A stretch of DNA of 64,000 nt from Spraguea lophii (lineage: Eukaryota; Microsporidia; Spragueidae), in NCBI GenBank assembly GCA_001887945.1, contig LDOQ01000212.1:124001-188000 (forward strand), written 5' to 3'. Both the position numbers and the translations under genes were made by a program. A model generated the notes under the pieces. The model saw only the letters and a program-made list of their open reading frames with translations, searched no databases and had not been told where the DNA came from. How positions within the stretch are numbered: position 1 is the first letter of the stretch; the number at the start of each line of letters is the position of its first letter. Of the stretch, positions 1-64,000 are shown one piece after another.

Positions 1-817
1 TTCTATCTCTATTTTCATCATATACCTTTGTTACAAATCTTACAAAATTTTCTTTATTTTTTTCATTCTTAACTATCAAAGATAAAATTATACCATATAA
101 GAATTTCTTAAGTGTATTTAAATTATTATAAGAATCAAGCATAGCTGCCCCAATTTCTACAGACTCTTTGTTATAAAATATTTGTACCTTATCATTCATA
201 TTACTCTTAGGATAAATAAATACTTCTAAAAAGCCATCCAAAAAACATGGAGATTGATCATGCGTATAACCATAATGACATACGTATTTTAGAGAATGTT
301 TTTCAAGTCCCCACAAATATTTCTTCGCAAACAATTTTTTTATCCCATCCAAATTTATCAATGTCTCCATAGCATACAAATATTTCATAAAATCCTTGGT
401 AATATTTTTATCAGAAGCTAAATATGAAATAAAATAAATTATTGGAACAAATACATCCTCACATACACTATCATCCATAGATATTTCTTCGACCACTTTT
501 AATATATTATCATAATCCACATGCAAAGTATCTAAAATCATATCCACAAGAACAATAGGACCCATATCTACTATAGCTCTTTTTTGTACAACCAAAGAAG
601 AATCCAATAGCAATGTTTTTATGTATGTTATCAATACCTGCCTAATAAGCATATCATCCTCACTCTTTCCCTTAAACATACCATGTACTTCTATCATATA
701 CTTTACAATAGACCCCTTACGCTCATTCCAACTTTCAAATAGATGCATAAATATTTCATCTATGCTTATATTCTCAGCAGACAAACTTAAATTAAATATT
801 TTTAGTAATTTATCCAT
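1..817 (-). CDS. UFD2: Ubiquitin conjugation factor E4 (Ufd2-like), N-terminal part, cut by window edge
   Basis: An open frame of 272 codons runs on the minus strand from an ATG preceded directly by CCCC and leaves the window still open. The last 80 or so residues follow the Ufd2/UBE4 core. The segment starting CFLDGFLEVF aligns with the part reading LMKFYTDVEHTG in the human protein. FYNKESVEIGAAML matches its FYDKFTIRYHIS stretch, and ENFVRFVTKVYDENRD matches QFVRYINMLINDT. Ufd2 is an E4 enzyme that extends short ubiquitin chains and works with Cdc48 to send proteins to the proteasome. The catalytic C-terminal U-box would lie beyond position 1 and cannot be checked. The N-terminal 100 residues look shortened compared with yeast, as is usual in microsporidia. 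The match was made by eye. Confidence 0.68.
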   Translation of the reverse strand, partial: MDKLLKIFNLSLSAENISIDEIFMHLFESWNERKGSIVKYMIEVHGMFKGKSEDDMLIRQVLITYIKTLLLDSSLVVQKRAIVDMGPIVLVDMILDTLHVDYDNILKVVEEISMDDSVCEDVFVPIIYFISYLASDKNITKDFMKYLYAMETLINLDGIKKLFAKKYLWGLEKHSLKYVCHYGYTHDQSPCFLDGFLEVFIYPKSNMNDKVQIFYNKESVEIGAAMLDSYNNLNTLKKFLYGIILSLIVKNEKNKENFVRFVTKVYDENRDR

Positions 818-1143
818 GGGGTAATGTAGATGTTTTATTTTAATAAACAGGAATAATATTTAAATATCTTCTAATAAAGAATAAGAAATATAATTATAAT
901 AATTAAATATGTTTTTTATTACTTTTTTATTTAATTTTTATAAAACAAATAAATATTATTAAAAGACTCCTCTGTTTATAAGTAAAATAAAATAAGATAA
1001 ACAATAAGATAATAAAAATAATAATAAAATAAATATTGTATTATATTTATATTTTATAAATAAATGTTATGTACTCTCATACAACGAAGAATAAAATAAT
1101 ATATTATAATATTTAATAAAATATATTTATTTATAGAAAATAT
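818..1143. other. Intergenic, AT-rich
   Basis: Spacer between two divergently/tandemly placed minus-strand genes. It is A/T homopolymer-rich. I see no open frame with a CCC-type start and no RNA gene. Confidence 0.6.
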
Positions 1144-2679
1144 CTATTCAAATGTAATAATTTTATAATCATCCTTATTTTTATATTTTATATATGCAGC
1201 TTTATTTTGCATTCTACAATAATGTGGTGCAGAAAATATTGTTATTACTTTTTTATTATGATTTTCTCTGAAACCGGTAGGTGAATATTCATGGCTTCTT
1301 ATAATAATTTTAAGGTTGTTTTTCTTTAAAAATCTATCTGTTACATCTTCTCCAAATACATGTGTTATTCCTCTGGGTGATGGTCTTTTCCCTTGTATTT
1401 CACCAGGATCTGACCATAAGAAAAAATCTAATATATTATTTTTATTGGCTCGAGGAGCATCATAGAAATCTTTTATAATAAGTGTGTCACATATACCACC
1501 ATGGACGATAAATGCTTCATTGTTAAGAATATGTGCTATGGGGAGGGCTTCAAATATCTTTTCAAATAATAGGAATAAAGGATTATGGTATTCATTATAT
1601 TTCATATTAATTTCAGAATAGAATCCCATATAAACGTTTAAATCGGGATATTCGTGATTTCCTCTGTTTAAGAATATACATTGTGGATACATGATTTTAA
1701 GTGTAAGTAAAAAAAGAAATGTTTCTATTCCATTAGCACCTCTATCGACGAAATCACCGTTGAATAAAATATTTTTTCCATTTATTTTTTTAAAATTGGA
1801 TGTAATTTCACTCATTATTTTATACGTAGAGAAAAATTCACCGTGTGTATCTCCAAATATATAATTTTCTCTTATGATTTTTTTGGGTTTCTTCTTTGAA
1901 AAATCATCTAATAAATTTATTTCAGAATTTATATGAACCATCGTATCTAGATTTACCAACATTTTATACCCTTCTTCTAATATCGATACCACTACTTCTA
2001 TAGGAATTTTAACCCTTTGTCTATAATAATTTTCAAAATATTCTAAAATATTAGAATCTATCGTTATTTTTTCTAAATATCTAAATGGTCTAACTTCATC
2101 AATATTAAAATTTTTATACATCTTTTCCATTAAAGCTGTTCTATTCTGCAAATACCCATAAATTTCTTCAAATTCCTTATACATTCCCAATTTTGCATAA
2201 AGAATACTTAATCTTTGTTCTATTTTTTCATCTCTCGTAAATTCCTTACTTAAAAGCAAATAATTTAAACTTTTCTCATAATTTCTTAATTTATAATGAG
2301 TAACAGATATATTATGATATAAATTACCCATTTCCTCTTCCATTTTTTCTTTAACACCACGCTTATCCAATATACCATCTATTTTCTTATCTATATATTC
2401 AGATAATGGTATAACTTTAGTAGATATAGTATTACTAATACTCAATTTCTTAAAATCATCCATAATATTATTTCTTTTATCTCCCATTCCCACAAACTTT
2501 ACATATTCTCTATAAATACGTTTCAATCCTTTCCTATAAAAATCTATAGCACAAAAATATTTTTTCAGCCTAAAAAATTCATCACCCTCAAATCCAATAT
2601 CATCCAACATGTATAGGGTTAAAATTATAACATTTATACTACTCATTAGTTTAAGAATAATTCTAGAATTTGGTTTCAT
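1144..2679 (-). CDS. PPT1: Serine/threonine protein phosphatase PP5 type (TPR plus PPP catalytic domain)
   Basis: The catalytic half carries the full metallophosphatase signature set in order: GDTHG near residue 275, GDFVDRG near 307, GNHE near 340, HGGI near 394 and RSHE near 466. The N-terminal 190 residues are helical and contain TPR-like pairs such as the stretch around YHNISVTHYKLRNYEKSLNYLL. TPR followed by a PPP domain is the architecture of PP5/Ppt1, an Hsp90-associated phosphatase. The length of 511 aa is close to the family's usual ~500. The start is the ATG preceded by ACCC. Specific substrates cannot be inferred from sequence. Confidence 0.9.
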   Translation of the reverse strand: MKPNSRIILKLMSSINVIILTLYMLDDIGFEGDEFFRLKKYFCAIDFYRKGLKRIYREYVKFVGMGDKRNNIMDDFKKLSISNTISTKVIPLSEYIDKKIDGILDKRGVKEKMEEEMGNLYHNISVTHYKLRNYEKSLNYLLLSKEFTRDEKIEQRLSILYAKLGMYKEFEEIYGYLQNRTALMEKMYKNFNIDEVRPFRYLEKITIDSNILEYFENYYRQRVKIPIEVVVSILEEGYKMLVNLDTMVHINSEINLLDDFSKKKPKKIIRENYIFGDTHGEFFSTYKIMSEITSNFKKINGKNILFNGDFVDRGANGIETFLFLLTLKIMYPQCIFLNRGNHEYPDLNVYMGFYSEINMKYNEYHNPLFLLFEKIFEALPIAHILNNEAFIVHGGICDTLIIKDFYDAPRANKNNILDFFLWSDPGEIQGKRPSPRGITHVFGEDVTDRFLKKNNLKIIIRSHEYSPTGFRENHNKKVITIFSAPHYCRMQNKAAYIKYKNKDDYKIITFE

Positions 2680-3651
2680 GGGTGCATAAATTATATTTGT
2701 TTATATGTAACTCAAAAATCAAAAGTTTTATCAGAAAAATAATATTTATTTAGAAATTTTTTTTAAAGCATAAGAAAATTTAATTAAGATTCTTTTTCAT
2801 TATTTTATTACAATTATATTATTTATCTATAAATTAAAACAAATATCTTTAAATAATAATATGATTAATTAAATTTTGTTATATAATATATTAATAATAT
2901 AATATATATTGTTCTTACTTAAATTGAGTTTTAAACAATTAAATTTAAAATATTATAAAATACTTCGAATTAAAGAAATATATTTCTGACGGTTTTCAAA
3001 TTTCAAAAATGTTTATAATATTTATTATATTTTTTAAAACATTATCATTCTTTATTTAAATATTAATAACCTTCAACAAATCAATTATGGATATTATTAA
3101 CATTATCATAAAACTCAAACAGTTTTTATGTTATATCACTTTATACACAATGGTATATCAATTCTAAACTTTTATTCAAATAATAGAACAATGTCAATCT
3201 TACATAAAAACGTAATAAAACATAAATATACTTTATTATAATACAAATTATTGTTTGTATATTATTATAATCATAATATTGCATTGGTTATAATTAGAGA
3301 TGATCGACAATTTTAATAGATTCCTTTGATACATTGATTTTATATGATTATGCGGTGGTCTGTGTTCATATGTGTGTTTATGATTAAAAGATTTTTGAAA
3401 GTATGAAATAACATTTTGTTTATTTTAAATACAACGGCAATAGCCAATTATTTTATTTCTTATCATTTTATTTTATTTTGTAACATTATAATATCATTGT
3501 AAGTATTACTAAACATAAAGATATTTTATTACAATACTTTTATAAATATTATAATATCTTTATATCATATAGTTATGTAATTATTACATATCTTATTATC
3601 TATATAACATTATAATATCATTGTATAATATTATTTATAATAAAATACCCT
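2680..3651. other. Intergenic, AT-rich, no gene seen
   Basis: Nearly 1 kb of very AT-rich sequence with repeated TATAAT- and ATTATAATATC-like words. No open frame above background, no tRNA B box and no retroposon tail were found. Confidence 0.5.
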
Positions 3652-3963
3652 ATGATATCACAAATATTGTATATAGAAAATATTACATTTACTACATCAG
3701 AAAAAACATTATATGAAATATTTAGTTCTTATGGTACAATCTTAGAAATAAGAATAGGAAATAATACAACAACACAAGGTACAGCATATATAGTGTATAG
3801 TGATAAAAAATATGCAATAAAAGCACAGAAATATACAAGTGGAATGTTAGTTGAAAATAATTATATAAGTGTTACATTCTATGATGTTATAAGAAAATTA
3901 ATAGAATATGAAAAAAGTAAAACAAAAAGATTATTAGCAGAAGCAAAACTTAATTTAAAATAA
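3652..3963 (+). CDS. SF3B6: Splicing factor 3B subunit 6 (SF3b14/p14), RRM protein
   Basis: A 103-aa single RRM protein. It opens with ILYIENITF (RNP2 position), continues with YEIFSSYGTILEIRIGN and has RNP1-like GTAYIVYSD. This order and spacing match p14/SF3B6 (ILYIRNLPYKIT, YDIFGKYGPIRQIRVG, GTAYVVYED). p14 contacts the branch-point adenosine inside the U2 snRNP. The start is fixed by ACCCT immediately before the ATG. Its presence agrees with an active spliceosome, which the short intron in the nearby eS27 gene also requires. Confidence 0.9.
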   Translation: MISQILYIENITFTTSEKTLYEIFSSYGTILEIRIGNNTTTQGTAYIVYSDKKYAIKAQKYTSGMLVENNYISVTFYDVIRKLIEYEKSKTKRLLAEAKLNLK

Positions 3964-4223
3964 AAAGATATAATGATAATTTATATATTCCCATAATGAC
4001 GTACAATATTTTAAATTTATATATAAATTCTGCTGATAGAAAGTAGCACTTAGGTAATAAACATATAAAATATTTTTTATTCTCTTATATAAACTAATAT
4101 TATTTTAGTTTAAAAATAATAAAAGTGTAGTATTAAATTGAGACCCCCTTCAAAAATAAATGCACAGAAAAAAATAATAGAAGATTAATTAAGAATTGAA
4201 AAATAATATACAATAGAAATATT

Positions 4224-5246
4224 TTAATATTTTGTTATACAATCAAATATACAATTGGGTGATGCGTTTTTAAAGCATATTTTATATATTGATACAAAAA
4301 ATGGATATTCCCGTTCTATTCCTTTAGATTTTATAAAATGATAAATTTCTTCGGCCGTACCTGGTCCTTGTAATTGTTGTCCACCCATTGATTTTTCAAT
4401 TTCTTCTAAACCCATTCCTTCTGCTATTTTTTTACCTGATGCACTATTTCTACCTGATAGACATGTAACTAATAAATCTGCTATTCCTGCAGATTCAAAT
4501 AATGTTTCTATTTTTGTTGTAGGATGGATTTCTGTTATTATTTTATGTTGTTCTATTAAACCTCTTCTGAAAATAGCTACTGTTGTATTTGTTGGGGCAT
4601 TTAATCCAAGTGCAATTCCATATCCAATTGCTGTAATATTTTTTATTGTTCCTGAAAGTTCTACTGTTTTAAGATCATCGGTAATAGAAATTTTAAAATA
4701 ATTTGAATTAAATATTTCTTTTAGGAGGTAACCATTCTTTTTTATATTATATCCTATGGTAGCTTCACTGATAGCATCATTTGCTATTTCTTTTGCTATG
4801 TTAGCACCCATGAGTACACTAATATCAATTCCTAAATTATCTTTCAAATAATCACTTATGAATATTAATCCATTTTTATATAATATTCCTTTGGTGAGTG
4901 TAATTCCTATAACATTTTTATTTTTTATATATTTTTTTATTTCCTGACACGATCTTTCAACAAATTGATGAGGTAAAATAAAAATTAAAATATCCGCATT
5001 TTCAACTACATCCTTAATTTCTGGAATAGCCTTTAAATTATTTGGAAGTTTTACACCTGGTAAATATTTTACATTTTCATTTTTTTCATTAATAATTTCT
5101 GTAAGTTTTTTACCTTCTACCATTTCTTCATACGTCCACATCTTTATTTCATCGTTAAATTTATTATTATCTTTTATATTTTTAGCTATAAGTCTTCCAA
5201 TGCATGTACCAAAGTTTCCACTTCCTATGATAGAAATATTCAACAT
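4224..5246 (-). CDS. GPD1: NAD-dependent glycerol-3-phosphate dehydrogenase
   Basis: Interconverts dihydroxyacetone phosphate and glycerol 3-phosphate, using NAD(H), in the cytosol. The N-terminus has a Rossmann fold with GSGNFG at residues 8-13. The substrate domain carries the family lysine segment GTIKNITAIGYGIALGL near residue 200, followed by NTTVAIFRRGL, and later DLLVTCLSGRN, as in eukaryotic GPD1. The length of 340 aa is normal. TCCCTT precedes the ATG. In microsporidia this enzyme supports cytosolic redox balance and the glycerol-3-phosphate shuttle to the mitosome; that role is inferred from the family. Confidence 0.92.
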   Translation of the reverse strand: MLNISIIGSGNFGTCIGRLIAKNIKDNNKFNDEIKMWTYEEMVEGKKLTEIINEKNENVKYLPGVKLPNNLKAIPEIKDVVENADILIFILPHQFVERSCQEIKKYIKNKNVIGITLTKGILYKNGLIFISDYLKDNLGIDISVLMGANIAKEIANDAISEATIGYNIKKNGYLLKEIFNSNYFKISITDDLKTVELSGTIKNITAIGYGIALGLNAPTNTTVAIFRRGLIEQHKIITEIHPTTKIETLFESAGIADLLVTCLSGRNSASGKKIAEGMGLEEIEKSMGGQQLQGPGTAEEIYHFIKSKGIEREYPFFVSIYKICFKNASPNCIFDCITKY

Positions 5247-6175
5247 AAGGGATATTTCATTTTTTTCTTTTTAAAATAATGTTTGTGAATATAACCTATC
5301 ATTTAAATATATTTATTTAAAAGGAGATAATTGATCAGGATATAGGTTAATAAAATCATATACATACAGGATTGATATGATACTTGTAAATATTTCTAAT
5401 AACATAATACGATGAATTTCATACCTCTTTCAAAAATATAAGAAACATTCAATAAATATATTATGTATTATAAAGATAAATATTTTAATAACAAACCTTA
5501 TTCTAACAAGATAAAGAATCTTATCGTTATGTCATTGATACATAACAAACCATATTTTAATATTGAATATTACAATATAATGAATATATAAATTTATTAT
5601 TTTGATAATAAATAAATCATACGGAGATTAACAATTAAATATATAATCATTCATTATCTGTTTAGAATGTTAACGAATTTTTAAGTATTATATTTATTAA
5701 TTATATCATATCATATTTTGAATACAAACATGATTGTTTTAAATTGTTATCTCTTTAAAACATATAATATATAAATATTAATAAATTTCTATATAAATTA
5801 ACTATATCAGTTAATAATCATTTTATTAATTCTCTTAACCTCCATTAAATATAATATAATTTTTTATTAATTGAGAGATTGTATCTATTTTATAACGATG
5901 TAATAATATTGTAAAAATATAAAATAAAAAGTAATTATTTCTATTGAATAACAATGAAATAATTAAATATCTTTAAATATAAAACGTATAATTTATTATT
6001 TTATATAAATCACATTTCTTGATAGATATAAAATTATAATATATTTTATTATTATATATTCATTATATTATACTCTATTATATATTATTATATATCTTAT
6101 CACCCATTATTCTATTACAAACTAGTCAGAATATATTTATATCTTATCATTTCTACAATGAAATATATTTCACCC
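5247..6175. other. Intergenic, AT-rich, no gene seen
   Basis: About 900 bases between divergent genes. Only short chance frames and long A/T runs. No promoter beyond the CCC next to the following start. Confidence 0.5.
6173..6175 (+). promoter_or_regulatory. CCC core-promoter motif deciding a start
   Basis: CCC abuts the ATG at 6176, whereas the in-frame ATG 18 bases upstream has no such motif. This makes 6176 the better start. Confidence 0.6.
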
Positions 6176-6658
6176 ATGGCTATTCTTTTAATAGAAAATT
6201 ACTACACTCCAGCTGACATCATTTCCAAATATACATATAGAAAAAGTTGTACAAAAATTCTCGTACGTAAAAACAATTATATTTTAGAAGATAAAATATA
6301 TTCAAAAAAAGAATTATATGCTTTTTTATCGAAAGATAATATAAGATATACATCTAAAATATTTTCTATGTGTATAGAAGATGTAGATGATGATACAAAA
6401 TATTATTTTTCTGAAATATGTTCTGTAAAATCTAATTCCTTGGAAAATGAAATCATTACTATTTATAATAAAAATAAAGATAGAATAAAATATTATGAGA
6501 TTATAAGAAATCAGAGAGATAGAATATTGAATATTAGGAAAATAGAAGATGATGTGGTGGAGAAAAAAGAAAATGAAATAGTAGAAAGAAATTTACCATT
6601 TTATGATGCACAGCAAGGTGAGATAGTGGTATTTCCAAGTGATGAAGAAGATGAATAA
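6176..6658 (+). CDS. Hypothetical protein, acidic C-terminus
   Basis: I do not recognise this 160-aa protein. It begins MAILLIENYYTPADI, has a mixed central region with several Tyr, Lys and Ile residues, a charged helical stretch near 110-140, and ends in the acidic tail FPSDEEDE. There is no signal peptide or membrane segment. The start at 6176 is preferred over 6158 because it sits next to CCC. Its promoter type places it with the housekeeping genes, suggesting a nuclear or cytosolic role, but nothing more specific can be supported. Confidence 0.7.
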   Translation: MAILLIENYYTPADIISKYTYRKSCTKILVRKNNYILEDKIYSKKELYAFLSKDNIRYTSKIFSMCIEDVDDDTKYYFSEICSVKSNSLENEIITIYNKNKDRIKYYEIIRNQRDRILNIRKIEDDVVEKKENEIVERNLPFYDAQQGEIVVFPSDEEDE

Positions 6659-7076
6659 ATATTTTTTTTTCAAATCTGCAATATTATTATAAAAATTGGT
6701 TTATTTTGTAAAACGGATAATGGTTTTAACGTTAACTAATAACGGATAAGTGATGGTATAAGTAAATGATCATTCTAAAAATATTTATAATTATTTTATT
6801 TCTATTTTTTATTATAAAATGAAAATCTCATTCTAAGATTTATTATTCATTTTTATTATTCTAAAAATATTTAATATTTATTTTAAACAGAAAGAAAACA
6901 ATATTTCTAAAATGAAAATATCATTCTAAAAATATTTAATATTTATTTTAAATATCACTTAAAACAAAACACTATTATATAACATTTATAATTAAATAAT
7001 TAAAATTGTAAAATAAAAATAATCATTATAAATTTATTATTCATTTTTTTATTTTAAATTTTTTTCGCCCTAAAAA
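6659..7076. other. Intergenic with short local repeats
   Basis: Contains several near-repeats of the type ATTCTAAAAATATTTAATATTTATTTTAAA, at about 6842-6887 and 6913-6952. They look like local slippage duplications. A GCCCTAAAAA motif closes the region next to the eS27 start. Confidence 0.5.
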
Positions 7077-7353
7077 ATGGTAAGTTATTTATTTTTCTAA
7101 TTTTTAGATAGCAAAGAATTTATTATATCCTACAGTAGAAGAAATAAAGAAAAATAACAAAAGAAAACAATTATTTCAAGAAGTAAAAGGTTATTTTATG
7201 GAAGTTAAGTGTGCAGGTTGTGCTACCCTCAATGTCTGTTATTCACATTCTCAAAAGACAATAAGCTGCAAAGGATGCTCAATGGTAATTCTAAGATCAA
7301 CAGGTGGAAAGGCAAAAATTAGTAACGAATGCAGTTATATGGTAATAAGCTAA
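7077..7353 (+). CDS. RPS27: 40S ribosomal protein eS27, two exons
   Basis: The gene is 7077..7079 joined to 7108..7353. The first exon is only the ATG, followed by a 28-base intron; without splicing the frame stops after seven codons. The spliced 82-aa product begins MIAKNLLYPTVEE and carries the eS27 zinc ribbon with Cys at residues 36, 39, 55 and 58 (CAGC and CKGC), then STGGKAKI, as in the family. eS27 is a small-subunit ribosomal protein. An intron right after the start codon is the typical place in microsporidian ribosomal protein genes. GCCCTAAAAA precedes the ATG. The stop codon lies inside a tandem duplication shared with the facing A49-like gene. Confidence 0.93.
7080..7107 (+). other. 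28-base spliceosomal intron in eS27
   Basis: The donor is GTAAGT, and the acceptor is TTTTTAG with a branch-like TTCTAAT about 7 bases before it. Removal restores one continuous eS27 frame. This fits the very short, branch-point-proximal introns of microsporidia. Confidence 0.88.
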
Positions 7354-7560
7354 GAATAAAATATTTTAAGCTAAAAAATTTATTTTCTGTATTTATTTCC
7401 AATATAAATATTTTTTCGTGGTTCTCTTTCAAGCACAGATGCGTCGACGTGGTAAATAAGCTAAGAATAAAATATTTTAAGCTAAAAAATTTATTTTCTG
7501 TATTTATTTCCAATATAAATATTTTTTCGTGGTTCTCTTTCAAGAACAAATGCATTACTT
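7341..7560. repeat. Two-copy 110-bp tandem duplication across convergent 3' ends
   Basis: Copy 1 (7341-7450) and copy 2 (7451-7560) are identical for over 90 bases apart from one extra A in copy 2. They then diverge in the last 17 bases. Each copy holds the last codons of eS27 plus the last codons and stop of the facing A49-like gene. Only copy 1 provides the real eS27 stop and only copy 2 the real A49 stop. The duplication pushed the two stop codons from about 27 to 137 bases apart. Confidence 0.92.
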
Positions 7561-8438
7561 GTTTTTACGAAGGTGCAACCTAACATAAAAAATATAGAAT
7601 TTATTTTTTCTGTATTCATTTTGAATGTAGGAACTTTATCTTTATTAAGTTTAAAATTTGTTATAAATAGAAAGAGAATATATGTATATACAATTATTCT
7701 ATCTCTACCTATAGGTGTAAGTTTATTCTTTTCTATATGTTTTCCAATAAAAGAAAAAAATTTTCTATTCATAAATTTACTCTCAGATCTTAAATTTTCA
7801 TAAACCACAAAGTTTTTATCTAATACCCTAAGAAAATTATCTAAAAGAATAAATTCAACATTTTTTTCTTTTTTAAAATATTCTTTCAACCCTTTCACAC
7901 TTTTATGCGCTTTCTCAAAATCAAATTCCATCTTTTTTACGCTATTAACCATATTCAAATTAAATATTTTATCCAAAACATAAAAATTATCACCATCCAC
8001 CATTGGTAACACCTGTTCATGAATTTCAATATCCATATCTTTCATAAACATATTTGTATTTCTCGTATCCTTACGCACAAATCCATCAATCCCCCTTTTC
8101 AAAATCATTGTTTTTCTCCTCTTCGTTCCAAACTCCATATTCAACTCATCCACATTACACTCTTTTAATTCTTTAACAACCTCACCTTTTATTTTTGTTG
8201 TAAAAACCATACTCTTTAAAGCTACAACACCACAACTCTTACCATTTATCATTATATTTTTATCTCCCTCACACTCATCATCTACAATATATAAAGAATA
8301 TGGCATTACAGACTCCATACCAATCCGCTGTATATTATTTTCCTCAGCAACAAGAATATTTTTATTATTCTCTCTTTTTATCACCATCTCTTTATCAAAC
8401 TTTAAATTATTCAAAAAATAACCATATTTTTCAGCCAT
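7491..8438 (-). CDS. RPA49: RNA polymerase I subunit A49-like
   Basis: The 315-aa product carries NMEFGTKRRKTMI near residue 100, which resembles the FGTKKAKR signature linking the two halves of A49. The C-terminal 110 residues look like its tandem winged-helix region, with GRDRIIVYTYILFLFITNFKLN and a later MLGCTFVKTSNAFVL matching the LLLHLNNFRL and ALGCTV blocks. A49 is the TFIIF/TFIIE-like subunit of Pol I and helps initiation and elongation on rDNA. I chose the ATG at 8438 because TCCCT sits before it; an upstream frame of low-complexity Tyr/Ile codons is probably not translated. The C-terminus lies in the 110-bp duplication. The Pol I largest subunit is also in this window. Confidence 0.65.
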   Translation of the reverse strand: MAEKYGYFLNNLKFDKEMVIKRENNKNILVAEENNIQRIGMESVMPYSLYIVDDECEGDKNIMINGKSCGVVALKSMVFTTKIKGEVVKELKECNVDELNMEFGTKRRKTMILKRGIDGFVRKDTRNTNMFMKDMDIEIHEQVLPMVDGDNFYVLDKIFNLNMVNSVKKMEFDFEKAHKSVKGLKEYFKKEKNVEFILLDNFLRVLDKNFVVYENLRSESKFMNRKFFSFIGKHIEKNKLTPIGRDRIIVYTYILFLFITNFKLNKDKVPTFKMNTEKINSIFFMLGCTFVKTSNAFVLEREPRKNIYIGNKYRK

Positions 8439-8439
8439 A

Positions 8440-8442
8440 GGG
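8440..8442 (-). promoter_or_regulatory. CCC core-promoter motif deciding the A49-like start
   Basis: CCCT lies directly before the ATG at 8438 on the minus strand. The longer upstream frame has no such motif. Confidence 0.6.
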
Positions 8443-8644
8443 AAAATTTCAAAAAAAAATAAATATTTTGATTCGATAATAAATATATGATAAATACAAG
8501 AGTATATGATAATACAATAAATATAATATAATATGATATAGATAATACAATACATAGATAATATGATAAATATAACAATTAATAAACATACATATATAAC
8601 AATTAATAAGATTTAAAAATAATTTATTTAATATTCATATCTTT

Positions 8645-9388
8645 TTAATATGGAATATTTTTATAAATGTATTTACCAACCATACACCCAAAAACAATTA
8701 CAATACTAAAAATAATAATATTTTTATAATTTCTTATTCTTTTAAATCTTCTATCTTTTATTCCTTTATTTTTATATTCTTTATAATATTCTAATAAACT
8801 TTTTATTCTCTCTATTTTATTTATGTTATTTGTAGTAATAAGGTTAGTAGTAGCGTTAGTATGATTACTAATAGGATTATTTGTATTATTATTATTAATG
8901 CTATTAACAGGGTTATTTGTATCATAATTACTAATAGTATGATTATTACTAATATTCTTATAATTATTATATTTATTACTTATTGTATCATTTATATATT
9001 CTCTATTATATTTATCAATTATTTTATTTTCCATATCCAAGGTAGTATCAATTTTATTTGTTTTTTTAATTTTATCATTTTCTACAAAAGATAGATATTG
9101 TGTTTTATCAATATTATTTATATCAATATTATTTATATCATTATTATCTATAGTTTTAAAACTATTATTTATAAAACTTTTATATAATGTATCTTTGTAT
9201 TTATATTCTTTTTGTAATCTTTCTGATAATTTTAATAACTCATTAAGTTTTAAAGGTTTATAATGACTTTTATCTTTTTCATTGATTAAGCCATTTAAAT
9301 AGAGACGGTTTAAATAAATATTTACTTCTTCAAGTGGTAGAATTCTATCTTGGTATTTTTGTTGTAAATAATTTTCAATGTATTCCAT
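8645..9388 (-). CDS. Asn-rich protein with C-terminal membrane anchor
   Basis: Not recognised. Of 247 residues, the first 70 form a charged helical domain beginning MEYIENYLQQKYQ. The middle third (about 75-190) is low complexity, dominated by Asn with Ile, Thr and Ser, and reflects AAT/ATT-rich DNA. After a basic helix with KERIKSLLEYYKEYK-type character, residues about 225-243 are a hydrophobic segment close to the C-terminus. This is a tail-anchored layout, typical of SNARE-like or organelle outer-membrane proteins, but no SNARE signature is visible. The start at 9388 is preferred over 9400 because ACCCT abuts it. Confidence 0.65.
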   Translation of the reverse strand: MEYIENYLQQKYQDRILPLEEVNIYLNRLYLNGLINEKDKSHYKPLKLNELLKLSERLQKEYKYKDTLYKSFINNSFKTIDNNDINNIDINNIDKTQYLSFVENDKIKKTNKIDTTLDMENKIIDKYNREYINDTISNKYNNYKNISNNHTISNYDTNNPVNSINNNNTNNPISNHTNATTNLITTNNINKIERIKSLLEYYKEYKNKGIKDRRFKRIRNYKNIIIFSIVIVFGCMVGKYIYKNIPY

Positions 9389-9736
9389 AGGGTGGATCAT
9401 AATATTTTATAAAAAAACAAAAAGTAAAAAGAAATGTAGCTATTATAATGAATATTATTGTTTGTTAAATGATTGTATTATAAATTATTTACGTATGATT
9501 TATTTGTTATGTGATTATAATAATACGACATAGAATATTTTTATTAAAAACTTTACATAACAATCACATGGTAATAATAGCATTAGAAATAACAATTAAA
9601 CATAAGGTGATAATACCTAATTACCATTGGAAATAACAGTTAAACAGACACTAATAATATCTAATTATCATTAAAAATAATCAATACGAATAAAAGATAA
9701 TTAATATGAATAAAACAAATATATACACCCTTTAAA
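9389..9736. other. Intergenic, AT-rich
   Basis: Spacer between divergent genes, with repeated words such as AATAACAATTAAACA and TAATATCTAATTA. It ends in ACACCC (9728-9730 is CCC), just upstream of coding-like sequence that lacks an ATG. Confidence 0.45.
9390..9392 (-). promoter_or_regulatory. CCC core-promoter motif deciding a start
   Basis: CCCT next to the ATG at 9388. The ATG at 9400 lies upstream of this motif and is unlikely to be used. Confidence 0.55.
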
Positions 9737-9814
9737 ATTTTTGCTGTACTTAATTCAGAAGAGCGTTCTAAAAAGCTAAGAAAGATTTCATTAGAAAAAT
9801 CCAAATTAACTACT

Positions 9815-10198
9815 ATGTATAAGAAATTTTTAAATAGTAACAATATAACTAATATTTTAGAATATGTACCTTTGAATGTAGAAAATATACAATATTATAC
9901 TAAGATAAGAAAATATGCTATTATAAATTTTATATTATTAAATGATATAGAAAATATACAGGCTAATATTAGTTTGAAGGAGATAGAAGATGATTGTATG
10001 TTATTTTTATATTTTGTAGAAAAAATGTTTGAGAAAGATGAATTTATAAAAATAAAGAAAATGTTGTGTTTTGCAAAACATCGAAGATATTTTACTAAGA
10101 AGTATTTTGATTTAAGAAAAAGATTTAAAAAAAGTGTTTTTAAAAATAAAGAGTGTAATAAAAAAGTAGGTGATAATAAATATATGAGGATTTTATAA
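9815..10198 (+). CDS. Basic hypothetical protein, possibly longer at the N-terminus
   Basis: Not recognised. The 127-aa product is rich in Lys, Phe and Tyr, has helical stretches (YTKIRKYAIINFILL, DDCMLFLYFVEKMF) and a strongly basic C-terminus. There is no CCC near the ATG at 9815. The same frame stays open upstream for 26 coding-like codons, reading IFAVLNSEERSKKLRKISLE and onward, back to an ATT at 9737 that lies six bases after a CCC. The real start may therefore be a non-ATG codon, an upstream exon, or an ATG lost to a sequence error. Function unknown. Confidence 0.5.
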   Translation: MYKKFLNSNNITNILEYVPLNVENIQYYTKIRKYAIINFILLNDIENIQANISLKEIEDDCMLFLYFVEKMFEKDEFIKIKKMLCFAKHRRYFTKKYFDLRKRFKKSVFKNKECNKKVGDNKYMRIL

Positions 10199-10924
10199 AG
10201 GTTTTGATTTTATTGTTATTTTATTTTTACATGATAATATTTTCTTGAAAACTTTATATGTGAAATTATTATTTTTTAGTTATTTTTACGTGATATTATT
10301 GTTAATTATGTACTAGAGTATTGAAATTATCTCAATGAAATCTTTGTCCATTTGCAACAAAAAGTCCTTAGAGTAATTCTATTTATTTTCACTCTTAATC
10401 AAGTCATTTATAAATAATAAGTTTTAAAATTTAAAAAAACTTATGTTGAAACATTATAATTTTTATCTAAATATCTTTCTTATATAAACTAAAAGAGTTT
10501 ATTTTCAATGAAAATGATAATCTTACTTACTTTTAAAACATCTTACTTATTCTACAATATTACGTCTCTGATTTTTATTGGTTATTATTTTATTAAAACA
10601 AAATGTATAATAAGTATGTTGGGTTCTAGAATATATTATTTACGATAGCATATATTAATAAAAAAACATATATCATGTTTTTTAGAACAATTATTACCTA
10701 TAAAATATACATAATTAAATTATAAGATTTTGTATTAATCACAAAAAAAGATATTTAAAATTATTAAATATTCCTAATGTTACATTGGAATTTCAATCAA
10801 ATAATGTAGTATAACATTGATTAATAATATAATGGATATCATACAAAAGTATGTAATTTCATTACCATTAAATATGTATATAATATAACATCTAATGATT
10901 TTTATATTTAAAATAACATAAGAT

Positions 10925-10975
10925 ATATATATAATATACAACGAAACCAATTAATACAGGTATAATTTTAAAAAT
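10925..10975 (+). mobile_element. Decayed fragment of the tRNA-derived retroposon (middle part)
   Basis: The words ACGAAACCAATTAATACAG and the following TATAATTTT follow the element's GCGAAACCAGTTAATACAAG plus TTTAATT segment. No head or tail remains, so this is a short and uncertain match. Confidence 0.35.
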
Positions 10976-11094
10976 TATAATATCATAGACATCTTATACA
11001 TCTTATGTAACAAAAAAATATTTTAAATAACTGATTCATATTCATATCTTCTATCTGTTATATTTCATATATTATCATTGTAATATATTAAATG

Positions 11095-11235
11095 TTCTTT
11101 TAATGAAACTTTTATTTATAGAGGTTTTCTATTTATTTGTAATTGGGTGCGGTGATAGATAAATTTTTATTCCCAGATAAAAAAATTGAATGGTTTAAGG
11201 GTTTGTTTTAAGGCTATTTTTACTAACAGAATTAT
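11095..11235 (-). mobile_element. Decayed 3' part of the tRNA-derived retroposon
   Basis: On the minus strand the region ends in ATAAAAGTTTCATT followed by A-rich sequence, the diagnostic tail. Inward, on the plus strand, TGGTTTAAGG and the following TTAAGGCTATTTTTACTAACAG parallel the body of the 59.6-kb copy. An insertion interrupts the match. Confidence 0.5.
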
Positions 11236-11552
11236 ATTAAAATTAATATTTTAAATATATCATAATAATAAACAGTATAAAATAAATAGTACTATTCACA
11301 TATATTTTTTATAAAAGAATATGCTTATAAAATATATTATATTGTGTTTTCAAACAACACTGTAATTGACTAATAGTTGATTATACCTATTAAATATTTA
11401 TATTTTAATTAAACAATATAAGAGTATACATTTCTTTCAATATTACATTTTATTTTAATATAAAATATCTTATATCATATACATATATATCTTATATCAT
11501 TTAATTTATCAACAAATAATACTTTTTTAATTTTATCTCTTATAAAATTATT

Positions 11553-12527
11553 ATGATAATATTTCTATTTCTTATAAATTTATTCTGTAAAGAGAATGCT
11601 GTAATAATGGTACTTTGTAGAAATGAGGATTTGGATAGTTTACTTGGTACCTTGAGAGAATATGAAAAAGTATTTAATAGAAAATATGAATATCCATATG
11701 TATTTTTGAATAATAAAGATTTTACAGAGGAGTTTAAAAGAAGAGTTAGTAAAGAAATAAAATTTGGGGAGTTTGGTACATTAGAGAAATATGAATGGGA
11801 TATACCCGATTGGATAGATATTAATAAAGCTAGGAATAATTGGAAGATATTGGAAAATAAAGGTATTATATATGGAGGGTCTGGGTCTTATAGGCAAATG
11901 TGTAGATTTTTTTCTGGATTTTTTTATAGAAATAAATTAATGAGGAAATATGATTATTATTGGAGAATAGAACCTGGAGTAAGATTTTTATGTGATATAG
12001 AATTTGATCCTTTTGAATATTTAAAAGAAAATAATAAAGATTATGGATTTGTTATATCCGTTTTAGAGTATATGGAAACTATACCTTCATTGTGGCAAGA
12101 AACTTTAAAGTTTATAAGTGAAAATATAGATGATATTCCGAAAAATAATCTTAATTTTATTATGGATGCAAATAATAATTATAATGGTTGTCATTTTTGG
12201 ACAAATTTTGAAATTGCTAATCTTAATTTTTTCAGAGGGCATTTGTATCAAAAATATTTCGATTATTTAGATAAAACAGGTAAATTTTTTTATGAACGAT
12301 GGGGAGATGCACCTGTTCATTCTATTGCAATATGTTTATTCTCTGGAAGAAATAAAGTTCATTTTTTTGAAAATATAGGGTATGAACACAAACCTTTTAA
12401 CCATTGTCCTTCTAGTCCAGAAATGAGAAGTAAATGTAGATGCGAACCAAAAAATTCTATAGATTTTACACCATATTCTTGTCTTAGACAATTTTTAGAG
12501 GAACAAACAAGGAATGCTGGTTTATAA
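11553..12527 (+). CDS. KTR1: KTR/MNT1-family alpha-1,2-mannosyltransferase
   Basis: A 324-aa type II or secreted-lumen enzyme of the fungal KRE2/MNT1 family (GT15), which adds alpha-1,2-mannose from GDP-mannose to O-linked or N-linked glycans in the Golgi. The characteristic blocks are present: YRQMCRFFSGFFY, YYWRIEPGVRFLCDIEFDPF near 142-161, the FEIANLNFFR segment near 215 containing the catalytic-type glutamate, and FYERWGDAPVHSI near 250. A 12-residue hydrophobic N-terminus (MIIFLFLINLFC) should act as signal or anchor. The stem region of the yeast proteins is missing. No CCC precedes the ATG. Which glycan it serves is unknown; O-mannosylation of spore proteins is plausible. Confidence 0.9.
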   Translation: MIIFLFLINLFCKENAVIMVLCRNEDLDSLLGTLREYEKVFNRKYEYPYVFLNNKDFTEEFKRRVSKEIKFGEFGTLEKYEWDIPDWIDINKARNNWKILENKGIIYGGSGSYRQMCRFFSGFFYRNKLMRKYDYYWRIEPGVRFLCDIEFDPFEYLKENNKDYGFVISVLEYMETIPSLWQETLKFISENIDDIPKNNLNFIMDANNNYNGCHFWTNFEIANLNFFRGHLYQKYFDYLDKTGKFFYERWGDAPVHSIAICLFSGRNKVHFFENIGYEHKPFNHCPSSPEMRSKCRCEPKNSIDFTPYSCLRQFLEEQTRNAGL

Positions 12528-12563
12528 ATAAATGTGCAATATAAAATCAAATATAATTTTTAA

Positions 12564-15263
12564 TTATTTTTGATCTATTCCTATCTTAAACCCATCTACC
12601 TCTTCTATGTATTCAGCGTTTACATTTGTTACCATTTTATATTCTTTTACTTGTTTACATAAAATTAAAATAAATTCTATATTTTCAATTACTTCCTTGT
12701 TATTTGTCGTAAAAATGACATTTCTTAATTTATTTCCATCTATTATACTTCTTATTGCTTTACCTACTTTTATGACAATATCGAAATTGTCTGATTTAGT
12801 CTCTATAACTTCTGGATATTTATCAACACAGATACTTTCACAGAGGTCGTTTTTGTATATTTTTAATCTTTGGAAAATCTCTTCTGAGATAAAAGGCATA
12901 AAAGGATGTATCATTCTTAAAATATCTAAAAATATGTTAAATAAGATAGATATATTTTCTTTGGTGTTTTTTCTTTTTACTATTTCAATAAATATGTCAC
13001 AGAAAGAGTATAAAATAAAATTATGAATAGTTTGTGTAGCCAACAAAAAATTAAAGCTATTAAAACAAGTTTCTATTTTTTTAATGGTTTCATTTCTTTG
13101 ATTTAATATCCAGTATATAAATTCTTCATTGCTATCACAATCTTCTATTTTTTCTATACCTGCATCTTTTATCATCTTCTCAACAAATTTAAAACTATTC
13201 CAAATTTTGTTACAAAATCTTCTATATCCTTCTACGCGAAGAACATCTAGATTTATATCTTTAATACCTGAAGTATGTGAACAAAGCGCAAACCTTAAAG
13301 CATCTGCTCCGCATTGTGGGATTCCATTGGGATATTCTTTTTTCTGACCTTCAATTGCTTTTTTAATCTCGTCTTTATCTAAGTTAGTCATTATAGATTC
13401 ATTTAAACCTTTAAGAGATATTCCCTCGATAACAAATATGGGATCTATTACATTTCCTAAACTTTTACTCATTTTTCTACCATGTGTATCTCTTACAATT
13501 CCATGAAGCAGTATTTGTTTAAAAGGTATTTTACCAGTAAGTTCTAAACTCATCATAACCATTCTAGCAACCCAGAAAAATAAAATATCGCTTCCTGTTT
13601 CTAAAATGGAAGTAGGAAAATATTTTTTATAATCATCCGTTTCTTCTGGCCAACCGAGTATTGCAAATGGCCAAAGACCCGAAGAAAACCATGTATCTAA
13701 AACATCCTCGTCTTGATTAATTGTATATTCTTTATATTTTTTATCTGCCTGATCTCTTGCTTCCTGCATTGACCTAGCAACAATCCATTCGGTTTCATTC
13801 CCACTTTCTATTTTATAAGCAGGGATTCTATGACCCCACCATAATTGTCGTGATAAACACCAATCTCTGATATTTATCAACCAATTCTTCCAGGTTTTAA
13901 ACGCCTCTACAGGTAAAAGCTCTATTTCACCACTTTCAACTACTTCTAGAGCTTTTCGAGCCATTTCATTACAGTTCATCCACCATTGGTCTTTCATTAC
14001 TGGTTCTACAATATCACCCGATCTAGAACATATAGGTAAAGTTTGCTCATATTTTCTTTTTTCAACAAACAATCCTTTAGCTGTTAAATCTTTTATGATT
14101 TCTTCTCTACAGTCAAATCTATTCATTCCCTTGTATTTTCCTACCGTCATTTTATTGTTATCGTCAATAACTCTAATCATTTTTAGTTTATGTTTCTTAC
14201 CTAGTTCAAAATCATTAAAATCATGAGCAGGTGTCAATTTGACTATTCCACTTCCAAAATCCATTTGTGCATATTCATCAAAGATTATAGGTACTTGCTC
14301 TTCAGTTATTGGATTTATAGCATATTTTCCCTTTAAATGCATATATCTCTTATCATTAGGATTAATACATAAACCACTATCACCAAGAATGGTCTCTGGT
14401 CTTGTTGTTTCCACTTCTATTTTTTCGTCACCAACTTTATAATAAAAAGCATATATTATTCCAAATTTATATTTCTTTCCGTCAACCAAATAATCTTCAT
14501 ATGATTTTAATATAACATGGTTTACTTCTAAATCACTCAATGTTGTTTTTAATTTACTACACCAGTTAACTAATTTCTTATCTCTATATATTAATCCTTT
14601 TTCGTAAAATCTATTGAAAGCCTCTACCACTGCACTTGATACCATATCATTTAAAGTAAAACTAAGTCTGGAAAAGTCAACACTTGTTCCCATTCTTTTT
14701 ATTTGTTCTAAAATCGAATTTCCATATAATTCTTTCCATTCCCATACTGATTTTAAAAATTTCTCTCTTCCTAAATCTTCTTTTTTCAAATTTTTTTCTT
14801 TATACAATTTTTTCTCTACGACTGTTTGAGTTGCAATACCAGCATGATCTGTTCCTGGAATATATAAAACAGGATGTCCTTTCATTCTTTTATATCTTGC
14901 TATAGAATCCTGTATAGCAATCATCATTGAATGTCCTATATGTAATTTACCTGTAACATTTGGTGGTGGTATTGGAATCACATATGGATCCTTTACTTTT
15001 TGATATTCTTCTAGAGTTTCTGGTTTAAAATATCCTTTTTCTTCCCACCACTGATACCATGAACTTTCTACGTATGATGGTATAAAACTATTAGGACAAA
15101 TATCTAAAATTTTCCTTTGTCCGGGTATTGTTTTATCCTCTATCACAGGTATTTCAATTTTTTTCTTTTTCTTCTCGCTAACAGTTACTGTCTGCAATTT
15201 TTTATTCATGAATTTTTCCATTTTCAAACGTTTTTTTTCTTCCTTAGAAGCTTTTCTATCCAT
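12564..15263 (-). CDS. VAS1: Valyl-tRNA synthetase, cytosolic
   Basis: Charges tRNA-Val with valine. This class I synthetase is 899 aa. The HIGH-type motif occurs as PNVTGKLHIGHSM near residue 104 and the KMSKS motif as GRKMSKSLGNVIDP near 595. The CP1 editing domain lies between them, with TTRPETILGD near 290 and the GTDHAGIATQ block near 140. An anticodon-binding helical domain follows from about 690. A basic Lys-rich N-terminal extension of about 45 residues resembles the eukaryotic tRNA-binding tail. The start has TCCCT directly upstream. It is the only valyl synthetase needed, since mitosomes have no translation. Confidence 0.96.
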   Translation of the reverse strand: MDRKASKEEKKRLKMEKFMNKKLQTVTVSEKKKKKIEIPVIEDKTIPGQRKILDICPNSFIPSYVESSWYQWWEEKGYFKPETLEEYQKVKDPYVIPIPPPNVTGKLHIGHSMMIAIQDSIARYKRMKGHPVLYIPGTDHAGIATQTVVEKKLYKEKNLKKEDLGREKFLKSVWEWKELYGNSILEQIKRMGTSVDFSRLSFTLNDMVSSAVVEAFNRFYEKGLIYRDKKLVNWCSKLKTTLSDLEVNHVILKSYEDYLVDGKKYKFGIIYAFYYKVGDEKIEVETTRPETILGDSGLCINPNDKRYMHLKGKYAINPITEEQVPIIFDEYAQMDFGSGIVKLTPAHDFNDFELGKKHKLKMIRVIDDNNKMTVGKYKGMNRFDCREEIIKDLTAKGLFVEKRKYEQTLPICSRSGDIVEPVMKDQWWMNCNEMARKALEVVESGEIELLPVEAFKTWKNWLINIRDWCLSRQLWWGHRIPAYKIESGNETEWIVARSMQEARDQADKKYKEYTINQDEDVLDTWFSSGLWPFAILGWPEETDDYKKYFPTSILETGSDILFFWVARMVMMSLELTGKIPFKQILLHGIVRDTHGRKMSKSLGNVIDPIFVIEGISLKGLNESIMTNLDKDEIKKAIEGQKKEYPNGIPQCGADALRFALCSHTSGIKDINLDVLRVEGYRRFCNKIWNSFKFVEKMIKDAGIEKIEDCDSNEEFIYWILNQRNETIKKIETCFNSFNFLLATQTIHNFILYSFCDIFIEIVKRKNTKENISILFNIFLDILRMIHPFMPFISEEIFQRLKIYKNDLCESICVDKYPEVIETKSDNFDIVIKVGKAIRSIIDGNKLRNVIFTTNNKEVIENIEFILILCKQVKEYKMVTNVNAEYIEEVDGFKIGIDQK

Positions 15264-15302
15264 AGGGATAATTTAAAAAAAAATAAAAAGAAGATAAATA
15301 TT

Positions 15303-16319
15303 TTAATATAACGCGAACACTCTTTTCTCTTCATATCTATAGAAAAACACATAGAAAATATCTTTTCTTCCGATTTCTTTTAATTCTTCTATATCTTCCT
15401 TCTTAATCAAGAAAAGATATTTAGGTTTTATTTTTATATATTTATTCTGCATTTGTGTATTCAAAATAAACAATACATCTTTAAGAGTAGCTTCATCTCG
15501 GATATTATGATAATAATACAAAAGCTCTAAAGATACCTGAGCATCTTCTGCAGAGCAATGCTCTCTTATCTGTATATTTCTTCCTAAATATTTTTTTGCT
15601 AAAAATTTCAACGATTTTTTTGAATTTTCTGTATAAAGATGTTGAATATCTATAAGCTTATCGTGATAAAATTTTAAGAAAAGAAGATCTGTAGAAAGAG
15701 AAGCGCCAACGATAAAGGTATTTTTACCTATTATTCTTTTTAAATCTATATAGAGTGTTGTTTTTTCAATTGCATCAATAAAGCAATCCTTTGTAAGACC
15801 ACTATATGCTGTACAATAATCAACAATTGGATAATCTGGAAGTACAGTTGTATCATAAATTACTTCCCTATTTTCATCTACAACAGTTACTCTACCTAAT
15901 TCTGTACCTAATATTGTTTGTATCATTTCACAATCTATAGAAATTATTCTGTGTTTGGTATCTCTATCTGGTCTACAAAATTCTTCGTGATCTTTTTCAG
16001 TAGTTTTTTTTACATTGTTTTTTAAATAATATTCTTCTACATTTTCAATTCTGTAATTCTCGAAAGATTCTATCTTTTGAAATTGATTTTTGTTAAACAA
16101 ATATTTTATTTTTGAAAATAAACTAATCAGAGAATGGTCTACTATTTCAATTTTATTATTACAATCAAACCAATTAGATAATATTTCTGAAAAATCAGAA
16201 TTTTCGTCTATAAAAGATATAAACATACTGGAATAATGTTTTCCTGTTATTTTTAATTCTTTTTGATATGAAAAAAGAAGGTCTAAGATTTTTTGAGGAT
16301 CATTGATTTCTAAAGACAT
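15303..16319 (-). CDS. REX1: DEDDh RNA exonuclease, REX1/RNH70 type
   Basis: A 3'-5' exoribonuclease domain fills residues about 125-290. SIDCEM gives the first acidic pair and GRVTVVDENREVIYDTTV follows. YSGLTKDCF precedes the ExoII region, where GASLSTDLLFLKF gives the next aspartate. EHCSAEDAQVSLEL carries the ExoIII aspartate with the preceding His. This set matches the fungal REX1/REX3/REX4 group, which trims 5S rRNA, tRNA and snRNA 3' ends. The N-terminal 120 residues are unassigned. I chose the internal ATG at 16319, which follows TATCC, over the ATG at 16349; the short stretch between is a hydrophobic artefact. REX1 versus REX3/4 is not certain. Confidence 0.85.
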   Translation of the reverse strand: MSLEINDPQKILDLLFSYQKELKITGKHYSSMFISFIDENSDFSEILSNWFDCNNKIEIVDHSLISLFSKIKYLFNKNQFQKIESFENYRIENVEEYYLKNNVKKTTEKDHEEFCRPDRDTKHRIISIDCEMIQTILGTELGRVTVVDENREVIYDTTVLPDYPIVDYCTAYSGLTKDCFIDAIEKTTLYIDLKRIIGKNTFIVGASLSTDLLFLKFYHDKLIDIQHLYTENSKKSLKFLAKKYLGRNIQIREHCSAEDAQVSLELLYYYHNIRDEATLKDVLFILNTQMQNKYIKIKPKYLFLIKKEDIEELKEIGRKDIFYVFFYRYEEKRVFALY

Positions 16320-16436
16320 GGATAAGAATAAATTGTTTTTGAAATACAAAAAGAAGTAAAATATAAAATATTATACAAACAAATAATAAAAAATAATGAT
16401 CTACATGTCTTATTAAAAATATCAAATATTTTTAAT

Positions 16437-17657
16437 TTATTCATATTCCTCGTATTCCTCATATTCTTCTTCTTCTAATCTTTTATATTTTTCCTTTTCT
16501 ATGCATAATAATCCGTCTGGGTTAAATGTTCCTGGAGAGAATGCATTACATAGATCAACTGCACTAGAATAACCAGGATCTTCGAGGATGGGCAATTTAG
16601 ATGATAAAAAATCAAGTTTTTTAGAAGCGGATTCATATCCACTTGCATTATTTTGTTCTTCGTATAAATTTTTTTCAATTTTAGATAATTCAAGAAGCCG
16701 ATTATTGAAAAATACAGAATTTTCAAGGGCTTTTTCTGATATTCCTTCGGGTAATTCTTCATGCATTCTAGTATAATCGTAATCGTAACATGGTGGAATA
16801 TTAACTTCACTTTTTCCAATTCTCAAGGATCTTAACCTTTCTTCTAAACCAATTAAAGTATTTTCCGATTCAATAGCTGCAGCACCTAGAGGATCATGTG
16901 GTGCATAAAGTTCTTGAATAAGACTCTGTTCGTCGGCAGCACGACATGAATTATAATACTGTTTATGATTATGATCATTGTCGAGGAACGTATCAAACTT
17001 ATCAATCACCGGAAAGGCAGTTTGTCTTTTCCATATCATTTGTTTGACAAGTTCAAGTTCAAGATATGCTGTTGTTTTTTTCGATTGTGACGATTTCCTT
17101 TTGAGCAAAGATTGGGCTTTTTTTACAGATTTGAAATCATCAATCTCTTTCGAATCTGTTATTATATCTTTACCTGAACACTCAAATTCATATCCAATAA
17201 ATTTCTCTATCGAATCTACGGTAAGTTGATTAGAATATTTTTTGTTAGCTTTTGATATTTTTTTCCTCATATCAGTAAAATATTTTGATCTCTTTTGCGA
17301 ATATCCAAGAAAATTAGGTATAAAGGTGTTGATATCTTTTTCGTCTAATAACATTTCTTTTTGGTTTTGTAAATCCATTTCAATTTTTTTAACATCTTCT
17401 CGATCTTCTGGTTCGAATGCTTCAACCATATCACCAATTCGCATTTCAACATTAAATATACCTCTATCAAATTCTGTTGGAGTAAGCCAAAGATCGTCAT
17501 CAACTTTAAGAACGGTTTTCGTATAAGGAACCCCATTCCACATTCTTACAGGATCGTGGTCATCACTTTCTTCGTAAGCTTCAGCAGACATAATATTTGG
17601 TAATAGGAATGATAATTGTATAGCAAAACACAAAAGATAACTTATATGTAAATCCAT
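16437..17657 (-). CDS. Secreted hypothetical protein with acidic C-terminal tail
   Basis: Not recognised. A signal peptide occupies about residues 1-25 (LLCFAIQLSFLLPN core) with cleavage likely near SAEAYEE. The mature protein is acidic, mostly helical by composition, and has only five Cys, one near the middle (FECSGKD). It ends in EEEEYEEYEEYE, a short tandem of EEY units. Codon choice is less AT-biased than in neighbouring housekeeping genes. No CCC motif stands before the ATG. Likely exported to the spore wall, polar tube or host, as is common for such orphan microsporidian proteins; that is inference. Confidence 0.8.
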   Translation of the reverse strand: MDLHISYLLCFAIQLSFLLPNIMSAEAYEESDDHDPVRMWNGVPYTKTVLKVDDDLWLTPTEFDRGIFNVEMRIGDMVEAFEPEDREDVKKIEMDLQNQKEMLLDEKDINTFIPNFLGYSQKRSKYFTDMRKKISKANKKYSNQLTVDSIEKFIGYEFECSGKDIITDSKEIDDFKSVKKAQSLLKRKSSQSKKTTAYLELELVKQMIWKRQTAFPVIDKFDTFLDNDHNHKQYYNSCRAADEQSLIQELYAPHDPLGAAAIESENTLIGLEERLRSLRIGKSEVNIPPCYDYDYTRMHEELPEGISEKALENSVFFNNRLLELSKIEKNLYEEQNNASGYESASKKLDFLSSKLPILEDPGYSSAVDLCNAFSPGTFNPDGLLCIEKEKYKRLEEEEYEEYEEYE

Positions 17658-18990
17658 ACATATAGATATTTATTGCTATTTATATTTTTTTTTGATGTTT
17701 GAAAAGACAGTTGACATGCATAAAAATTTTTAATTTGAAAATAAACTATTAATATTTGAGTATAATATACTTTAATGCTGTGGGAAGTAACACCTTATTC
17801 TTTTGAAATTATGAGAATATAATTTACCAAATAAAAATATTTACAAGTTTTATGAAATTTTTGATACTTTTAAGATAATTAGATTTAGTTGGTATATTTA
17901 CAATTCTAATTATCATGTTTCAATCTTAATTCTACAATTTTTTTGATTTATCTATATATATGTAAAAATTCTTATCAAAGTTATTTAAAAAAATAAGAAC
18001 TTTTTAAACACAAACAAAAAAATCCTAATAAGATGTGCCAGTTCATTAATATGACTTGTTTATACATTGTAAGATGGTTTGATAGTTAGATCGAACCAAT
18101 TGTTGGTTGGTATGAATATAATATCTGTTATACATGAAACGTACGAAAATTAAAATACTAATTAGTTGAAATAAATTGCTAGGAAAATTCATAAATAAAC
18201 TTTTCTGAAAAAAGCTGGACAACATTATTCTAAAATATCTTTGTGTGGATTATTCAATCGTAAAAATCGGCAAATAATGTCAAATTAAAAAAATCTTTAA
18301 ACATAAAAAATAAAATATACCAAATTAATCAATCATAGGTAAAAACCTTATTAATATTTTAAGCCTGAAGGTATATGTGTACCATAAGCATGTTGTAATA
18401 TGAAATTAATATATACGTAATAAAATCAGTTAATAAAAATTAATTGTATTTTAATGAACCACCAATTTAAGACAACAGTGGAATACGACCGATTAGAACA
18501 TGTTGACTATAATTTAATATATATGAAAAAATTAATTATTAAACCATCATTAAATAATATAATTATATACAAATCAGATTTGTAAAAGAATAATTATGAA
18601 CATTACCGATTTTTTATATAATTTATTTCTTAATAAATAAAAAAACTTCTAAATAAAGTAATAAAAACTATTTAAATTACTAAAAGAATAATAATCATAA
18701 AAACAATAATGTGAATATTTATATTCTTCTGATAAAAAATATAAAGTTTTTTATAAGAATAATCTAATAGTATTTTGATAATATATTTTTTACGAATTTT
18801 ATGTTAATTTGAAAGCATGTAATAAAATGATAAATAAAACTCTAATTATAATAGATTATTCATTATTTTTATCGGTATTTAATTTTTCGAGAAATCATCA
18901 ATCAGGTGCCTTGAATGAATACATTACATGATTTTATAATACAAATTCAAAAAGCAATAATGAACTTTCTTATAATATTTATTGAAATTT
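17658..18990. other. Long intergenic region, no gene seen
   Basis: About 1.3 kb between two secreted-protein genes. AT-rich, slightly less uniform than other spacers. I found no tRNA-like B box, no retroposon tail and no open frame of note. Confidence 0.5.
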
Positions 18991-21540
18991 TTATTGAAGT
19001 ATATTCAATATTTTAAGAATTTCAATAACTCCTTCTTTTTTAATTTTGGACGTGAAAAAATGTTCTTTATTAATTTCATTATTAAATTCGAAATATTGTT
19101 TTATATTTTCCCAATTTTTATTATGTTTTTCATTCAGTAAATTTACTGCATCCGTAAAATATTGATTGTCTGAATTTAAACATTGAACCAAATTGTCGAT
19201 AAAACAATCGACATTAAAATTACGTAGAAAATTGTATAAAACAAAACATCTTTTGTAGAAACTAGGATTTTTCAAATCGGGGAAAATATCTGGTATTGAA
19301 CTGGTAAAACAAAGTTCATCTTTTAGCATATATCTCCAGAAAGTATATACGTGCGCATTCTGATTATAATTATTCGATGTTGTAGCTTTTAGAAAGGAAT
19401 GTTCTTTATGGGCGTTTATTTTATTATGTATAAAACTTTCTAAAGAAGAACTTATACCATTCGTTAAAAAAACATAAATGCTCATTAATGTGGCCGTTTG
19501 TCCATCATAGCAGTTATTAATACAATCATTAAGATTATGAAGAATAGCGGTTATCATATCAGACTCTAAAGAGTTAATACGGACGATCACATTCTCAAGT
19601 AAAACCATTCGATGTTTTATTTGCTCTTTTGAATATAAACTTTTCTCGTCGTTAATCATTTCCTCCGCCTCAAATGTATTAATTATATAATTTTTAAGAA
19701 CTTCCTCCTCCTTTTTTCCGATTAGATCTTTAAATGAAGAATCCCATATTTTCAATATTTCATTTTTAGATAGGCTCATAGGTTTTAAGGTGGATTTATT
19801 GTTTTTAAGAATAGATTTTAGATTCCATTTCAATTCAAAATCTAAATTTTTATAAATTTCATGAAGTTCCATACAATCGAAATTTTCAATAATTTCTTCA
19901 TCTATATAAATACTCTTAAACAATAATTTTATATCCAATGCACCAATATTATTTTGATCGGAAAATATTTCTATTGGATTTCCAGATAAATCCAAAGACG
20001 ATATATTATGGTTGGAATTTAATATTTTTCTAGGAATTTTTTTGATTTCATTATTTGATAAATCAATATCATTTAAAGAATTTATTTCAAATATTTTAGG
20101 ATTAATACTTTTTAAACCACATCCGATGATAGAAAGATATTTCATTCGCTTTAAATCTATTATATTATTTGATATTGTTTTTAAATTACAATTTAAAATA
20201 GACATATTTTCTACATTCACACAGGAATATAAAATATCTGCAATGTTGTTACATCCAACAAATATAATTTTTTGTAATGTATTTTCTTTGGAAATAATTA
20301 TATTAGATGAATGTACAAATAAACATCTGATATTTTTAAATTTTTGAATAGGAAATTTCTGAATTTGATTTCCAGTCAGTTTTAAAGAACGAAGTTTTTC
20401 TAAATAAAATAATACATCGATATTCTTTATATAATTATTATCTAAATCTAAAAGCTCTAATTCATTTAGATTTTTAAACGAACATGGTATTTTTTCAATT
20501 TTATTGTCAGAAGCTTTGATTGATTTTAACTTTCCAAAGTTACCAAGTGCTGAAGGGAGTTTTGTAATTTGATTATTAGATATCTCTAAATCGGTTAATT
20601 TTTGAAATACAACAGGATCTAAATAGATATTATAAATACTGTTATTTTCTAAAAATAATGTTTGTAAACTGGATACAGGTCCTTTATCTATTACAAATTC
20701 TATTAAAGCATTATTTTTTAGAAATAGAGTTAATAAAGAATCAAGATATAAAATGTGTTTGTTGACATTACTAATCTTGTTATCGGACAAATCCAACAAC
20801 GTAAGATTTTTCAAGTTTATAAATTCTATTGGAAACGTGGATAAGTTATTATTTCTCAAATGTAATTCTTCTAATGTTACAATATTACCTAAAAAGATAT
20901 TATTATTAGTAATACCACAATTATTCATTTGTAAAAATTTCAAAGCGTCCTGCCCCACAAGAATTTTTTGAAATCTTTTACAATTTTCTGATCTGTTAAA
21001 ATTTGAATTTTTATCTGTTTTAAAATTACGCGGATAAGTTACATTCTGGAAATTTTTTGAAATAAACAATTGTACGACTTTAGGCAAATGGAAAGTCTCC
21101 GAAATCATGAGGTTGTTATTTTCTATCTCAAATATTTCAAGATTTAATAAATTATTTATTTCTGACGGTATACCTTCTATGTAATTATTTGATAAAATCA
21201 ATAAATTTAGTTTTTCTAGTGATAATATTTCTTTAGGTATTTTTGTAAATTTATTATTTGATAAGTTAAGTTTTTCCAACGTTTTTATCTTCGAAAACGT
21301 ATTTGGAAGAGATTTCAATTTATTTCCTTGTAAATTTAAGGTTTGTAAATATTTAAACAAATACAATTCTGAAGGTAGACTAGAAAGTTGAAACCCTGCA
21401 AGAATAAGTAAGTGTATATTATCATGTTCTTTTTTTATATCGATTTCAAATCCACATTTTTGTTTCATAAAGAATGACAAATTATCTAAGTTATCGCAAT
21501 AAAATAATTTAAAAATAATAAACAGTGGAAGAATATACAT
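18991..21540 (-). CDS. Secreted leucine-rich-repeat protein
   Basis: An 849-aa protein with an N-terminal signal peptide (MYILPLFIIFKLFYC). LRRs run from about residue 45 to 520 with the 23-residue pattern LxxLxLxxNxLxxLPxxI, for example LQTLNLQGNKLKSLP and LEKLNLSNNKFTKIP. The C-terminal 300 residues lack repeats and contain a helical, Cys-poor region. LRRs of this type bind proteins; a secreted one may act at the host or spore surface. Families of LRR proteins are expanded in several Nosema-like microsporidia. A second LRR gene starts at 62076. No CCC precedes the ATG. The interaction partner is unknown. Confidence 0.9.
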   Translation of the reverse strand: MYILPLFIIFKLFYCDNLDNLSFFMKQKCGFEIDIKKEHDNIHLLILAGFQLSSLPSELYLFKYLQTLNLQGNKLKSLPNTFSKIKTLEKLNLSNNKFTKIPKEILSLEKLNLLILSNNYIEGIPSEINNLLNLEIFEIENNNLMISETFHLPKVVQLFISKNFQNVTYPRNFKTDKNSNFNRSENCKRFQKILVGQDALKFLQMNNCGITNNNIFLGNIVTLEELHLRNNNLSTFPIEFINLKNLTLLDLSDNKISNVNKHILYLDSLLTLFLKNNALIEFVIDKGPVSSLQTLFLENNSIYNIYLDPVVFQKLTDLEISNNQITKLPSALGNFGKLKSIKASDNKIEKIPCSFKNLNELELLDLDNNYIKNIDVLFYLEKLRSLKLTGNQIQKFPIQKFKNIRCLFVHSSNIIISKENTLQKIIFVGCNNIADILYSCVNVENMSILNCNLKTISNNIIDLKRMKYLSIIGCGLKSINPKIFEINSLNDIDLSNNEIKKIPRKILNSNHNISSLDLSGNPIEIFSDQNNIGALDIKLLFKSIYIDEEIIENFDCMELHEIYKNLDFELKWNLKSILKNNKSTLKPMSLSKNEILKIWDSSFKDLIGKKEEEVLKNYIINTFEAEEMINDEKSLYSKEQIKHRMVLLENVIVRINSLESDMITAILHNLNDCINNCYDGQTATLMSIYVFLTNGISSSLESFIHNKINAHKEHSFLKATTSNNYNQNAHVYTFWRYMLKDELCFTSSIPDIFPDLKNPSFYKRCFVLYNFLRNFNVDCFIDNLVQCLNSDNQYFTDAVNLLNEKHNKNWENIKQYFEFNNEINKEHFFTSKIKKEGVIEILKILNILQ

Positions 21541-21765
21541 AGATTAGTTTACAATAATTTATTAAATAGTTTTTAATATTCTTGATATGGTCAAAATTAT
21601 ATAATTAAATTTTTAATTCGACGCTGTGGATTTTTAAAAGTATATTTATATTTTTATAATCAAATATCGGAGTATTTACAATTTTTGTCAAAAGACATCA
21701 AAAATAAATGAAAGTTAAAAAATAAATGTTTTATTGTAAATTTCTTTTTAAGATATTGTTTTTAA

Positions 21766-22500
21766 TTAGAAAAAAAATGAGTATAGATATACTACAAAGT
21801 TTACAGCACCAAATGCACCGAATGCAAGAAGTATCAAATCTTTTTTATTAAATTCTATTTCAAACTTGCTAGGATTACTATCTTCATTATCCTGTTGACA
21901 ACTTTGGCATGACGGTACATAACCGTCCTGCTTTTCCCCTTGTAAAACTTCTTTTTTACAATATTGCTTATGCTTGGATTTACATTTTCTTTTCCTTCTA
22001 ATTTTTTTCTGATTAAAGTTCTTTGTGAAATGCTTCCTATGCTTTTCACCGTCGGATGCTCCTTCTTCTCTACGACCCATACATTGATCACTATCAGTAC
22101 TGGAATCCGTATATTTTTCATATCGATAATTTATAGGTTCAAACCCGATACTTTTTTTACGATTTAAGCGAACATATCCTTCTTCGGGCGCATAAAAATA
22201 TGTAGTTTCTCCGATATGATCACTACTATGATTTTTTGCTACGCAATGAGGTTTTTCAAAATTAAATTCTGAATGATGTTTAAGATTTTCATTGTAATGT
22301 GCATCAAGCCGAGGTTCGTCATGACAACATGGTAATGTTGTCTGCTCCGCATCTCTATCCTCAATATCTTTAGTGCCACTTGAACTGCTTGCATTAATAT
22401 TATAATTCTTCATCGGTTTTCCTGTAAGATACTTTCTATTACTCCCGTTATTCGTAGATCCCCGTGTTATTATAAACAGCAAAAATATTTTAATTACCAT
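21766..22500 (-). CDS. Putative secreted or membrane-anchored, Cys- and His-rich orphan protein
   Basis: Not recognised. Residues 1-14 (MVIKIFLLFIITRG) look like a short signal peptide and the final ~20 residues form a hydrophobic segment ending LYSFFF. The ectodomain is polar, with CC and CxxC pairs (PCCHDE, PSCQSCQ), many His, and a basic run around residues 160-185 (KKIRRKRKCKSKHK). The layout is a small type I surface protein. Base composition is less AT-rich than nearby housekeeping genes. No CCC at the start. Confidence 0.7.
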   Translation of the reverse strand: MVIKIFLLFIITRGSTNNGSNRKYLTGKPMKNYNINASSSSGTKDIEDRDAEQTTLPCCHDEPRLDAHYNENLKHHSEFNFEKPHCVAKNHSSDHIGETTYFYAPEEGYVRLNRKKSIGFEPINYRYEKYTDSSTDSDQCMGRREEGASDGEKHRKHFTKNFNQKKIRRKRKCKSKHKQYCKKEVLQGEKQDGYVPSCQSCQQDNEDSNPSKFEIEFNKKDLILLAFGAFGAVNFVVYLYSFFF

Positions 22501-23144
22501 TACTGTTGTTTTCTCAACAAATATTATTTATATAGAACAAATATAGAAATATGACTTTTTTCTTTTTTTAGAAATACACTTATAAATTCAAAGGTGAATA
22601 TAAAAACATATTGTTTCATTTTATTATAAAAATATTTTTTTGGTAAAAAAATATAACAGAAGTTAAAAAAAATATAATAAAATTTCATAAACCAAAAAAA
22701 GACTTTTAAAAGCGATACGACGTTTTTAGCAAATAGAATATTCCAAAGAACGTTTATTATCCCGATAGGCCATCTTTATTTTCATTAAAATTAATGACCA
22801 ATTAACCATAAAACTCAGATCGGTAAGTTTCATTGTATAACTGACAGTTAACTTAAAAACAGACATTTTATATTTTATAATATAACATAATAACAATTAT
22901 ACAATTGAATATGTTGAATTTTTACATAACAACATTTAAACCTATAATAAAAATAAGTAGAATTTATGTCAATATTAAATTGATACATAATATAATTATA
23001 ATTTTATAAAATTATTTAAACGGCATTTTATTTTTATATCGATATTTGTTCTATACACGAGAAAAGTAAATAGTCGATGTAAACAGCATCTGTCAAAGAA
23101 TGACTTTTTCTTTTGAAATATTTAAGAAACTAAATATTAAATAA

Positions 23145-23306
23145 ATGGCTTTTCATCATAAGTTTCTTAAATACAATTTATTATCTAAATCTGGCTTTCA
23201 ACAAAATTCTGGTGACCCCGGTAATTTCACGGTTAACGTATCATCGTCATCTAACAGGTTGTCTCCCATATCCGCAACTTATAATAGTCTTCTATCTTTA
23301 CAATGA
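23145..23306 (+). CDS. Possible small ORF (53 aa)
   Basis: An ATG-to-TGA frame whose codons are more balanced than the flanking sequence, with GGTGACCCCGG, CATCGTCATC and GTCTCCC stretches in an otherwise AT-only spacer. The product is Ser/Asn-rich (VNVSSSSNRLSP) with no signal peptide or membrane segment. It could be a short gene, a fragment of a decayed one, or chance. There is no CCC at its start. Confidence 0.3.
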   Translation: MAFHHKFLKYNLLSKSGFQQNSGDPGNFTVNVSSSSNRLSPISATYNSLLSLQ

Positions 23307-23879
23307 ATATAAATAATACAATAAAGTTTTATTATTTATATAGATCGTGCTTTTTAAAACATTTAGTTCAATAACAGAGATAATAAAACCAATTTTGAAT
23401 TAAATCAATTGTTCAAAGGTGTAAAACTTCAATCATATAAAATTACCACCAATTGATAATTGCTGAATTATTTTAGGATAATTTGAAGATTCATAATTTT
23501 CCTATAAATGTTTATTATCTTTTCCTTGTATATATTGTATTTTTCTTTTTTAAAATATTATTTATTATTCGGGTCGTAACCTATATTTTAAATCTAATAA
23601 AATTTATTTTGTATGTATGAATAATATTGTTAATCTATTTATAGTTTATGGTTATAATTGAGAACTAATGAGCTTTTTTATTTTCATAATTTTCATGTAA
23701 CTAGATAATAGAAGTTTTAAATTTTTAGATGAGAAAATAGAGAAAAGATGATGCTTTCACTTTCAAATTTAATAACTATTTTCTTTGGTAAAACAAATAT
23801 TTATCTTTTATAAATACTATAATTAAAGGTTATAACTACATATTATTGTTAAGAAGGTTTAATTATAGATGTTTCATAT

Positions 23880-23975
23880 AAAAATATAATTCTATAAAGA
23901 ATATATGTTTTCAAAAATCATAAACCACAATAGGTTACAGTCAACCAAGAAATTTCTATAAATAAAAGTTTTATT
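23880..23975 (+). mobile_element. Decayed 3' part of the tRNA-derived retroposon
   Basis: Reads AAACCACAATAGGTTACAG, then CAACCAAGAAATTTC and TATAAATAAAAGTTTTATTT with an A-rich end. This parallels the final 65 bases of the intact copies. Upstream parts have decayed. Confidence 0.65.
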
Positions 23976-24008
23976 TAAAAAAAAAATATATGTAATATAA
24001 ATTTTATT

Positions 24009-24389
24009 TTAAAATAAATTGCATAATTTAGACACTATAAATAATACAGTCAACAATAAAAACACTGCTAAAATTATTTTCAACCCTAAAAATGCCTTCT
24101 TATTTTTTCTTACTCTATGTAATTGTTTTTCAAAATCTATATTTAATTTTACAATATATTCTTTATAATCTTGAGCATTATCATCGTATTGTCCTGAATT
24201 ATAACAATTAACAATTTCATCTACTCCAACTTCTGGTAAGGGTCTTGGAATAACAATGGGTGTATTTTGTATAAACTTGGTTTTAAGTTTTATATCTTTC
24301 GCTTTGGGTGTATTTGATTTATTTTCTGTTGTATTTTTAACACTTGGTATGGTATTACTAGGGGGTTTTGGCTTTTTCTGTGTCTCCAT
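24009..24389 (-). CDS. Small protein with C-terminal transmembrane anchor
   Basis: Not recognised. The 126-aa product starts METQKKPKPPSNTIP and has a Pro/Lys/Thr-rich, probably disordered first half. A short conserved-looking block follows (VDEIVNCYNSGQYDDNAQDY), then a basic helix, and residues about 102-122 are a single hydrophobic span (LGLKIILAVFLLLTVLFIV) near the C-terminus. This topology suggests a tail-anchored ER or mitosomal protein. No SNARE heptads are evident. No CCC near the start. Confidence 0.6.
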   Translation of the reverse strand: METQKKPKPPSNTIPSVKNTTENKSNTPKAKDIKLKTKFIQNTPIVIPRPLPEVGVDEIVNCYNSGQYDDNAQDYKEYIVKLNIDFEKQLHRVRKNKKAFLGLKIILAVFLLLTVLFIVSKLCNLF

Positions 24390-24784
24390 AAGAAAACGGA
24401 GATAAGTTTTTTTTTAAAATGGTTAGCAACAAATAAGATGTGATAATAATTATCTCCTTAAAATTAAGGAGTGAGTATGTCGGTTATTTATTATTTAAGT
24501 GTATAAAAGTTAGAAATAAATTTATTAAAATGAGAGTTAATAAATTTTAACCAATGATGAAAAAATAATATAAAAAAATATAAAAATAATTATTATGTAA
24601 TTCAGTTAAATCATAAAGATCGATTTAATTAAGAATGCTTAACAATTAATAACAAGAAAATATAAAAATAATTTTAAATAAAGAAGAATATGAACATATT
24701 TTTTAATCTTATAATTCAATAATATAATTTTTGTTACAACCCACTTATGTTTTTGCTTATAAATTTTTTCACCCATATTCAACT
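24390..24784. other. Intergenic between divergent genes
   Basis: AT-rich spacer. The only signal seen is the CCC at 24772-24774 upstream of eIF1A. Confidence 0.5.
24772..24774 (+). promoter_or_regulatory. CCC core-promoter motif upstream of eIF1A
   Basis: CCC 10 bases before the ATG at 24785. The longer frame from 24731 starts upstream of it and adds residues foreign to eIF1A. Confidence 0.6.
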
Positions 24785-25141
24785 ATGGCAAAAAATAAAT
24801 CCAAAAGAAAACAAAATGTACCAACAACATTAGAATATTCTGAAGAGGGTGTATCAATATATGGACAAGTTCTTAAACCATTAGGCAGTTGTCGATTCAA
24901 AGTTAGCTGTTCTGATTCTATAATACGAGTATGTAAGGCTAGAGGATCATTTCATAGAAGAGTGTGGATAAATGAATCAGATATAGTATTGCTAGTGTTT
25001 AGAGAAGGGGAACCAAATAAAGGAGATATCGTAAGAAAATATTTACCTCATGAAGTTAAAGTATTGAGAGATAGTAAAGAAATACCAGAAAACTTTAATA
25101 GAGAAGAAACAGTAACAAACTTTGAATTTGAAACAATTTAA
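24785..25141 (+). CDS. TIF11: Translation initiation factor eIF1A
   Basis: A 118-aa OB-fold protein that binds the 40S A site and promotes scanning and start-codon choice. The N-terminal tail is short and basic (MAKNKSKRKQN), followed by the OB core with YGQVLKPLGSCRFKV, ICKARGSFHRRVWI-like residues (here VCKARGSFHRRVWI) and DIVLLVFREGEPNKGDIVRKY, all family hallmarks. The acidic C-terminal tail is much reduced compared with yeast. The start follows CCC and matches the family N-terminus. Confidence 0.95.
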   Translation: MAKNKSKRKQNVPTTLEYSEEGVSIYGQVLKPLGSCRFKVSCSDSIIRVCKARGSFHRRVWINESDIVLLVFREGEPNKGDIVRKYLPHEVKVLRDSKEIPENFNREETVTNFEFETI

Positions 25142-25247
25142 ATTATAAAAATAAAATTTATTAAAAATATTTTTAATACGGTAAATCGAAATAAAATTTT
25201 ATAGGAAGATGGTTGATTTTTTCTTCCTTTAATAAATAAAAATAAAT

Positions 25248-26837
25248 TTATTCAAAACTTACTATCTCACCTTCTCTTATAAAATCCAAACCTACTGTAT
25301 GTCCTACTAAATCTCTTATATTATTTATTCCATATTTTATCATTGCTGGTCTTTCTAAGGATAATCCCCATGCTATAACCCTTACATCTTCTTCATATCC
25401 CATAGGACGTAACATTTCTGGTCGGAATATTCCTGAATTACCTACTTCCATCCATTTCTTAAGTATGGGGTGGTATGCAAAAATTTCTAAGGATGGTTCG
25501 GTATATGGATTATACGCTGGCTTGAATTTTATTTTCTCAAATTTCAATTTTTTGAAAAATTCTTCTAAAATTCCCATTAAATTACTTAGATTTAAATTTT
25601 TATCACAAACCAATCCTTCTATTTGCTGAAATTCACTTAAATGCGTAGCATCCAAAGATTCATTTCTAAATACTCTATCAATAGCAAATAGTTTGAATGG
25701 TTTAAATTCTTCCCCGTTGTCCTTTCTTTGTTTCATGATTTCATAAAGATATTTGGTACTTATGGCTGTTGTATGTGTTCTTAATACATTTTTTCTGGTT
25801 TCTTCTTCTTTCCAATTTCCTTTATATCCATCAGAACCATAACCTCCAATGCTGTGTATATCTTTTATTTTTTTCATGTATTCTTCAGGAATATCCTTAG
25901 TGGTTTTAGGATTGCTTAAGAAAAATGTATCTTGAAGATCTCTAGATGGGTGATCCTGTGGTTGGAACAGAGCATCAAAATTCCAAAATGAAGATTCAAC
26001 ATATCTACTAGTATCCATCTCTTCGAATCCCAACTGTAAAAATATCTGTCGGAATTCTTCTTTTATTTTGTTGAGTGGATGAAGAGCTCCATTCTTAGGT
26101 AAATTACCAGCAGTATTAAAATTATAATCTTTTAAATTTTTATAATCTGTAGAAGGATTGTTTATCATTTCTGCTGTAACTTCTGCAACAAGATTTTTTT
26201 TATCTAAATAGAAATCAACATCCTTCTCTATTAAGTATTTTCTTATCTTCTTTTTTATAAGATATTTTCTTTTTTTCAATATTTCCACATCTTTTTTATT
26301 CAAAGGCATCATATTTTCTATTTGTTCAAATATTTCAATATCATCCCCAATATTATAATTTTCTTTAAAATCTTTTATTCTATCTTCTACTTCTTTCATC
26401 CTACCAAGATTTTCTCTTACTCCATCTTTTATTTCACAATCACACAAAACAATTTTATTATCTTTTAATTGTATCCATTTGTTCTTCATAGCATAACTGA
26501 ATCCTATAGATCTATCTGATCCCTTCTTATTCTTTTTACCATCTTCTGTAACATTTATATTACTGAATTCTCCATCTCCATTATTTCTTATATTTTCTAT
26601 ATAAATATATTCTGGGGATCCTTTCTCAACAACATCTACTGCTTCATTGGTCAAACCATAATATTCCTTTTCTTCTATTTGATATTTTATCTTTTTTAAG
26701 CTTTCTAACTTTAAGATAGCACCATGGATTTTTTCGTCCATATCTAATAAAGATAAGCTTTCCGAGGAAATAAGTATTTCTGTAATTTTTTCACAGAAAT
26801 TATCAACTGTAAGAAGATCATTATTTTTATATGACAT
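25248..26837 (-). CDS. FRS2: Phenylalanyl-tRNA synthetase alpha subunit
   Basis: The catalytic alpha subunit of the heterotetrameric cytosolic PheRS. The class II core is in the C-terminal half: FWNFDALFQPQDHPSRD (motif 1 region), RVFRNESLDATHLSEFQQIEG (motif 2 region, written in parts), and GLSLERPAMIKYGI (motif 3). N-terminal winged-helix-like domains occupy the first 200 residues. The start at 26837 (529 aa) follows CCCTAAGT; the longer frame to 26870 adds only a hydrophobic stub. A retroposon head begins just 42 bases upstream of this start. Confidence 0.95.
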   Translation of the reverse strand: MSYKNNDLLTVDNFCEKITEILISSESLSLLDMDEKIHGAILKLESLKKIKYQIEEKEYYGLTNEAVDVVEKGSPEYIYIENIRNNGDGEFSNINVTEDGKKNKKGSDRSIGFSYAMKNKWIQLKDNKIVLCDCEIKDGVRENLGRMKEVEDRIKDFKENYNIGDDIEIFEQIENMMPLNKKDVEILKKRKYLIKKKIRKYLIEKDVDFYLDKKNLVAEVTAEMINNPSTDYKNLKDYNFNTAGNLPKNGALHPLNKIKEEFRQIFLQLGFEEMDTSRYVESSFWNFDALFQPQDHPSRDLQDTFFLSNPKTTKDIPEEYMKKIKDIHSIGGYGSDGYKGNWKEEETRKNVLRTHTTAISTKYLYEIMKQRKDNGEEFKPFKLFAIDRVFRNESLDATHLSEFQQIEGLVCDKNLNLSNLMGILEEFFKKLKFEKIKFKPAYNPYTEPSLEIFAYHPILKKWMEVGNSGIFRPEMLRPMGYEEDVRVIAWGLSLERPAMIKYGINNIRDLVGHTVGLDFIREGEIVSFE

Positions 26838-26842
26838 ACTTA

Positions 26843-26845
26843 GGG
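26843..26845 (-). promoter_or_regulatory. CCC core-promoter motif deciding the PheRS alpha start
   Basis: CCCTAAGT stands between the two candidate ATGs, so the inner one at 26837 is used. Confidence 0.6.
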
Positions 26846-26878
26846 CAAAAAAAGATTTATATATAAACAAAAAAATTA

Positions 26879-27362
26879 GATCCGGTTAGCCCATTGGACG
26901 TGCTGTGGTAACAAAACCCCAAGCTTTGGAAGTTCGAATCCCGCATTCAAAAAATTTTTTTAAAAAAAAACAATAAAAGATAGTGGCGATGGAAAAAAAA
27001 GAAGCGTTAGGTTAAGAGCTCAACAACGTAACTTGACTATTCTTTACACAACAACTCAGTTATTACATTAAAAAATTCTATGACTGGTATAATTATAATC
27101 CTTGTATTGGTTTGTGATTTGACGAATATTATATCAAAAGGGGGATAGCAATCTCCTTAAGATTATGAGTGGGATAGCAATGCACACCATATACAAAATT
27201 TCAACATCTTCGAATATAAAGTAAGATGAAATTAATGTATATATGTTTCGAAACTAGTTAATAAGAAATTAAATATGCTTTAAGGACCAAAAACCATAGA
27301 CCGCAGTAGATTATAACAAGTTAAGAACCCTATATAAATAAAAATTTTGTTTAAAAAAATTA
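26879..27362 (+). mobile_element. tRNA-derived SINE-like retroposon, old full-length copy
   Basis: The tRNA-like head (26882-26950) has an A-box-like TTAGCCCATTGG and B box AGTTCGAATCC. The shared body follows with TTGGTTTGTGATTTGACGAAT, GCACACCATATACAAAATTTC and ATATATGTTTCGAAACTAGTT blocks, and the tail is TATAAATAAAAATTTTGTTTAAA. A 10-base direct repeat AAAAAAATTA flanks it (26869-26878 and 27353-27362) but merges with the A-rich tail, so it is weak. It is more diverged and AT-richer than the other copies. The head is not a working tRNA: stems do not pair. Confidence 0.85.
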
Positions 27363-27494
27363 AATAAAAACTTCATCTCCTTTAAAATAAAAATGATTTA
27401 AACGTTATTTTAAAATTAATTAATTAATTTTAATGCATAAATATTTTTGTATTTTCTATTATTCTTTTTTTGTTTACAGAAATTTAATTTTTTA

Positions 27495-27498
27495 CCCC
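27495..27498 (+). promoter_or_regulatory. CCCC core-promoter motif deciding a start
   Basis: CCCC six bases before the ATG at 27505. The frame's earlier ATG at 27433 lies upstream of it. Confidence 0.6.
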
Positions 27499-27504
27499 TC
27501 AATA

Positions 27505-29022
27505 ATGCATAATCAAGATACCGATAAAACAACAGAAACTTATAACAATGACTCAACAATACCTAATAATGATGAATCAGGTATTGGAAATATAAAAGAT
27601 GATAATATCTCTTATACAAACTTAAATAAAATAGAAGAGGATAATATAAATGAAGCAAACAATAATGAAAATAAGGAAAAAGACCCAAAAAATCATAATT
27701 CAAATAAAGAACAAATTAATAATAATCCAAATATCAAAACCTTTCTTAACAATGAGAGTAATATAAAATCTGAATATGAAAAAAATAAATTAAAAAGAAC
27801 AGAACTTTCTAAAAAGATTGAAGAATATAAAAAGTTGTTTAAACGTCTAAGACAAGCAGAATTATTGATAGATAAAAAATCACTTAGAAAAAAACTTAGT
27901 GCAGAAGAACAAAATTATAATAGGATTAAAACTGTAAAAAGATTAAGACTTTATTTTAATATAGAAAAGATAGAAAATAAAGATGAAGGGGTTGCTCCTA
28001 GCTTCAAATTAAATATTAACGGTAAGATAGTTAACGATTATAGTACTGAACCTTCTTTGAAAATGACACAATTTATAAACTCCCTTATAATATCCCCAGA
28101 GAATGGAGAATTTAAAAATAATAATAACAAATATTACATAGGTGAAAATATAATAGGAATAACAGAAGAAGAAAATAATACACCATTAGAATCTGAAAAT
28201 GTAAAAAGAAGAAAAGTAGCTAAAGAAACAGAAGAAAAAATATTTTTAGAAGAAATACATAAAATTTTTGAATGGAATAAACAAAAGAACATTTTAACAG
28301 GTAATCACTTTGAATTTGACACTTTTGAATTTAAGATTAATAACACTACCAACACTCTCCTAAAATGTTATTTTGAATTTGAAAATACCCAAGACCTTCA
28401 TAAATTATCACCCAAGCTTTCTTATCTTTTAAAAAGAAAAGTAGGAACAAAAACAGATATAATCATAGATATTTGGAAATATATAAAAACCACTAAACTC
28501 CCAATACAACAAATAGAAAATGATAAACGGGTTACATGCGACACTTTACTTAATTCCATATTCAATATTGATTCTTTCACCTACAAACAAATACCCATCC
28601 TCATAAACGATCATCTTCTCCCTTTAGATAATCTTATAATAGAATTACCATTGGATAATTATGAGCGTACAATAGACATAATATTAGAAATTGATGATTT
28701 ATATGAATTTCCAATTATTTATAAATCTAATGATTTACAATTATTAGAAAATAAAATAAATGAAATTAACGATGCTATCATAAGAACAGAAGAGAAAATA
28801 GATAATTTAAATAAATTTATCATCAATCCAATAGAATTCATAAATGGATGGGTACTTAATAATTCTAAAGATTTAATAAATGGATACGTAGAAGATAATG
28901 AAGTAGAAGAAAATACTACAGGTAGTATAAAAGCATATAATAATCAATTATTAGATTGTGAGTATTTTAAAAATCCAGTTGTACAAGAAGCTATATATTA
29001 TTTATTACAATCTTATAAATAA
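27505..29022 (+). CDS. RSC6: SWI/SNF or RSC complex subunit, Swp73/Rsc6 (BAF60) family
   Basis: A 505-aa protein. The first 75 residues are Asn/Asp/Glu-rich and disordered. A coiled coil (about 95-145) leads into VKRLRLYFNIEKI and SFKLNINGKIVND, matching the BAF60 block before the SWIB domain. The SWIB-like region (about 300-385) reads HKLSPKLSYLLKRKVGTKTDII then IDIWKYIKTTKLPIQ and CDTLLNSIFNIDSFTYKQIPILI, as in Swp73/Rsc6/SMARCD. This subunit is a core scaffold of ATP-dependent chromatin remodellers. Whether it belongs to SWI/SNF or RSC cannot be told. An Epl1-like gene lies 5 kb away. Confidence 0.82.
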   Translation: MHNQDTDKTTETYNNDSTIPNNDESGIGNIKDDNISYTNLNKIEEDNINEANNNENKEKDPKNHNSNKEQINNNPNIKTFLNNESNIKSEYEKNKLKRTELSKKIEEYKKLFKRLRQAELLIDKKSLRKKLSAEEQNYNRIKTVKRLRLYFNIEKIENKDEGVAPSFKLNINGKIVNDYSTEPSLKMTQFINSLIISPENGEFKNNNNKYYIGENIIGITEEENNTPLESENVKRRKVAKETEEKIFLEEIHKIFEWNKQKNILTGNHFEFDTFEFKINNTTNTLLKCYFEFENTQDLHKLSPKLSYLLKRKVGTKTDIIIDIWKYIKTTKLPIQQIENDKRVTCDTLLNSIFNIDSFTYKQIPILINDHLLPLDNLIIELPLDNYERTIDIILEIDDLYEFPIIYKSNDLQLLENKINEINDAIIRTEEKIDNLNKFIINPIEFINGWVLNNSKDLINGYVEDNEVEENTTGSIKAYNNQLLDCEYFKNPVVQEAIYYLLQSYK

Positions 29023-29523
29023 TAATAAGGAAATAAATGAATAGAAGGTATTTTAAATGTATATTTTATATTAAGAAAAATAATATAAAATTGATAATAA
29101 AAAGAATAGGACTTAAAAATAAATTTAAATAAATTATAATAAAAATTAAATACGATAACATTTATTATTTTTTTATATTTAATATATCTTTCGTTCTTTT
29201 ACAGTTTTATATGAAAAAGCCTGGAACTCAAACTCTAGAGGTGTGAACGTTAAAAGTGAGTAACAGTCTTAAGGAAATTTAAAGGATAAAAGATATTTAG
29301 TATTATCATTCTGTGTTTTGATTCTTATTATCTATGGGATATAATAATTGAAATATCCCGATAAATAGATAAATAACTTCCACATCCTCTAATGGAAGAA
29401 ACAAAAAAAGAAAGAAGGATATTGTAATAACAATCATCAATAATATCATATTGATTTTTTATTTAATGATATTATTCTACCATTTAAATATAGAAAATAA
29501 ATATTTTTGTTTAAAAATAACTT
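29023..29523. other. Intergenic with one small hairpin
   Basis: 500 bases between convergent genes. A perfect 7-bp inverted repeat GGGATAT/ATATCCC sits at 29336-29359 with a 10-base loop. It could be a terminator-like or chance hairpin. Nothing else was recognised. Confidence 0.4.
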
Positions 29524-31101
29524 TTAATGATTATCCCAATTACCTGTTGGCGGTCTTACTTGCATATCTTCTCCTTTGGATATTAAAATATCTTCTGTTA
29601 ATAGAACATTACATAGAATATCTATTGCATATAATGTAGCCTTTATCTTGGGTGTAAATATATCATAGATTTTATCTTTGTTGTTGGTATTAAATTCTCC
29701 AAAGGCTAGGGATAATTTATTGTAAACCATTTTTCTGATGTCTTTAAATTCTGCTGATCTTTCATTTAATAATTTACTTATTCTATTTTCAAAGATACCT
29801 GCACCTTCTGTTAATAGTATTTTATTCATATCATCTTCTTCATAAATATTTTTCTTTAAAACTCTTATTCCTTTGTCTATCATTCTTTCATATTCGTCAG
29901 TGTTGGCTTTCAAACTGTCTTTTAAAACTATTGTATGGATAGTATTATCACTGTTGTATGGTAATAATTGTGTATATAATCTTCCGCCTTCTCGATACAC
30001 TCTAACTCCTTTAATTCTTCCTAAATGTTCATCTCTTAATTCATTGAGTGTTAAACTAAGAGTACCACCTAACATTTTTCTTACTCTTCTAATATCAAAT
30101 TTACTTTGTACTTTGAATACCATAATATTTTTCTTATTGAAATAATCCAAATGTCTGGGTTCTGTTTCTCCTGAAACTATAACTAATCTAAGATCATCAT
30201 TGGATGCTATCTTATCTACTAATGATTTAATATCAGTACTTTCTTTTGTGGAGAAAGATTCTAAATCATCTGCATTTTGAAATAACAATGTTCCTTTGGT
30301 TTCAGTTCTTGAAATATCCAGAGGACAATTGTAAATAGCTGTTCTATATGGTTTATTTTCTATTTTTAATCCTTTTACTGTTCCTGCTGGTTCTCCATCA
30401 AATACCATACCTTCCATCAAATAACTATCTTTTAATACTCCAACACTAACTTTATTAATTCTTATATCATCTAAAAATTCTAGATCCTTACCATTACTTC
30501 TACTGATAGCCTCTACTAATAAATTTTCTAATGTTTCACTTTGCATAACACCTTTCAATATCTTGCTTAGAATTTTCTTATCTTTGTAATCCACTATTTC
30601 TTTGATTTTATAGTCATCACATTTTTCATATAATAATTGTCTTACTTCTCTTAAAATATCCACTAACTGAGTAATATTAAGTCCATCTAACACCAATTCT
30701 CTACTATAATTTAACAATCTACTGAATAATAATACCATATATCCACAACAATCACCATAAACATCCAATTCTTCAACCTTATCCTTTATTAATAACTGTA
30801 AGGGATCTACTAATTTTATATTATTAAGAATAACTGTTGGTAATGAAGATAAAATAATATTATTATAATTGTTAACCATAAGCTTGGTATATGTATTAAC
30901 CATTGGCCCAGATTCATTATATTCTTCAATATCCTTATTTTCTATAGAAAAACCTTCATCCTTTTTTAACCCTTCTCTATTGTAATATGATGTTTCTAAA
31001 GATTTACTGATTGAAAGAAGCTTACTGGTTTTGTTTATCAATTTGGTAGATGAGTGTGAAAGCTTAGAAGAAATAAGCGATGAATAAGAACTTCCAAACA
31101 T
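29524..31101 (-). CDS. CCT8: T-complex protein 1 subunit theta (CCT8)
   Basis: One of eight subunits of the cytosolic CCT/TRiC ring that folds actin and tubulin. It is assigned to theta by the apical-domain segment KKNIMVFKVQSKFDIRRVRKM, equivalent to NIMLVRLNSKWDLRRLCK of human CCT8, and by the C-terminal ending QVRPPTGNWDNH, like the theta tail with PKPP and W-D. The length of 525 aa is normal. The nucleotide site is unusual: where other CCT subunits read GDGT, this one has GDCCG (residues 116-120), and the preceding NDxATIL block is SLPTVIL. ATP binding by this subunit may be lost. CCCTTAAATACAT precedes the ATG. Confidence 0.88.
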   Translation of the reverse strand: MFGSSYSSLISSKLSHSSTKLINKTSKLLSISKSLETSYYNREGLKKDEGFSIENKDIEEYNESGPMVNTYTKLMVNNYNNIILSSLPTVILNNIKLVDPLQLLIKDKVEELDVYGDCCGYMVLLFSRLLNYSRELVLDGLNITQLVDILREVRQLLYEKCDDYKIKEIVDYKDKKILSKILKGVMQSETLENLLVEAISRSNGKDLEFLDDIRINKVSVGVLKDSYLMEGMVFDGEPAGTVKGLKIENKPYRTAIYNCPLDISRTETKGTLLFQNADDLESFSTKESTDIKSLVDKIASNDDLRLVIVSGETEPRHLDYFNKKNIMVFKVQSKFDIRRVRKMLGGTLSLTLNELRDEHLGRIKGVRVYREGGRLYTQLLPYNSDNTIHTIVLKDSLKANTDEYERMIDKGIRVLKKNIYEEDDMNKILLTEGAGIFENRISKLLNERSAEFKDIRKMVYNKLSLAFGEFNTNNKDKIYDIFTPKIKATLYAIDILCNVLLTEDILISKGEDMQVRPPTGNWDNH

Positions 31102-31410
31102 ATGTATTTAAGGGTTATAAAAATATTATTTTTATAAAGTTGCATTAACAAAGAAAGAAAAATAAAAGCAAAAAAGTTTTTTAAGGAAATTAATTTAAAA
31201 ATATCCTACATTTTAATGAAATAACACAAAGATAAAATATACAGAGAATACAAGATATTATTTTATAAAAAAAAGAAAAAATATATTATATTTAGTTTAA
31301 ATAAAATATTCTCATATTTAATAGTATTTATATAACACAGAAATGAAATTTATAAAATTTAAACAAGTTAAGATACATGACAGTATTATTTGTTCTTATT
31401 CAGATATAAT
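31102..31410. other. Intergenic, AT-rich
   Basis: Short spacer between two minus-strand genes. Poly-A/T tracts only. Confidence 0.5.
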
Positions 31411-32628
31411 TTACTTTCTATATAAATCATAGAGTATAGTTATTGTTTTTTTAAAATCATACATTTCTTCTTTTATCTCATCTTTCCCTTTTCTTTCTAA
31501 GAAAAATTCGTCTTGAATAACAAGAAGAAAATTAAGAACTAAATCTGCCATAGAATTACTATTAAAATCTTTTATAGGTTTTAATAAGCCACTATCACTT
31601 TTATTACTGTCATTATTTGTATTATCTTCTTTGCAACTTATACGATCTTCGGTAGTTTCATTGGATTTTAAAGATTCTAACGATTGTTCTTTTTCTGTAT
31701 TATCATCTTCATTACCTTTATTTTTTTCTTTATTAACATTGCTAAACAATCTTTTTAATTTTTCTTTTAGTCCTTCAGGAATATTTTCTTTAAGCAACAT
31801 TTCATTTTTAATTGTGATAAAATCTTCTTTCCAATGCGTTTTATCTTTTATTGATCTTTTTGAATTTTTTATTTTTCTTATTAATTTTTGGTATTCGAAT
31901 GAAGTGGTTTTTTCTTCTTTTTCCTTTTTTTCTGTCTGCTTACCTTTTTTCCTTGAAAAATAATTATGTTCATCAATTGTATCCATATAATCGTCTAACT
32001 CCTTTTCTTCGGCAGTCATTTTCATATAATATTTTTTTGTTTGTTTCTTTTTCGTTAAACCATTAAACAAAATATGTGGTTGAATATTGAAAATTGATGG
32101 TTGTGGATATTTTGTGTTATTCTGTTTAATTTGTTTTTTTATCCCAATAATCTTTTCTTTTTTTATTTCTACATTAGGTTTAAACTTTTTCTTATTTATA
32201 TTTTCTATATTAGATTTGTAATAATCCAATATTTTTGTATTCTCCATAGAATTATCGTTTATTTTATAATATTTATTTTCAATTACCGTATCTAACTTAT
32301 TGATAATTCTATATCTTTCATTAACCTTCCTTTTGTATATTTCTATTAACTTTTCATATCTTTTATCTTCACAATACCTAATAATATCATTATAACCATT
32401 ATATTGTGCCTCTTCTTTTAAAAACTCATAATATACAGAATATTTATCTGGATATGCCATAGAAGATCTAGAAGCTATATACATTATAATTTCTATTTCT
32501 TTTAATTTTTCAGCAGAAAAAAAATTATTTGTCCCATAAAATTTATATTTATCATTTTCATTAAATATTTGCATTGCAAATGCTAATACTAATTTATCTG
32601 CTGTTGTCAAAAGTTTGTATTCATCCAT
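31411..32628 (-). CDS. Charged nuclear-type protein, possibly Brd8/Bdc1-like
   Basis: 405 aa. The N-terminus (about 5-115) reads LTTADKLVLAFAMQ, then YPDKYSVYYEFLKEE, then a long helix with VNERYRIINKLDTVIE. This order resembles the N-terminal domain of Brd8/Bdc1, a NuA4 subunit. The centre is Lys/Glu-rich. The C-terminal 50 residues (SMADLVLNFLLVIQDEFF) recall the last helices of the Brd8 bromodomain, but no complete bromodomain is present. ACCCTTGT precedes the ATG. The Epl1-like NuA4 scaffold is encoded 1.4 kb away. The assignment is speculative; the gene itself is solid. Confidence 0.6.
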   Translation of the reverse strand: MDEYKLLTTADKLVLAFAMQIFNENDKYKFYGTNNFFSAEKLKEIEIIMYIASRSSMAYPDKYSVYYEFLKEEAQYNGYNDIIRYCEDKRYEKLIEIYKRKVNERYRIINKLDTVIENKYYKINDNSMENTKILDYYKSNIENINKKKFKPNVEIKKEKIIGIKKQIKQNNTKYPQPSIFNIQPHILFNGLTKKKQTKKYYMKMTAEEKELDDYMDTIDEHNYFSRKKGKQTEKKEKEEKTTSFEYQKLIRKIKNSKRSIKDKTHWKEDFITIKNEMLLKENIPEGLKEKLKRLFSNVNKEKNKGNEDDNTEKEQSLESLKSNETTEDRISCKEDNTNNDSNKSDSGLLKPIKDFNSNSMADLVLNFLLVIQDEFFLERKGKDEIKEEMYDFKKTITILYDLYRK

Positions 32629-32929
32629 ACAAGGGTGGTGATAAAAATATAGTTTTATGATTTTTTAAAATATTGCAATAAAAAATAATATTTTTATATT
32701 TAGGATTTCTGATCAAAATGAAAAAATATTATTTTATTAAAACCAATTAAAAGCGACTGACAAAGAGAGGTAAGAATAAAATATAAAATTGAATACAAAA
32801 CTATGTAGAAATTAAAAAGCAAATATCAATAAAAATTAGAAAAAGTATAATTAATGTGTATAATTCAGATACACCACCAATATAATAATTATATTAGATA
32901 CTTCAAAAAATATAGTTTGTAAGATTTTT

Positions 32930-33246
32930 TAAAACTCTTTATATGGTGACTTTGATCCATTATTAAAAGATGGTGATAGGAGAGTTATTCCAATTGCTAA
33001 TGAAAAACACTAAAATATTAATATTGTTGATGAAAATTCTGTTATAATTCTTATGGGCTTGGGGCAAATGGTTTGTAATAAGTTTAATAAAATAGATTAT
33101 TAAAATCACTATTAATAGATGCTAAAGCATTATCATTACACACTAAAACAATTTATAAGCATCGCGGAAACACGAAATACAGGAAATGCAATAGATAAAA
33201 GGGATGTATATGCTAGTGGATATAAATTTTTAACACAACTGGTTTA
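32930..33246 (+). pseudogene. Relic of an unidentified protein-coding gene
   Basis: One reading frame (codons aligned to 32945) reads coding-like sequence broken by stops: YGDFDPLLKDGDRRVIPIAN, stop, then VDENSVIILMGLGQMVCNK, stops, then ETRNTGNAIDKRDVYASGYK. A second frame in between reads SLLIDAKALSLHTKTIY, implying at least one frameshift. Amino-acid mix and base composition differ from the surrounding spacer. I do not recognise the family. It may be an old host gene or part of a transposon. Confidence 0.35.
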
Positions 33247-33270
33247 GATAGGAGTATTATTTTTATTATT

Positions 33271-33346
33271 TAGTAACCAAAGGTTATAAATTATGATAGG
33301 TAGCAACCAACCAGGAAATTTCGATAAATAAAAGTTCCATTAAAAG
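33271..33346 (+). mobile_element. Retroposon 3' fragment
   Basis: TAACCAAAGGTTATAAATTA, then GTAGCAACCAACCAGGAAATT and CGATAAATAAAAGTTCCATT followed by A-rich sequence. This is the last ~75 bases of the family, well preserved. 5' parts are missing, consistent with truncation on insertion or later decay. Confidence 0.78.
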
Positions 33347-33624
33347 AATTAATTTTGTTGTTTCGGTTAGAAAATCAAATACTTCATTTCTTATACTTCA
33401 TTGCTTTTTATTCAATATTTAATTTCTATTAATTATAATAAATCCAAAAAATAAAATACTAATATAATTTTACATCATTTTAGATATGTTTAATTAAATA
33501 TGTAATATTATTTACGTATACATTACATAATTTTATATCATATAATTATTTGAAAGCTTATAATGATATTGCTTCAAAAAAATATATTAGAATGTATTCA
33601 AAATTAGAAGATGATAGCTAAGTT

Positions 33625-33700
33625 ACCATTTACAAACCTCTGAAATATAAAGTCAGATAAGGTTAATACATACATGTAGCGAAAACAATTAATATAATTT
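33625..33700 (+). mobile_element. Retroposon middle fragment
   Basis: Contains AAACCTCTGAAATATAAAG, then AAGGTTAATACATACATGTA and GCGAAAACAATTAATATAATT. These parallel the CTCTGGAGCATAAGG, ATTAATGCATATATGTAGCG and AAACCAGTTAGTACAAG blocks of intact copies. No tail remains. Confidence 0.5.
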
Positions 33701-34027
33701 TTATATATCAAGAAGCCGATGATTGTTATCTATAACAAAATACAATGGGTAAGAATTCATTAACTATAATTAAAACATTATTATTAAAAATATTATTATT
33801 TTTCTTAGTTCCTCTATCATGGGATTAAGGTCTTAATATTTTTTATATAAATATATATGATAGTAGTATTAATTATATTTTAATTTTAATAAAGGATTTC
33901 TATTAACAAACTTTTATTTACTCTTAAATTTATTTATTAACCTTTCTTGTTATTTATTTTTTAATTTAAATATATATTTCCAAGTAATAAGAGAATTACA
34001 TATTAAAATAAATAAAATTATTTTTTA

Positions 34028-35434
34028 TCATTTTTTTGTGATATCTTTGATATTCATTTTATAAAACAACATTGCATCTTCACTTAATTGTTGTTCATTG
34101 ATATTTAATTTTGAATTAACCATTATATCTCTTAATTCTTGTAATTTTTCTTTATAAATATTATTATTGGATTCAATATCTGTATAAAATGTTTTATAGA
34201 ATGGTTGTTTGTATGTTCTTGTTTTATAAGCATCTTTAACCATTCTTTTGTAATTTTTGATATTATTTTTTAATTTCTTCTTTTCTATCTTCTTTTGTTC
34301 GTCATAGTTATTTATTTTTTTATATTCTTCTTTTTGCTTTATAATAAATTCTGTCTTTATTTTATCTAAGTTTCCAAAAATATCTTTGTTTAATTCTTCT
34401 AATTCCTTTGAGATAATATTTTTCTCTTGTGTAAGATTTAAAATTTTGTTTAATATACTTATTTCTTTATTATATCTATTTAATTTATCAACACATATTT
34501 GTTCATTTCTTCTTTGTTTTCTAGAAGTACGTATAATTCTTTTTCTAAAACATAAATAAATATCCTTATCATTAGATGAATGTAAGAGAATTGCCTTTGG
34601 TGTAAAATACGAAATTAAAGAATCTATAACTTTTTTTTGTTCTTCTATTCTGGATGTGCTTTCTTCACCCGACTTTTCTATCATATCGTCATTATAAATT
34701 AATTTATGTATCTCATTTCTCTTATCTGTATTTTTTATTATTTTGTTTACCAATTCTTCATATTCTTCCTCTTTGTAGGTTATAATGTAATTTTTTGGAT
34801 AATCGTCTTTTTTACCTTCTGAAAGAGACTCCTGTGTTATATTATCCTTATTGATATCCAAGGGTTTATCTTTTATCGTATCAGTATTGTCTTTATTAAT
34901 TATTTCTTTTTCATTCTTATTTACATCTTCTTCTATTTTATCATTGTTTACTTCATCTGACTTTTTCCCTTCTATTTCTATAGACTCTGGCAATGTCTTT
35001 CTTAGAAATATTATATCTTCTTTTGTTATTATATATCTATTTGCTACATCTTTTTCGTATTTTATATAATCATTAGATCTTTCATATATTTTACTTTTCC
35101 TACTAGGTTCTACTTGTACGATCTGTGGTAAAGGAATATTTGAAATATTTTTAAATGTTGGTATTGCAACAATTTTGCTTTCCTGTTTGTCTTCTCCATT
35201 ATTATAATTACCTTTTGATATTTTAGTTCCATAACTAAATTCCTCTTTGCTAGGTTTATTCCAATTTAATATAGTTTTTATATGTACTTCTTTTTCTTCA
35301 TCTGCTTCCATTCCAGTGGAAATATTTTGTGTATAATCCATAAGCACACCATCTATGTTTGGTATAGAAGAAGATTTAATTATGGTATATTCTATATTAT
35401 CTTCAAGTTTTTTATTGCGTGTAGATCTCTTCAT
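34028..35434 (-). CDS. EPL1: Enhancer of polycomb-like protein (Epl1), NuA4 scaffold
   Basis: 468 aa from the inner ATG at 35434; the longer frame to 35500 only adds a hydrophobic stub. The N-terminal EPcA-like region includes NIPLPQIVQVEPSRKSKIYE and the following NDYIKYEKDVANRYIITKED, similar to Epl1. The signature EPcA end, normally YVCFRRREVRQTRKTRR, appears as DIYLCFRKRIIRTSRKQRR near residue 300, followed by a helix (DKLNRYNKEISILNKIL). Epl1 anchors Esa1, Yng2 and Eaf6 in the NuA4/piccolo histone H4 acetyltransferase. An acidic Asp/Asn/Lys stretch (about 165-210) is low complexity. Confidence 0.75.
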   Translation of the reverse strand: MKRSTRNKKLEDNIEYTIIKSSSIPNIDGVLMDYTQNISTGMEADEEKEVHIKTILNWNKPSKEEFSYGTKISKGNYNNGEDKQESKIVAIPTFKNISNIPLPQIVQVEPSRKSKIYERSNDYIKYEKDVANRYIITKEDIIFLRKTLPESIEIEGKKSDEVNNDKIEEDVNKNEKEIINKDNTDTIKDKPLDINKDNITQESLSEGKKDDYPKNYIITYKEEEYEELVNKIIKNTDKRNEIHKLIYNDDMIEKSGEESTSRIEEQKKVIDSLISYFTPKAILLHSSNDKDIYLCFRKRIIRTSRKQRRNEQICVDKLNRYNKEISILNKILNLTQEKNIISKELEELNKDIFGNLDKIKTEFIIKQKEEYKKINNYDEQKKIEKKKLKNNIKNYKRMVKDAYKTRTYKQPFYKTFYTDIESNNNIYKEKLQELRDIMVNSKLNINEQQLSEDAMLFYKMNIKDITKK

Positions 35435-36541
35435 AAGCAATATTATGGATAAAAAATATAAAATAATTATAATCACTTGAAAAAAATATAAAAAAAACAA
35501 AAAATAATTTCATGAAATTTTTAATTAAATCTTATAAAATATATATTATCGGAAAATATATTGATAAATAAATGACCAGTCACCTATATTTTATGATATA
35601 GATTATAAATATTTTATTAACTTTCATGCAAAACATCTGTAATTGATAAAAATAAGAAGTAATGTCAGTGATGCAATCAGAAGAATATTAATATCTGGAG
35701 AAGTTCCTAAAAATGGCTAAAATTAGTATCTATTTTATTTTTAATATAAAATATAGATTATAACTTACTCTAATAATGATATTGTATAACATATAAAGAT
35801 AGAATATAGTGGAGGCAAAAAATAGTAATTTCAGTAATATATCTTTCATATCGTTTCGTAAAAGGGTAAGAAATAAATAAATATTTATTATATTTATTGG
35901 ATAATCTTAATACAGTTTAACTTTGTTAAGTATTGTAATAGAAGTGTTTTAAAAATTAATTACAATTTAGGTTCGTTGGATAGTGTGATAGAGTTGTTTT
36001 GAAAATAAAATTATAATAATTATAATAAGAATAAAGGAATAAAATTTTTTCTCATTATTTATTGAGAATAAAAGAAGATAATGTTATAATTTCAAAAACA
36101 ATTAAAGATTATTTTATTATATAAAATGATTTTATAAAAATAATACGAGGGTATTAAATCATAAAGGGTTTATATTGTAATTACATTAATATCTTTTAAC
36201 CAATGGTTGATATCATATATGTATTTTTTATTTTAACTTAATTATAGTATTTATTTAATAATTCTTTTAATTTCTGTCTATCGGAATTTTTGATCAATCT
36301 TTTTCGTATAATAAATAATATTTTTTCGATTGCTTTAAACAAAATATATTATCTATTATTGGAATAAAAATTAAAATTTAGTATAATGCTTATTACCCTT
36401 GTTGAAGATGTATGGAGATAAAAGATTCTAAATATTGATTTTATATTAATTGTTATTATTTGAATGACTGTATACGATAAATTAAAGAATTATATTTCTT
36501 GTTCTAAAAAGAATAATTAAATCTGTTCTGACGCTTAAAAT
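35435..36541. other. Long intergenic region, no gene seen
   Basis: 1.1 kb of AT-rich spacer up to the tRNA gene. One imperfect local duplication occurs near 35920-35995, where two TTAATACAGTTTAACTTTGTTAAG-like and TTACAATTTAGGTTCGTTGG stretches share spacing but little identity. No retroposon parts found. Confidence 0.45.
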
Positions 36542-36613
36542 CACGAACGAAGGGATTCGAACCCCCACCCTTGAGATCCGAAGTCACACGCGCTACCATT
36601 GCGCCACGTCCGT
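36542..36613 (-). tRNA. tRNA-Arg (anticodon UCG)
   Basis: A 72-nt cloverleaf without intron. The acceptor ACGGACG pairs with CGTTCGT (one G-T), discriminator G. The D arm is GCGC with loop AATGGTA. The anticodon loop CTTCGGA gives UCG, reading CGA arginine codons. The T arm GGGGG/CCCTT holds loop TTCGAAT. The anticodon stem TGTGA/TCTCA has one T-T mismatch in the middle. Internal A and B boxes are intact, which separates it from the retroposon heads. No T-run longer than four was noted directly 3'. Confidence 0.85.
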
Positions 36614-37919
36614 TCACATCAGAGGTGAGGATGATTTATATATTATCATAAACTAACATAATATCGATAAGATAATTTAATATTTATGAATAAATGGTTC
36701 GTGTTGTAATATTTGTTTTACTTAAATTAAATTATATTACTATTATTTTCATAAAATTTAAAACAATTTTTATTTCTTTGCTTTACTAACTTAACATTAT
36801 TTTGTTCTTTATTTATCTTATATAAATATTCCAAATTAACCTCATTTTATCTCCTCTTGAATTTGTCTTTAAGTTATTATAGGCCAATAACTTGATATTT
36901 AACTGGTTAGATGATTGTTATATTACAATATCATTATAATTACTAATAATTATATCAAAAATTAATTCCATACCAAATATCTTATCATAAATAATATTAC
37001 TTAGATGTTTTATTCTTAATATAAAAATATTAATATAAAATCTATTGGATAATTATTTAAAAAACCAATTGAAGAGGTGATAATAAATAAAAGTTATTAT
37101 TTTCCCTACTATATCCATAAAATCCAAAATATAATATAATTTTAGTAAATATAACTCTAGATTTGATATTTTTTTTCTTGATATATTAATTTTAGGTATT
37201 ATTTTTTTATATTTCCAGAAAAGTAAAATTTTTGATAAAAACATTCTTGTTCAAATATGTATTCATTTAAATAATATTATTTATTTTCAAGTAATATCTT
37301 TTGTCATATATTTAATTAAAATATACGTATATTATATATAAACTTGCTAACTCAATGGTATTCTTCATTGAAATACCAAAAAGTTGGACAGACTCGAATA
37401 CATTAATATCATGATGAACGACAGGATTTTTTGTATTAGAGGCAACCGTTTGAAATCATAAAAAACATATATTAATAAATATGATTCTAGACAATTATAT
37501 TATGATGTGATTTATGAATTTCATTCGGCCATCAGCAAAAAAATATATAAGTCCTTTAAAAAAACCTGGCAAGATAAACTTAAAGGAGATGGTTATAAAC
37601 GATAGATGGTTTATAAACTTAACAATTCTAATAGTTAGACGAATAGAAATATATATACTAAAATAAAAATGTGATAAACGTATAATTTTGTAATGGGAGA
37701 GGAAAAGAAGCTTAAAAATTATCTTTAAAAATAACTTTTACATGATATAATTAAAAATAACACGTTATAATGGTGAAGTAAAGCTATCAAAATCAATTAA
37801 AACATGTTTAAATAACACAAATTTTTGTTTCAAACTAACATCTCATTCATCAATAAATTCTGAAACTTTAATCAAAAAAATTTTTCAACTTTTTTAAAAC
37901 ATTTTTTCTCAACCCTAAC
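36614..37919. other. Long intergenic region, no gene seen
   Basis: 1.3 kb of AT-rich DNA. A 63-codon minus-strand frame at 37053-37244 is Lys/Ile/Phe/Tyr-only and looks like chance. No retroposon tail or B box. Confidence 0.5.
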
Positions 37920-38255
37920 ATGGAACAACCTATTTTAATAGCAACAACAGTAGCAGATGAAGAAAAAGCAACTGAAATTATAAAAAAATTGCTGGATCAA
38001 AGAATTATTGCATGTGCTCAAACGATTGCTGTATCATCAAGTTTTCCATGGATGGAAAATGTTGAAATAAATCAGCAAGAAATCAAGATTATTGTAAAAA
38101 CGTTTCAAAAACATCAAGAGCAGGTGGTGTATATAATAAAAAATAACCATTCATATAAAATTCCTGATATTATTGTAACAAAGATTGAATATGTAGAAGA
38201 AGAGTATTTGAAATGGATGGCTGGAGTTCTAACAAAACAGGAAAATTCGGAATAA
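37920..38255 (+). CDS. CUTA: CutA-like divalent-cation tolerance protein
   Basis: A 111-aa trimeric ferredoxin-like fold protein. Typical CutA blocks are all present: ATTVADEEKATEIIKKLLDQRIIACAQ in two parts (residues 8-34), SSSFPWMENVEINQQEIKIIVKT (about 40-61) and SYKIPDIIVTKIEYVEEEYLKWM (about 80-102). The length matches CutA1. Bacterial CutA was linked to copper tolerance and animal CutA to membrane anchoring of acetylcholinesterase, but the biochemical role is unclear. ACCCTAAC precedes the ATG, so it is expressed like the housekeeping genes. CutA is patchy in fungi, so transfer or selective retention is possible. Confidence 0.92.
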   Translation: MEQPILIATTVADEEKATEIIKKLLDQRIIACAQTIAVSSSFPWMENVEINQQEIKIIVKTFQKHQEQVVYIIKNNHSYKIPDIIVTKIEYVEEEYLKWMAGVLTKQENSE

Positions 38256-38280
38256 AAATTTATTTATATATAATTTTACT

Positions 38281-39990
38281 TTATTTTTTTAATTTATAAA
38301 GAAGAATCAAAATGTCAAAAAGTTTAAATACTTTTGTATTTTCCTTTTTTATACATTTCTCAATTATATATGTTTCTTCTTTGTATTCTTTACAAAAAGT
38401 AATCGGTAGTTTTCTTGTATTTTTTATTTCTTCTAAAACCTTTTCCCTTTCCATGTGCGTTCTAAAGGGATATAATAATTCAAAATAAAGAATACCACAG
38501 TTTAATACATCTTCAGCACCACAATTATCATTATAAATTTTTCTTTCTTTTAAAATACTTTTTACACAGCAATGTGAATCATTCGAATATCTTATTTTCC
38601 TCGCACATTCAAAAGTATCGTTGCATTTTGTATACAATCCAAAATCGCCGATCTTTGCTACAAAATCACCCCGCAATTGAAAAAATATATTTCTCGCCTT
38701 TACATCGTTATGGTTTATATTTTTTGAATGTAAATATGTGAGACCTTTTACTACTTGATATATTATAGTTGCTACAAATTTTCTATTAATTAACAAGTTT
38801 TTACCTTCTTCCTTGAAACTTTTCAATACAAAATTTTTATGAACGTTTTTCTTATATCCAAATATATCTTTTATGCTGAATACTTCTTCGTGTGGATTTA
38901 AACAAAAATCAGATCCTTGGTTTACAGGTATATCAAATGAAAATTCCTTGTAATCTTTATTCTTTATGATTTCTGTTTTATAATCATTAGTTAATTCAAT
39001 AGGTCGATAATTTTCACTAAAAATATCATCCGAGGACTCTCCTATAAAACTTTCTTTTTTACGATTGGGAATTAATTCTTCGAATTTAAAGAATTCATCT
39101 TGAAGTTTAAAAGTTGATAATTTTTCTTCGGCGATAAATTGATTCTCGGAGGATAATGGTTTAGATTGACAATTAATTACAGTTTCTCCAATTGGCATGT
39201 GATTTGCATTTCTATCAATTAATTCATCATCATCAAACATTTGACTATTTTTTTCAAAATAAAAATCAAAGTTCTCTAAATCATCTTCTTTATTCGAACC
39301 TTGGCTATTAAACAGAGAAATCTTAGAGTTGAAAGATTTAGTTAAATAAAAATCCAACCAATCTTTATTATTTTTTACTTCTGAAGTGGAATCTGTAAAT
39401 TTATCAAAGTTTTCATTTTCTGAAGATTCGCATTTCTGATTTTTAACATTTTCATTTTTCTCGTTTATTTTATTTTTCATTATAAAATATTGTATATTTC
39501 TTGTATCTATAAAATCTCTAAGTGTAAATGGACAGAAATCAGATAACAAATAAGAATAATAAGATTCTTCATCATCAGTTTCTAATATACACTCATTTAT
39601 TTTATATGATGCATTGGAACTTGATATATTACAATTATCCTTTAAACTTTGTACAGGAGTAAATCCGCTTTCATATATTAATGATTTTTTAGATTTTAAA
39701 GTTTTATTCTTTGAATAGGATATTAACATTTCATTATCTTTTTTAAGAAAATTAGGTCTATGACTAATAAACAAATTATAATACTTTAATACATTTTGAT
39801 GGTTTATATAAGTTGGTAATTTTTCATTAACACTTCCTTTTGTATATTCTTCTTTATATGCTTTTACTTCTTTAATAGCATAAAGATTCATCGTTCTCTT
39901 GTTTTTAATCAAATAAACAAATCCACTAGCACCTTTCCCTATTTTTTGAACAAAATCAAATTCTTTCCAAAAATTCAAAAATGATACCAT
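38281..39990 (-). CDS. Protein kinase, eIF2-alpha-kinase-like (PERK/HRI/GCN2 group)
   Basis: The kinase N-lobe begins FVQKIGKGASGFVYLI (glycine loop, residues 14-29) with AIK lysine 40. An insert of about 80 residues leads to YYSYLLSDFCPFTLRDFIDT, like the EYCEGTLRDWID block of eIF2 kinases. A second acidic insert of over 200 residues follows. The C-lobe has YLHSKNINHNDVKARNIFF near 425 and GDFGL near 447. The late segment LYFELLYPFRTHMEREKVLEEI is very like the LFELLYPFSTQMER block of PERK and HRI. These kinases phosphorylate eIF2-alpha under stress. Oddities: HRD is HND, and no clear APE motif follows DFG. Confidence 0.75.
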   Translation of the reverse strand: MVSFLNFWKEFDFVQKIGKGASGFVYLIKNKRTMNLYAIKEVKAYKEEYTKGSVNEKLPTYINHQNVLKYYNLFISHRPNFLKKDNEMLISYSKNKTLKSKKSLIYESGFTPVQSLKDNCNISSSNASYKINECILETDDEESYYSYLLSDFCPFTLRDFIDTRNIQYFIMKNKINEKNENVKNQKCESSENENFDKFTDSTSEVKNNKDWLDFYLTKSFNSKISLFNSQGSNKEDDLENFDFYFEKNSQMFDDDELIDRNANHMPIGETVINCQSKPLSSENQFIAEEKLSTFKLQDEFFKFEELIPNRKKESFIGESSDDIFSENYRPIELTNDYKTEIIKNKDYKEFSFDIPVNQGSDFCLNPHEEVFSIKDIFGYKKNVHKNFVLKSFKEEGKNLLINRKFVATIIYQVVKGLTYLHSKNINHNDVKARNIFFQLRGDFVAKIGDFGLYTKCNDTFECARKIRYSNDSHCCVKSILKERKIYNDNCGAEDVLNCGILYFELLYPFRTHMEREKVLEEIKNTRKLPITFCKEYKEETYIIEKCIKKENTKVFKLFDILILLYKLKK

Positions 39991-40081
39991 AGGATAGATT
40001 TCTATTCTTTTTATTTACATCTTTAAAAGGAAATTTTATAAATATAAAAATAAAAGTTTTTAAAATATAATATATACGTAA

Positions 40082-40516
40082 ATGATATTTACACGGGTTT
40101 TTAATATAATTATATTTTTTTATTTCGTAATGATCGTATATGGTCAAATGTATTTTGAAAGATTTACCTTTTTAATAAAAGAAATATTTTGGATTAAGAA
40201 AACAATATTCGGTATGGTTACTAGAAACAGAGAATGTTTTTTTGTTATACTGTCAAATAAGTGTAATTTTGAATGCAATATAATAATATACAGAAACTAA
40301 AAAGAAAAATGACAATAATTTCGGGATCTAGGAGGATATAATAATGTGAAAACCGAGATTTCAATAAATCGTAATAAAAACTTTGTTAATCCAGAAAATA
40401 GTAGTATACATACTCAAAATGTTGAAAGTAAAGGATTTTTGAAAGGTGGTAAACAAACAAGAGGAAGTATTTTATTTAAAACGAAAGAGTATTTATTCGA
40501 AGAGTTAATTATTTAA
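40082..40516 (+). pseudogene. Broken gene for a secreted-type protein
   Basis: A 72-codon frame with a signal-peptide-like N-terminus (VFNIIIFFYFVMIVYGQ) stops at 40298. Two more in-frame stops follow at 40310 and 40316. The same frame then reads coding-like sequence, FRDLGGYNNVKTEISINRNK and onward to LFEELII, and stops at 40514. Having both parts in one frame around a 20-base stop cluster suggests a decayed gene of about 144 codons. It is divergent from the kinase, 91 bases away. Not recognised. A chance 72-codon frame is the alternative. Confidence 0.35.
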
Positions 40517-40967
40517 GATAACATAACAATAAGTTTATTATTATTATTTTTATTTTTCTGAATTACAATTTTTAAAAGTTAATGACGAAGTTTACTAATT
40601 ATCTGTTTAATTGTGAATCATTAAATTTATTCTTTTGAATATACATTTATATTATAAATATTTGTTTCATCCATATTATCTGCTGTAATACTAAATATGA
40701 AAACATAAATTAAACGAAATATAACATTATCTATATAATAACATTTTTTATTAAAATTTCTTATGAATTTAAATACGCTAATAATAAAAAATAAAAGATC
40801 GCCAAAAGTTTTAAATAATCATGGTTTTCAAAATATAAACAATGTATTGATAAATTAAACTATTGCCTTGAAAGTTCAATCTATTAAATTTATTCATTAT
40901 TTTAAAATACCTATTTATAGAAATAATAAAAATTAAAAGTATATAAACAGAATTATAGTTAAGGTGT
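40517..40967. other. Intergenic, AT-rich
   Basis: Spacer upstream of the homeobox pair. No CCC, no repeat tail, no other gene signal. Confidence 0.5.
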
Positions 40968-41441
40968 ATGTGTAAAACTGTTTCCTTTGACGAAATATTA
41001 CGACTTTTTATTGATTTCTCTCATGGTATTATAACTCAGGATTATTTCCTGAAAACATTATCTGATATTGATTTTAATTTTTTAGAAATAAATGAAGATA
41101 ATACGGCAAAGATCTTAGGTGTGTGGGAAATGATAAAATATCTTGAAGAAAAAATTTTTTTAGAAGATTTTATTAATGATATAAAAATTTTAAAAAAATC
41201 TTATTTTGAAAAAATAGAAAGTTTATCAAAGATAAAATTTAAAAAGAATATATTTTCAAGAGAAATTATTAAAATATTGAAAAAATGGTTTAATGAAAAT
41301 ATTAACTATCCATATCCTTCTGAGATCGAAAAGCAGAATTTGTCATGTGTAACAGGGCTTACTTTAACACAGATAAAAAATTGGTTTATTAATGCAAGGA
41401 GGAGAATTCTACCGCGCAAAAATGGAAATAAAGTTAAATGA
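40968..41441 (+). CDS. TALE homeodomain transcription factor (first of a tandem pair)
   Basis: 157 aa. The C-terminal 60 residues are a homeodomain with the three-residue loop extension that defines TALE proteins: NINYPYPSEIEKQNL between helices 1 and 2, then LTQIKNWFINARRRILP as recognition helix with the conserved W, F, N and R. The N-terminal ~90 residues are helical and could mediate dimerisation, as in fungal HD1/HD2 mating-type factors. It lies 302 bases upstream of a second TALE gene in the same direction. No CCC motif at the start. Paired homeobox genes have been discussed as a possible mating-type locus in Encephalitozoon cuniculi. Confidence 0.9.
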   Translation: MCKTVSFDEILRLFIDFSHGIITQDYFLKTLSDIDFNFLEINEDNTAKILGVWEMIKYLEEKIFLEDFINDIKILKKSYFEKIESLSKIKFKKNIFSREIIKILKKWFNENINYPYPSEIEKQNLSCVTGLTLTQIKNWFINARRRILPRKNGNKVK

Positions 41442-41743
41442 AAATTCATTTTGAAATATTTGAAGTTAATATGTTTTTTTTAATTTATATTGGATTATCA
41501 TATTGTTAGAATAAAAATTTTAAAGTATAAACACAAAAATTTTTCTATTTCCTGTCAAAAATCTTTATAGGACGAATATCAACATAATTGAATTAAATTC
41601 AAAAAGAAGTAAAATTTATTATATATCTAACTTTTATTCATAGTTTTAGGAAAATTCAAAAAATTTCTAAGAAATTTGATTTTTGGAATTGAAGATGTCA
41701 AAAATATTCAAGTTTATAAGATTCACAGAGCAATGATGAAACC
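41442..41743. other. Spacer between the two homeobox genes
   Basis: 302 bases, AT-rich. No third gene. It is long enough to hold a separate promoter for the second gene. Confidence 0.5.
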
Positions 41744-42316
41744 ATGGATATAAATGCCTTTAGATTATTTAAAAGAGTTTTACATCTTGAAAGACAGTAT
41801 ATTAACAATCAATTAAGTGTCGATGAACTACATAAGAATTTAGAAGATTTCCATCGTGATATATCTACATTGAAATTAAATAAAGAAAATAGAACATCCA
41901 TTTCCTATGCTACAGCCATGGTATTAGTGTTAGATAGGTTAGAAAAATCTATTAAACTAAACGATATAACCTTATATCAATTTGAAGAATATAAAAATAA
42001 TTTTATCGAACTAACAAAGCAAATATCAAATTTAGAAAATGTATATCAGGATTATCAATATATGAATGAAATTGATACTGCAGAACTTATCCAATCAAAA
42101 AAGAAATGCACCAGGGCGAATTATCCTAAACAAATTGCTGGAATATTAAAAGGATGGTTATTTGAAAATCAGGATAATCCATATCCAACAGAGAAAGAAA
42201 AAATCATGTTATCCAATAAAACAGGCTTAGACCAAACCCAAATAAACAATTGGTTTATTAATGCAAGAAGAAGAATTCTTCCGGGAATTAAAAAGAAATT
42301 TGGTAATAGGATATGA
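41744..42316 (+). CDS. TALE homeodomain transcription factor (second of a tandem pair)
   Basis: 190 aa. The homeodomain at about residues 125-185 has the TALE loop QDNPYPTEKEKIML and recognition helix QTQINNWFINARRRILPG. Outside it, the N-terminus is helical (HLERQYINNQLSVDELHKNL and following). The two tandem products share the homeodomain closely but differ in the N-terminal half, so they are old paralogues and not a fresh duplication. The second has a more basic C-terminal tail (KKKFGNRI). DNA targets are unknown. A CC-ATG context (AAACCATGG) is present but no CCC. Confidence 0.9.
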   Translation: MDINAFRLFKRVLHLERQYINNQLSVDELHKNLEDFHRDISTLKLNKENRTSISYATAMVLVLDRLEKSIKLNDITLYQFEEYKNNFIELTKQISNLENVYQDYQYMNEIDTAELIQSKKKCTRANYPKQIAGILKGWLFENQDNPYPTEKEKIMLSNKTGLDQTQINNWFINARRRILPGIKKKFGNRI

Positions 42317-43715
42317 ACTAATTAAACATTATTTTTTTATTTCTTAATCCAATGAACCTCAGAAATGATTTTTATTTTTTATATTTGTATTCAAAGAATT
42401 CTAGTATGTTGCGATATATTATTGTTTGAGATCATTTATTCTTTAAAACACGTAGTATACATATATAATCCTAGTTAATTACAGTATATATCACCTTTGA
42501 TTTGTATTATATCCTGTATATTTTTGATTTCTTATCACGAACTAGTTTTATTACGATTATAACATTTATTTTGAGACAATATCAAGCGTGTCAGCAATCA
42601 GCCATGAATTATAACCATATTAATTAACAATTCATTATTATAACATTTAAGTACATCATATTAATTTATATATAATTTTATTCATCAAATTATATTCTAA
42701 TTGTTTATTATTATAAATTTTTAGCACGATCTCCTGAGTAAAGGATTAAAGATATCCATTAATCAAATGCGTGCTACAAGTAAAAACTACTTAAACACAT
42801 CTATAAATATTTCAAAATTTTACACATTCAATTTATAGTAATCGTATGAATTATTGTAGGAATAGTAAAAAATAGATGGAATTTTATTTTTTCAAAAACT
42901 CAAAAATTTTTCTTATCATAAAATTAAAATTGAGATAATTATATCATTCCCGAAAATAGAAATCAAATATCATTAATAATTTAGGTAAAAGTTGTTAATC
43001 AGTATCCTCAACAAAATCAAAAAAAAAGAAATATAAAATAAACAGGATTTATATAAATTATATAATAAAAATATACATATTTTTTCTTATCTTGTCATGT
43101 GTGTTTTGACAGAAAATACGAAATATTGTAGATGCAAACCATGGAATTGAAAGTTAATACCAAATTTGATAGATTTGTATAGAAATATAATGATAAAATG
43201 GATTCTAAAAAGACTATTTAAGTTTGTAAACTTTCGAAATTTAGTATAATTCGATTTTTTTTACAGAACACATATACAAGTATCAAAATAACCGACAAAA
43301 ATATGCAAGTAAAAGATTGAAAAAAAGTACAATTTAAATTACAGGTTAGGTTGTTTTGAACTAAAAATACATTTAAGATTCACGAGACAATCAAATATAA
43401 AAAATATTTTATAAACTTAATAAATACAGAAATTCATAGACAAAATACAGAGAGTTTATGACAATAGATAAAAAATTATCTTAAAAAAATATCTATTTAA
43501 ATTTAAAAAGAATTTAAACATGTTAATTTTCATCTATTTTACTTATAAAAAACCCAAAAACGTTTTAAAAATTTTTATCGAATACGAAACGTTTATTTTA
43601 AATTATTAATTTCCTTTTATATTTTGTTTTGGAATACTGGTTCACATTTTTACCATAAATTTTTTTTTAAAAAACAATTCATAAAAGAAAAATATAATAA
43701 ATAAATATTTTTATT
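42317..43715. other. Long intergenic region downstream of the homeobox pair
   Basis: 1.4 kb without a gene. It contains one unusually GC-containing inverted repeat (42722-42776). The rest is AT-rich with nothing recognised. Confidence 0.5.
42722..42776. repeat. Inverted repeat with nested stems
   Basis: TAGCACG at 42722 pairs perfectly with CGTGCTA at 42770. Inside, TCCT/AGGA (42732-42745) and TTAA/TTAA (42746-42762) can form two further stems. The outer stem is GC-rich for this region. It could be a small structured RNA or simply a chance palindrome. Confidence 0.35.
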
Positions 43716-45029
43716 TTATTCTTTAAGACTTTGTTTATAATCCTCATTACAAAGGTTTATGAAATTATTATGTTGTTTTTTATTCAAAACACATATTCTG
43801 TACGTTTGTCCATTGAAACATATTTCATCACTAAGTAAATTATGATTTAAAAGATATATTTCATCGTTTTTCACAGGAAATTTCCTAAGATCATTTTCAG
43901 AATACTCTGGAAATAAAAGCTTAATTTCGGCAAGGTCTTCCTTATTAACCGTATTGAGTTTTGAAATCCATAAAATTTCTTGTGCTTCTTGTTTTGTATT
44001 ATTATATAAATCTAATATCCATTGAAATGGTGTATTGATTATTCTTTCTGATATCACAACATTTAATTTTTTTGTATTAATTTTTTTCTTTGTTAAAATT
44101 TGTGATAATTTCTTATGAAATTGGTTATCACAAAGATTTTCGAATTCAGAATATTTGATATATCCAAATACAGCGAAAACAATATCTGTATGTTTTGCTA
44201 CAAATAAACTGTCGCATTTAAATAATTTATCGGTATCAAGGAATGTTAAATGGTGTGTAAAAGATAAAACATTTCCAATAAGGTCATCTGTTAAAGGGGT
44301 TATATCTTTTTCTAAGCAGCTTATATCTATTGATGAATATTCTGTTTCTTCTTCATCAATATCTTCAATATTAAGATCGATTATTTCATCGTCACTTTTA
44401 TTTTGTGTTTCTTCTTCTTCATTATACTTAACTTTTTTCTTTTGATTAGATTCAGAACCCTTTTTCTTGTCATTTGATTTGCTTTTTTTTGTGCCCTTTT
44501 TCGATTTATTGTCAGTATTGTCTTTTTTTGAAGTTTTTTTATTATTAGATTTTTCTGTCATTTTCTCTAATTCATGATTATGTTTTTGGGCATTTTTACT
44601 TTTACTATCTACCTCATCAAGGTTTTTATTATCTTTTTTAATTTCTTTATTTTTCTTTATTACAACTGTAGCTTTAGACCCAGATTTTATTTCAGAAGTT
44701 TTATTTCGAAGTTTTGAATTACTGATTCCGGTCTTATCCTTTTTACTCTTAGATTCTTCTGTTTTTTCTTTTTTAATTATATTTGAATCTTTATTATCAT
44801 TTTTAGAAATATTATTATCTTTAATAGAATCAATTATTTGTTCATCCTTAACTTTTTCTAATTCATCTTTTACATTTTTATTTATACCTTTTGTCTTGTT
44901 ATCGGTGACATTATTTACTTTTTTGTTTATATTAACAACACATTTATATTTTTTAGGACTTTTCTTGTTTTTTATAGCAGTACTAACACTTTCTGTTGGT
45001 TTAGACTGAGAATCTTTTTTTGCACACAT
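43716..45029 (-). CDS. BCP1: BCP1/BCCIP-like protein with long Lys-rich N-terminus
   Basis: 437 aa. The first ~210 residues are Lys/Asp/Ser low complexity. The C-terminal half is folded: LNVVISERIINTPFQWILDLY near residue 320 parallels LLLSERFINVPPQIALPMY of BCCIP, followed by a segment with KFPVKNDEIYLL and the closing ICFNGQTYRICVL strand. An upstream part (DDLIGNVLSFTHHL and FVAKHTDIVFAVFGYI) fits the N-terminal BCP1 fold. Yeast Bcp1 is a chaperone for ribosomal protein uL14 and is involved in nuclear export. The length is larger than usual because of the Lys-rich tail. TCCC abuts the ATG. Confidence 0.58.
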   Translation of the reverse strand: MCAKKDSQSKPTESVSTAIKNKKSPKKYKCVVNINKKVNNVTDNKTKGINKNVKDELEKVKDEQIIDSIKDNNISKNDNKDSNIIKKEKTEESKSKKDKTGISNSKLRNKTSEIKSGSKATVVIKKNKEIKKDNKNLDEVDSKSKNAQKHNHELEKMTEKSNNKKTSKKDNTDNKSKKGTKKSKSNDKKKGSESNQKKKVKYNEEEETQNKSDDEIIDLNIEDIDEEETEYSSIDISCLEKDITPLTDDLIGNVLSFTHHLTFLDTDKLFKCDSLFVAKHTDIVFAVFGYIKYSEFENLCDNQFHKKLSQILTKKKINTKKLNVVISERIINTPFQWILDLYNNTKQEAQEILWISKLNTVNKEDLAEIKLLFPEYSENDLRKFPVKNDEIYLLNHNLLSDEICFNGQTYRICVLNKKQHNNFINLCNEDYKQSLKE

Positions 45030-45120
45030 GGGAACATAAAATTTAAAAAAATATAAAATAAAGAAGAAAGCCTCTTAAAAAAATAAGATATTTACTATTC
45101 TAACTATTTTATTTAAAAGA

Positions 45121-46497
45121 TTACACATATAATCTTATATAACCACTTGACTCGAAAGGATAATCGTAATAGGATCCATCTGAATTAGATCCTAGTGGAT
45201 TCTTTTTGATTTCTTCCATGCAACCTTTTAATACAATTTTTATTTCATTTTCTAATTCTGCTTCAAACATTTCAAATTTTGACATAAACCTTCTTTCCAA
45301 ATCTAACAATTGCGATCTAATATGATCCATATTATTATGTTCTTGTACATAAGGAGTATGTCTTGTATTAGCCTGTGGATTCAAAAGTTTATTTATATCC
45401 TTTATATTCATATCTAACTCTTCCTTTCTATTTTCAGTTTCTACCGTATTAATTTCTTTCACTATGCTATCTAAATCATCATAAAAGGTAAAATCTTGAT
45501 CATCCGCTCTTAGAAGAGCAGCTATCCTACCTGGAGATATACTACTTAGATCAATTAGCAAAGAAATTAAGTTTTCTTTAAATGTTGTCATATTCTTTGT
45601 ATAGATTGAATTATATGAGCACTTATTTTTTTCTAAGATACTTTCAATCGAAGATTTTAGGTATTTATTATTTTCAGATGTATTTTCAGGTACATAAGAA
45701 GTTCGAACCATTGGAGTGTGAAGATTTTCTAAAATTGAATTAATAGATCTTGTATAATCTGCTTTTGTTTGATATTTAAAATCATTTGCTTTTTGCTTTA
45801 TCTTATCAAGTAATTTGCCTACACATGCATTTTTGAGATCGTTTATATGCATACCGTATACTTTTGAGTTATTTTTTATTCCTTCTGGTGGTGTAGGCAT
45901 AAACTCCGGGGGTGAATAACGTCTAGTAGGACTAACTCTTGAATGATTATTTGAAGGCGTATGGTTTTCTTCAGATACTTTGGATGTTTCTTTAGTTTTT
46001 GTATTGTTTTTAGATGTTCCTTTTTGATCACACGGTACCGTGATTATATATATAGGACTTGGTGCTTCTGGGCTAGTAGTTTGTCTCTTTTTGACTTCCG
46101 TTTTATACGCATTTCTAGATGCAACCCTTTTCTTTTTGATTACAGGCTCTTTTTTTCTCGTTTTTGGAGTATCAATTTCGGCAGTCTCATCGATCGACAT
46201 TCCATCTTCATCGGCCGTATTTTCTGTTTTGCTATGAACTTTTTTATTAGAAACAACATAAACATTAGGAGCTACCCCATTGGATGTTGAAACTTGAGGC
46301 TTCTGAATACCAATCTTGGGATAAGGAACATCGCCATTTGCAGTGAGAAGAGATACACAATCATTAGGTAAAAATATACCATCATCTTCCATATATCCAA
46401 AAGGGTCTATAGAACAATTATATCCTGGACAAAATTCACTGGTATCGTTATAAACAATTGAGATTAGCAGTAAAAAACACACCGAAATTTTTAACAT
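45121..46497 (-). CDS. Secreted orphan protein with basic disordered middle
   Basis: Not recognised. The signal peptide MLKISVCFLLLISIVYN is followed by a Cys-containing N-terminal block (FCPGYNCSIDP and DCVSLL). A Lys/Thr/Ser/Pro-rich disordered region of about 110 residues includes SPTRRYSPPEFMPTPPEG. The C-terminal 220 residues look helical with only two Cys. Base composition is less AT-biased than in the adjacent Pol I gene. A short CACCT precedes the ATG but not CCC. The features suit an exported spore-wall or polar-tube-associated protein, but this is inference from topology. Confidence 0.8.
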   Translation of the reverse strand: MLKISVCFLLLISIVYNDTSEFCPGYNCSIDPFGYMEDDGIFLPNDCVSLLTANGDVPYPKIGIQKPQVSTSNGVAPNVYVVSNKKVHSKTENTADEDGMSIDETAEIDTPKTRKKEPVIKKKRVASRNAYKTEVKKRQTTSPEAPSPIYIITVPCDQKGTSKNNTKTKETSKVSEENHTPSNNHSRVSPTRRYSPPEFMPTPPEGIKNNSKVYGMHINDLKNACVGKLLDKIKQKANDFKYQTKADYTRSINSILENLHTPMVRTSYVPENTSENNKYLKSSIESILEKNKCSYNSIYTKNMTTFKENLISLLIDLSSISPGRIAALLRADDQDFTFYDDLDSIVKEINTVETENRKEELDMNIKDINKLLNPQANTRHTPYVQEHNNMDHIRSQLLDLERRFMSKFEMFEAELENEIKIVLKGCMEEIKKNPLGSNSDGSYYDYPFESSGYIRLYV

Positions 46498-46746
46498 AGG
46501 TGTAACTTTTCTTCTCTTTAAATACTTTTAAAAGGTTCTAGAAATTAATATATCATAAACTATTATTATGTATTACAAATGAATTTTATTAAAAACATAT
46601 AATATGTATTTAATATTAATACCATGTCATCTATTAAATCAATATTATAAATATACATATATATTTTAATTTATCATTTTCCAACAATATTTTTATTTTT
46701 TTCGAAAAAAATATAAAACTTTAAAAAAATTTCGTTTTTTTTGACC

Positions 46747-49700
46747 ATGTCACTTATTTTCTCTCCCGAGAACGTATCGTTTGATTTTTACAAAAATGAT
46801 GATATAGAGAAAATTTCAGTTGCTGAGATAAAATCTATTCTTGCATTTGATTCTTTTGGTCATCCTCTTCCCGATGGCTTGTATGATCTACGGATGGGTC
46901 CTCTTTCCCCAGAAAAAAGCTGTGAAACATGCAAATTATCATATTTCAATTGTCAAGGACATTTTGGAAGAATAAATCTTGGTGTATATGTTTATAATCC
47001 ATTATGCTTTGCACAGCTCTATAAGCTGATAAGAGCTTCATGTATAAAATGTAATAGATTTAATGCAACGGATGAGCAAAAAATATTTATACAAAAAGAT
47101 TTACTTGCAATAAAATATACAGAAGAAAGTAAAATTAACGCAGATAACTTGCAAATACATCATAACTTAACAAATGAATTTTTTAAAGGCTGTCACACTA
47201 GAAAGATATGCATACATTGTAAAACTCGTTATCCTAAATATATTAAAGGAAGGAATTTGAGGATTCTTAAAGAAATTGATGGTACACCAATGTTTATAAG
47301 ACCAGATGAGTTGGTTGAAAATCTTAAAGGTTTGTTTGAAACAGAAGTAGAATTATGTCATGCTATATTTGGTACAAATGATCATTTAATGTTTTTTGTA
47401 AAAAATATAATTGTACAACCAAATAAATTCAGACCAGTTAGTTATAATGATGGTAAGCTTTATGAAAATAATCGAAATATGATTCTTACTTCAATAATCA
47501 AAGAAACAATAAAAGTTCAAAGAGAAGCTAGCGATGAAAATATAGGAAATTTACAAAGGTTGGTTTATTTTTATTTTGATTCGTCAAAAAATGAAAATAA
47601 AAACATTCCTGGAATGAAGCAGATTTTAGAAAAGAAAGAAGGTCTATTCAGACAGAATATGATGGGAAAGAGAGTAAACTATGCCGCTAGATCTGTTATC
47701 TCCCCAGATCCTAATCTTGAACCTCGAGAAGTCGGAGTTCCTCAGATATTTGCAGAAACATTGACTTTCCCAGAGCAGGTTACACCTTATAACTTAGAGA
47801 AGCTAAGACAACTCGTATTGAATGGATCGAAATATCCAGGATGTGTTTATATAGAAGAAAATGGTGTTTTAAGAAATATCAAATTTATATCAGATAAAGA
47901 CAGAATAATTGCTGCAAACCAATTGTTACAAGGAAATAAGCGTGTATGGAGACATTTACAAAATGGTGATTTTGTCCTATTAAACAGACAGCCAACTCTT
48001 CATAAACCTAGTATTATGGGTCATATAGTTAGAGTACTACCCGAAGAAAAAACCATTAGGTTTAATTATGCAAACTGCAGCTCATACAATGCAGATTTTG
48101 ATGGGGACGAGATGAACATACATTTTGTTCAAAGCCATATTTCAAGAGCTGAAGTTCAGAATGTTTGTTTGAATGATAATAACTATCTTGTATCAACTGA
48201 TGGTAATCCAATACGTGGTCTTATTCAGGATTATATAGTTGTTTGTAGTAGAATGACTTTAAAAAATACGTTTTATAGTGAAGAACAATACAAAGCAATC
48301 GTTAACAACGGATTGAGCTGCGGGATAGGTACAGATAGATTAAAAAAACTTTTAAAACGAAAAATTATCTTGGAAAAACCGTGTATAAAAACACCCGTTA
48401 AAATTTATTCTGGTAAACAAATAATTTCCACAATTCTTAAAAATTTAGGATTAAAAATAAATATTAAAGAAGTAAATAGATTGAATAAACAATTGATTAA
48501 TGAATATGAGGATGAAAGAATAGTACAAATAGTTGATGGAACATTGGTTAGTGGTGTTTTAGACAAAAGCCAAATAGGACCATCGGCCTTCGGATTAGTA
48601 CATGCATGTGGAGAAGTATATGGTTATGAAGTCTGTAATGATTTATTTACTGTATTTGGTAGAATTTTAAACAAAGAAATCATGTATAATGGGTTTACCA
48701 CAGGTATAGATGATTTACTCCTTGATCAAGAAGCGGAGAAAGAAAGAAACAGAATTATATTAGAGGGTATTGAAGAAGGTAAAAATATTGCACGAAAACA
48801 AATGACGGATATGTATTTCAGAGATCAAGAAAAAGTTAAAGAAATTGATATGATGACAATGCGAAAAATGAATGAAGTCACAACTAAAATTTTAAATAAT
48901 TCATTGGTAACTGGACAGAAGAAAAAATACCCAAATAACGGTATGGGTCTTATTATTAATTCAGGTGCTAGAGGTTCTATTGTTAACTTAAGTCAAATTT
49001 CCGCTTTATTAGGACAGCAAGAATTAGAAGGTAGAAGAGTTCCATTAATGATATCTGGTGCTTCTTTACCATGTTTCAAACCTTATGATCCAAATCCTAT
49101 CACTGGAGGTTTTATTTTCCATAGATTTTTAACCGGACTTCAACCCGCAGAATATTTTTTCCATTGTATGGCAGGAAGAGAAGGTTTAATGGATACTGCT
49201 GTTAAAACGCACGTTTCTGGATATTTACAAAGATCATTAATTAAACATTTAGAGAGTCTTAAAGTAGAGTATGATCATACTGTTAGATCTGATAAAAGAG
49301 TTATTTCATTTAAATACGGTGAGGATGGATTGGATCCTCGAAAAGAAAAATATTTGAAAAGAATGGATTTCCTAGAAGACAACAAAAAAGAAATTGCAAA
49401 GGGCCAAGACGTTGATATATATTCATATAAAAAAGAAAGAGCATATATAGAACCCGGCGAACCAGTGGGTATTATTGCAGCACAATCTATAGGAGAACCT
49501 TCAACACAAATGACTTTGAACACCTTCCATTTGGCTGGTGTTGGTGGTGGAAATGTAACACTTGGTATGCCTAGATTAAAAGAAATTGTTATGGTAGCAT
49601 CCAAAGAAATTAAAAATCCTTATGTAAAAGTGAATATTAATGAAAACTTTTTAAATAATAAAGATTTTATAAAATTAGAAAAGGTAATGTTATCTGAGTG

Positions 49701-50697
49701 CATAGAACAATTTAAAATTACACAAAATATTGTTAGAGTAGACGGATTATCAAAAGAAATTAAAATAGATTTTTATGCTAAAACGGAAATTAAGAGAGTT
49801 ATGAAGGTAATTAAACGCAAGTTATTAAAAAAGTTGATAGAAGAATCTAATAAATTAAACAAATCCAAATCTGTTATTGCGGTCTCTGCAAAAAAAGAAG
49901 AAACCAGAGAAATGGAAATAAAAGAAGAGAAAATCGAAAGTTCTGTTGAAGATTCATCATCAGATAATGAAGAGCTTAACAAAGATGATAGTTCAACAAA
50001 CAATCCTGATTTAGAAGAGATAGAAGAAGAAATAATAGTAGATGATATACTTGAGATGCCTTCTAGAATCGATACCACAGAAAAAGTAACTTTGAAGGAT
50101 AATATAATAACCATAACATTATACACTCCAGTTGAAACAGAATTACCATTTTATCAGATTTTAGAACAGTTGGTAGCAGAAACTAAAATCGAAGAACATG
50201 GAGGAATATCAGCCACATCAATAGAAAAAGATAACATAATTTTATATGGAGGAAAATTAGATGATTTATTTTTTAAATTGGATACACCAATACCTCTTAC
50301 TTTTGATCAATGCATAGATATATATTCAGCGTATACAAATGATATTTATAAAACGTTGACGATTTTGGGTGTAGAAGCTGCTAGAAATGTAATAGTAGAA
50401 GAAATAAACGGGGTATTTAGCGTATACGGTATAAAGATTAATAAAAGACATATAATACTTATTGCTGATTATATGACTAGAGATGGTGGATTTTCAGCAT
50501 TTAGTAGAACTGGTATGCTTAGTACTGGGTCTGCATTACAAAAAATATCGTTTGAGAGTTGTTTTTCCAGGCTAAGAGAAAGTGCTATATTCCATGATAT
50601 CGATTTTTTAGAAAATCCGTCTGCGCGTATTATTTTAGGACAACCAATAAAACATGGAACAGGATCTTTTGAATTAATTCATAAATACGATGAATAG
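46747..50697 (+). CDS. RPA190: RNA polymerase I largest subunit (A190)
   Basis: 1316 aa starting at the ATG at 46747; the frame's TTG six bases earlier is not needed. The clamp zinc sites are CETCKLSYFNCQGHFG (near 55) and CIKC/CIHCKTRYP. The catalytic loop NADFDGDEMNIHF is near residue 448 with all three Mg-binding aspartates. The trigger-loop region with GEPVGIIAAQSIGEPSTQM lies near 915. FDAFG-type DSFGHPLPDGLYD at the N-terminus and the acidic insert around 1065-1100 place it with Pol I rather than Pol II or III. It transcribes 35S-type rDNA. A probable A49 partner is encoded at 7491. It is about 20% shorter than yeast A190. Confidence 0.95.
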   Translation: MSLIFSPENVSFDFYKNDDIEKISVAEIKSILAFDSFGHPLPDGLYDLRMGPLSPEKSCETCKLSYFNCQGHFGRINLGVYVYNPLCFAQLYKLIRASCIKCNRFNATDEQKIFIQKDLLAIKYTEESKINADNLQIHHNLTNEFFKGCHTRKICIHCKTRYPKYIKGRNLRILKEIDGTPMFIRPDELVENLKGLFETEVELCHAIFGTNDHLMFFVKNIIVQPNKFRPVSYNDGKLYENNRNMILTSIIKETIKVQREASDENIGNLQRLVYFYFDSSKNENKNIPGMKQILEKKEGLFRQNMMGKRVNYAARSVISPDPNLEPREVGVPQIFAETLTFPEQVTPYNLEKLRQLVLNGSKYPGCVYIEENGVLRNIKFISDKDRIIAANQLLQGNKRVWRHLQNGDFVLLNRQPTLHKPSIMGHIVRVLPEEKTIRFNYANCSSYNADFDGDEMNIHFVQSHISRAEVQNVCLNDNNYLVSTDGNPIRGLIQDYIVVCSRMTLKNTFYSEEQYKAIVNNGLSCGIGTDRLKKLLKRKIILEKPCIKTPVKIYSGKQIISTILKNLGLKINIKEVNRLNKQLINEYEDERIVQIVDGTLVSGVLDKSQIGPSAFGLVHACGEVYGYEVCNDLFTVFGRILNKEIMYNGFTTGIDDLLLDQEAEKERNRIILEGIEEGKNIARKQMTDMYFRDQEKVKEIDMMTMRKMNEVTTKILNNSLVTGQKKKYPNNGMGLIINSGARGSIVNLSQISALLGQQELEGRRVPLMISGASLPCFKPYDPNPITGGFIFHRFLTGLQPAEYFFHCMAGREGLMDTAVKTHVSGYLQRSLIKHLESLKVEYDHTVRSDKRVISFKYGEDGLDPRKEKYLKRMDFLEDNKKEIAKGQDVDIYSYKKERAYIEPGEPVGIIAAQSIGEPSTQMTLNTFHLAGVGGGNVTLGMPRLKEIVMVASKEIKNPYVKVNINENFLNNKDFIKLEKVMLSECIEQFKITQNIVRVDGLSKEIKIDFYAKTEIKRVMKVIKRKLLKKLIEESNKLNKSKSVIAVSAKKEETREMEIKEEKIESSVEDSSSDNEELNKDDSSTNNPDLEEIEEEIIVDDILEMPSRIDTTEKVTLKDNIITITLYTPVETELPFYQILEQLVAETKIEEHGGISATSIEKDNIILYGGKLDDLFFKLDTPIPLTFDQCIDIYSAYTNDIYKTLTILGVEAARNVIVEEINGVFSVYGIKINKRHIILIADYMTRDGGFSAFSRTGMLSTGSALQKISFESCFSRLRESAIFHDIDFLENPSARIILGQPIKHGTGSFELIHKYDE

Positions 50698-50745
50698 ATA
50701 TAATATCCCTTACATCATAAAATAAAATATTTTATGGATATTTTA

Positions 50746-50748
50746 CCC
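50746..50748 (+). promoter_or_regulatory. CCC core-promoter motif deciding the transporter start
   Basis: CCC abuts the ATG at 50749. The ATG 15 bases upstream has none. It lies only 50 bases after the previous stop. Confidence 0.6.
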
Positions 50749-52044
50749 ATGTACACCTTTTTATATCTTTTTGCTTTTTTCCGCTATTTTATTCCTATAG
50801 AGCCTTTTTATATTTCATATTTTATAGAAACAAAAAAGCTTAATAATAATGATATCATTAATAAAGCCATTCCATGGTTATTTGTATCCAGTCTCTTTGT
50901 ATCCATTTTTAGTTCTTTATTATCCAGGAAGATAGGAAACAAAATATGTCTTCTTCTTGATACTATTGCGGATATTTTAGTACAAATTATTTTATGTTGT
51001 ATGAATAATAAAAATATATTTTTTGCAGCTTTATCATGTGGATTTCATGGTATTTCAACCTCTCTTGCACATATTTCACAGTGTATTGTTTATGAAATAG
51101 AACCGAATAATGTACTTAGAAATAAAGTTATGGGGAAATATCAAGTAGTACGTAAAATCGCACAAATAATATCTTCATTCATAGCACAAAATCTTAGGTA
51201 TGGTAGCGGTAATAATATATCATCACTTTACCTATCTTTACTATCAATAACAACCTCTCTGATATTTGGTGTTTTTTTAAAAACTAAAGCAAAAAAAGAA
51301 AAAACTTCTTTTATTGAATTTATTTATGAAAACGGATTTAAAAAGTATATACTTTCTATTTATACACCTAAGGTACTATTCTATTCTCTTATAAACATAT
51401 TAGCATCTATAATGTATATTTCTTTTGAAATATATTCTAATTCTATTTTTATCGAAAGAAAAAGAAACCAAGATATAAAATCCATTTACTTTACAAAAAT
51501 TTTGAACATAATACTCTATCCCCTTGAGCTCTTATCTTTCGTAATTATAAAATTCCTTTCTTGTTTCGATAGAAGAATAATTTACCAAAATAAAAACAAC
51601 GATAATATTTTATTATTTGGATATATTCAAGGTTTATGTAAATTAGTGAGTGCAATTGTTACGTATTTTGTATCTTCATCTACTTTTGAATCATATGTAC
51701 ATAAGACTATCTGTATTATACTTGTTATTCTTATAGTATTATTTACAAGTATGCTTAGATATTTTACTTCTTTATTATCTACATATATTTTTTATATGGC
51801 GATTATTGCATTTTCAACAACACTTTTAAGATTATCACACACAGGATATAATAAAGAAAATTCACTTGAAGAGATAACAAGTACAAATTTATTCATTTCT
51901 TCTATAATACATGTGGCTATAACATATATATCAAAGTATAAAAAATCAAAGGCATCTGAAAAAATGTATTATTATTATACTATAGCTGTTGTTATATTTG
52001 CTATAAGTTTGGGTGTTTTGACATATGAGAATAATGTAAAATAA
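50749..52044 (+). CDS. SLC19-type folate/thiamine transporter
   Basis: 431 aa with about 11-12 hydrophobic spans, an MFS transporter. The first helix carries FAFFRYFIPIEPFYISYFIE, the equivalent of the FASFRPTEPFLTPYL signature of SLC19 carriers. INKAIPWLFVSSLF and the LRNKVMGKYQVVRKIAQIISS helix match further SLC19 positions. Microsporidia lack folate and thiamine synthesis and import such vitamins from the host, so plasma-membrane uptake is likely. Which vitamin is carried cannot be read from the sequence. It follows the Pol I gene closely on the same strand. Confidence 0.7.
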   Translation: MYTFLYLFAFFRYFIPIEPFYISYFIETKKLNNNDIINKAIPWLFVSSLFVSIFSSLLSRKIGNKICLLLDTIADILVQIILCCMNNKNIFFAALSCGFHGISTSLAHISQCIVYEIEPNNVLRNKVMGKYQVVRKIAQIISSFIAQNLRYGSGNNISSLYLSLLSITTSLIFGVFLKTKAKKEKTSFIEFIYENGFKKYILSIYTPKVLFYSLINILASIMYISFEIYSNSIFIERKRNQDIKSIYFTKILNIILYPLELLSFVIIKFLSCFDRRIIYQNKNNDNILLFGYIQGLCKLVSAIVTYFVSSSTFESYVHKTICIILVILIVLFTSMLRYFTSLLSTYIFYMAIIAFSTTLLRLSHTGYNKENSLEEITSTNLFISSIIHVAITYISKYKKSKASEKMYYYYTIAVVIFAISLGVLTYENNVK

Positions 52045-52172
52045 ATATAAAAATATTTTTACTAAATTCTTTTATTTTTATAAAATTATTGTTTTGGTTT
52101 TTTTTGTTTAGAATAAAATTTTATAGAAATAATAAAATTTCTTAAATATTCTTCTATACAGCTTTAATTTTA
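52045..52172. other. Spacer with left target-site duplication
   Basis: Short AT-rich spacer. AGCTTTAATTTTA at 52160-52172 is the left copy of a target-site duplication around the retroposon. Confidence 0.8.
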
Positions 52173-52576
52173 ATAAAAGAATAATAATAAACGGAGAAGA
52201 GAAGAAAAAGGTTGTTGAGTGGGTGAGGTTTCGATAGCGCAGCATAGCTGTGCCTTGTATGACGGCCCCGTTACTAGATTAAAGTAGTGTTCAGCTGATG
52301 TAGTTGCAATCCCTGTATTGATTTGTGACTCGGCCAATACTATGCAACGAAAGAGGCTGGGAATTCCTTAAGAGCTGGAAGTGGGGGCGGCGACGCGCAC
52401 CAGACGCAAAATCCTAACACTCTGGAGCATAAGGTAAGATGAGATTAATGCATATATGTAGCGAAACCAGTTAGTACAAGTTTAATTTCGCTCGAGGAAC
52501 CGAAGGTCTCAGACCATGGTAGGCCGCAACCGGCCAGGAAGCTTTGATAAATAAAAGTTTCATTCGTAAAAAAAAA
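52173..52576 (+). mobile_element. SINE-like retroposon, 5'-truncated, with 13-bp target-site duplication
   Basis: Flanked by a perfect 13-base direct repeat AGCTTTAATTTTA (52160-52172 and 52577-52589). The tRNA-like head is missing and the element starts inside the A-rich linker. The body is the least decayed and most GC-rich of all copies (for example GATAGCGCAGCATAGC, GGGGGCGGCGACGCGC, CAACCGGCCAGGAAG). It ends GATAAATAAAAGTTTCATT followed by CGT and a run of A. 5' truncation plus a target-site duplication plus an A tail is the footprint of target-primed reverse transcription. It sits 198 bases upstream of the eL32 start. Confidence 0.93.
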
Positions 52577-52774
52577 AGCTTTAATTTTAAAGATAAAATT
52601 TTTGAATAATATAATTTTATTAATTTCATATAAGAAATGATTAGTTAAATGTTAAAATTATATTCAAAATTCTATATACTAAATAATCTCATTGTAATCA
52701 AGAATATTTTTTATATTTAACATAATTTTATTTTGTAAATAATTATTTTTCAAAAATATTTTTTTTAACCCTAA
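52577..52774. other. Spacer with right target-site duplication and eL32 promoter
   Basis: The right TSD copy is at 52577-52589. The region ends ACCCTAA before the eL32 ATG. Confidence 0.8.
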
Positions 52775-53194
52775 ATGGATATTGTAAATCCCTCTCTATC
52801 TAAAGTAATAGATATTATCAACAAAGGTAAAAGTAAGAAGCAATTTAAACGTTTTCAATCTTGGAGAGTAAAGCGTGTTTCTGAAAGTTGGAGAAAGCCA
52901 AGAGGTATTGATAACAGAATGAGAAGAAAATTCGGTGGAGCACCAGATATGCCAGGTATCGGTTATAAAAAGCCCAATGCAATTCGTTTTTTGTTACCAA
53001 ATGGATACAGAAAGATTATGGTTGCATGTGTAAAAGATTTGGAAGCCTTGATATCTTTAAATTCATTTTACTGTGCAGAAATAAGACATGCAGTGGGAAG
53101 TAAAAAGAGAATAGAAATATTAGAGAGAGCAGAAGAATTGGGAATATTGGTTATCAATAAGGAAGGAAAACTTGTTAAAGAAGAAGAAGAATAA
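52775..53194 (+). CDS. RPL32: 60S ribosomal protein eL32
   Basis: 139 aa. Conserved blocks are KKQFKRFQSWRVKRVSESWR, KPRGIDNRMRRKFGGAPDMP and GYKKPNAIRFLLPNGYRK, as in eL32 of all eukaryotes, with a late IRHAVGSKKRIEILERAEEL. It is a structural protein of the large ribosomal subunit. The length is normal. ACCCTAA precedes the ATG. It forms a compact pair with uL13, only 64 bases downstream on the same strand. No intron was found. Confidence 0.97.
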   Translation: MDIVNPSLSKVIDIINKGKSKKQFKRFQSWRVKRVSESWRKPRGIDNRMRRKFGGAPDMPGIGYKKPNAIRFLLPNGYRKIMVACVKDLEALISLNSFYCAEIRHAVGSKKRIEILERAEELGILVINKEGKLVKEEEE

Positions 53195-53258
53195 ATTTTA
53201 TTTCTGAATTTTTTTTTGTGAATTTATTTTTTAAAAAAAATATTTTTTTCCCCCATAA

Positions 53259-53855
53259 ATGATTGGAAAAAGAATTGTAATCGATGCAACAGGACATGTA
53301 GCTGGAAAACTTGCAGGTCATATTGCTAAAGAATTGATGTGTGGAATTGAGGTTGTAATTGTTCATGCAGAAAATGTGATGTTTACAGGACCTATTAAAA
53401 GAGGTGTTGGAAAATTCAACTCTCATTTGAATAAAAGCTGTTCATATAATCCATTAAGAGGACCATTCCATCTAAGATCCCCTTCCATGCATCTTATGAA
53501 GGTTATTAAAAGAAAACTTCCACATAGAAAATCCAAAGGACAAATAGCACTTAAGAGATTACAGGTATTTGATGGTTGCCCAACAGAATATCTCTCTGTT
53601 GAAAAAATGGTATGTCCAAGAGACAAACTAGAATATACAACATCTCCTATAAGGAAATCTTATAAACTTGGAGACCTTATGATAAAATTTGGATGGAAAT
53701 ATGAATCCGTTGTTGAGAAGATGAATCAAAATGAAGAACAATTTAAGATTGAAGAAACCGAAAAACAAAAAGTAAAAGAACAAAAAATAGAAGAACTTAA
53801 GAAATCTAACAAATTCCAACAAAGAGTAGAAGAAATTATGGTACAAATGGCATAA
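53259..53855 (+). CDS. RPL16: 60S ribosomal protein uL13
   Basis: 198 aa. IVIDATGHVAGKLAGHIAKEL, VVIVHAENVMFTGPIKR and PSMHLMKVIKRKLPHRKSKG are uL13 (L13a/L16) signatures, followed by the ALKRLQVFDGCPTEY block. The C-terminal ~55 residues form a long charged helix typical of the eukaryotic extension. CCCCC lies 5 bases before the ATG. It functions in the large ribosomal subunit. No intron seen. Confidence 0.97.
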   Translation: MIGKRIVIDATGHVAGKLAGHIAKELMCGIEVVIVHAENVMFTGPIKRGVGKFNSHLNKSCSYNPLRGPFHLRSPSMHLMKVIKRKLPHRKSKGQIALKRLQVFDGCPTEYLSVEKMVCPRDKLEYTTSPIRKSYKLGDLMIKFGWKYESVVEKMNQNEEQFKIEETEKQKVKEQKIEELKKSNKFQQRVEEIMVQMA

Positions 53856-53887
53856 TTCAATAAAAGTTCTTTTATGAAAAAAATGTA

Positions 53888-54253
53888 TTAATGTGGTTTG
53901 GGTACATAACCATCAACTGTCATATTTCTTGTAGCCTTTGGAATTTTCAATATTTTATTTTCATAATTTTTATCCACGGATAATTGACATCCTAACCTTG
54001 ATGTACTTGTTAAATCGTACGCTTGATCTAATAGATCATATTCTCTATCTGATGGAGTTTTTAACTTATTATAAAGTTCATTGTCCAATATTACATGGCA
54101 TGTAGAACATGCCAAACTACCTTCACAAGCACCTTCAAGTTCTATATTATTTTTATGTGCAACGGAAAGAATATTTTCACCTGGTTTTGCTTTTATAGGG
54201 AATAATTTGTTATTCTTGCTGAAAAAGAAATTGACAATCGGAGAAGGTAACAT
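53888..54253 (-). CDS. YAH1: Mitosomal [2Fe-2S] ferredoxin (adrenodoxin type)
   Basis: 121 aa. The cluster ligands are Cys 43, 49 and 52 in ACEGSLACSTC and Cys 89 in SRLGCQL, giving C-x5-C-x2-C-x36-C. Adrenodoxin-like residues follow, with DREYDLLDQAYDLT and the C-terminal VDGYVPKPH. Yah1 passes electrons to the Isu1-Nfs1 iron-sulfur machinery in the mitosome. There is no obvious long targeting presequence; only about ten residues (MLPSPIVNFF) precede the fold, as often in microsporidia. ACCC abuts the ATG. It is convergent with uL13. Confidence 0.95.
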   Translation of the reverse strand: MLPSPIVNFFFSKNNKLFPIKAKPGENILSVAHKNNIELEGACEGSLACSTCHVILDNELYNKLKTPSDREYDLLDQAYDLTSTSRLGCQLSVDKNYENKILKIPKATRNMTVDGYVPKPH

Positions 54254-54302
54254 GGGTTATGATTAAGTAAATAAAAAATATTATAAATATATAATGAAAA
54301 AT

Positions 54303-55367
54303 TTAATTTTTATGTTCTTCAAAATATATTTCTCTCAGTTCATTTTTCGTTAAACGATAGTGTTTATTATGTTTTCTTGTAATAAGGCTTTCGAAAGTTT
54401 TAGTTGTAATCCAATTCATGCAAAACCCATCATATTCATTATTGTTATCATTGATAAGGCCTCCAAATTTATAATATATTTTTTTATTTTCTTTTTTAAA
54501 TATTTCTGATAAATCAATTTTCTTCGGTAAGAACCTTCTTTTCCAAGAAAGCCCGATTTTTAGTCGGGGAATATCATATATTAATATTCCGTCTGAAATC
54601 TGGTAACAAAAAACAAAAAGTGAGTTGGCAATAATCTTGTCTATATCATATATTATTTTATTACCTTGTTTTATAGGATAATATACTTTTCCAAGACTTT
54701 CTAACGGCGGATAAAATTTGTATATTTTTTCTTTCTGAGTTTGCATAGGATTACCAAAGCACGTAGATATTCCAAGTGTTTGAAAAAAGGTTAGAAATGC
54801 CGATGTACTGTTTGGATGAAATCTTAATGAATAATCTAGTCCCTTCTGATTATTCCGTTTTTTTTCAACATCTTTAATAGGAGGAAAGTTACTCCAGTCA
54901 GGATTGAAATTAGAATTACATTTACATATAAAAAAAGTAAATTTTTTCTTTTTCATAAGGTTGATATAGCTAATTATGGGTTTCAAGTTTCTGAGTAAAA
55001 CTTCATCTTTTGCGATATCATAAGAATAAGTTTGCGAAATAACAGGAGAAAACTCGTTAGACCAATTTCTCACTGAATATTCCGAGGCTTCTATAAAATA
55101 CCCATTCATTATTATCATTATTTGATAATTAAATCGTATTATATTCTTTGCCACGTAATTCGTTTTTTCTTTAAGTTTGATGATGAATATGAATAAAAGT
55201 ACTGTAATTCTAAATAAAAAATATAACAGTTCCATATCTAGGCCATTTTGTAAGATCAATATTTTATTGCACAGCTTAAATAAGTAAATATTTAAAATAG
55301 AAATTTTATTAAGAATTTTTTTTATTTCAAATGGTTTGTTTTCTACTTGAATTACAATTTCATACAT
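54303..55367 (-). CDS. Hypothetical protein with possible N-terminal membrane helix
   Basis: Not recognised. 354 aa from the first ATG; a second candidate start at residue 45 (MELLYFLFRITVLLF) would begin with the membrane segment, giving about 310 aa. The rest is a soluble domain with aromatic-rich blocks: LDYSLRFHPNSTSAFLTFFQ, YKFYPPLESLGKVYYPI, IYDIPRLKIGLSWKRRF and FCMNWITTKTFESL. This reads like one folded lumenal or extracellular domain. No CCC precedes either start. It may be a type II membrane protein of the secretory route. Confidence 0.7.
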   Translation of the reverse strand: MYEIVIQVENKPFEIKKILNKISILNIYLFKLCNKILILQNGLDMELLYFLFRITVLLFIFIIKLKEKTNYVAKNIIRFNYQIMIIMNGYFIEASEYSVRNWSNEFSPVISQTYSYDIAKDEVLLRNLKPIISYINLMKKKKFTFFICKCNSNFNPDWSNFPPIKDVEKKRNNQKGLDYSLRFHPNSTSAFLTFFQTLGISTCFGNPMQTQKEKIYKFYPPLESLGKVYYPIKQGNKIIYDIDKIIANSLFVFCYQISDGILIYDIPRLKIGLSWKRRFLPKKIDLSEIFKKENKKIYYKFGGLINDNNNEYDGFCMNWITTKTFESLITRKHNKHYRLTKNELREIYFEEHKN

Positions 55368-56174
55368 AACTTTTCTTTTTTATATCTTTTTTTGGAATAT
55401 CAAAATTTCTATATCTTAATTAATCTTATTATATAAGTTATACAGCGTTTTAAAAATTATGTAAATATTAATAGAAGTTATAAAAATCGTGTTTAACCTT
55501 CTAGATGGAGAATATGTATTATAAAACTAAAAAAATATAAGATTTAATTTTTTGTAAGAAAATTCTTTTGAAAAATATGAAATAAGACGAGAATATAATT
55601 ATTATGAAAATATATACAATGCGGTATAAGTAAATGTATTATATAAACCCATGGATGATACTAGATAAGGATTGGAAAAAGTCGTTGAAGAAATGAATTC
55701 AATTTTATTTAAAAATTTTTTTTTATTTTTTCATTTGCTTTAAAAAAAATAGAATTTAACCAGAACATAAATAATATAAAAAATATTCCAAAAATTTACA
55801 TGTTTCATTTAAACTTAGATATTAATTATTTTTATATAAAATTTATTATCAAGATATATGGTGATTGTACCACTCCGTAATAAGAAGCAATTGATTTCTT
55901 AAACATTTGTTTTGTAGTAAACATCTTAGTTATGTATATACATTAATTTTATCTTACAAAGTGATAAGATTTCTCTTATTGTTTTCATCTCAGTTTCAAT
56001 CCAATTTCAACTGTTTATTATTATAATATTAACTAAACCATTAATCAATATAAGTATTTTGATCACATTAGGTAAATTCTGTTTTTATTAGCAGAGTATG
56101 TTGTTGTATACATTCTAACTAATTTAATCAATCAAACCGCTTTATGTAAAATGGAATCGATAACCTAGAAGAAT
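55368..56174. other. Intergenic with retroposon relic
   Basis: Upstream of an unknown gene and next to an intact retroposon. It holds a probable decayed minus-strand copy at about 55915-55990. The last bases (56161-56174) are the left target-site duplication of the following element. Confidence 0.5.
55915..55990 (-). mobile_element. Probable decayed retroposon fragment
   Basis: On the plus strand TATGTATATACATTAATTTT and ATCTTACAAAGTGATAAGAT follow the order of ATATGCATTAATCTCATCTT and ACCTTATACTCC in the inverted element. No tail or head. Weak. Confidence 0.4.
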
Positions 56175-56656
56175 ATTTTTTTTAATGAAACTTTTATTTA
56201 TCAAAGTTTCCTGGCCGTTTACGACCTATCGTGGTCTGAGACTTTTGGTTCCTAAAGTACATCTAAACTTGTACTAATTAGTTTCACCGTAGATATGCAT
56301 TAATCTCGTCTTACTTATATTCCAGAGCGGCAGAGTTTTGCGTATGGTGCACGTCGCTGTCCCCCTCCCATCTTTTCAGAGATTCTAACTTTTTTCTTGA
56401 CATAATATTGGCTGAGTCACAAATTAATACGGTGATTGCACTTACACCAGCTAAACACTACTATAATCTAATAGTGAAACCGTCATACAAGGCACAGTTA
56501 ATGTTGCGCTATCGAACCCTCCCCCCACTCAACAACCTTTTCCCTTGTCTTCTACCTTTTATTATTCTTTTTTTGAAAATTCTTCTGGATGAGGGATTCG
56601 AACCCGTGAGACTTGAGATTTGATTACCATCCCACGACCACTGGACCAAGTGACCT
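56175..56656 (-). mobile_element. tRNA-derived SINE-like retroposon, full length
   Basis: Minus strand. The tRNA-like head occupies about 56580-56656, with A-box-like TGGTCCAGTGG and B box GGGTTCGAATCCC. The linker and shared body follow, and the tail is GATAAATAAAAGTTTCATT then A-rich. An imperfect 14-base duplication flanks it (TAACCTAGAAGAAT at 56161 and TACCCTAGAGGTAT at 56657, 11 of 14 equal), so it inserted long enough ago for both flanks to mutate. The head's stems are partly mispaired, and it is not a functional tRNA. A 71-codon frame inside is chance. Confidence 0.9.
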
Positions 56657-57142
56657 TACCCTAGAGGTATGATCACTCTAAGTAAGCAATGATATTAGGT
56701 TAAACGTTATACTGGAAAGAAACACCTTAACATCCTCGTTTTACGATACCCGAAGCTTATTATCAATGCAATAAATAAAGGGTTTTCGCTTACGGCAGAT
56801 AAACGAAAAAGTCGATAAAAAAGTTCATTAAACCAAAATCTAGTCAGTATATTTGGGACTTTTAACTCGATAACTTTAATGTTAATTACCATATAATATC
56901 TCAAATATATTTGAGTTTTATTTGTCCTAAACATTTTTTTCTAACAATAAAATTTAAAATTATTTTATTTCTACATCTTGGATTGTCTTTTAAACATCTT
57001 TTTCTTCATATTCCAAATATGCTCATGTTATTCTAAATTTACAACTCTGATAAATTAGTTGGTATTTTATTATAAGAAACATTCTATATTATTTTATAGA
57101 AAATTAAAAAAATATAAAAATTTTTTTAAAGTTTGTATTTAT
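56657..57142. other. Intergenic with a doubtful small frame
   Basis: A 75-codon minus-strand frame (56707-56934) and a short plus-strand frame reading KRYTGKKHLNILVLRYPK overlap here. Base composition is less AT-rich than elsewhere. I cannot recognise either. It may be a gene relic into which the adjacent retroposon landed. Confidence 0.35.
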
Positions 57143-58723
57143 TTATGATAATATTTTTCTTAAAACGTTTTTAAATTCTATTTTAGGTACGATAAAAGAA
57201 TTTGAATTATTTTCTAATTTTTCATATTTATTTCCAATTTTTCTCAAGCTTCTATCTTTGCTATAAATTAATGAAGATTCTTCTTCATAATGATCTAATA
57301 TAATGAGAAAGACCTTTTCTTTCTTCATATAACTAAAAACTTCCGTAAAAAGATTATAAAAAATACTTAACATGACAAGAACATTACATTTTTTGAAATC
57401 TCTAAGATCTTTTACAACTAAAATCCTATGTTCTTTTATATTTTTAATTCTTTTTATATTAAGTTTTACAAAATTTATTAACTTGAAATAAAAATCTCTA
57501 CTTTTAATGATTGATTCTTTGTTTATTTTTTGTACAGACACCAAAGCTTTACAATAATCGTTATGCGCTAAAAAATATTCTAACATATAATATGTTTCTA
57601 ACCCTGTAACACTATATTCATAATCTATCTTTTTAATAATTTTTTCTTTTTTGAAAAAAATATCTTCTATAATATCCTTACAATCAATACTTAATCTACA
57701 AAAATCATCACCTGCAGCTTTTCTAGAGATACCTACTCTAGCTAAATATTCACATATCTTATTAACCTGATTTTCTAAAGTATAATTAAAAAGCTTTCTT
57801 CGGACCAAAAATTCAATGTTTGAGCTTATACTATTGTATAACACTGAATTATAAATATACATGATATCAATTCTTTGTGTAATTTTCAAACCAAAATATT
57901 CCTCTCTCCTCTTTATCTCTTCAACAACTTCGTCAAAAATATATTTACAATTTTTGCATAATATTTTTTTATCATAAAAAATTACAAATGGCCAAAGAGT
58001 CTTTGTGGTAAAATAATTGATACCCTTCAGCAAATAGAACATTGAAAATAAATAATTTTCTTTTATACATTCGCAATATTGATTATTTTTTATAATAAGT
58101 TTATCATTATCATCTAACAATACATCATCCAATGTCTCTTTAGCTGATTCATATTCTTCTAAATTTCTCCCCCTATTTTCCAACTCTTCCGTTACACATT
58201 TTTCTTTTTTATTTTCTTTAATGCTACTAATCAGCGTATCGTTAATACTGCTTTTTAAAGTTTCTAAAGAATAATCATTTGTATTAGTAGAATTTAAAAT
58301 ATCCAATTTACAATCTAAACTGTCTTTTCTAAAATTTTCATCTTTATTATTATTCTCATTTATTTTCGAACCATTATCTTCAATGCTACTTTCATTTTCT
58401 ATTATAACGCTATCATTTCTTCTATTTTCTTTATCTTCATTATTTTTAACTATTTTATTTTTTCTTTCTCTCTTTTTTCTACCACATTCCATCACCACAT
58501 ATTTATCTCCTATAGGTTTTTTATTTACAAAAAGAACTACATCCTCCTCTTCTATATTATTTTTAACATCTACTTCATATTTTATACATTCTCTCTTAAA
58601 TAAAGAAGTATAAATATCCACAACCAATATACTTAATATATCCTTTGATGCACATATCTTTATTTTGTTGTATTTTTTAATCCATAAGAGAATTTTTCTG
58701 GAATCACTTACATCTAATATCAT
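57143..58723 (-). CDS. CDC45: DNA replication initiation protein Cdc45
   Basis: 526 aa. The N-terminus (WIKKYNKIKICASKDILSILVVDIY) parallels the start of Cdc45, where a RecJ-like fold begins. A Ser/Asn/Asp-rich insert (about 85-215) is low complexity. The diagnostic central part is IMYIYNSVLYNSISSNIEFLVRR and EYLARVGISRKAAGDDFCRL followed by SIDCKDIIEDIF, equivalent to the LYDSMMHSSYL and EFLAEMGLPLKQCKQKFSFM blocks. Cdc45 joins MCM and GINS in the CMG helicase. TTAACCG precedes the ATG rather than CCC. The assignment rests on block order, by eye. Confidence 0.78.
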   Translation of the reverse strand: MILDVSDSRKILLWIKKYNKIKICASKDILSILVVDIYTSLFKRECIKYEVDVKNNIEEEDVVLFVNKKPIGDKYVVMECGRKKRERKNKIVKNNEDKENRRNDSVIIENESSIEDNGSKINENNNKDENFRKDSLDCKLDILNSTNTNDYSLETLKSSINDTLISSIKENKKEKCVTEELENRGRNLEEYESAKETLDDVLLDDNDKLIIKNNQYCECIKENYLFSMFYLLKGINYFTTKTLWPFVIFYDKKILCKNCKYIFDEVVEEIKRREEYFGLKITQRIDIMYIYNSVLYNSISSNIEFLVRRKLFNYTLENQVNKICEYLARVGISRKAAGDDFCRLSIDCKDIIEDIFFKKEKIIKKIDYEYSVTGLETYYMLEYFLAHNDYCKALVSVQKINKESIIKSRDFYFKLINFVKLNIKRIKNIKEHRILVVKDLRDFKKCNVLVMLSIFYNLFTEVFSYMKKEKVFLIILDHYEEESSLIYSKDRSLRKIGNKYEKLENNSNSFIVPKIEFKNVLRKILS

Positions 58724-59637
58724 CGGTTAATTTATTTTTAAAAAAACAAATATTTATAAAAGATGGAGGTAATTTTATAGAAAGCTAAAAACTAAAATAT
58801 AAGAATAGATAAATAGTATTTTTCATGTAATAATTTATATAAGAAAAGTCAAATAAAAATTTTTGTCTATCAAATATTTAGGATTTTATTTTATTAAGAA
58901 AAAAGACATTATTATTATGAATTTTATTTTATTATGAAAAAAAGCAAAGATAAATGTTTTGTCTATAAAAAAAATAATTATTTATAAAGGAAACATTTTA
59001 AAAACTCACATAAAAGCATCTATACCTATTTTAAAAGTTTACTTATAATTAGACAACGATTATCATTTAAATTAGAAATACAGATTTAAATTGGAATATG
59101 GTAAAGTATATGTGTATATGATAAATATGTAATAATTAATTTAATAAAACATAAAAACAAAATGAATAATTAAATAATATTTACATATCCCGTTGATAAT
59201 AACAATCTAAAGCACCTTTATAAAAAATAGAAAAAAAAACTAAAAAGCTTCATGGAAAACGTAAGTACGAAGCGGTTTGATGATCATGATTAAACTCACT
59301 AAAATAGTTATTTATAAACTTTATGATAATTTATTTAATTTTAAGAACATTTATATTTGTGAAAATGGTGTCATACTCTTAAATGATTTTATGATTTATT
59401 TATCTTTACTTAGATTTAAATAAATCTTGTGGTGTCGATTCTTTATTAGTTCGAATATTTAAAACACTGCTGAATTTCTATTGGTTACTTTTTATTAACA
59501 AATTTTATTGGATGTTGCGATAACCAATCATTCAGAACAGTATTAAGCATTAAAAATAATATTTGATTATATGATGGATCTTTGTTTTTAGTTGAATTGT
59601 TTTTTAATATTATAAATTTTTTATGTTGTTACTGATA
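58724..59637. other. Intergenic, AT-rich
   Basis: 0.9 kb without gene signals. Its end (59624-59637) is the left target-site duplication of the next retroposon. Confidence 0.55.
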
Positions 59638-60117
59638 TATATTTTTTATTAATAAGACTTTTTATTTGTTATAAGTCTCCTGGTTGGTTATAGCTTATCG
59701 TGGTTTAAGGCCTTTGGTTCCTAAGACCATTTAAACTTATATTAACAGGTTGCACCACAAATATGTATTAATCACATTTTACCTTATACTCTAAAATGCT
59801 GGAATTTTGTGTATGGTGCATGCCACCCCTCTCAATTTTTTGAAATTTCTTAATTTCTTTCATGACATAGTATTAACTGAGTTACAAATCAATACAGAGA
59901 ATGCAATTACACCGGTTAAACACTACTTTAATTTAATAACGGGGTCGGCATACAAGGCACAACTAATGTTACGCTATCGAACCCACACTCACTCAACAAT
60001 CTTTTTCTTCTTCTTTTATACCTTTTATTATTTGTTTGTTGAAAATTCTTCAGGATGAGGGATTCGAAGCCATTACCTTTGGGATTCACCTCATAACCGC
60101 CGAGCCAAGCGGGTTTT
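59638..60117 (-). mobile_element. tRNA-derived SINE-like retroposon, full length, perfect 14-bp target-site duplication
   Basis: Minus strand, 480 bases. Perfect 14-base direct repeats TGTTGTTACTGATA flank it at 59624-59637 and 60118-60131. The head (about 60045-60112) has an A-box-like TTGGCTCGGCGG and a B box GCTTCGAATCC, and the anticodon-loop position reads TCCC. An A-rich linker is followed by the family body (TGGGTTCGATAGCG, CTTGTATGCCGACCCCG, GTATTGATTTGTAACTCAG). The tail is CAAATAAAAAGTCTTATT. The 5' end of the element is exactly at the tRNA-like head, so it is likely complete. Its head end is 90 bases upstream of the RRM gene. Confidence 0.94.
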
Positions 60118-60203
60118 TGTTGTTACTGATAAATTAGTTAGTTGGCTTTTGTTTTTATTTGCATAAAATAAAATTATTTTTATATTTTTTAAAAATATTC
60201 AAT

Positions 60204-60206
60204 CCC
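60204..60206 (+). promoter_or_regulatory. CCC core-promoter motif deciding the RRM gene start
   Basis: CCC abuts the ATG at 60207. The longer frame from 60159 adds only a hydrophobic stub. Confidence 0.6.
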
Positions 60207-61265
60207 ATGGATGAGCATGTGAACTATTTAGATTTTCGTTCCATTGTTATATACAACATAAAAACGGATATAAGTCTATCTCAGATATTAGAGTTATTCA
60301 CGTGGGTCGATATAGAGAGCTATACTTATGTAGATAATATTGCAAGGATAAATTTCTTTAGTTACTATTTTTTGTATAAAGCATATGAAAATTTAAAACA
60401 GAAGGATTTGGGATTCTTAGGTGATATCTGTATAAAATTTCTTAAAACTAAAGAATTGGAAAAGAGTGTGTATTATTCATATCTCTGTGGTGGCACCAGA
60501 GGTATATTTATTACTCAAATAGAAGAGGATGATGAACAAAAATTAATAAAGTATGCCAATGAATACGGATCAGTAGAACAAATAAAATATTTTAAGGATA
60601 GGAAAACTATTTATGTTATTTACGAAGAATATTGCACTGCTGTACAATTTTTAAACTTTCTATTGAACTCTCCCATTTATTTCTCAAAAAAATGTGGGTT
60701 TGTTAAGCAACAGAAAGACGAAGAACACAATCTAAACGAGATTCTGCATTCTGGACAAAGAACAGTGTACATAGGCAATTTACAATCAGAAATAGATGTC
60801 AAAGATATTTTGGATCAAATTAAAATAGGAATGTTGCATAATATAAAAATTATCCGTGATAAAAAAATCGGATTCATAACATTTTTAGATTGTATAACAG
60901 CCAAAATATTCCTTGATCATTGTGAAGAATATCCTCTAGTAATTAAAGGACATAAACTAAAAATAATGTGGGGAAAAATTACAACAATTAGCTTATCAGT
61001 AGTATTGGCAATATTCAAAGGATCAACAAGAGGGCTAAAAATACATAAAGCTTTGGATAAAGAGGAATTGGCGGCTTATGGAGAAATAGAACATTATGAG
61101 GTTGCAGAGAATACAACTGTATTTTATTTTTCTATTGTAGATGCAATGCAAGCATATAGTGAGATAAACAAAAAAAATGTAATGGTGGATTATATTGAAG
61201 ATAGATGTGATGGTGATGCATTGGAGAAATATATCTTAGGATTAAAAGTATTTCAAGAACTGTAA
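60207..61265 (+). CDS. MRN1: Multi-RRM RNA-binding protein, fungal Mrn1/Nrd1 type
   Basis: 352 aa. The best-preserved RRM (about 190-265) reads GQRTVYIGNLQSEIDVKDIL, IGFITFLDCITAKIFLDHCE and ends VIKGHKLKIMWGKI. This matches the second or third RRM of Mrn1/Nrd1, where RTVYLGNLP is followed by a GWGK/WGK strand. Two weaker RRM-like units lie before it (SIVIYNIKTDISLSQILELF at the N-terminus, GIFITQIEEDDEQKL near 110) and one after. These proteins bind RNA and tune translation or mRNA decay of developmental genes. The start follows CCC directly. Confidence 0.78.
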   Translation: MDEHVNYLDFRSIVIYNIKTDISLSQILELFTWVDIESYTYVDNIARINFFSYYFLYKAYENLKQKDLGFLGDICIKFLKTKELEKSVYYSYLCGGTRGIFITQIEEDDEQKLIKYANEYGSVEQIKYFKDRKTIYVIYEEYCTAVQFLNFLLNSPIYFSKKCGFVKQQKDEEHNLNEILHSGQRTVYIGNLQSEIDVKDILDQIKIGMLHNIKIIRDKKIGFITFLDCITAKIFLDHCEEYPLVIKGHKLKIMWGKITTISLSVVLAIFKGSTRGLKIHKALDKEELAAYGEIEHYEVAENTTVFYFSIVDAMQAYSEINKKNVMVDYIEDRCDGDALEKYILGLKVFQEL

Positions 61266-61337
61266 AACATAAAATGGTTTCAATAAAATATTATTATTTC
61301 ATGATAATTGGCATTTTTCCAACAATTTATTATTTTT

Positions 61338-61823
61338 ATATAGAATTTTATTGGCTGAATGTTCGTGGGATAGTAGCCAAACCCCAAGCCTGGCGGGTTC
61401 GAATCCCTCTCTTGAATAATTTCAAAAAAAAATAATAAAAAGTAGAAGAGAATGGTTGTTGAATGGGTAAGTGTTCGGTAGCGTGACATTAGTTGTGTCT
61501 TGTATGACGAGTCCATTACCAAATTAAAGTAATGGTTAGCTGATATAATTGCAATCCCTATATTAATTTGTGAATTGACCAATACTATGTCAAGAAGAAG
61601 ATTAGGATTTTTTAAAAACTCAGAAGAGTGCCAGCATGCGCGATGCGCATAATTCCAGCATTTTAAAACATAAGATAGGATTAGATTAATGCATATTTGT
61701 AGAAAAACCAGTTAATACAAGTTTAAATGGCTTTTAGGAACCAAAATCTATAGATCACAGCAAGCAACACCCAGCCAGAAAACTCGATAAATAAAAGTTT
61801 CATTTGAAAAAAATTTAAAAATC
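61338..61823 (+). mobile_element. tRNA-derived SINE-like retroposon, full length
   Basis: Plus strand. The head (about 61345-61415) has an A-box-like TTGGCTGAATG and B box GGGTTCGAATCCC. The linker AAAAAAAAATAATAAAAAG leads to the shared body (GTTGTTGAATGGGTAAG, TGTATGACGAGTCCATT, TAATGCATATTTGTAG), and the tail is GATAAATAAAAGTTTCATT. A 10-base repeat TATTATTTTT flanks it (61328-61337 and 61824-61833), weak because of AT content. It lies 72 bases after the stop of the RRM gene. A 100-codon antisense frame inside is chance. Confidence 0.9.
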
Positions 61824-62075
61824 TATTATTTTTTAAGTCATTGTTTTTATAAACTAATATCTATTTCAAAATAAATTTCAGAAGCAAATATAAAATTAAT
61901 ATACAGAAATTATAAATAATTTTTCTTTTAATAAAATACAATTTTCTCTAATTTTATTGGTATTTTTTACAATTTAACTGTTTTTTGTAACTTTTCATAG
62001 ATATCATCATTATGACATGTATTCGTTGTTATTTGACAACCAATTTAAATTGACATCGTTAAAAAAATCATTCAT

Positions 62076-64000
62076 ATGTTATTTATAATGATGATTGTCT
62101 TAGCATGTTCTTCGGTAGATGATTTTAATTTGATAAAATTTATAAATGATGAAGATGATAACAGTAATTTAGAACTTATACCAGTAGATATGGATAAATC
62201 TGTTTATTTTGAAGAAAATGTAAATGTTGAAGGTGTAAATAACTCTGATACCATGTTGCGTGCACCTCCTAACATCTTATCTCCTCAAACTTCATACGAA
62301 GAAATAACTGATAATAATTTAGAAAATATGTGTAGCAACATAGAAAATTCGGATTTTTTTGAATGCTTAGAAAAAACTCTCAAGGAATTAATATCTAATA
62401 ATATTGATGGGTTTACAGACAATTCACATTGTGAAGAACATATAAAAAGTCCAGAAAATCAAAATAATGAAAATAATCTAGAAAATGAAAATAGTTACAT
62501 ATCTATTGGTAGGCATTCTGATAAAGATAATGTTCAAGAAAACATCAATCCTGAATCTCAAATTAATTATATCAATGATAATAACGATAATTTACATAAT
62601 ATTGAAATATTCGATTCTAATGAGACTTGGATGGAAGTAATACCAATTCCAAAAGAAAATGAAAATAATAGTGAAATTCCATCATCCTCTAGAAATAATT
62701 CAACAAACATATTTCAGAATATAAAACTTATAGAAATAATTTACACAAAAAATAAAATAGATTTATCAGAGATGCATTTATTACACGAGAAAAAAATCAA
62801 TGGAAGAGTTGAATATATATTAAATCTAGCATCTCAAAATCTTTCAAATATTCAAGTTATTACATTTAAAAACATACAACATTTAAATTTAGATCATAAT
62901 GACCTAAGTTATATTCCCAACGAAATATTCAATCTACATTCTCTAAAATCTCTTTCTCTAGAAAATAATAAAATTTCAAAAATTCCTTACGAAATCAATA
63001 AATTACAATCTCTTAAAAAATTAAACGTAGATAAAAACCAACTAACAAATGTTATAGAAATAAATAATCTTTTATATTTATCGATTCAATATAATAAAAT
63101 AAGATGTTTAAATCACGTAAATAAAATAAAAAGCCTGATAAAGCTAAAAATAGATAATAATTATATAAACATAGATAAACTTAATATAAATAATCTTGAA
63201 TTTCTTTCTTTATCTAATATCAAACAAACTTCTTTAATTTTTCTAAAGAATTTGAATAAATTAAAAATTTTAGATTGTAGTAATAATAAAATAAAGAATA
63301 TATCTGAAATAAATATAAATCTTGTATATTTAAAATGTAGTAACAATAAAATAGATTCGTTTTATATTACGGAAAATAATATTATATACCTGATAATGGA
63401 TAAGAATGAAATGCGAGAGTTTCATTTAAACTTTAATTTTTATAAAAAGATTAAAGCGTTAGATCTTAATAAAAATAAAATAACAAAATTTACAGTAAAA
63501 CATCCAGATAAAAGTAAATTAGTAAAACTTAATTTATCTGATAATGAGATCGAAAGAATTGAAGAAAATATTAAATACTTAAATTTGGAATTGTTAGATT
63601 TAAGAAATAATAAATTAAATAGTGAATCTGCTAATATAATAATTTCAATGAAAAATTTAAAATATTTAGATCTAAAAGGAAATAATATAGAATATCTACG
63701 TACAATAGAAAGTAAAATATTATTATTCTTAAATATTTCTAAAAATCCTATTGTGCTTTTACATAAAGATTTTTTTGATATGCCTTGTATTAGACGGGTT
63801 TTTATGTCTGATTTGGATATTTCAGCATCTCCATCATTAAGAAGATCTATGAATAATTTAAGTGTTTTAGATATAAGTTATACAAAAATCAATACATTCC
63901 CATATGTTCATAATTCATTAGTTAGTTTAGAATTTTTAAATTTATCAAATTGTAAATTAAAAAAATTTCCTGAAGGAATAAATACGGAAAAGCTAAAAAA
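62076..64000 (+). CDS. Secreted leucine-rich-repeat protein, cut by window edge
   Basis: An open frame of 641 codons from the ATG at 62076 runs past the window end. The N-terminus MLFIMMIVLACSS is a signal peptide. Residues about 15-215 are acidic and Asn-rich with few Cys, unlike the 18991 protein, whose repeats begin near residue 45. From about 225 there are LRRs of the form LNLDHNDLSYIPNEIF, LKSLSLENNKISKIPYEI, LKYLDLKGNNIEYL, with at least 12 units visible. The protein is likely exported and protein-binding. There is no CCC at the start. The C-terminus is outside the window. Confidence 0.88.
   Translation, partial: MLFIMMIVLACSSVDDFNLIKFINDEDDNSNLELIPVDMDKSVYFEENVNVEGVNNSDTMLRAPPNILSPQTSYEEITDNNLENMCSNIENSDFFECLEKTLKELISNNIDGFTDNSHCEEHIKSPENQNNENNLENENSYISIGRHSDKDNVQENINPESQINYINDNNDNLHNIEIFDSNETWMEVIPIPKENENNSEIPSSSRNNSTNIFQNIKLIEIIYTKNKIDLSEMHLLHEKKINGRVEYILNLASQNLSNIQVITFKNIQHLNLDHNDLSYIPNEIFNLHSLKSLSLENNKISKIPYEINKLQSLKKLNVDKNQLTNVIEINNLLYLSIQYNKIRCLNHVNKIKSLIKLKIDNNYINIDKLNINNLEFLSLSNIKQTSLIFLKNLNKLKILDCSNNKIKNISEININLVYLKCSNNKIDSFYITENNIIYLIMDKNEMREFHLNFNFYKKIKALDLNKNKITKFTVKHPDKSKLVKLNLSDNEIERIEENIKYLNLELLDLRNNKLNSESANIIISMKNLKYLDLKGNNIEYLRTIESKILLFLNISKNPIVLLHKDFFDMPCIRRVFMSDLDISASPSLRRSMNNLSVLDISYTKINTFPYVHNSLVSLEFLNLSNCKLKKFPEGINTEKLK

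Follow-up and report, generated by a model that had tools for sequence, protein, structure and literature searches.

The repeated element described here is, with high confidence, a tRNA-related SINE family that has been active recently in a Spraguea-type microsporidian. The RPA1 encoded by the host genome matches its counterpart in Spraguea lophii 42_110 with 100% identity. It is about 480 nt long and is built of a tRNA-like RNA polymerase III (Pol III) head, an A-rich linker, a body of ~350 nt, a fixed 3' end and a short A tail. The family was recognized in a window of 64,000 nt, which is the whole stretch of Spraguea lophii DNA that was analysed. The GC content of young copies is 46%, compared to 24% for the window. 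The sequence-only reading had proposed that the family is real, and this proposal holds: a profile search recovers all five long copies, whereas ten dinucleotide-shuffled windows gave no match at E-values up to 10. The 3' signature GATAAATAAAAGTTTCATT, allowing up to three mismatches, occurs seven times in the window compared to 0.76 expected.

Table 1. SINE copies, remnants and flanking duplications in the window. Long copies are named by their positions in the sequence-only reading.
Feature	Position in window	Strand	Evidence
Decayed SINE 3' remnant	23917..23974	+	profile E 0.0032
26879 copy, oldest long copy: head, body, 3' end, A-rich tail	26880..27360	+	profile 26882-27348, E 6e-51
Decayed SINE 3' remnant	33270..33341	+	profile E 2.5e-10
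Decayed internal SINE remnant	33637..33719	+	profile E 3.9e-6
52173 copy, left target-site duplication AGCTTTAATTTTAA	52160..52173	+	14/14, scored
52173 copy, young, 5'-truncated, headless	52174..52576	+	profile 52167-52564, E 2e-148
52173 copy, right target-site duplication AGCTTTAATTTTAA	52577..52590	+	14/14, scored
56175 copy, with head	56176..56655	-	profile 56650-56184, E 1.3e-130; 81% identical to young copy
59638 copy, right target-site duplication ATCAGTAACAACA	59624..59636	-	13/13, by eye
59638 copy, with head	59637..60117	-	profile 60113-59653, E 5.3e-106; 75% identical over blastn-aligned part
59638 copy, left target-site duplication ATCAGTAACAACA	60118..60130	-	13/13, by eye
61338 copy, left duplication	61324..61337	+	13/14 vs right one, scored
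61338 copy, with head	61338..61816	+	profile 61352-61804, E 4.7e-109; 74% identical
61338 copy, right duplication	61820..61833	+	13/14 vs left one, scored

A single architecture had been ascribed to the five long copies. Four of them do carry the head, but the 52173 copy has its 5' boundary near element position 88, within the A-rich linker; it is 97.5% identical to one full-length copy over 406 nt. The 56175 and 59638 copies are on the minus strand, which corrects the earlier reading. No open reading frame of at least 150 aa overlaps any of the five. The profile was built from 43 copies, and because this training set includes the 56175, 59638 and 61338 copies, their E-values are not independent, whereas those of the 52173 and 26879 copies are. 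The flanking duplications that had been reported are present at the 52173, 59638 and 61338 copies and decayed at the 56175 copy (about 11/14, by eye), but the 26879 copy has only a low-complexity candidate, also found by eye. Decayed remnants exist as well, although just three pieces are significant in the profile search and not the four or more that had been counted. The rejected places are 11102-11130 (E 2.9), 18381-18497 (E 0.49) and 18829, where GATAAATAAAAGTTTCATT matches with three mismatches; none of these is significant.

A search of the whole assembly had been proposed, and its 5.27 Mb contain 235 matches to GATAAATAAAAGTTTCATT with at most one mismatch and none to the reversed pattern. 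The 52173 copy, used as a query, found at least 40 other places that align over about 400-460 nt with 93-99% identity, and five weaker pieces (434 candidates, 40 of them scored). Among the matches listed, 51 of 100 exact tails have a 5' start (at most one mismatch) at a distance of 475-489 nt. Thirty-nine selected young full-length copies differ from each other by 1.8% on average and from their nearest neighbor by 0.8%, and older SINEs contain insertions of young ones (L069, L098). The family is non-coding, interspersed and present in many copies, and its length is within the range of ~100-700 nt that is characteristic of SINEs. The start of a contig is at most 500 nt away from 10 of 99 SINE 5' signatures, and some of the assembly breaks are probably due to SINE copies. 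A consensus matching a known rRNA, tRNA operon or DNA transposon had been named as a ground for refutation. In the window, the element does not score above the gathering threshold of any Rfam family, the sole such match being an ordinary tRNA-Arg at 36542. An exact stretch of the head has no match in viral contigs.

Target-site duplications, on whose presence elsewhere in the genome the sequence-only reading had staked its case, are found at most young copies. They are exact and 12-17 nt long in 34 of the 39 young full-length copies, and the remaining 5 have no exact duplication of 8 nt or longer. A duplication score of at least 10 is reached by 37/47 copies, compared to 18/466 re-paired flanks used as a control. 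The variable length of these duplications is typical of SINEs.

The A box TGGCCCAGTGG and the B box GGTTCGAATCC are located at positions 8 and 52 of the element, respectively, which is the register of a tRNA. The earlier description of the element as tRNA-derived draws its support from this register and from a profile of the head, which scores 12 of 28 distinct tRNAs at 4 bits or higher, but none of 840 shuffled tRNAs. A colinear 98-nt profile match extends across a tRNA-Trp gene and its flank (E 6e-4). The head is not a canonical tRNA, however. Rfam, run on L061 at E-values up to 10, reports two weak tmRNA fragments and no tRNA, and ARAGORN calls none of the SINE copies in the window. The unmasked head aligns globally to a tRNA with a score of 58.3, above all 300 shuffles (55.3), but its local score of 43 is below the shuffle maximum of 45. 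With the B box masked, both scores fall within the shuffles (global 37.0, null mean 31.6 and maximum 43.9; local 27, maximum 32). No parent tRNA is singled out: among 22 distinct tRNAs, Lys(CUU) and Arg(UCG) are nearly tied in the global alignment and Arg is first in the local one, and the two best matches of the head profile, L120 and L121, are read by eye as Ser. The lack of an Rfam match, the chance-level similarity outside the B box and the want of a parent could mean that the head is only convergently tRNA-like, having acquired promoter boxes without tRNA ancestry on what is otherwise the same LINE-mobilized SINE. Convergence is unlikely, given that the profile ranks real tRNAs above shuffled ones, that the boxes stand in tRNA register and that the tRNA-Trp match is colinear.

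The assembly contains a LINE, probably of the APE type, which on sequence grounds is a candidate partner of the SINE. Its putative parts are ORF1, an endonuclease with a reverse transcriptase, and a zinc knuckle. In L029, whose frame is cut by the contig end, Exo_endo_phos_2 and RVT_1 both match with E 0.0016, below the Pfam cut-offs. The reverse transcriptase part matches LINE-1 ORF2 protein chains with E-values of 1.2e-9 to 2.2e-9, the top row being 8c8j 'RNA-directed DNA polymerase' (7.6e-10). In the protein database the best match of the LINE proteins has 31% identity, followed by elements of Smittium culicis. No complete LINE was seen in the assembly, where its pieces are at contig ends or decayed. 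Across 935 nt, one pair of LINE copies shows 98.5% identity, and the LINE is therefore young too. Available parts of the S. lophii genome paper report transcripts of four non-LTR retrotransposons (PMC3749934).

An A-rich tail and a 3' region held in common with a partner LINE are characteristic of SINEs. At 8 of 11 places with a LINE ORF end, the LINE 3' UTR resembles the SINE 3' region over 40-68 nt with 78-88% identity; the other three have no long SINE-like match. SINE positions 401-455 are identical to the LINE 3' UTR at 46 of 55 positions (E 3e-12), and both elements have similar TAAATAAA-type termini just ahead of the A tail. The two regions are not identical, and ~110 nt of the LINE 3' UTR are missing from the SINE. 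In an alignment of 14 rows the base pairs of the shared hairpins are kept in 76.7% of cells, compared to 19-46% in slid versions. Their covariation does not exceed that of shuffles (117/500 reach the score) and they fold with no unusual stability (z -0.3 to -1.9), so the claim made here is one of LINE/SINE sequence similarity and not of proven structure. Several other frames were rejected as the partner: L021, L022 and L095/L023, the translations of which we take by eye, from their motifs, to be Ty3/gypsy-like; L025/L028, presumably a telomerase reverse transcriptase by the same kind of reading; and L026 and L027, which do not match any of six LINE proteins.

The duplications, the A tails and the LINE-like 3' end support the earlier suggestion that a LINE-type reverse transcriptase moves the SINE. 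The A and B boxes of the 5' head would recruit Pol III, which would start on or close to the AG usually found in front of TCCCGCC. The resulting RNA of ~480 nt would end in the region resembling the LINE 3' UTR and a short A tail. The LINE protein may then bind this tail, nick AT-rich DNA and prime cDNA synthesis there (target-primed reverse transcription), leaving target-site duplications of 12-17 nt and occasionally a 5'-truncated copy. The family, its boundaries, duplications and A tails, the 5' truncation and the LINE/SINE 3' similarity are read directly from the DNA; Pol III transcription, mobilization in trans and tail binding are inferred from them.

Two other classes of element were considered. 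A short, non-coding, multi-copy element in AT-rich targets might also be a non-autonomous DNA element, such as a MITE or a Helitron derivative, moved by a transposase, and DNA transposon families are listed for S. lophii in the accessible part of Parisot et al. (PMC4202319). This origin is highly improbable in view of the A tail of variable length, duplications that range from 12 to 17 nt, the 5' truncation and the LINE-like 3' end; moreover, no terminal inverted repeats were noticed in the copies inspected by eye. Equally improbable is a non-autonomous LTR-type element derived from a small-RNA gene, for which Cassandra, Helenus and Ajax are given as examples in the portion of PMC10886601 that was available. 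The open frames that look Ty3/gypsy-like (L021, L022, L095) could in principle move such an element. Its 3' end would not be expected to be A-tailed and LINE-like, however. Integrases leave short duplications of constant length, unlike the long and variable ones found here.

Five of the 37 tRNA loci examined have an old SINE copy 8-22 nt behind the tRNA, in the same orientation and after the T-run; none has a copy in the opposite orientation downstream or any copy within 25 nt upstream. The probability of this pattern arising by chance is ~1e-8, or 1e-5 if copies are limited to a quarter of the genome, with the interval having been chosen post hoc. The bias concerns a minority of loci and differs from a TRE-like system, in which most copies keep a set distance from a neighboring tRNA gene. 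There is about an even chance that the association reflects survivorship, in which SINEs insert anywhere between genes and the old ones persist beside tRNAs because they do no harm there. All five copies are indeed old or of intermediate age (a young copy is 68-89% identical to them), their duplications are decayed, with that of L044 (TATTTTT) alone being suggestive, and the 99 SINE 5' signatures are not enriched near tRNAs (one is found within 200 nt of 2 of 57 tRNAs, ~1 expected). Survivorship predicts neither the single orientation (5 same, 0 opposite) nor the single spacing, however. It is possible, and we propose it tentatively, that the LINE and the SINE favor, or once favored, the tRNA 3' boundary in earnest, with SINEs being placed 8-22 nt behind tRNAs, in the same orientation and directly past the T-run. 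If so, this bias would be the unusual part of the system: a tRNA-3'-targeting non-LTR system outside dictyostelids, with the SINE as cargo, that evolved independently in a compact genome. Confirmation of the bias in new insertions would add another independent case of mobile elements choosing Pol III genes in compact genomes.

Microsporidia are a textbook case of genome reduction, and the present family indicates that a compact parasite genome is able to host an active SINE. The presence of at least 235 recognizable SINE 3' ends in ~5 Mb, together with a matching LINE, points to non-LTR retrotransposition that is active now or was very recently. The near-identical insertions could serve as markers for strain typing of this fish parasite, and the pair as a small model in which to study recognition of a SINE tail by its LINE.

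No characterized microsporidian SINE was found in a search confined to the main text of open-access papers; the accessible parts of PMC12543289 and PMC6416283 do not mention microsporidian SINEs. The one other mention found, in the part of PMC3614468 that was available, is a SINE fraction of 0.18% of the Nosema bombycis genome, a repeat-class figure without family or structure. Among fungi, tRNA-related SINEs occur in Magnaporthe, Fusarium and powdery mildews; their lineages differ from that of Spraguea. The closest known class, as far as the consulted parts of PMC7245038 and PMC3747384 describe it, comprises tRNA-derived SINEs whose 3' end is shared with a partner LINE. The Spraguea SINE has in common with these Pol III boxes in the 5' head, a LINE-like 3' region, an A tail, duplications, a high copy number and a body without known relatives. 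It differs in its host, with an assembly of only ~5 Mb, in the bipartite LINE similarity with its missing segment, and in having no identifiable parent tRNA. With regard to tRNA genes, TRE3 of dictyostelids, an autonomous non-LTR retrotransposon, is found 40-150 nt downstream of them according to the portions seen of PMC5006619 and PMC5911963, whereas the Spraguea SINE is closer, at a minority of tRNAs and represented there by old copies only. The interval reported for Skipper-2 of Dictyostelium in the former source, 8-23 nt downstream of tRNA genes, is nearly equal to that of the Spraguea SINE, but Skipper-2 is described there as an LTR retrotransposon with an integrase and its mechanism is a different one.

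A new SINE family in this microsporidian is well supported. The window was searched for repeats, tRNAs and Rfam families, and the long copies were also read as sequence; genome-wide counts refer to the 5.27-Mb, 73-contig assembly that contains the window. The sequence-only reading had proposed five long copies, named here by their start positions (26879, 52173, 56175, 59638 and 61338), and at least four decayed ones, all sharing one architecture. The five long copies were found, but the profile search returned three significant fragments, and the decayed candidates at 11102, 18381 and 18829 had no significance in the window by profile search or by a shuffle-controlled count of the 3' signature. 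The tRNA-like head is present in four of the five long copies, but the 52173 copy begins in the A-rich linker. The fixed 3' end recurs throughout the assembly: its 19-nt signature, with at most one mismatch, has 116 + 119 matches, and the reversed control has 0 + 0. An 18-nt 5' signature has 37 + 62 matches (control 0). The proposed assembly search, run with the 52173 and 56175 copies, revealed a multi-copy family. The 52173 copy has at least 40 matches elsewhere, 93-99% identical across some 400-460 nt (best 40 of 434 candidates scored), with 5 weaker pieces besides among the matches listed; the headed 56175 copy has 39 matches elsewhere, 80-81% identical across some 465-480 nt, plus 6 lesser pieces. 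Among the first 100 tails listed, each exact, 51 are paired with a 5' start at a distance of 475-489 nt and a contig start interrupts 3, so that about half are truncated, 5'-diverged or cut. By our own reckoning, rather than a tool count, the family makes up an estimated 1.5-2% of the assembly.

The copies bear the marks of retroposition. The best flanking repeat scores at least 10 in 37 of 47 copies, compared to 18 of 466 control flanks paired across different copies, and exact 12-17-nt repeats flank 34 of 39 young (selected, near-identical, full-length) copies, in keeping with the target-site duplications reported earlier. The bases between the repeat and TCCCGCC are AG in 14 of these 34 and G in 10, so the element begins no more than two nucleotides from AG-TCCCGCC. 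On the 3' side, CATT-CGT-A(n) is the usual sequence. The duplication has an A-rich start and is directly preceded by T in 24 of the 34, resembling the T|A preference typical of APE-type LINEs. Young copies are nested within older SINEs at two loci (L069 and L098).

Divergence was measured on the 40 full-length best matches outside the window, with one 85%-type copy set aside (n=39), and thus applies to a chosen set of young copies rather than to the family at large. Pairwise divergence averages 1.8%, or 0.8% to the nearest neighbour, and some pairs are identical. Window copies are between 67% and 97% identical to a young copy, indicating activity over a long time. The GC content of the 39 young copies is 46% compared to 24% in the window; in three older window copies it is 34-40%, the trend predicted if young, GC-rich SINEs drift toward host composition as they decay. 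A window protein (46741-50697) matches the largest subunit of RNA polymerase I from Spraguea lophii 42_110 with 100% identity and 100% coverage; other named microsporidia in the same match list show 37-54% identity, the top value over partial length. This single protein points to S. lophii, or a very near relative, as the host. Two short tandem duplications in the window lie outside the SINE families (see the table).

The head is called tRNA-related, with no parent tRNA assigned. Its A box (position 8) and B box (position 52) are placed as in tRNA, but neither Rfam nor ARAGORN calls a tRNA in it. A head profile reaches at least 4 bits in 12 of 28 real tRNAs and in 0 of 840 shuffled ones, the separation coming mostly from the half with the B box. 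Pairwise similarity to tRNAs is within chance once the B box is masked; without masking, the global score alone is higher than in all 300 shuffles. A single TTTT stands at position 78; should transcription by Pol III continue past it, it must terminate inefficiently in this host.

Mobilisation by a LINE had been presumed from general biology, and the assembly contains a candidate. RVT_1 matches occur at nine places, most of them assigned by eye (see the table); the RT motifs of L025 we take to be probably those of telomerase. L026 and L027 have no match to six LINE proteins. Signatures of an endonuclease and an RT, both under Pfam cut-offs, occur in the frame at the end of contig C72. The RT part of this frame has matches among LINE-1 ORF2 protein chains (E 1.2e-9 to 2.2e-9). 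At one locus on C1 the C-terminal end lies within about 400 nt of an RT fragment, on the same strand, and the sequence preceding the C72 endonuclease (part of L100) shares 96% identity over 459 nt with the ORF1-like frame of L102; together these link the C72 frame to the C-terminal zinc-knuckle part.

Features located in the window and the assembly
Locus	Position	Assignment	Remarks
L021, L022, L095		Ty3/gypsy-like	by eye; in several open frames
L023		Ty3/gypsy-like	by eye
L024		LINE, decayed	by eye
L025	C2:65028-68276	probable telomerase reverse transcriptase	by eye; large asparagine-rich frame, RT motifs
L028		probable telomerase reverse transcriptase	by eye
L029	end of contig C72	LINE	by eye
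L102	C21:482-3586, near contig start	head-to-tail LINE pieces	C-terminal part; second C-terminal part + 3' UTR ending in A's; short RT fragment; ORF1-like frame
L125	C52:13825-13902	weak 41-bit tRNA match with insert	by eye intron-bearing tRNA-Tyr; no ARAGORN call
Window	46741-50697	protein	RNA polymerase largest-subunit domains
Window	7344-7553	tandem duplication	98% over 99 nt, spacing 111
Window	6854-6983	tandem duplication	72% over 65 nt

For the C-terminal part there are 13 rows, representing 11 distinct places. Contigs C63 (both ends), C11, C61 and C72 are broken inside LINE sequence (L107-L110, L100). The two C-terminal parts on C63, one at either end, share 98.5% identity over 935 nt. 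Measured from the same LINE point, they and the one on C11 each lie 266-267 nt from a contig end, suggesting that the LINE bodies were too similar to be assembled. Just behind the ORF in L102, the 3' UTR matches SINE positions 401-455 (46/55, E 3e-12). Such a match (40-68 nt, 78-88%) is found at 8 of the 11 places, but C34 has only a 30-nt terminal-type match and the C27 3' region nothing beyond 22 AT-rich nt; the place on C1 is joined to a SINE-like 3' region by alignment only. The 3' UTR continues with about 110 nt that have no counterpart in the SINE, then the SINE-like end, then A's. The common part can form hairpins when folded, and covariation in them shows no excess over shuffles. Judged by sequence, this LINE is the likely partner of the SINE.

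SINEs also lie behind tRNA genes. Of 57 tRNA loci, 37 were examined (the 30 best-scoring and the 7 weakest, a choice not based on SINE content), and in five a SINE follows directly 3' in the same orientation, at spacings of 8, 11, 16, 17 and 22 nt for Ala (L044), Asn (L036), Leu (L059), L125 and Lys (L031), respectively. The order is always tRNA, T-run, then SINE. Among the 37, no opposite-orientation SINE lies within 25 nt, and the 25 nt upstream are free of SINEs of any kind; another nine SINE pieces are farther away. A decayed tRNA-Lys-like sequence at L034, left out of the five, is followed by a SINE in the same arrangement. Chance predicts 0.07 cases (P about 1e-8); restricting the copies to a quarter of the genome raises this to 0.28 (P about 1e-5). 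Both values are for an 8-22-nt interval picked after seeing the data. Because the tRNAs and spacers differ, separate events are likelier than copying of one tRNA-SINE unit. The five SINEs are old copies, 68-89% identical to a young one. A genome-wide pattern of a tRNA-type B box followed by a SINE-type A box recovers three of the five plus one unrelated match (control 0), and no further case across 20 other tRNAs; it misses decayed ones (L031, L125). Near tRNAs the 99 5' signatures are not enriched, as 2 of 57 tRNAs have one within 200 nt and about 1 is expected; about one case is also estimated at the rate found behind the examined tRNAs, so this result argues neither for nor against targeting. 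This bias in position behind tRNAs merits testing directly.

The mechanism is ordinary and the host unusual. For S. lophii itself, the genome paper records transcripts from four non-LTR retrotransposons (PMC3749934). In a microsporidian transposon survey, the entries for S. lophii give one LINE family and 0 SINE occurrences (PMC4202319), and a table for Nosema bombycis lists SINEs at 0.18% (PMC3614468). As for position, a passage on TRE3 describes the same orientation at tRNA genes (PMC5911963), and one on Skipper-2 places 4 of 8 copies at 8-23 nt, compared to 8-22 nt for the SINE behind tRNAs (PMC5006619).
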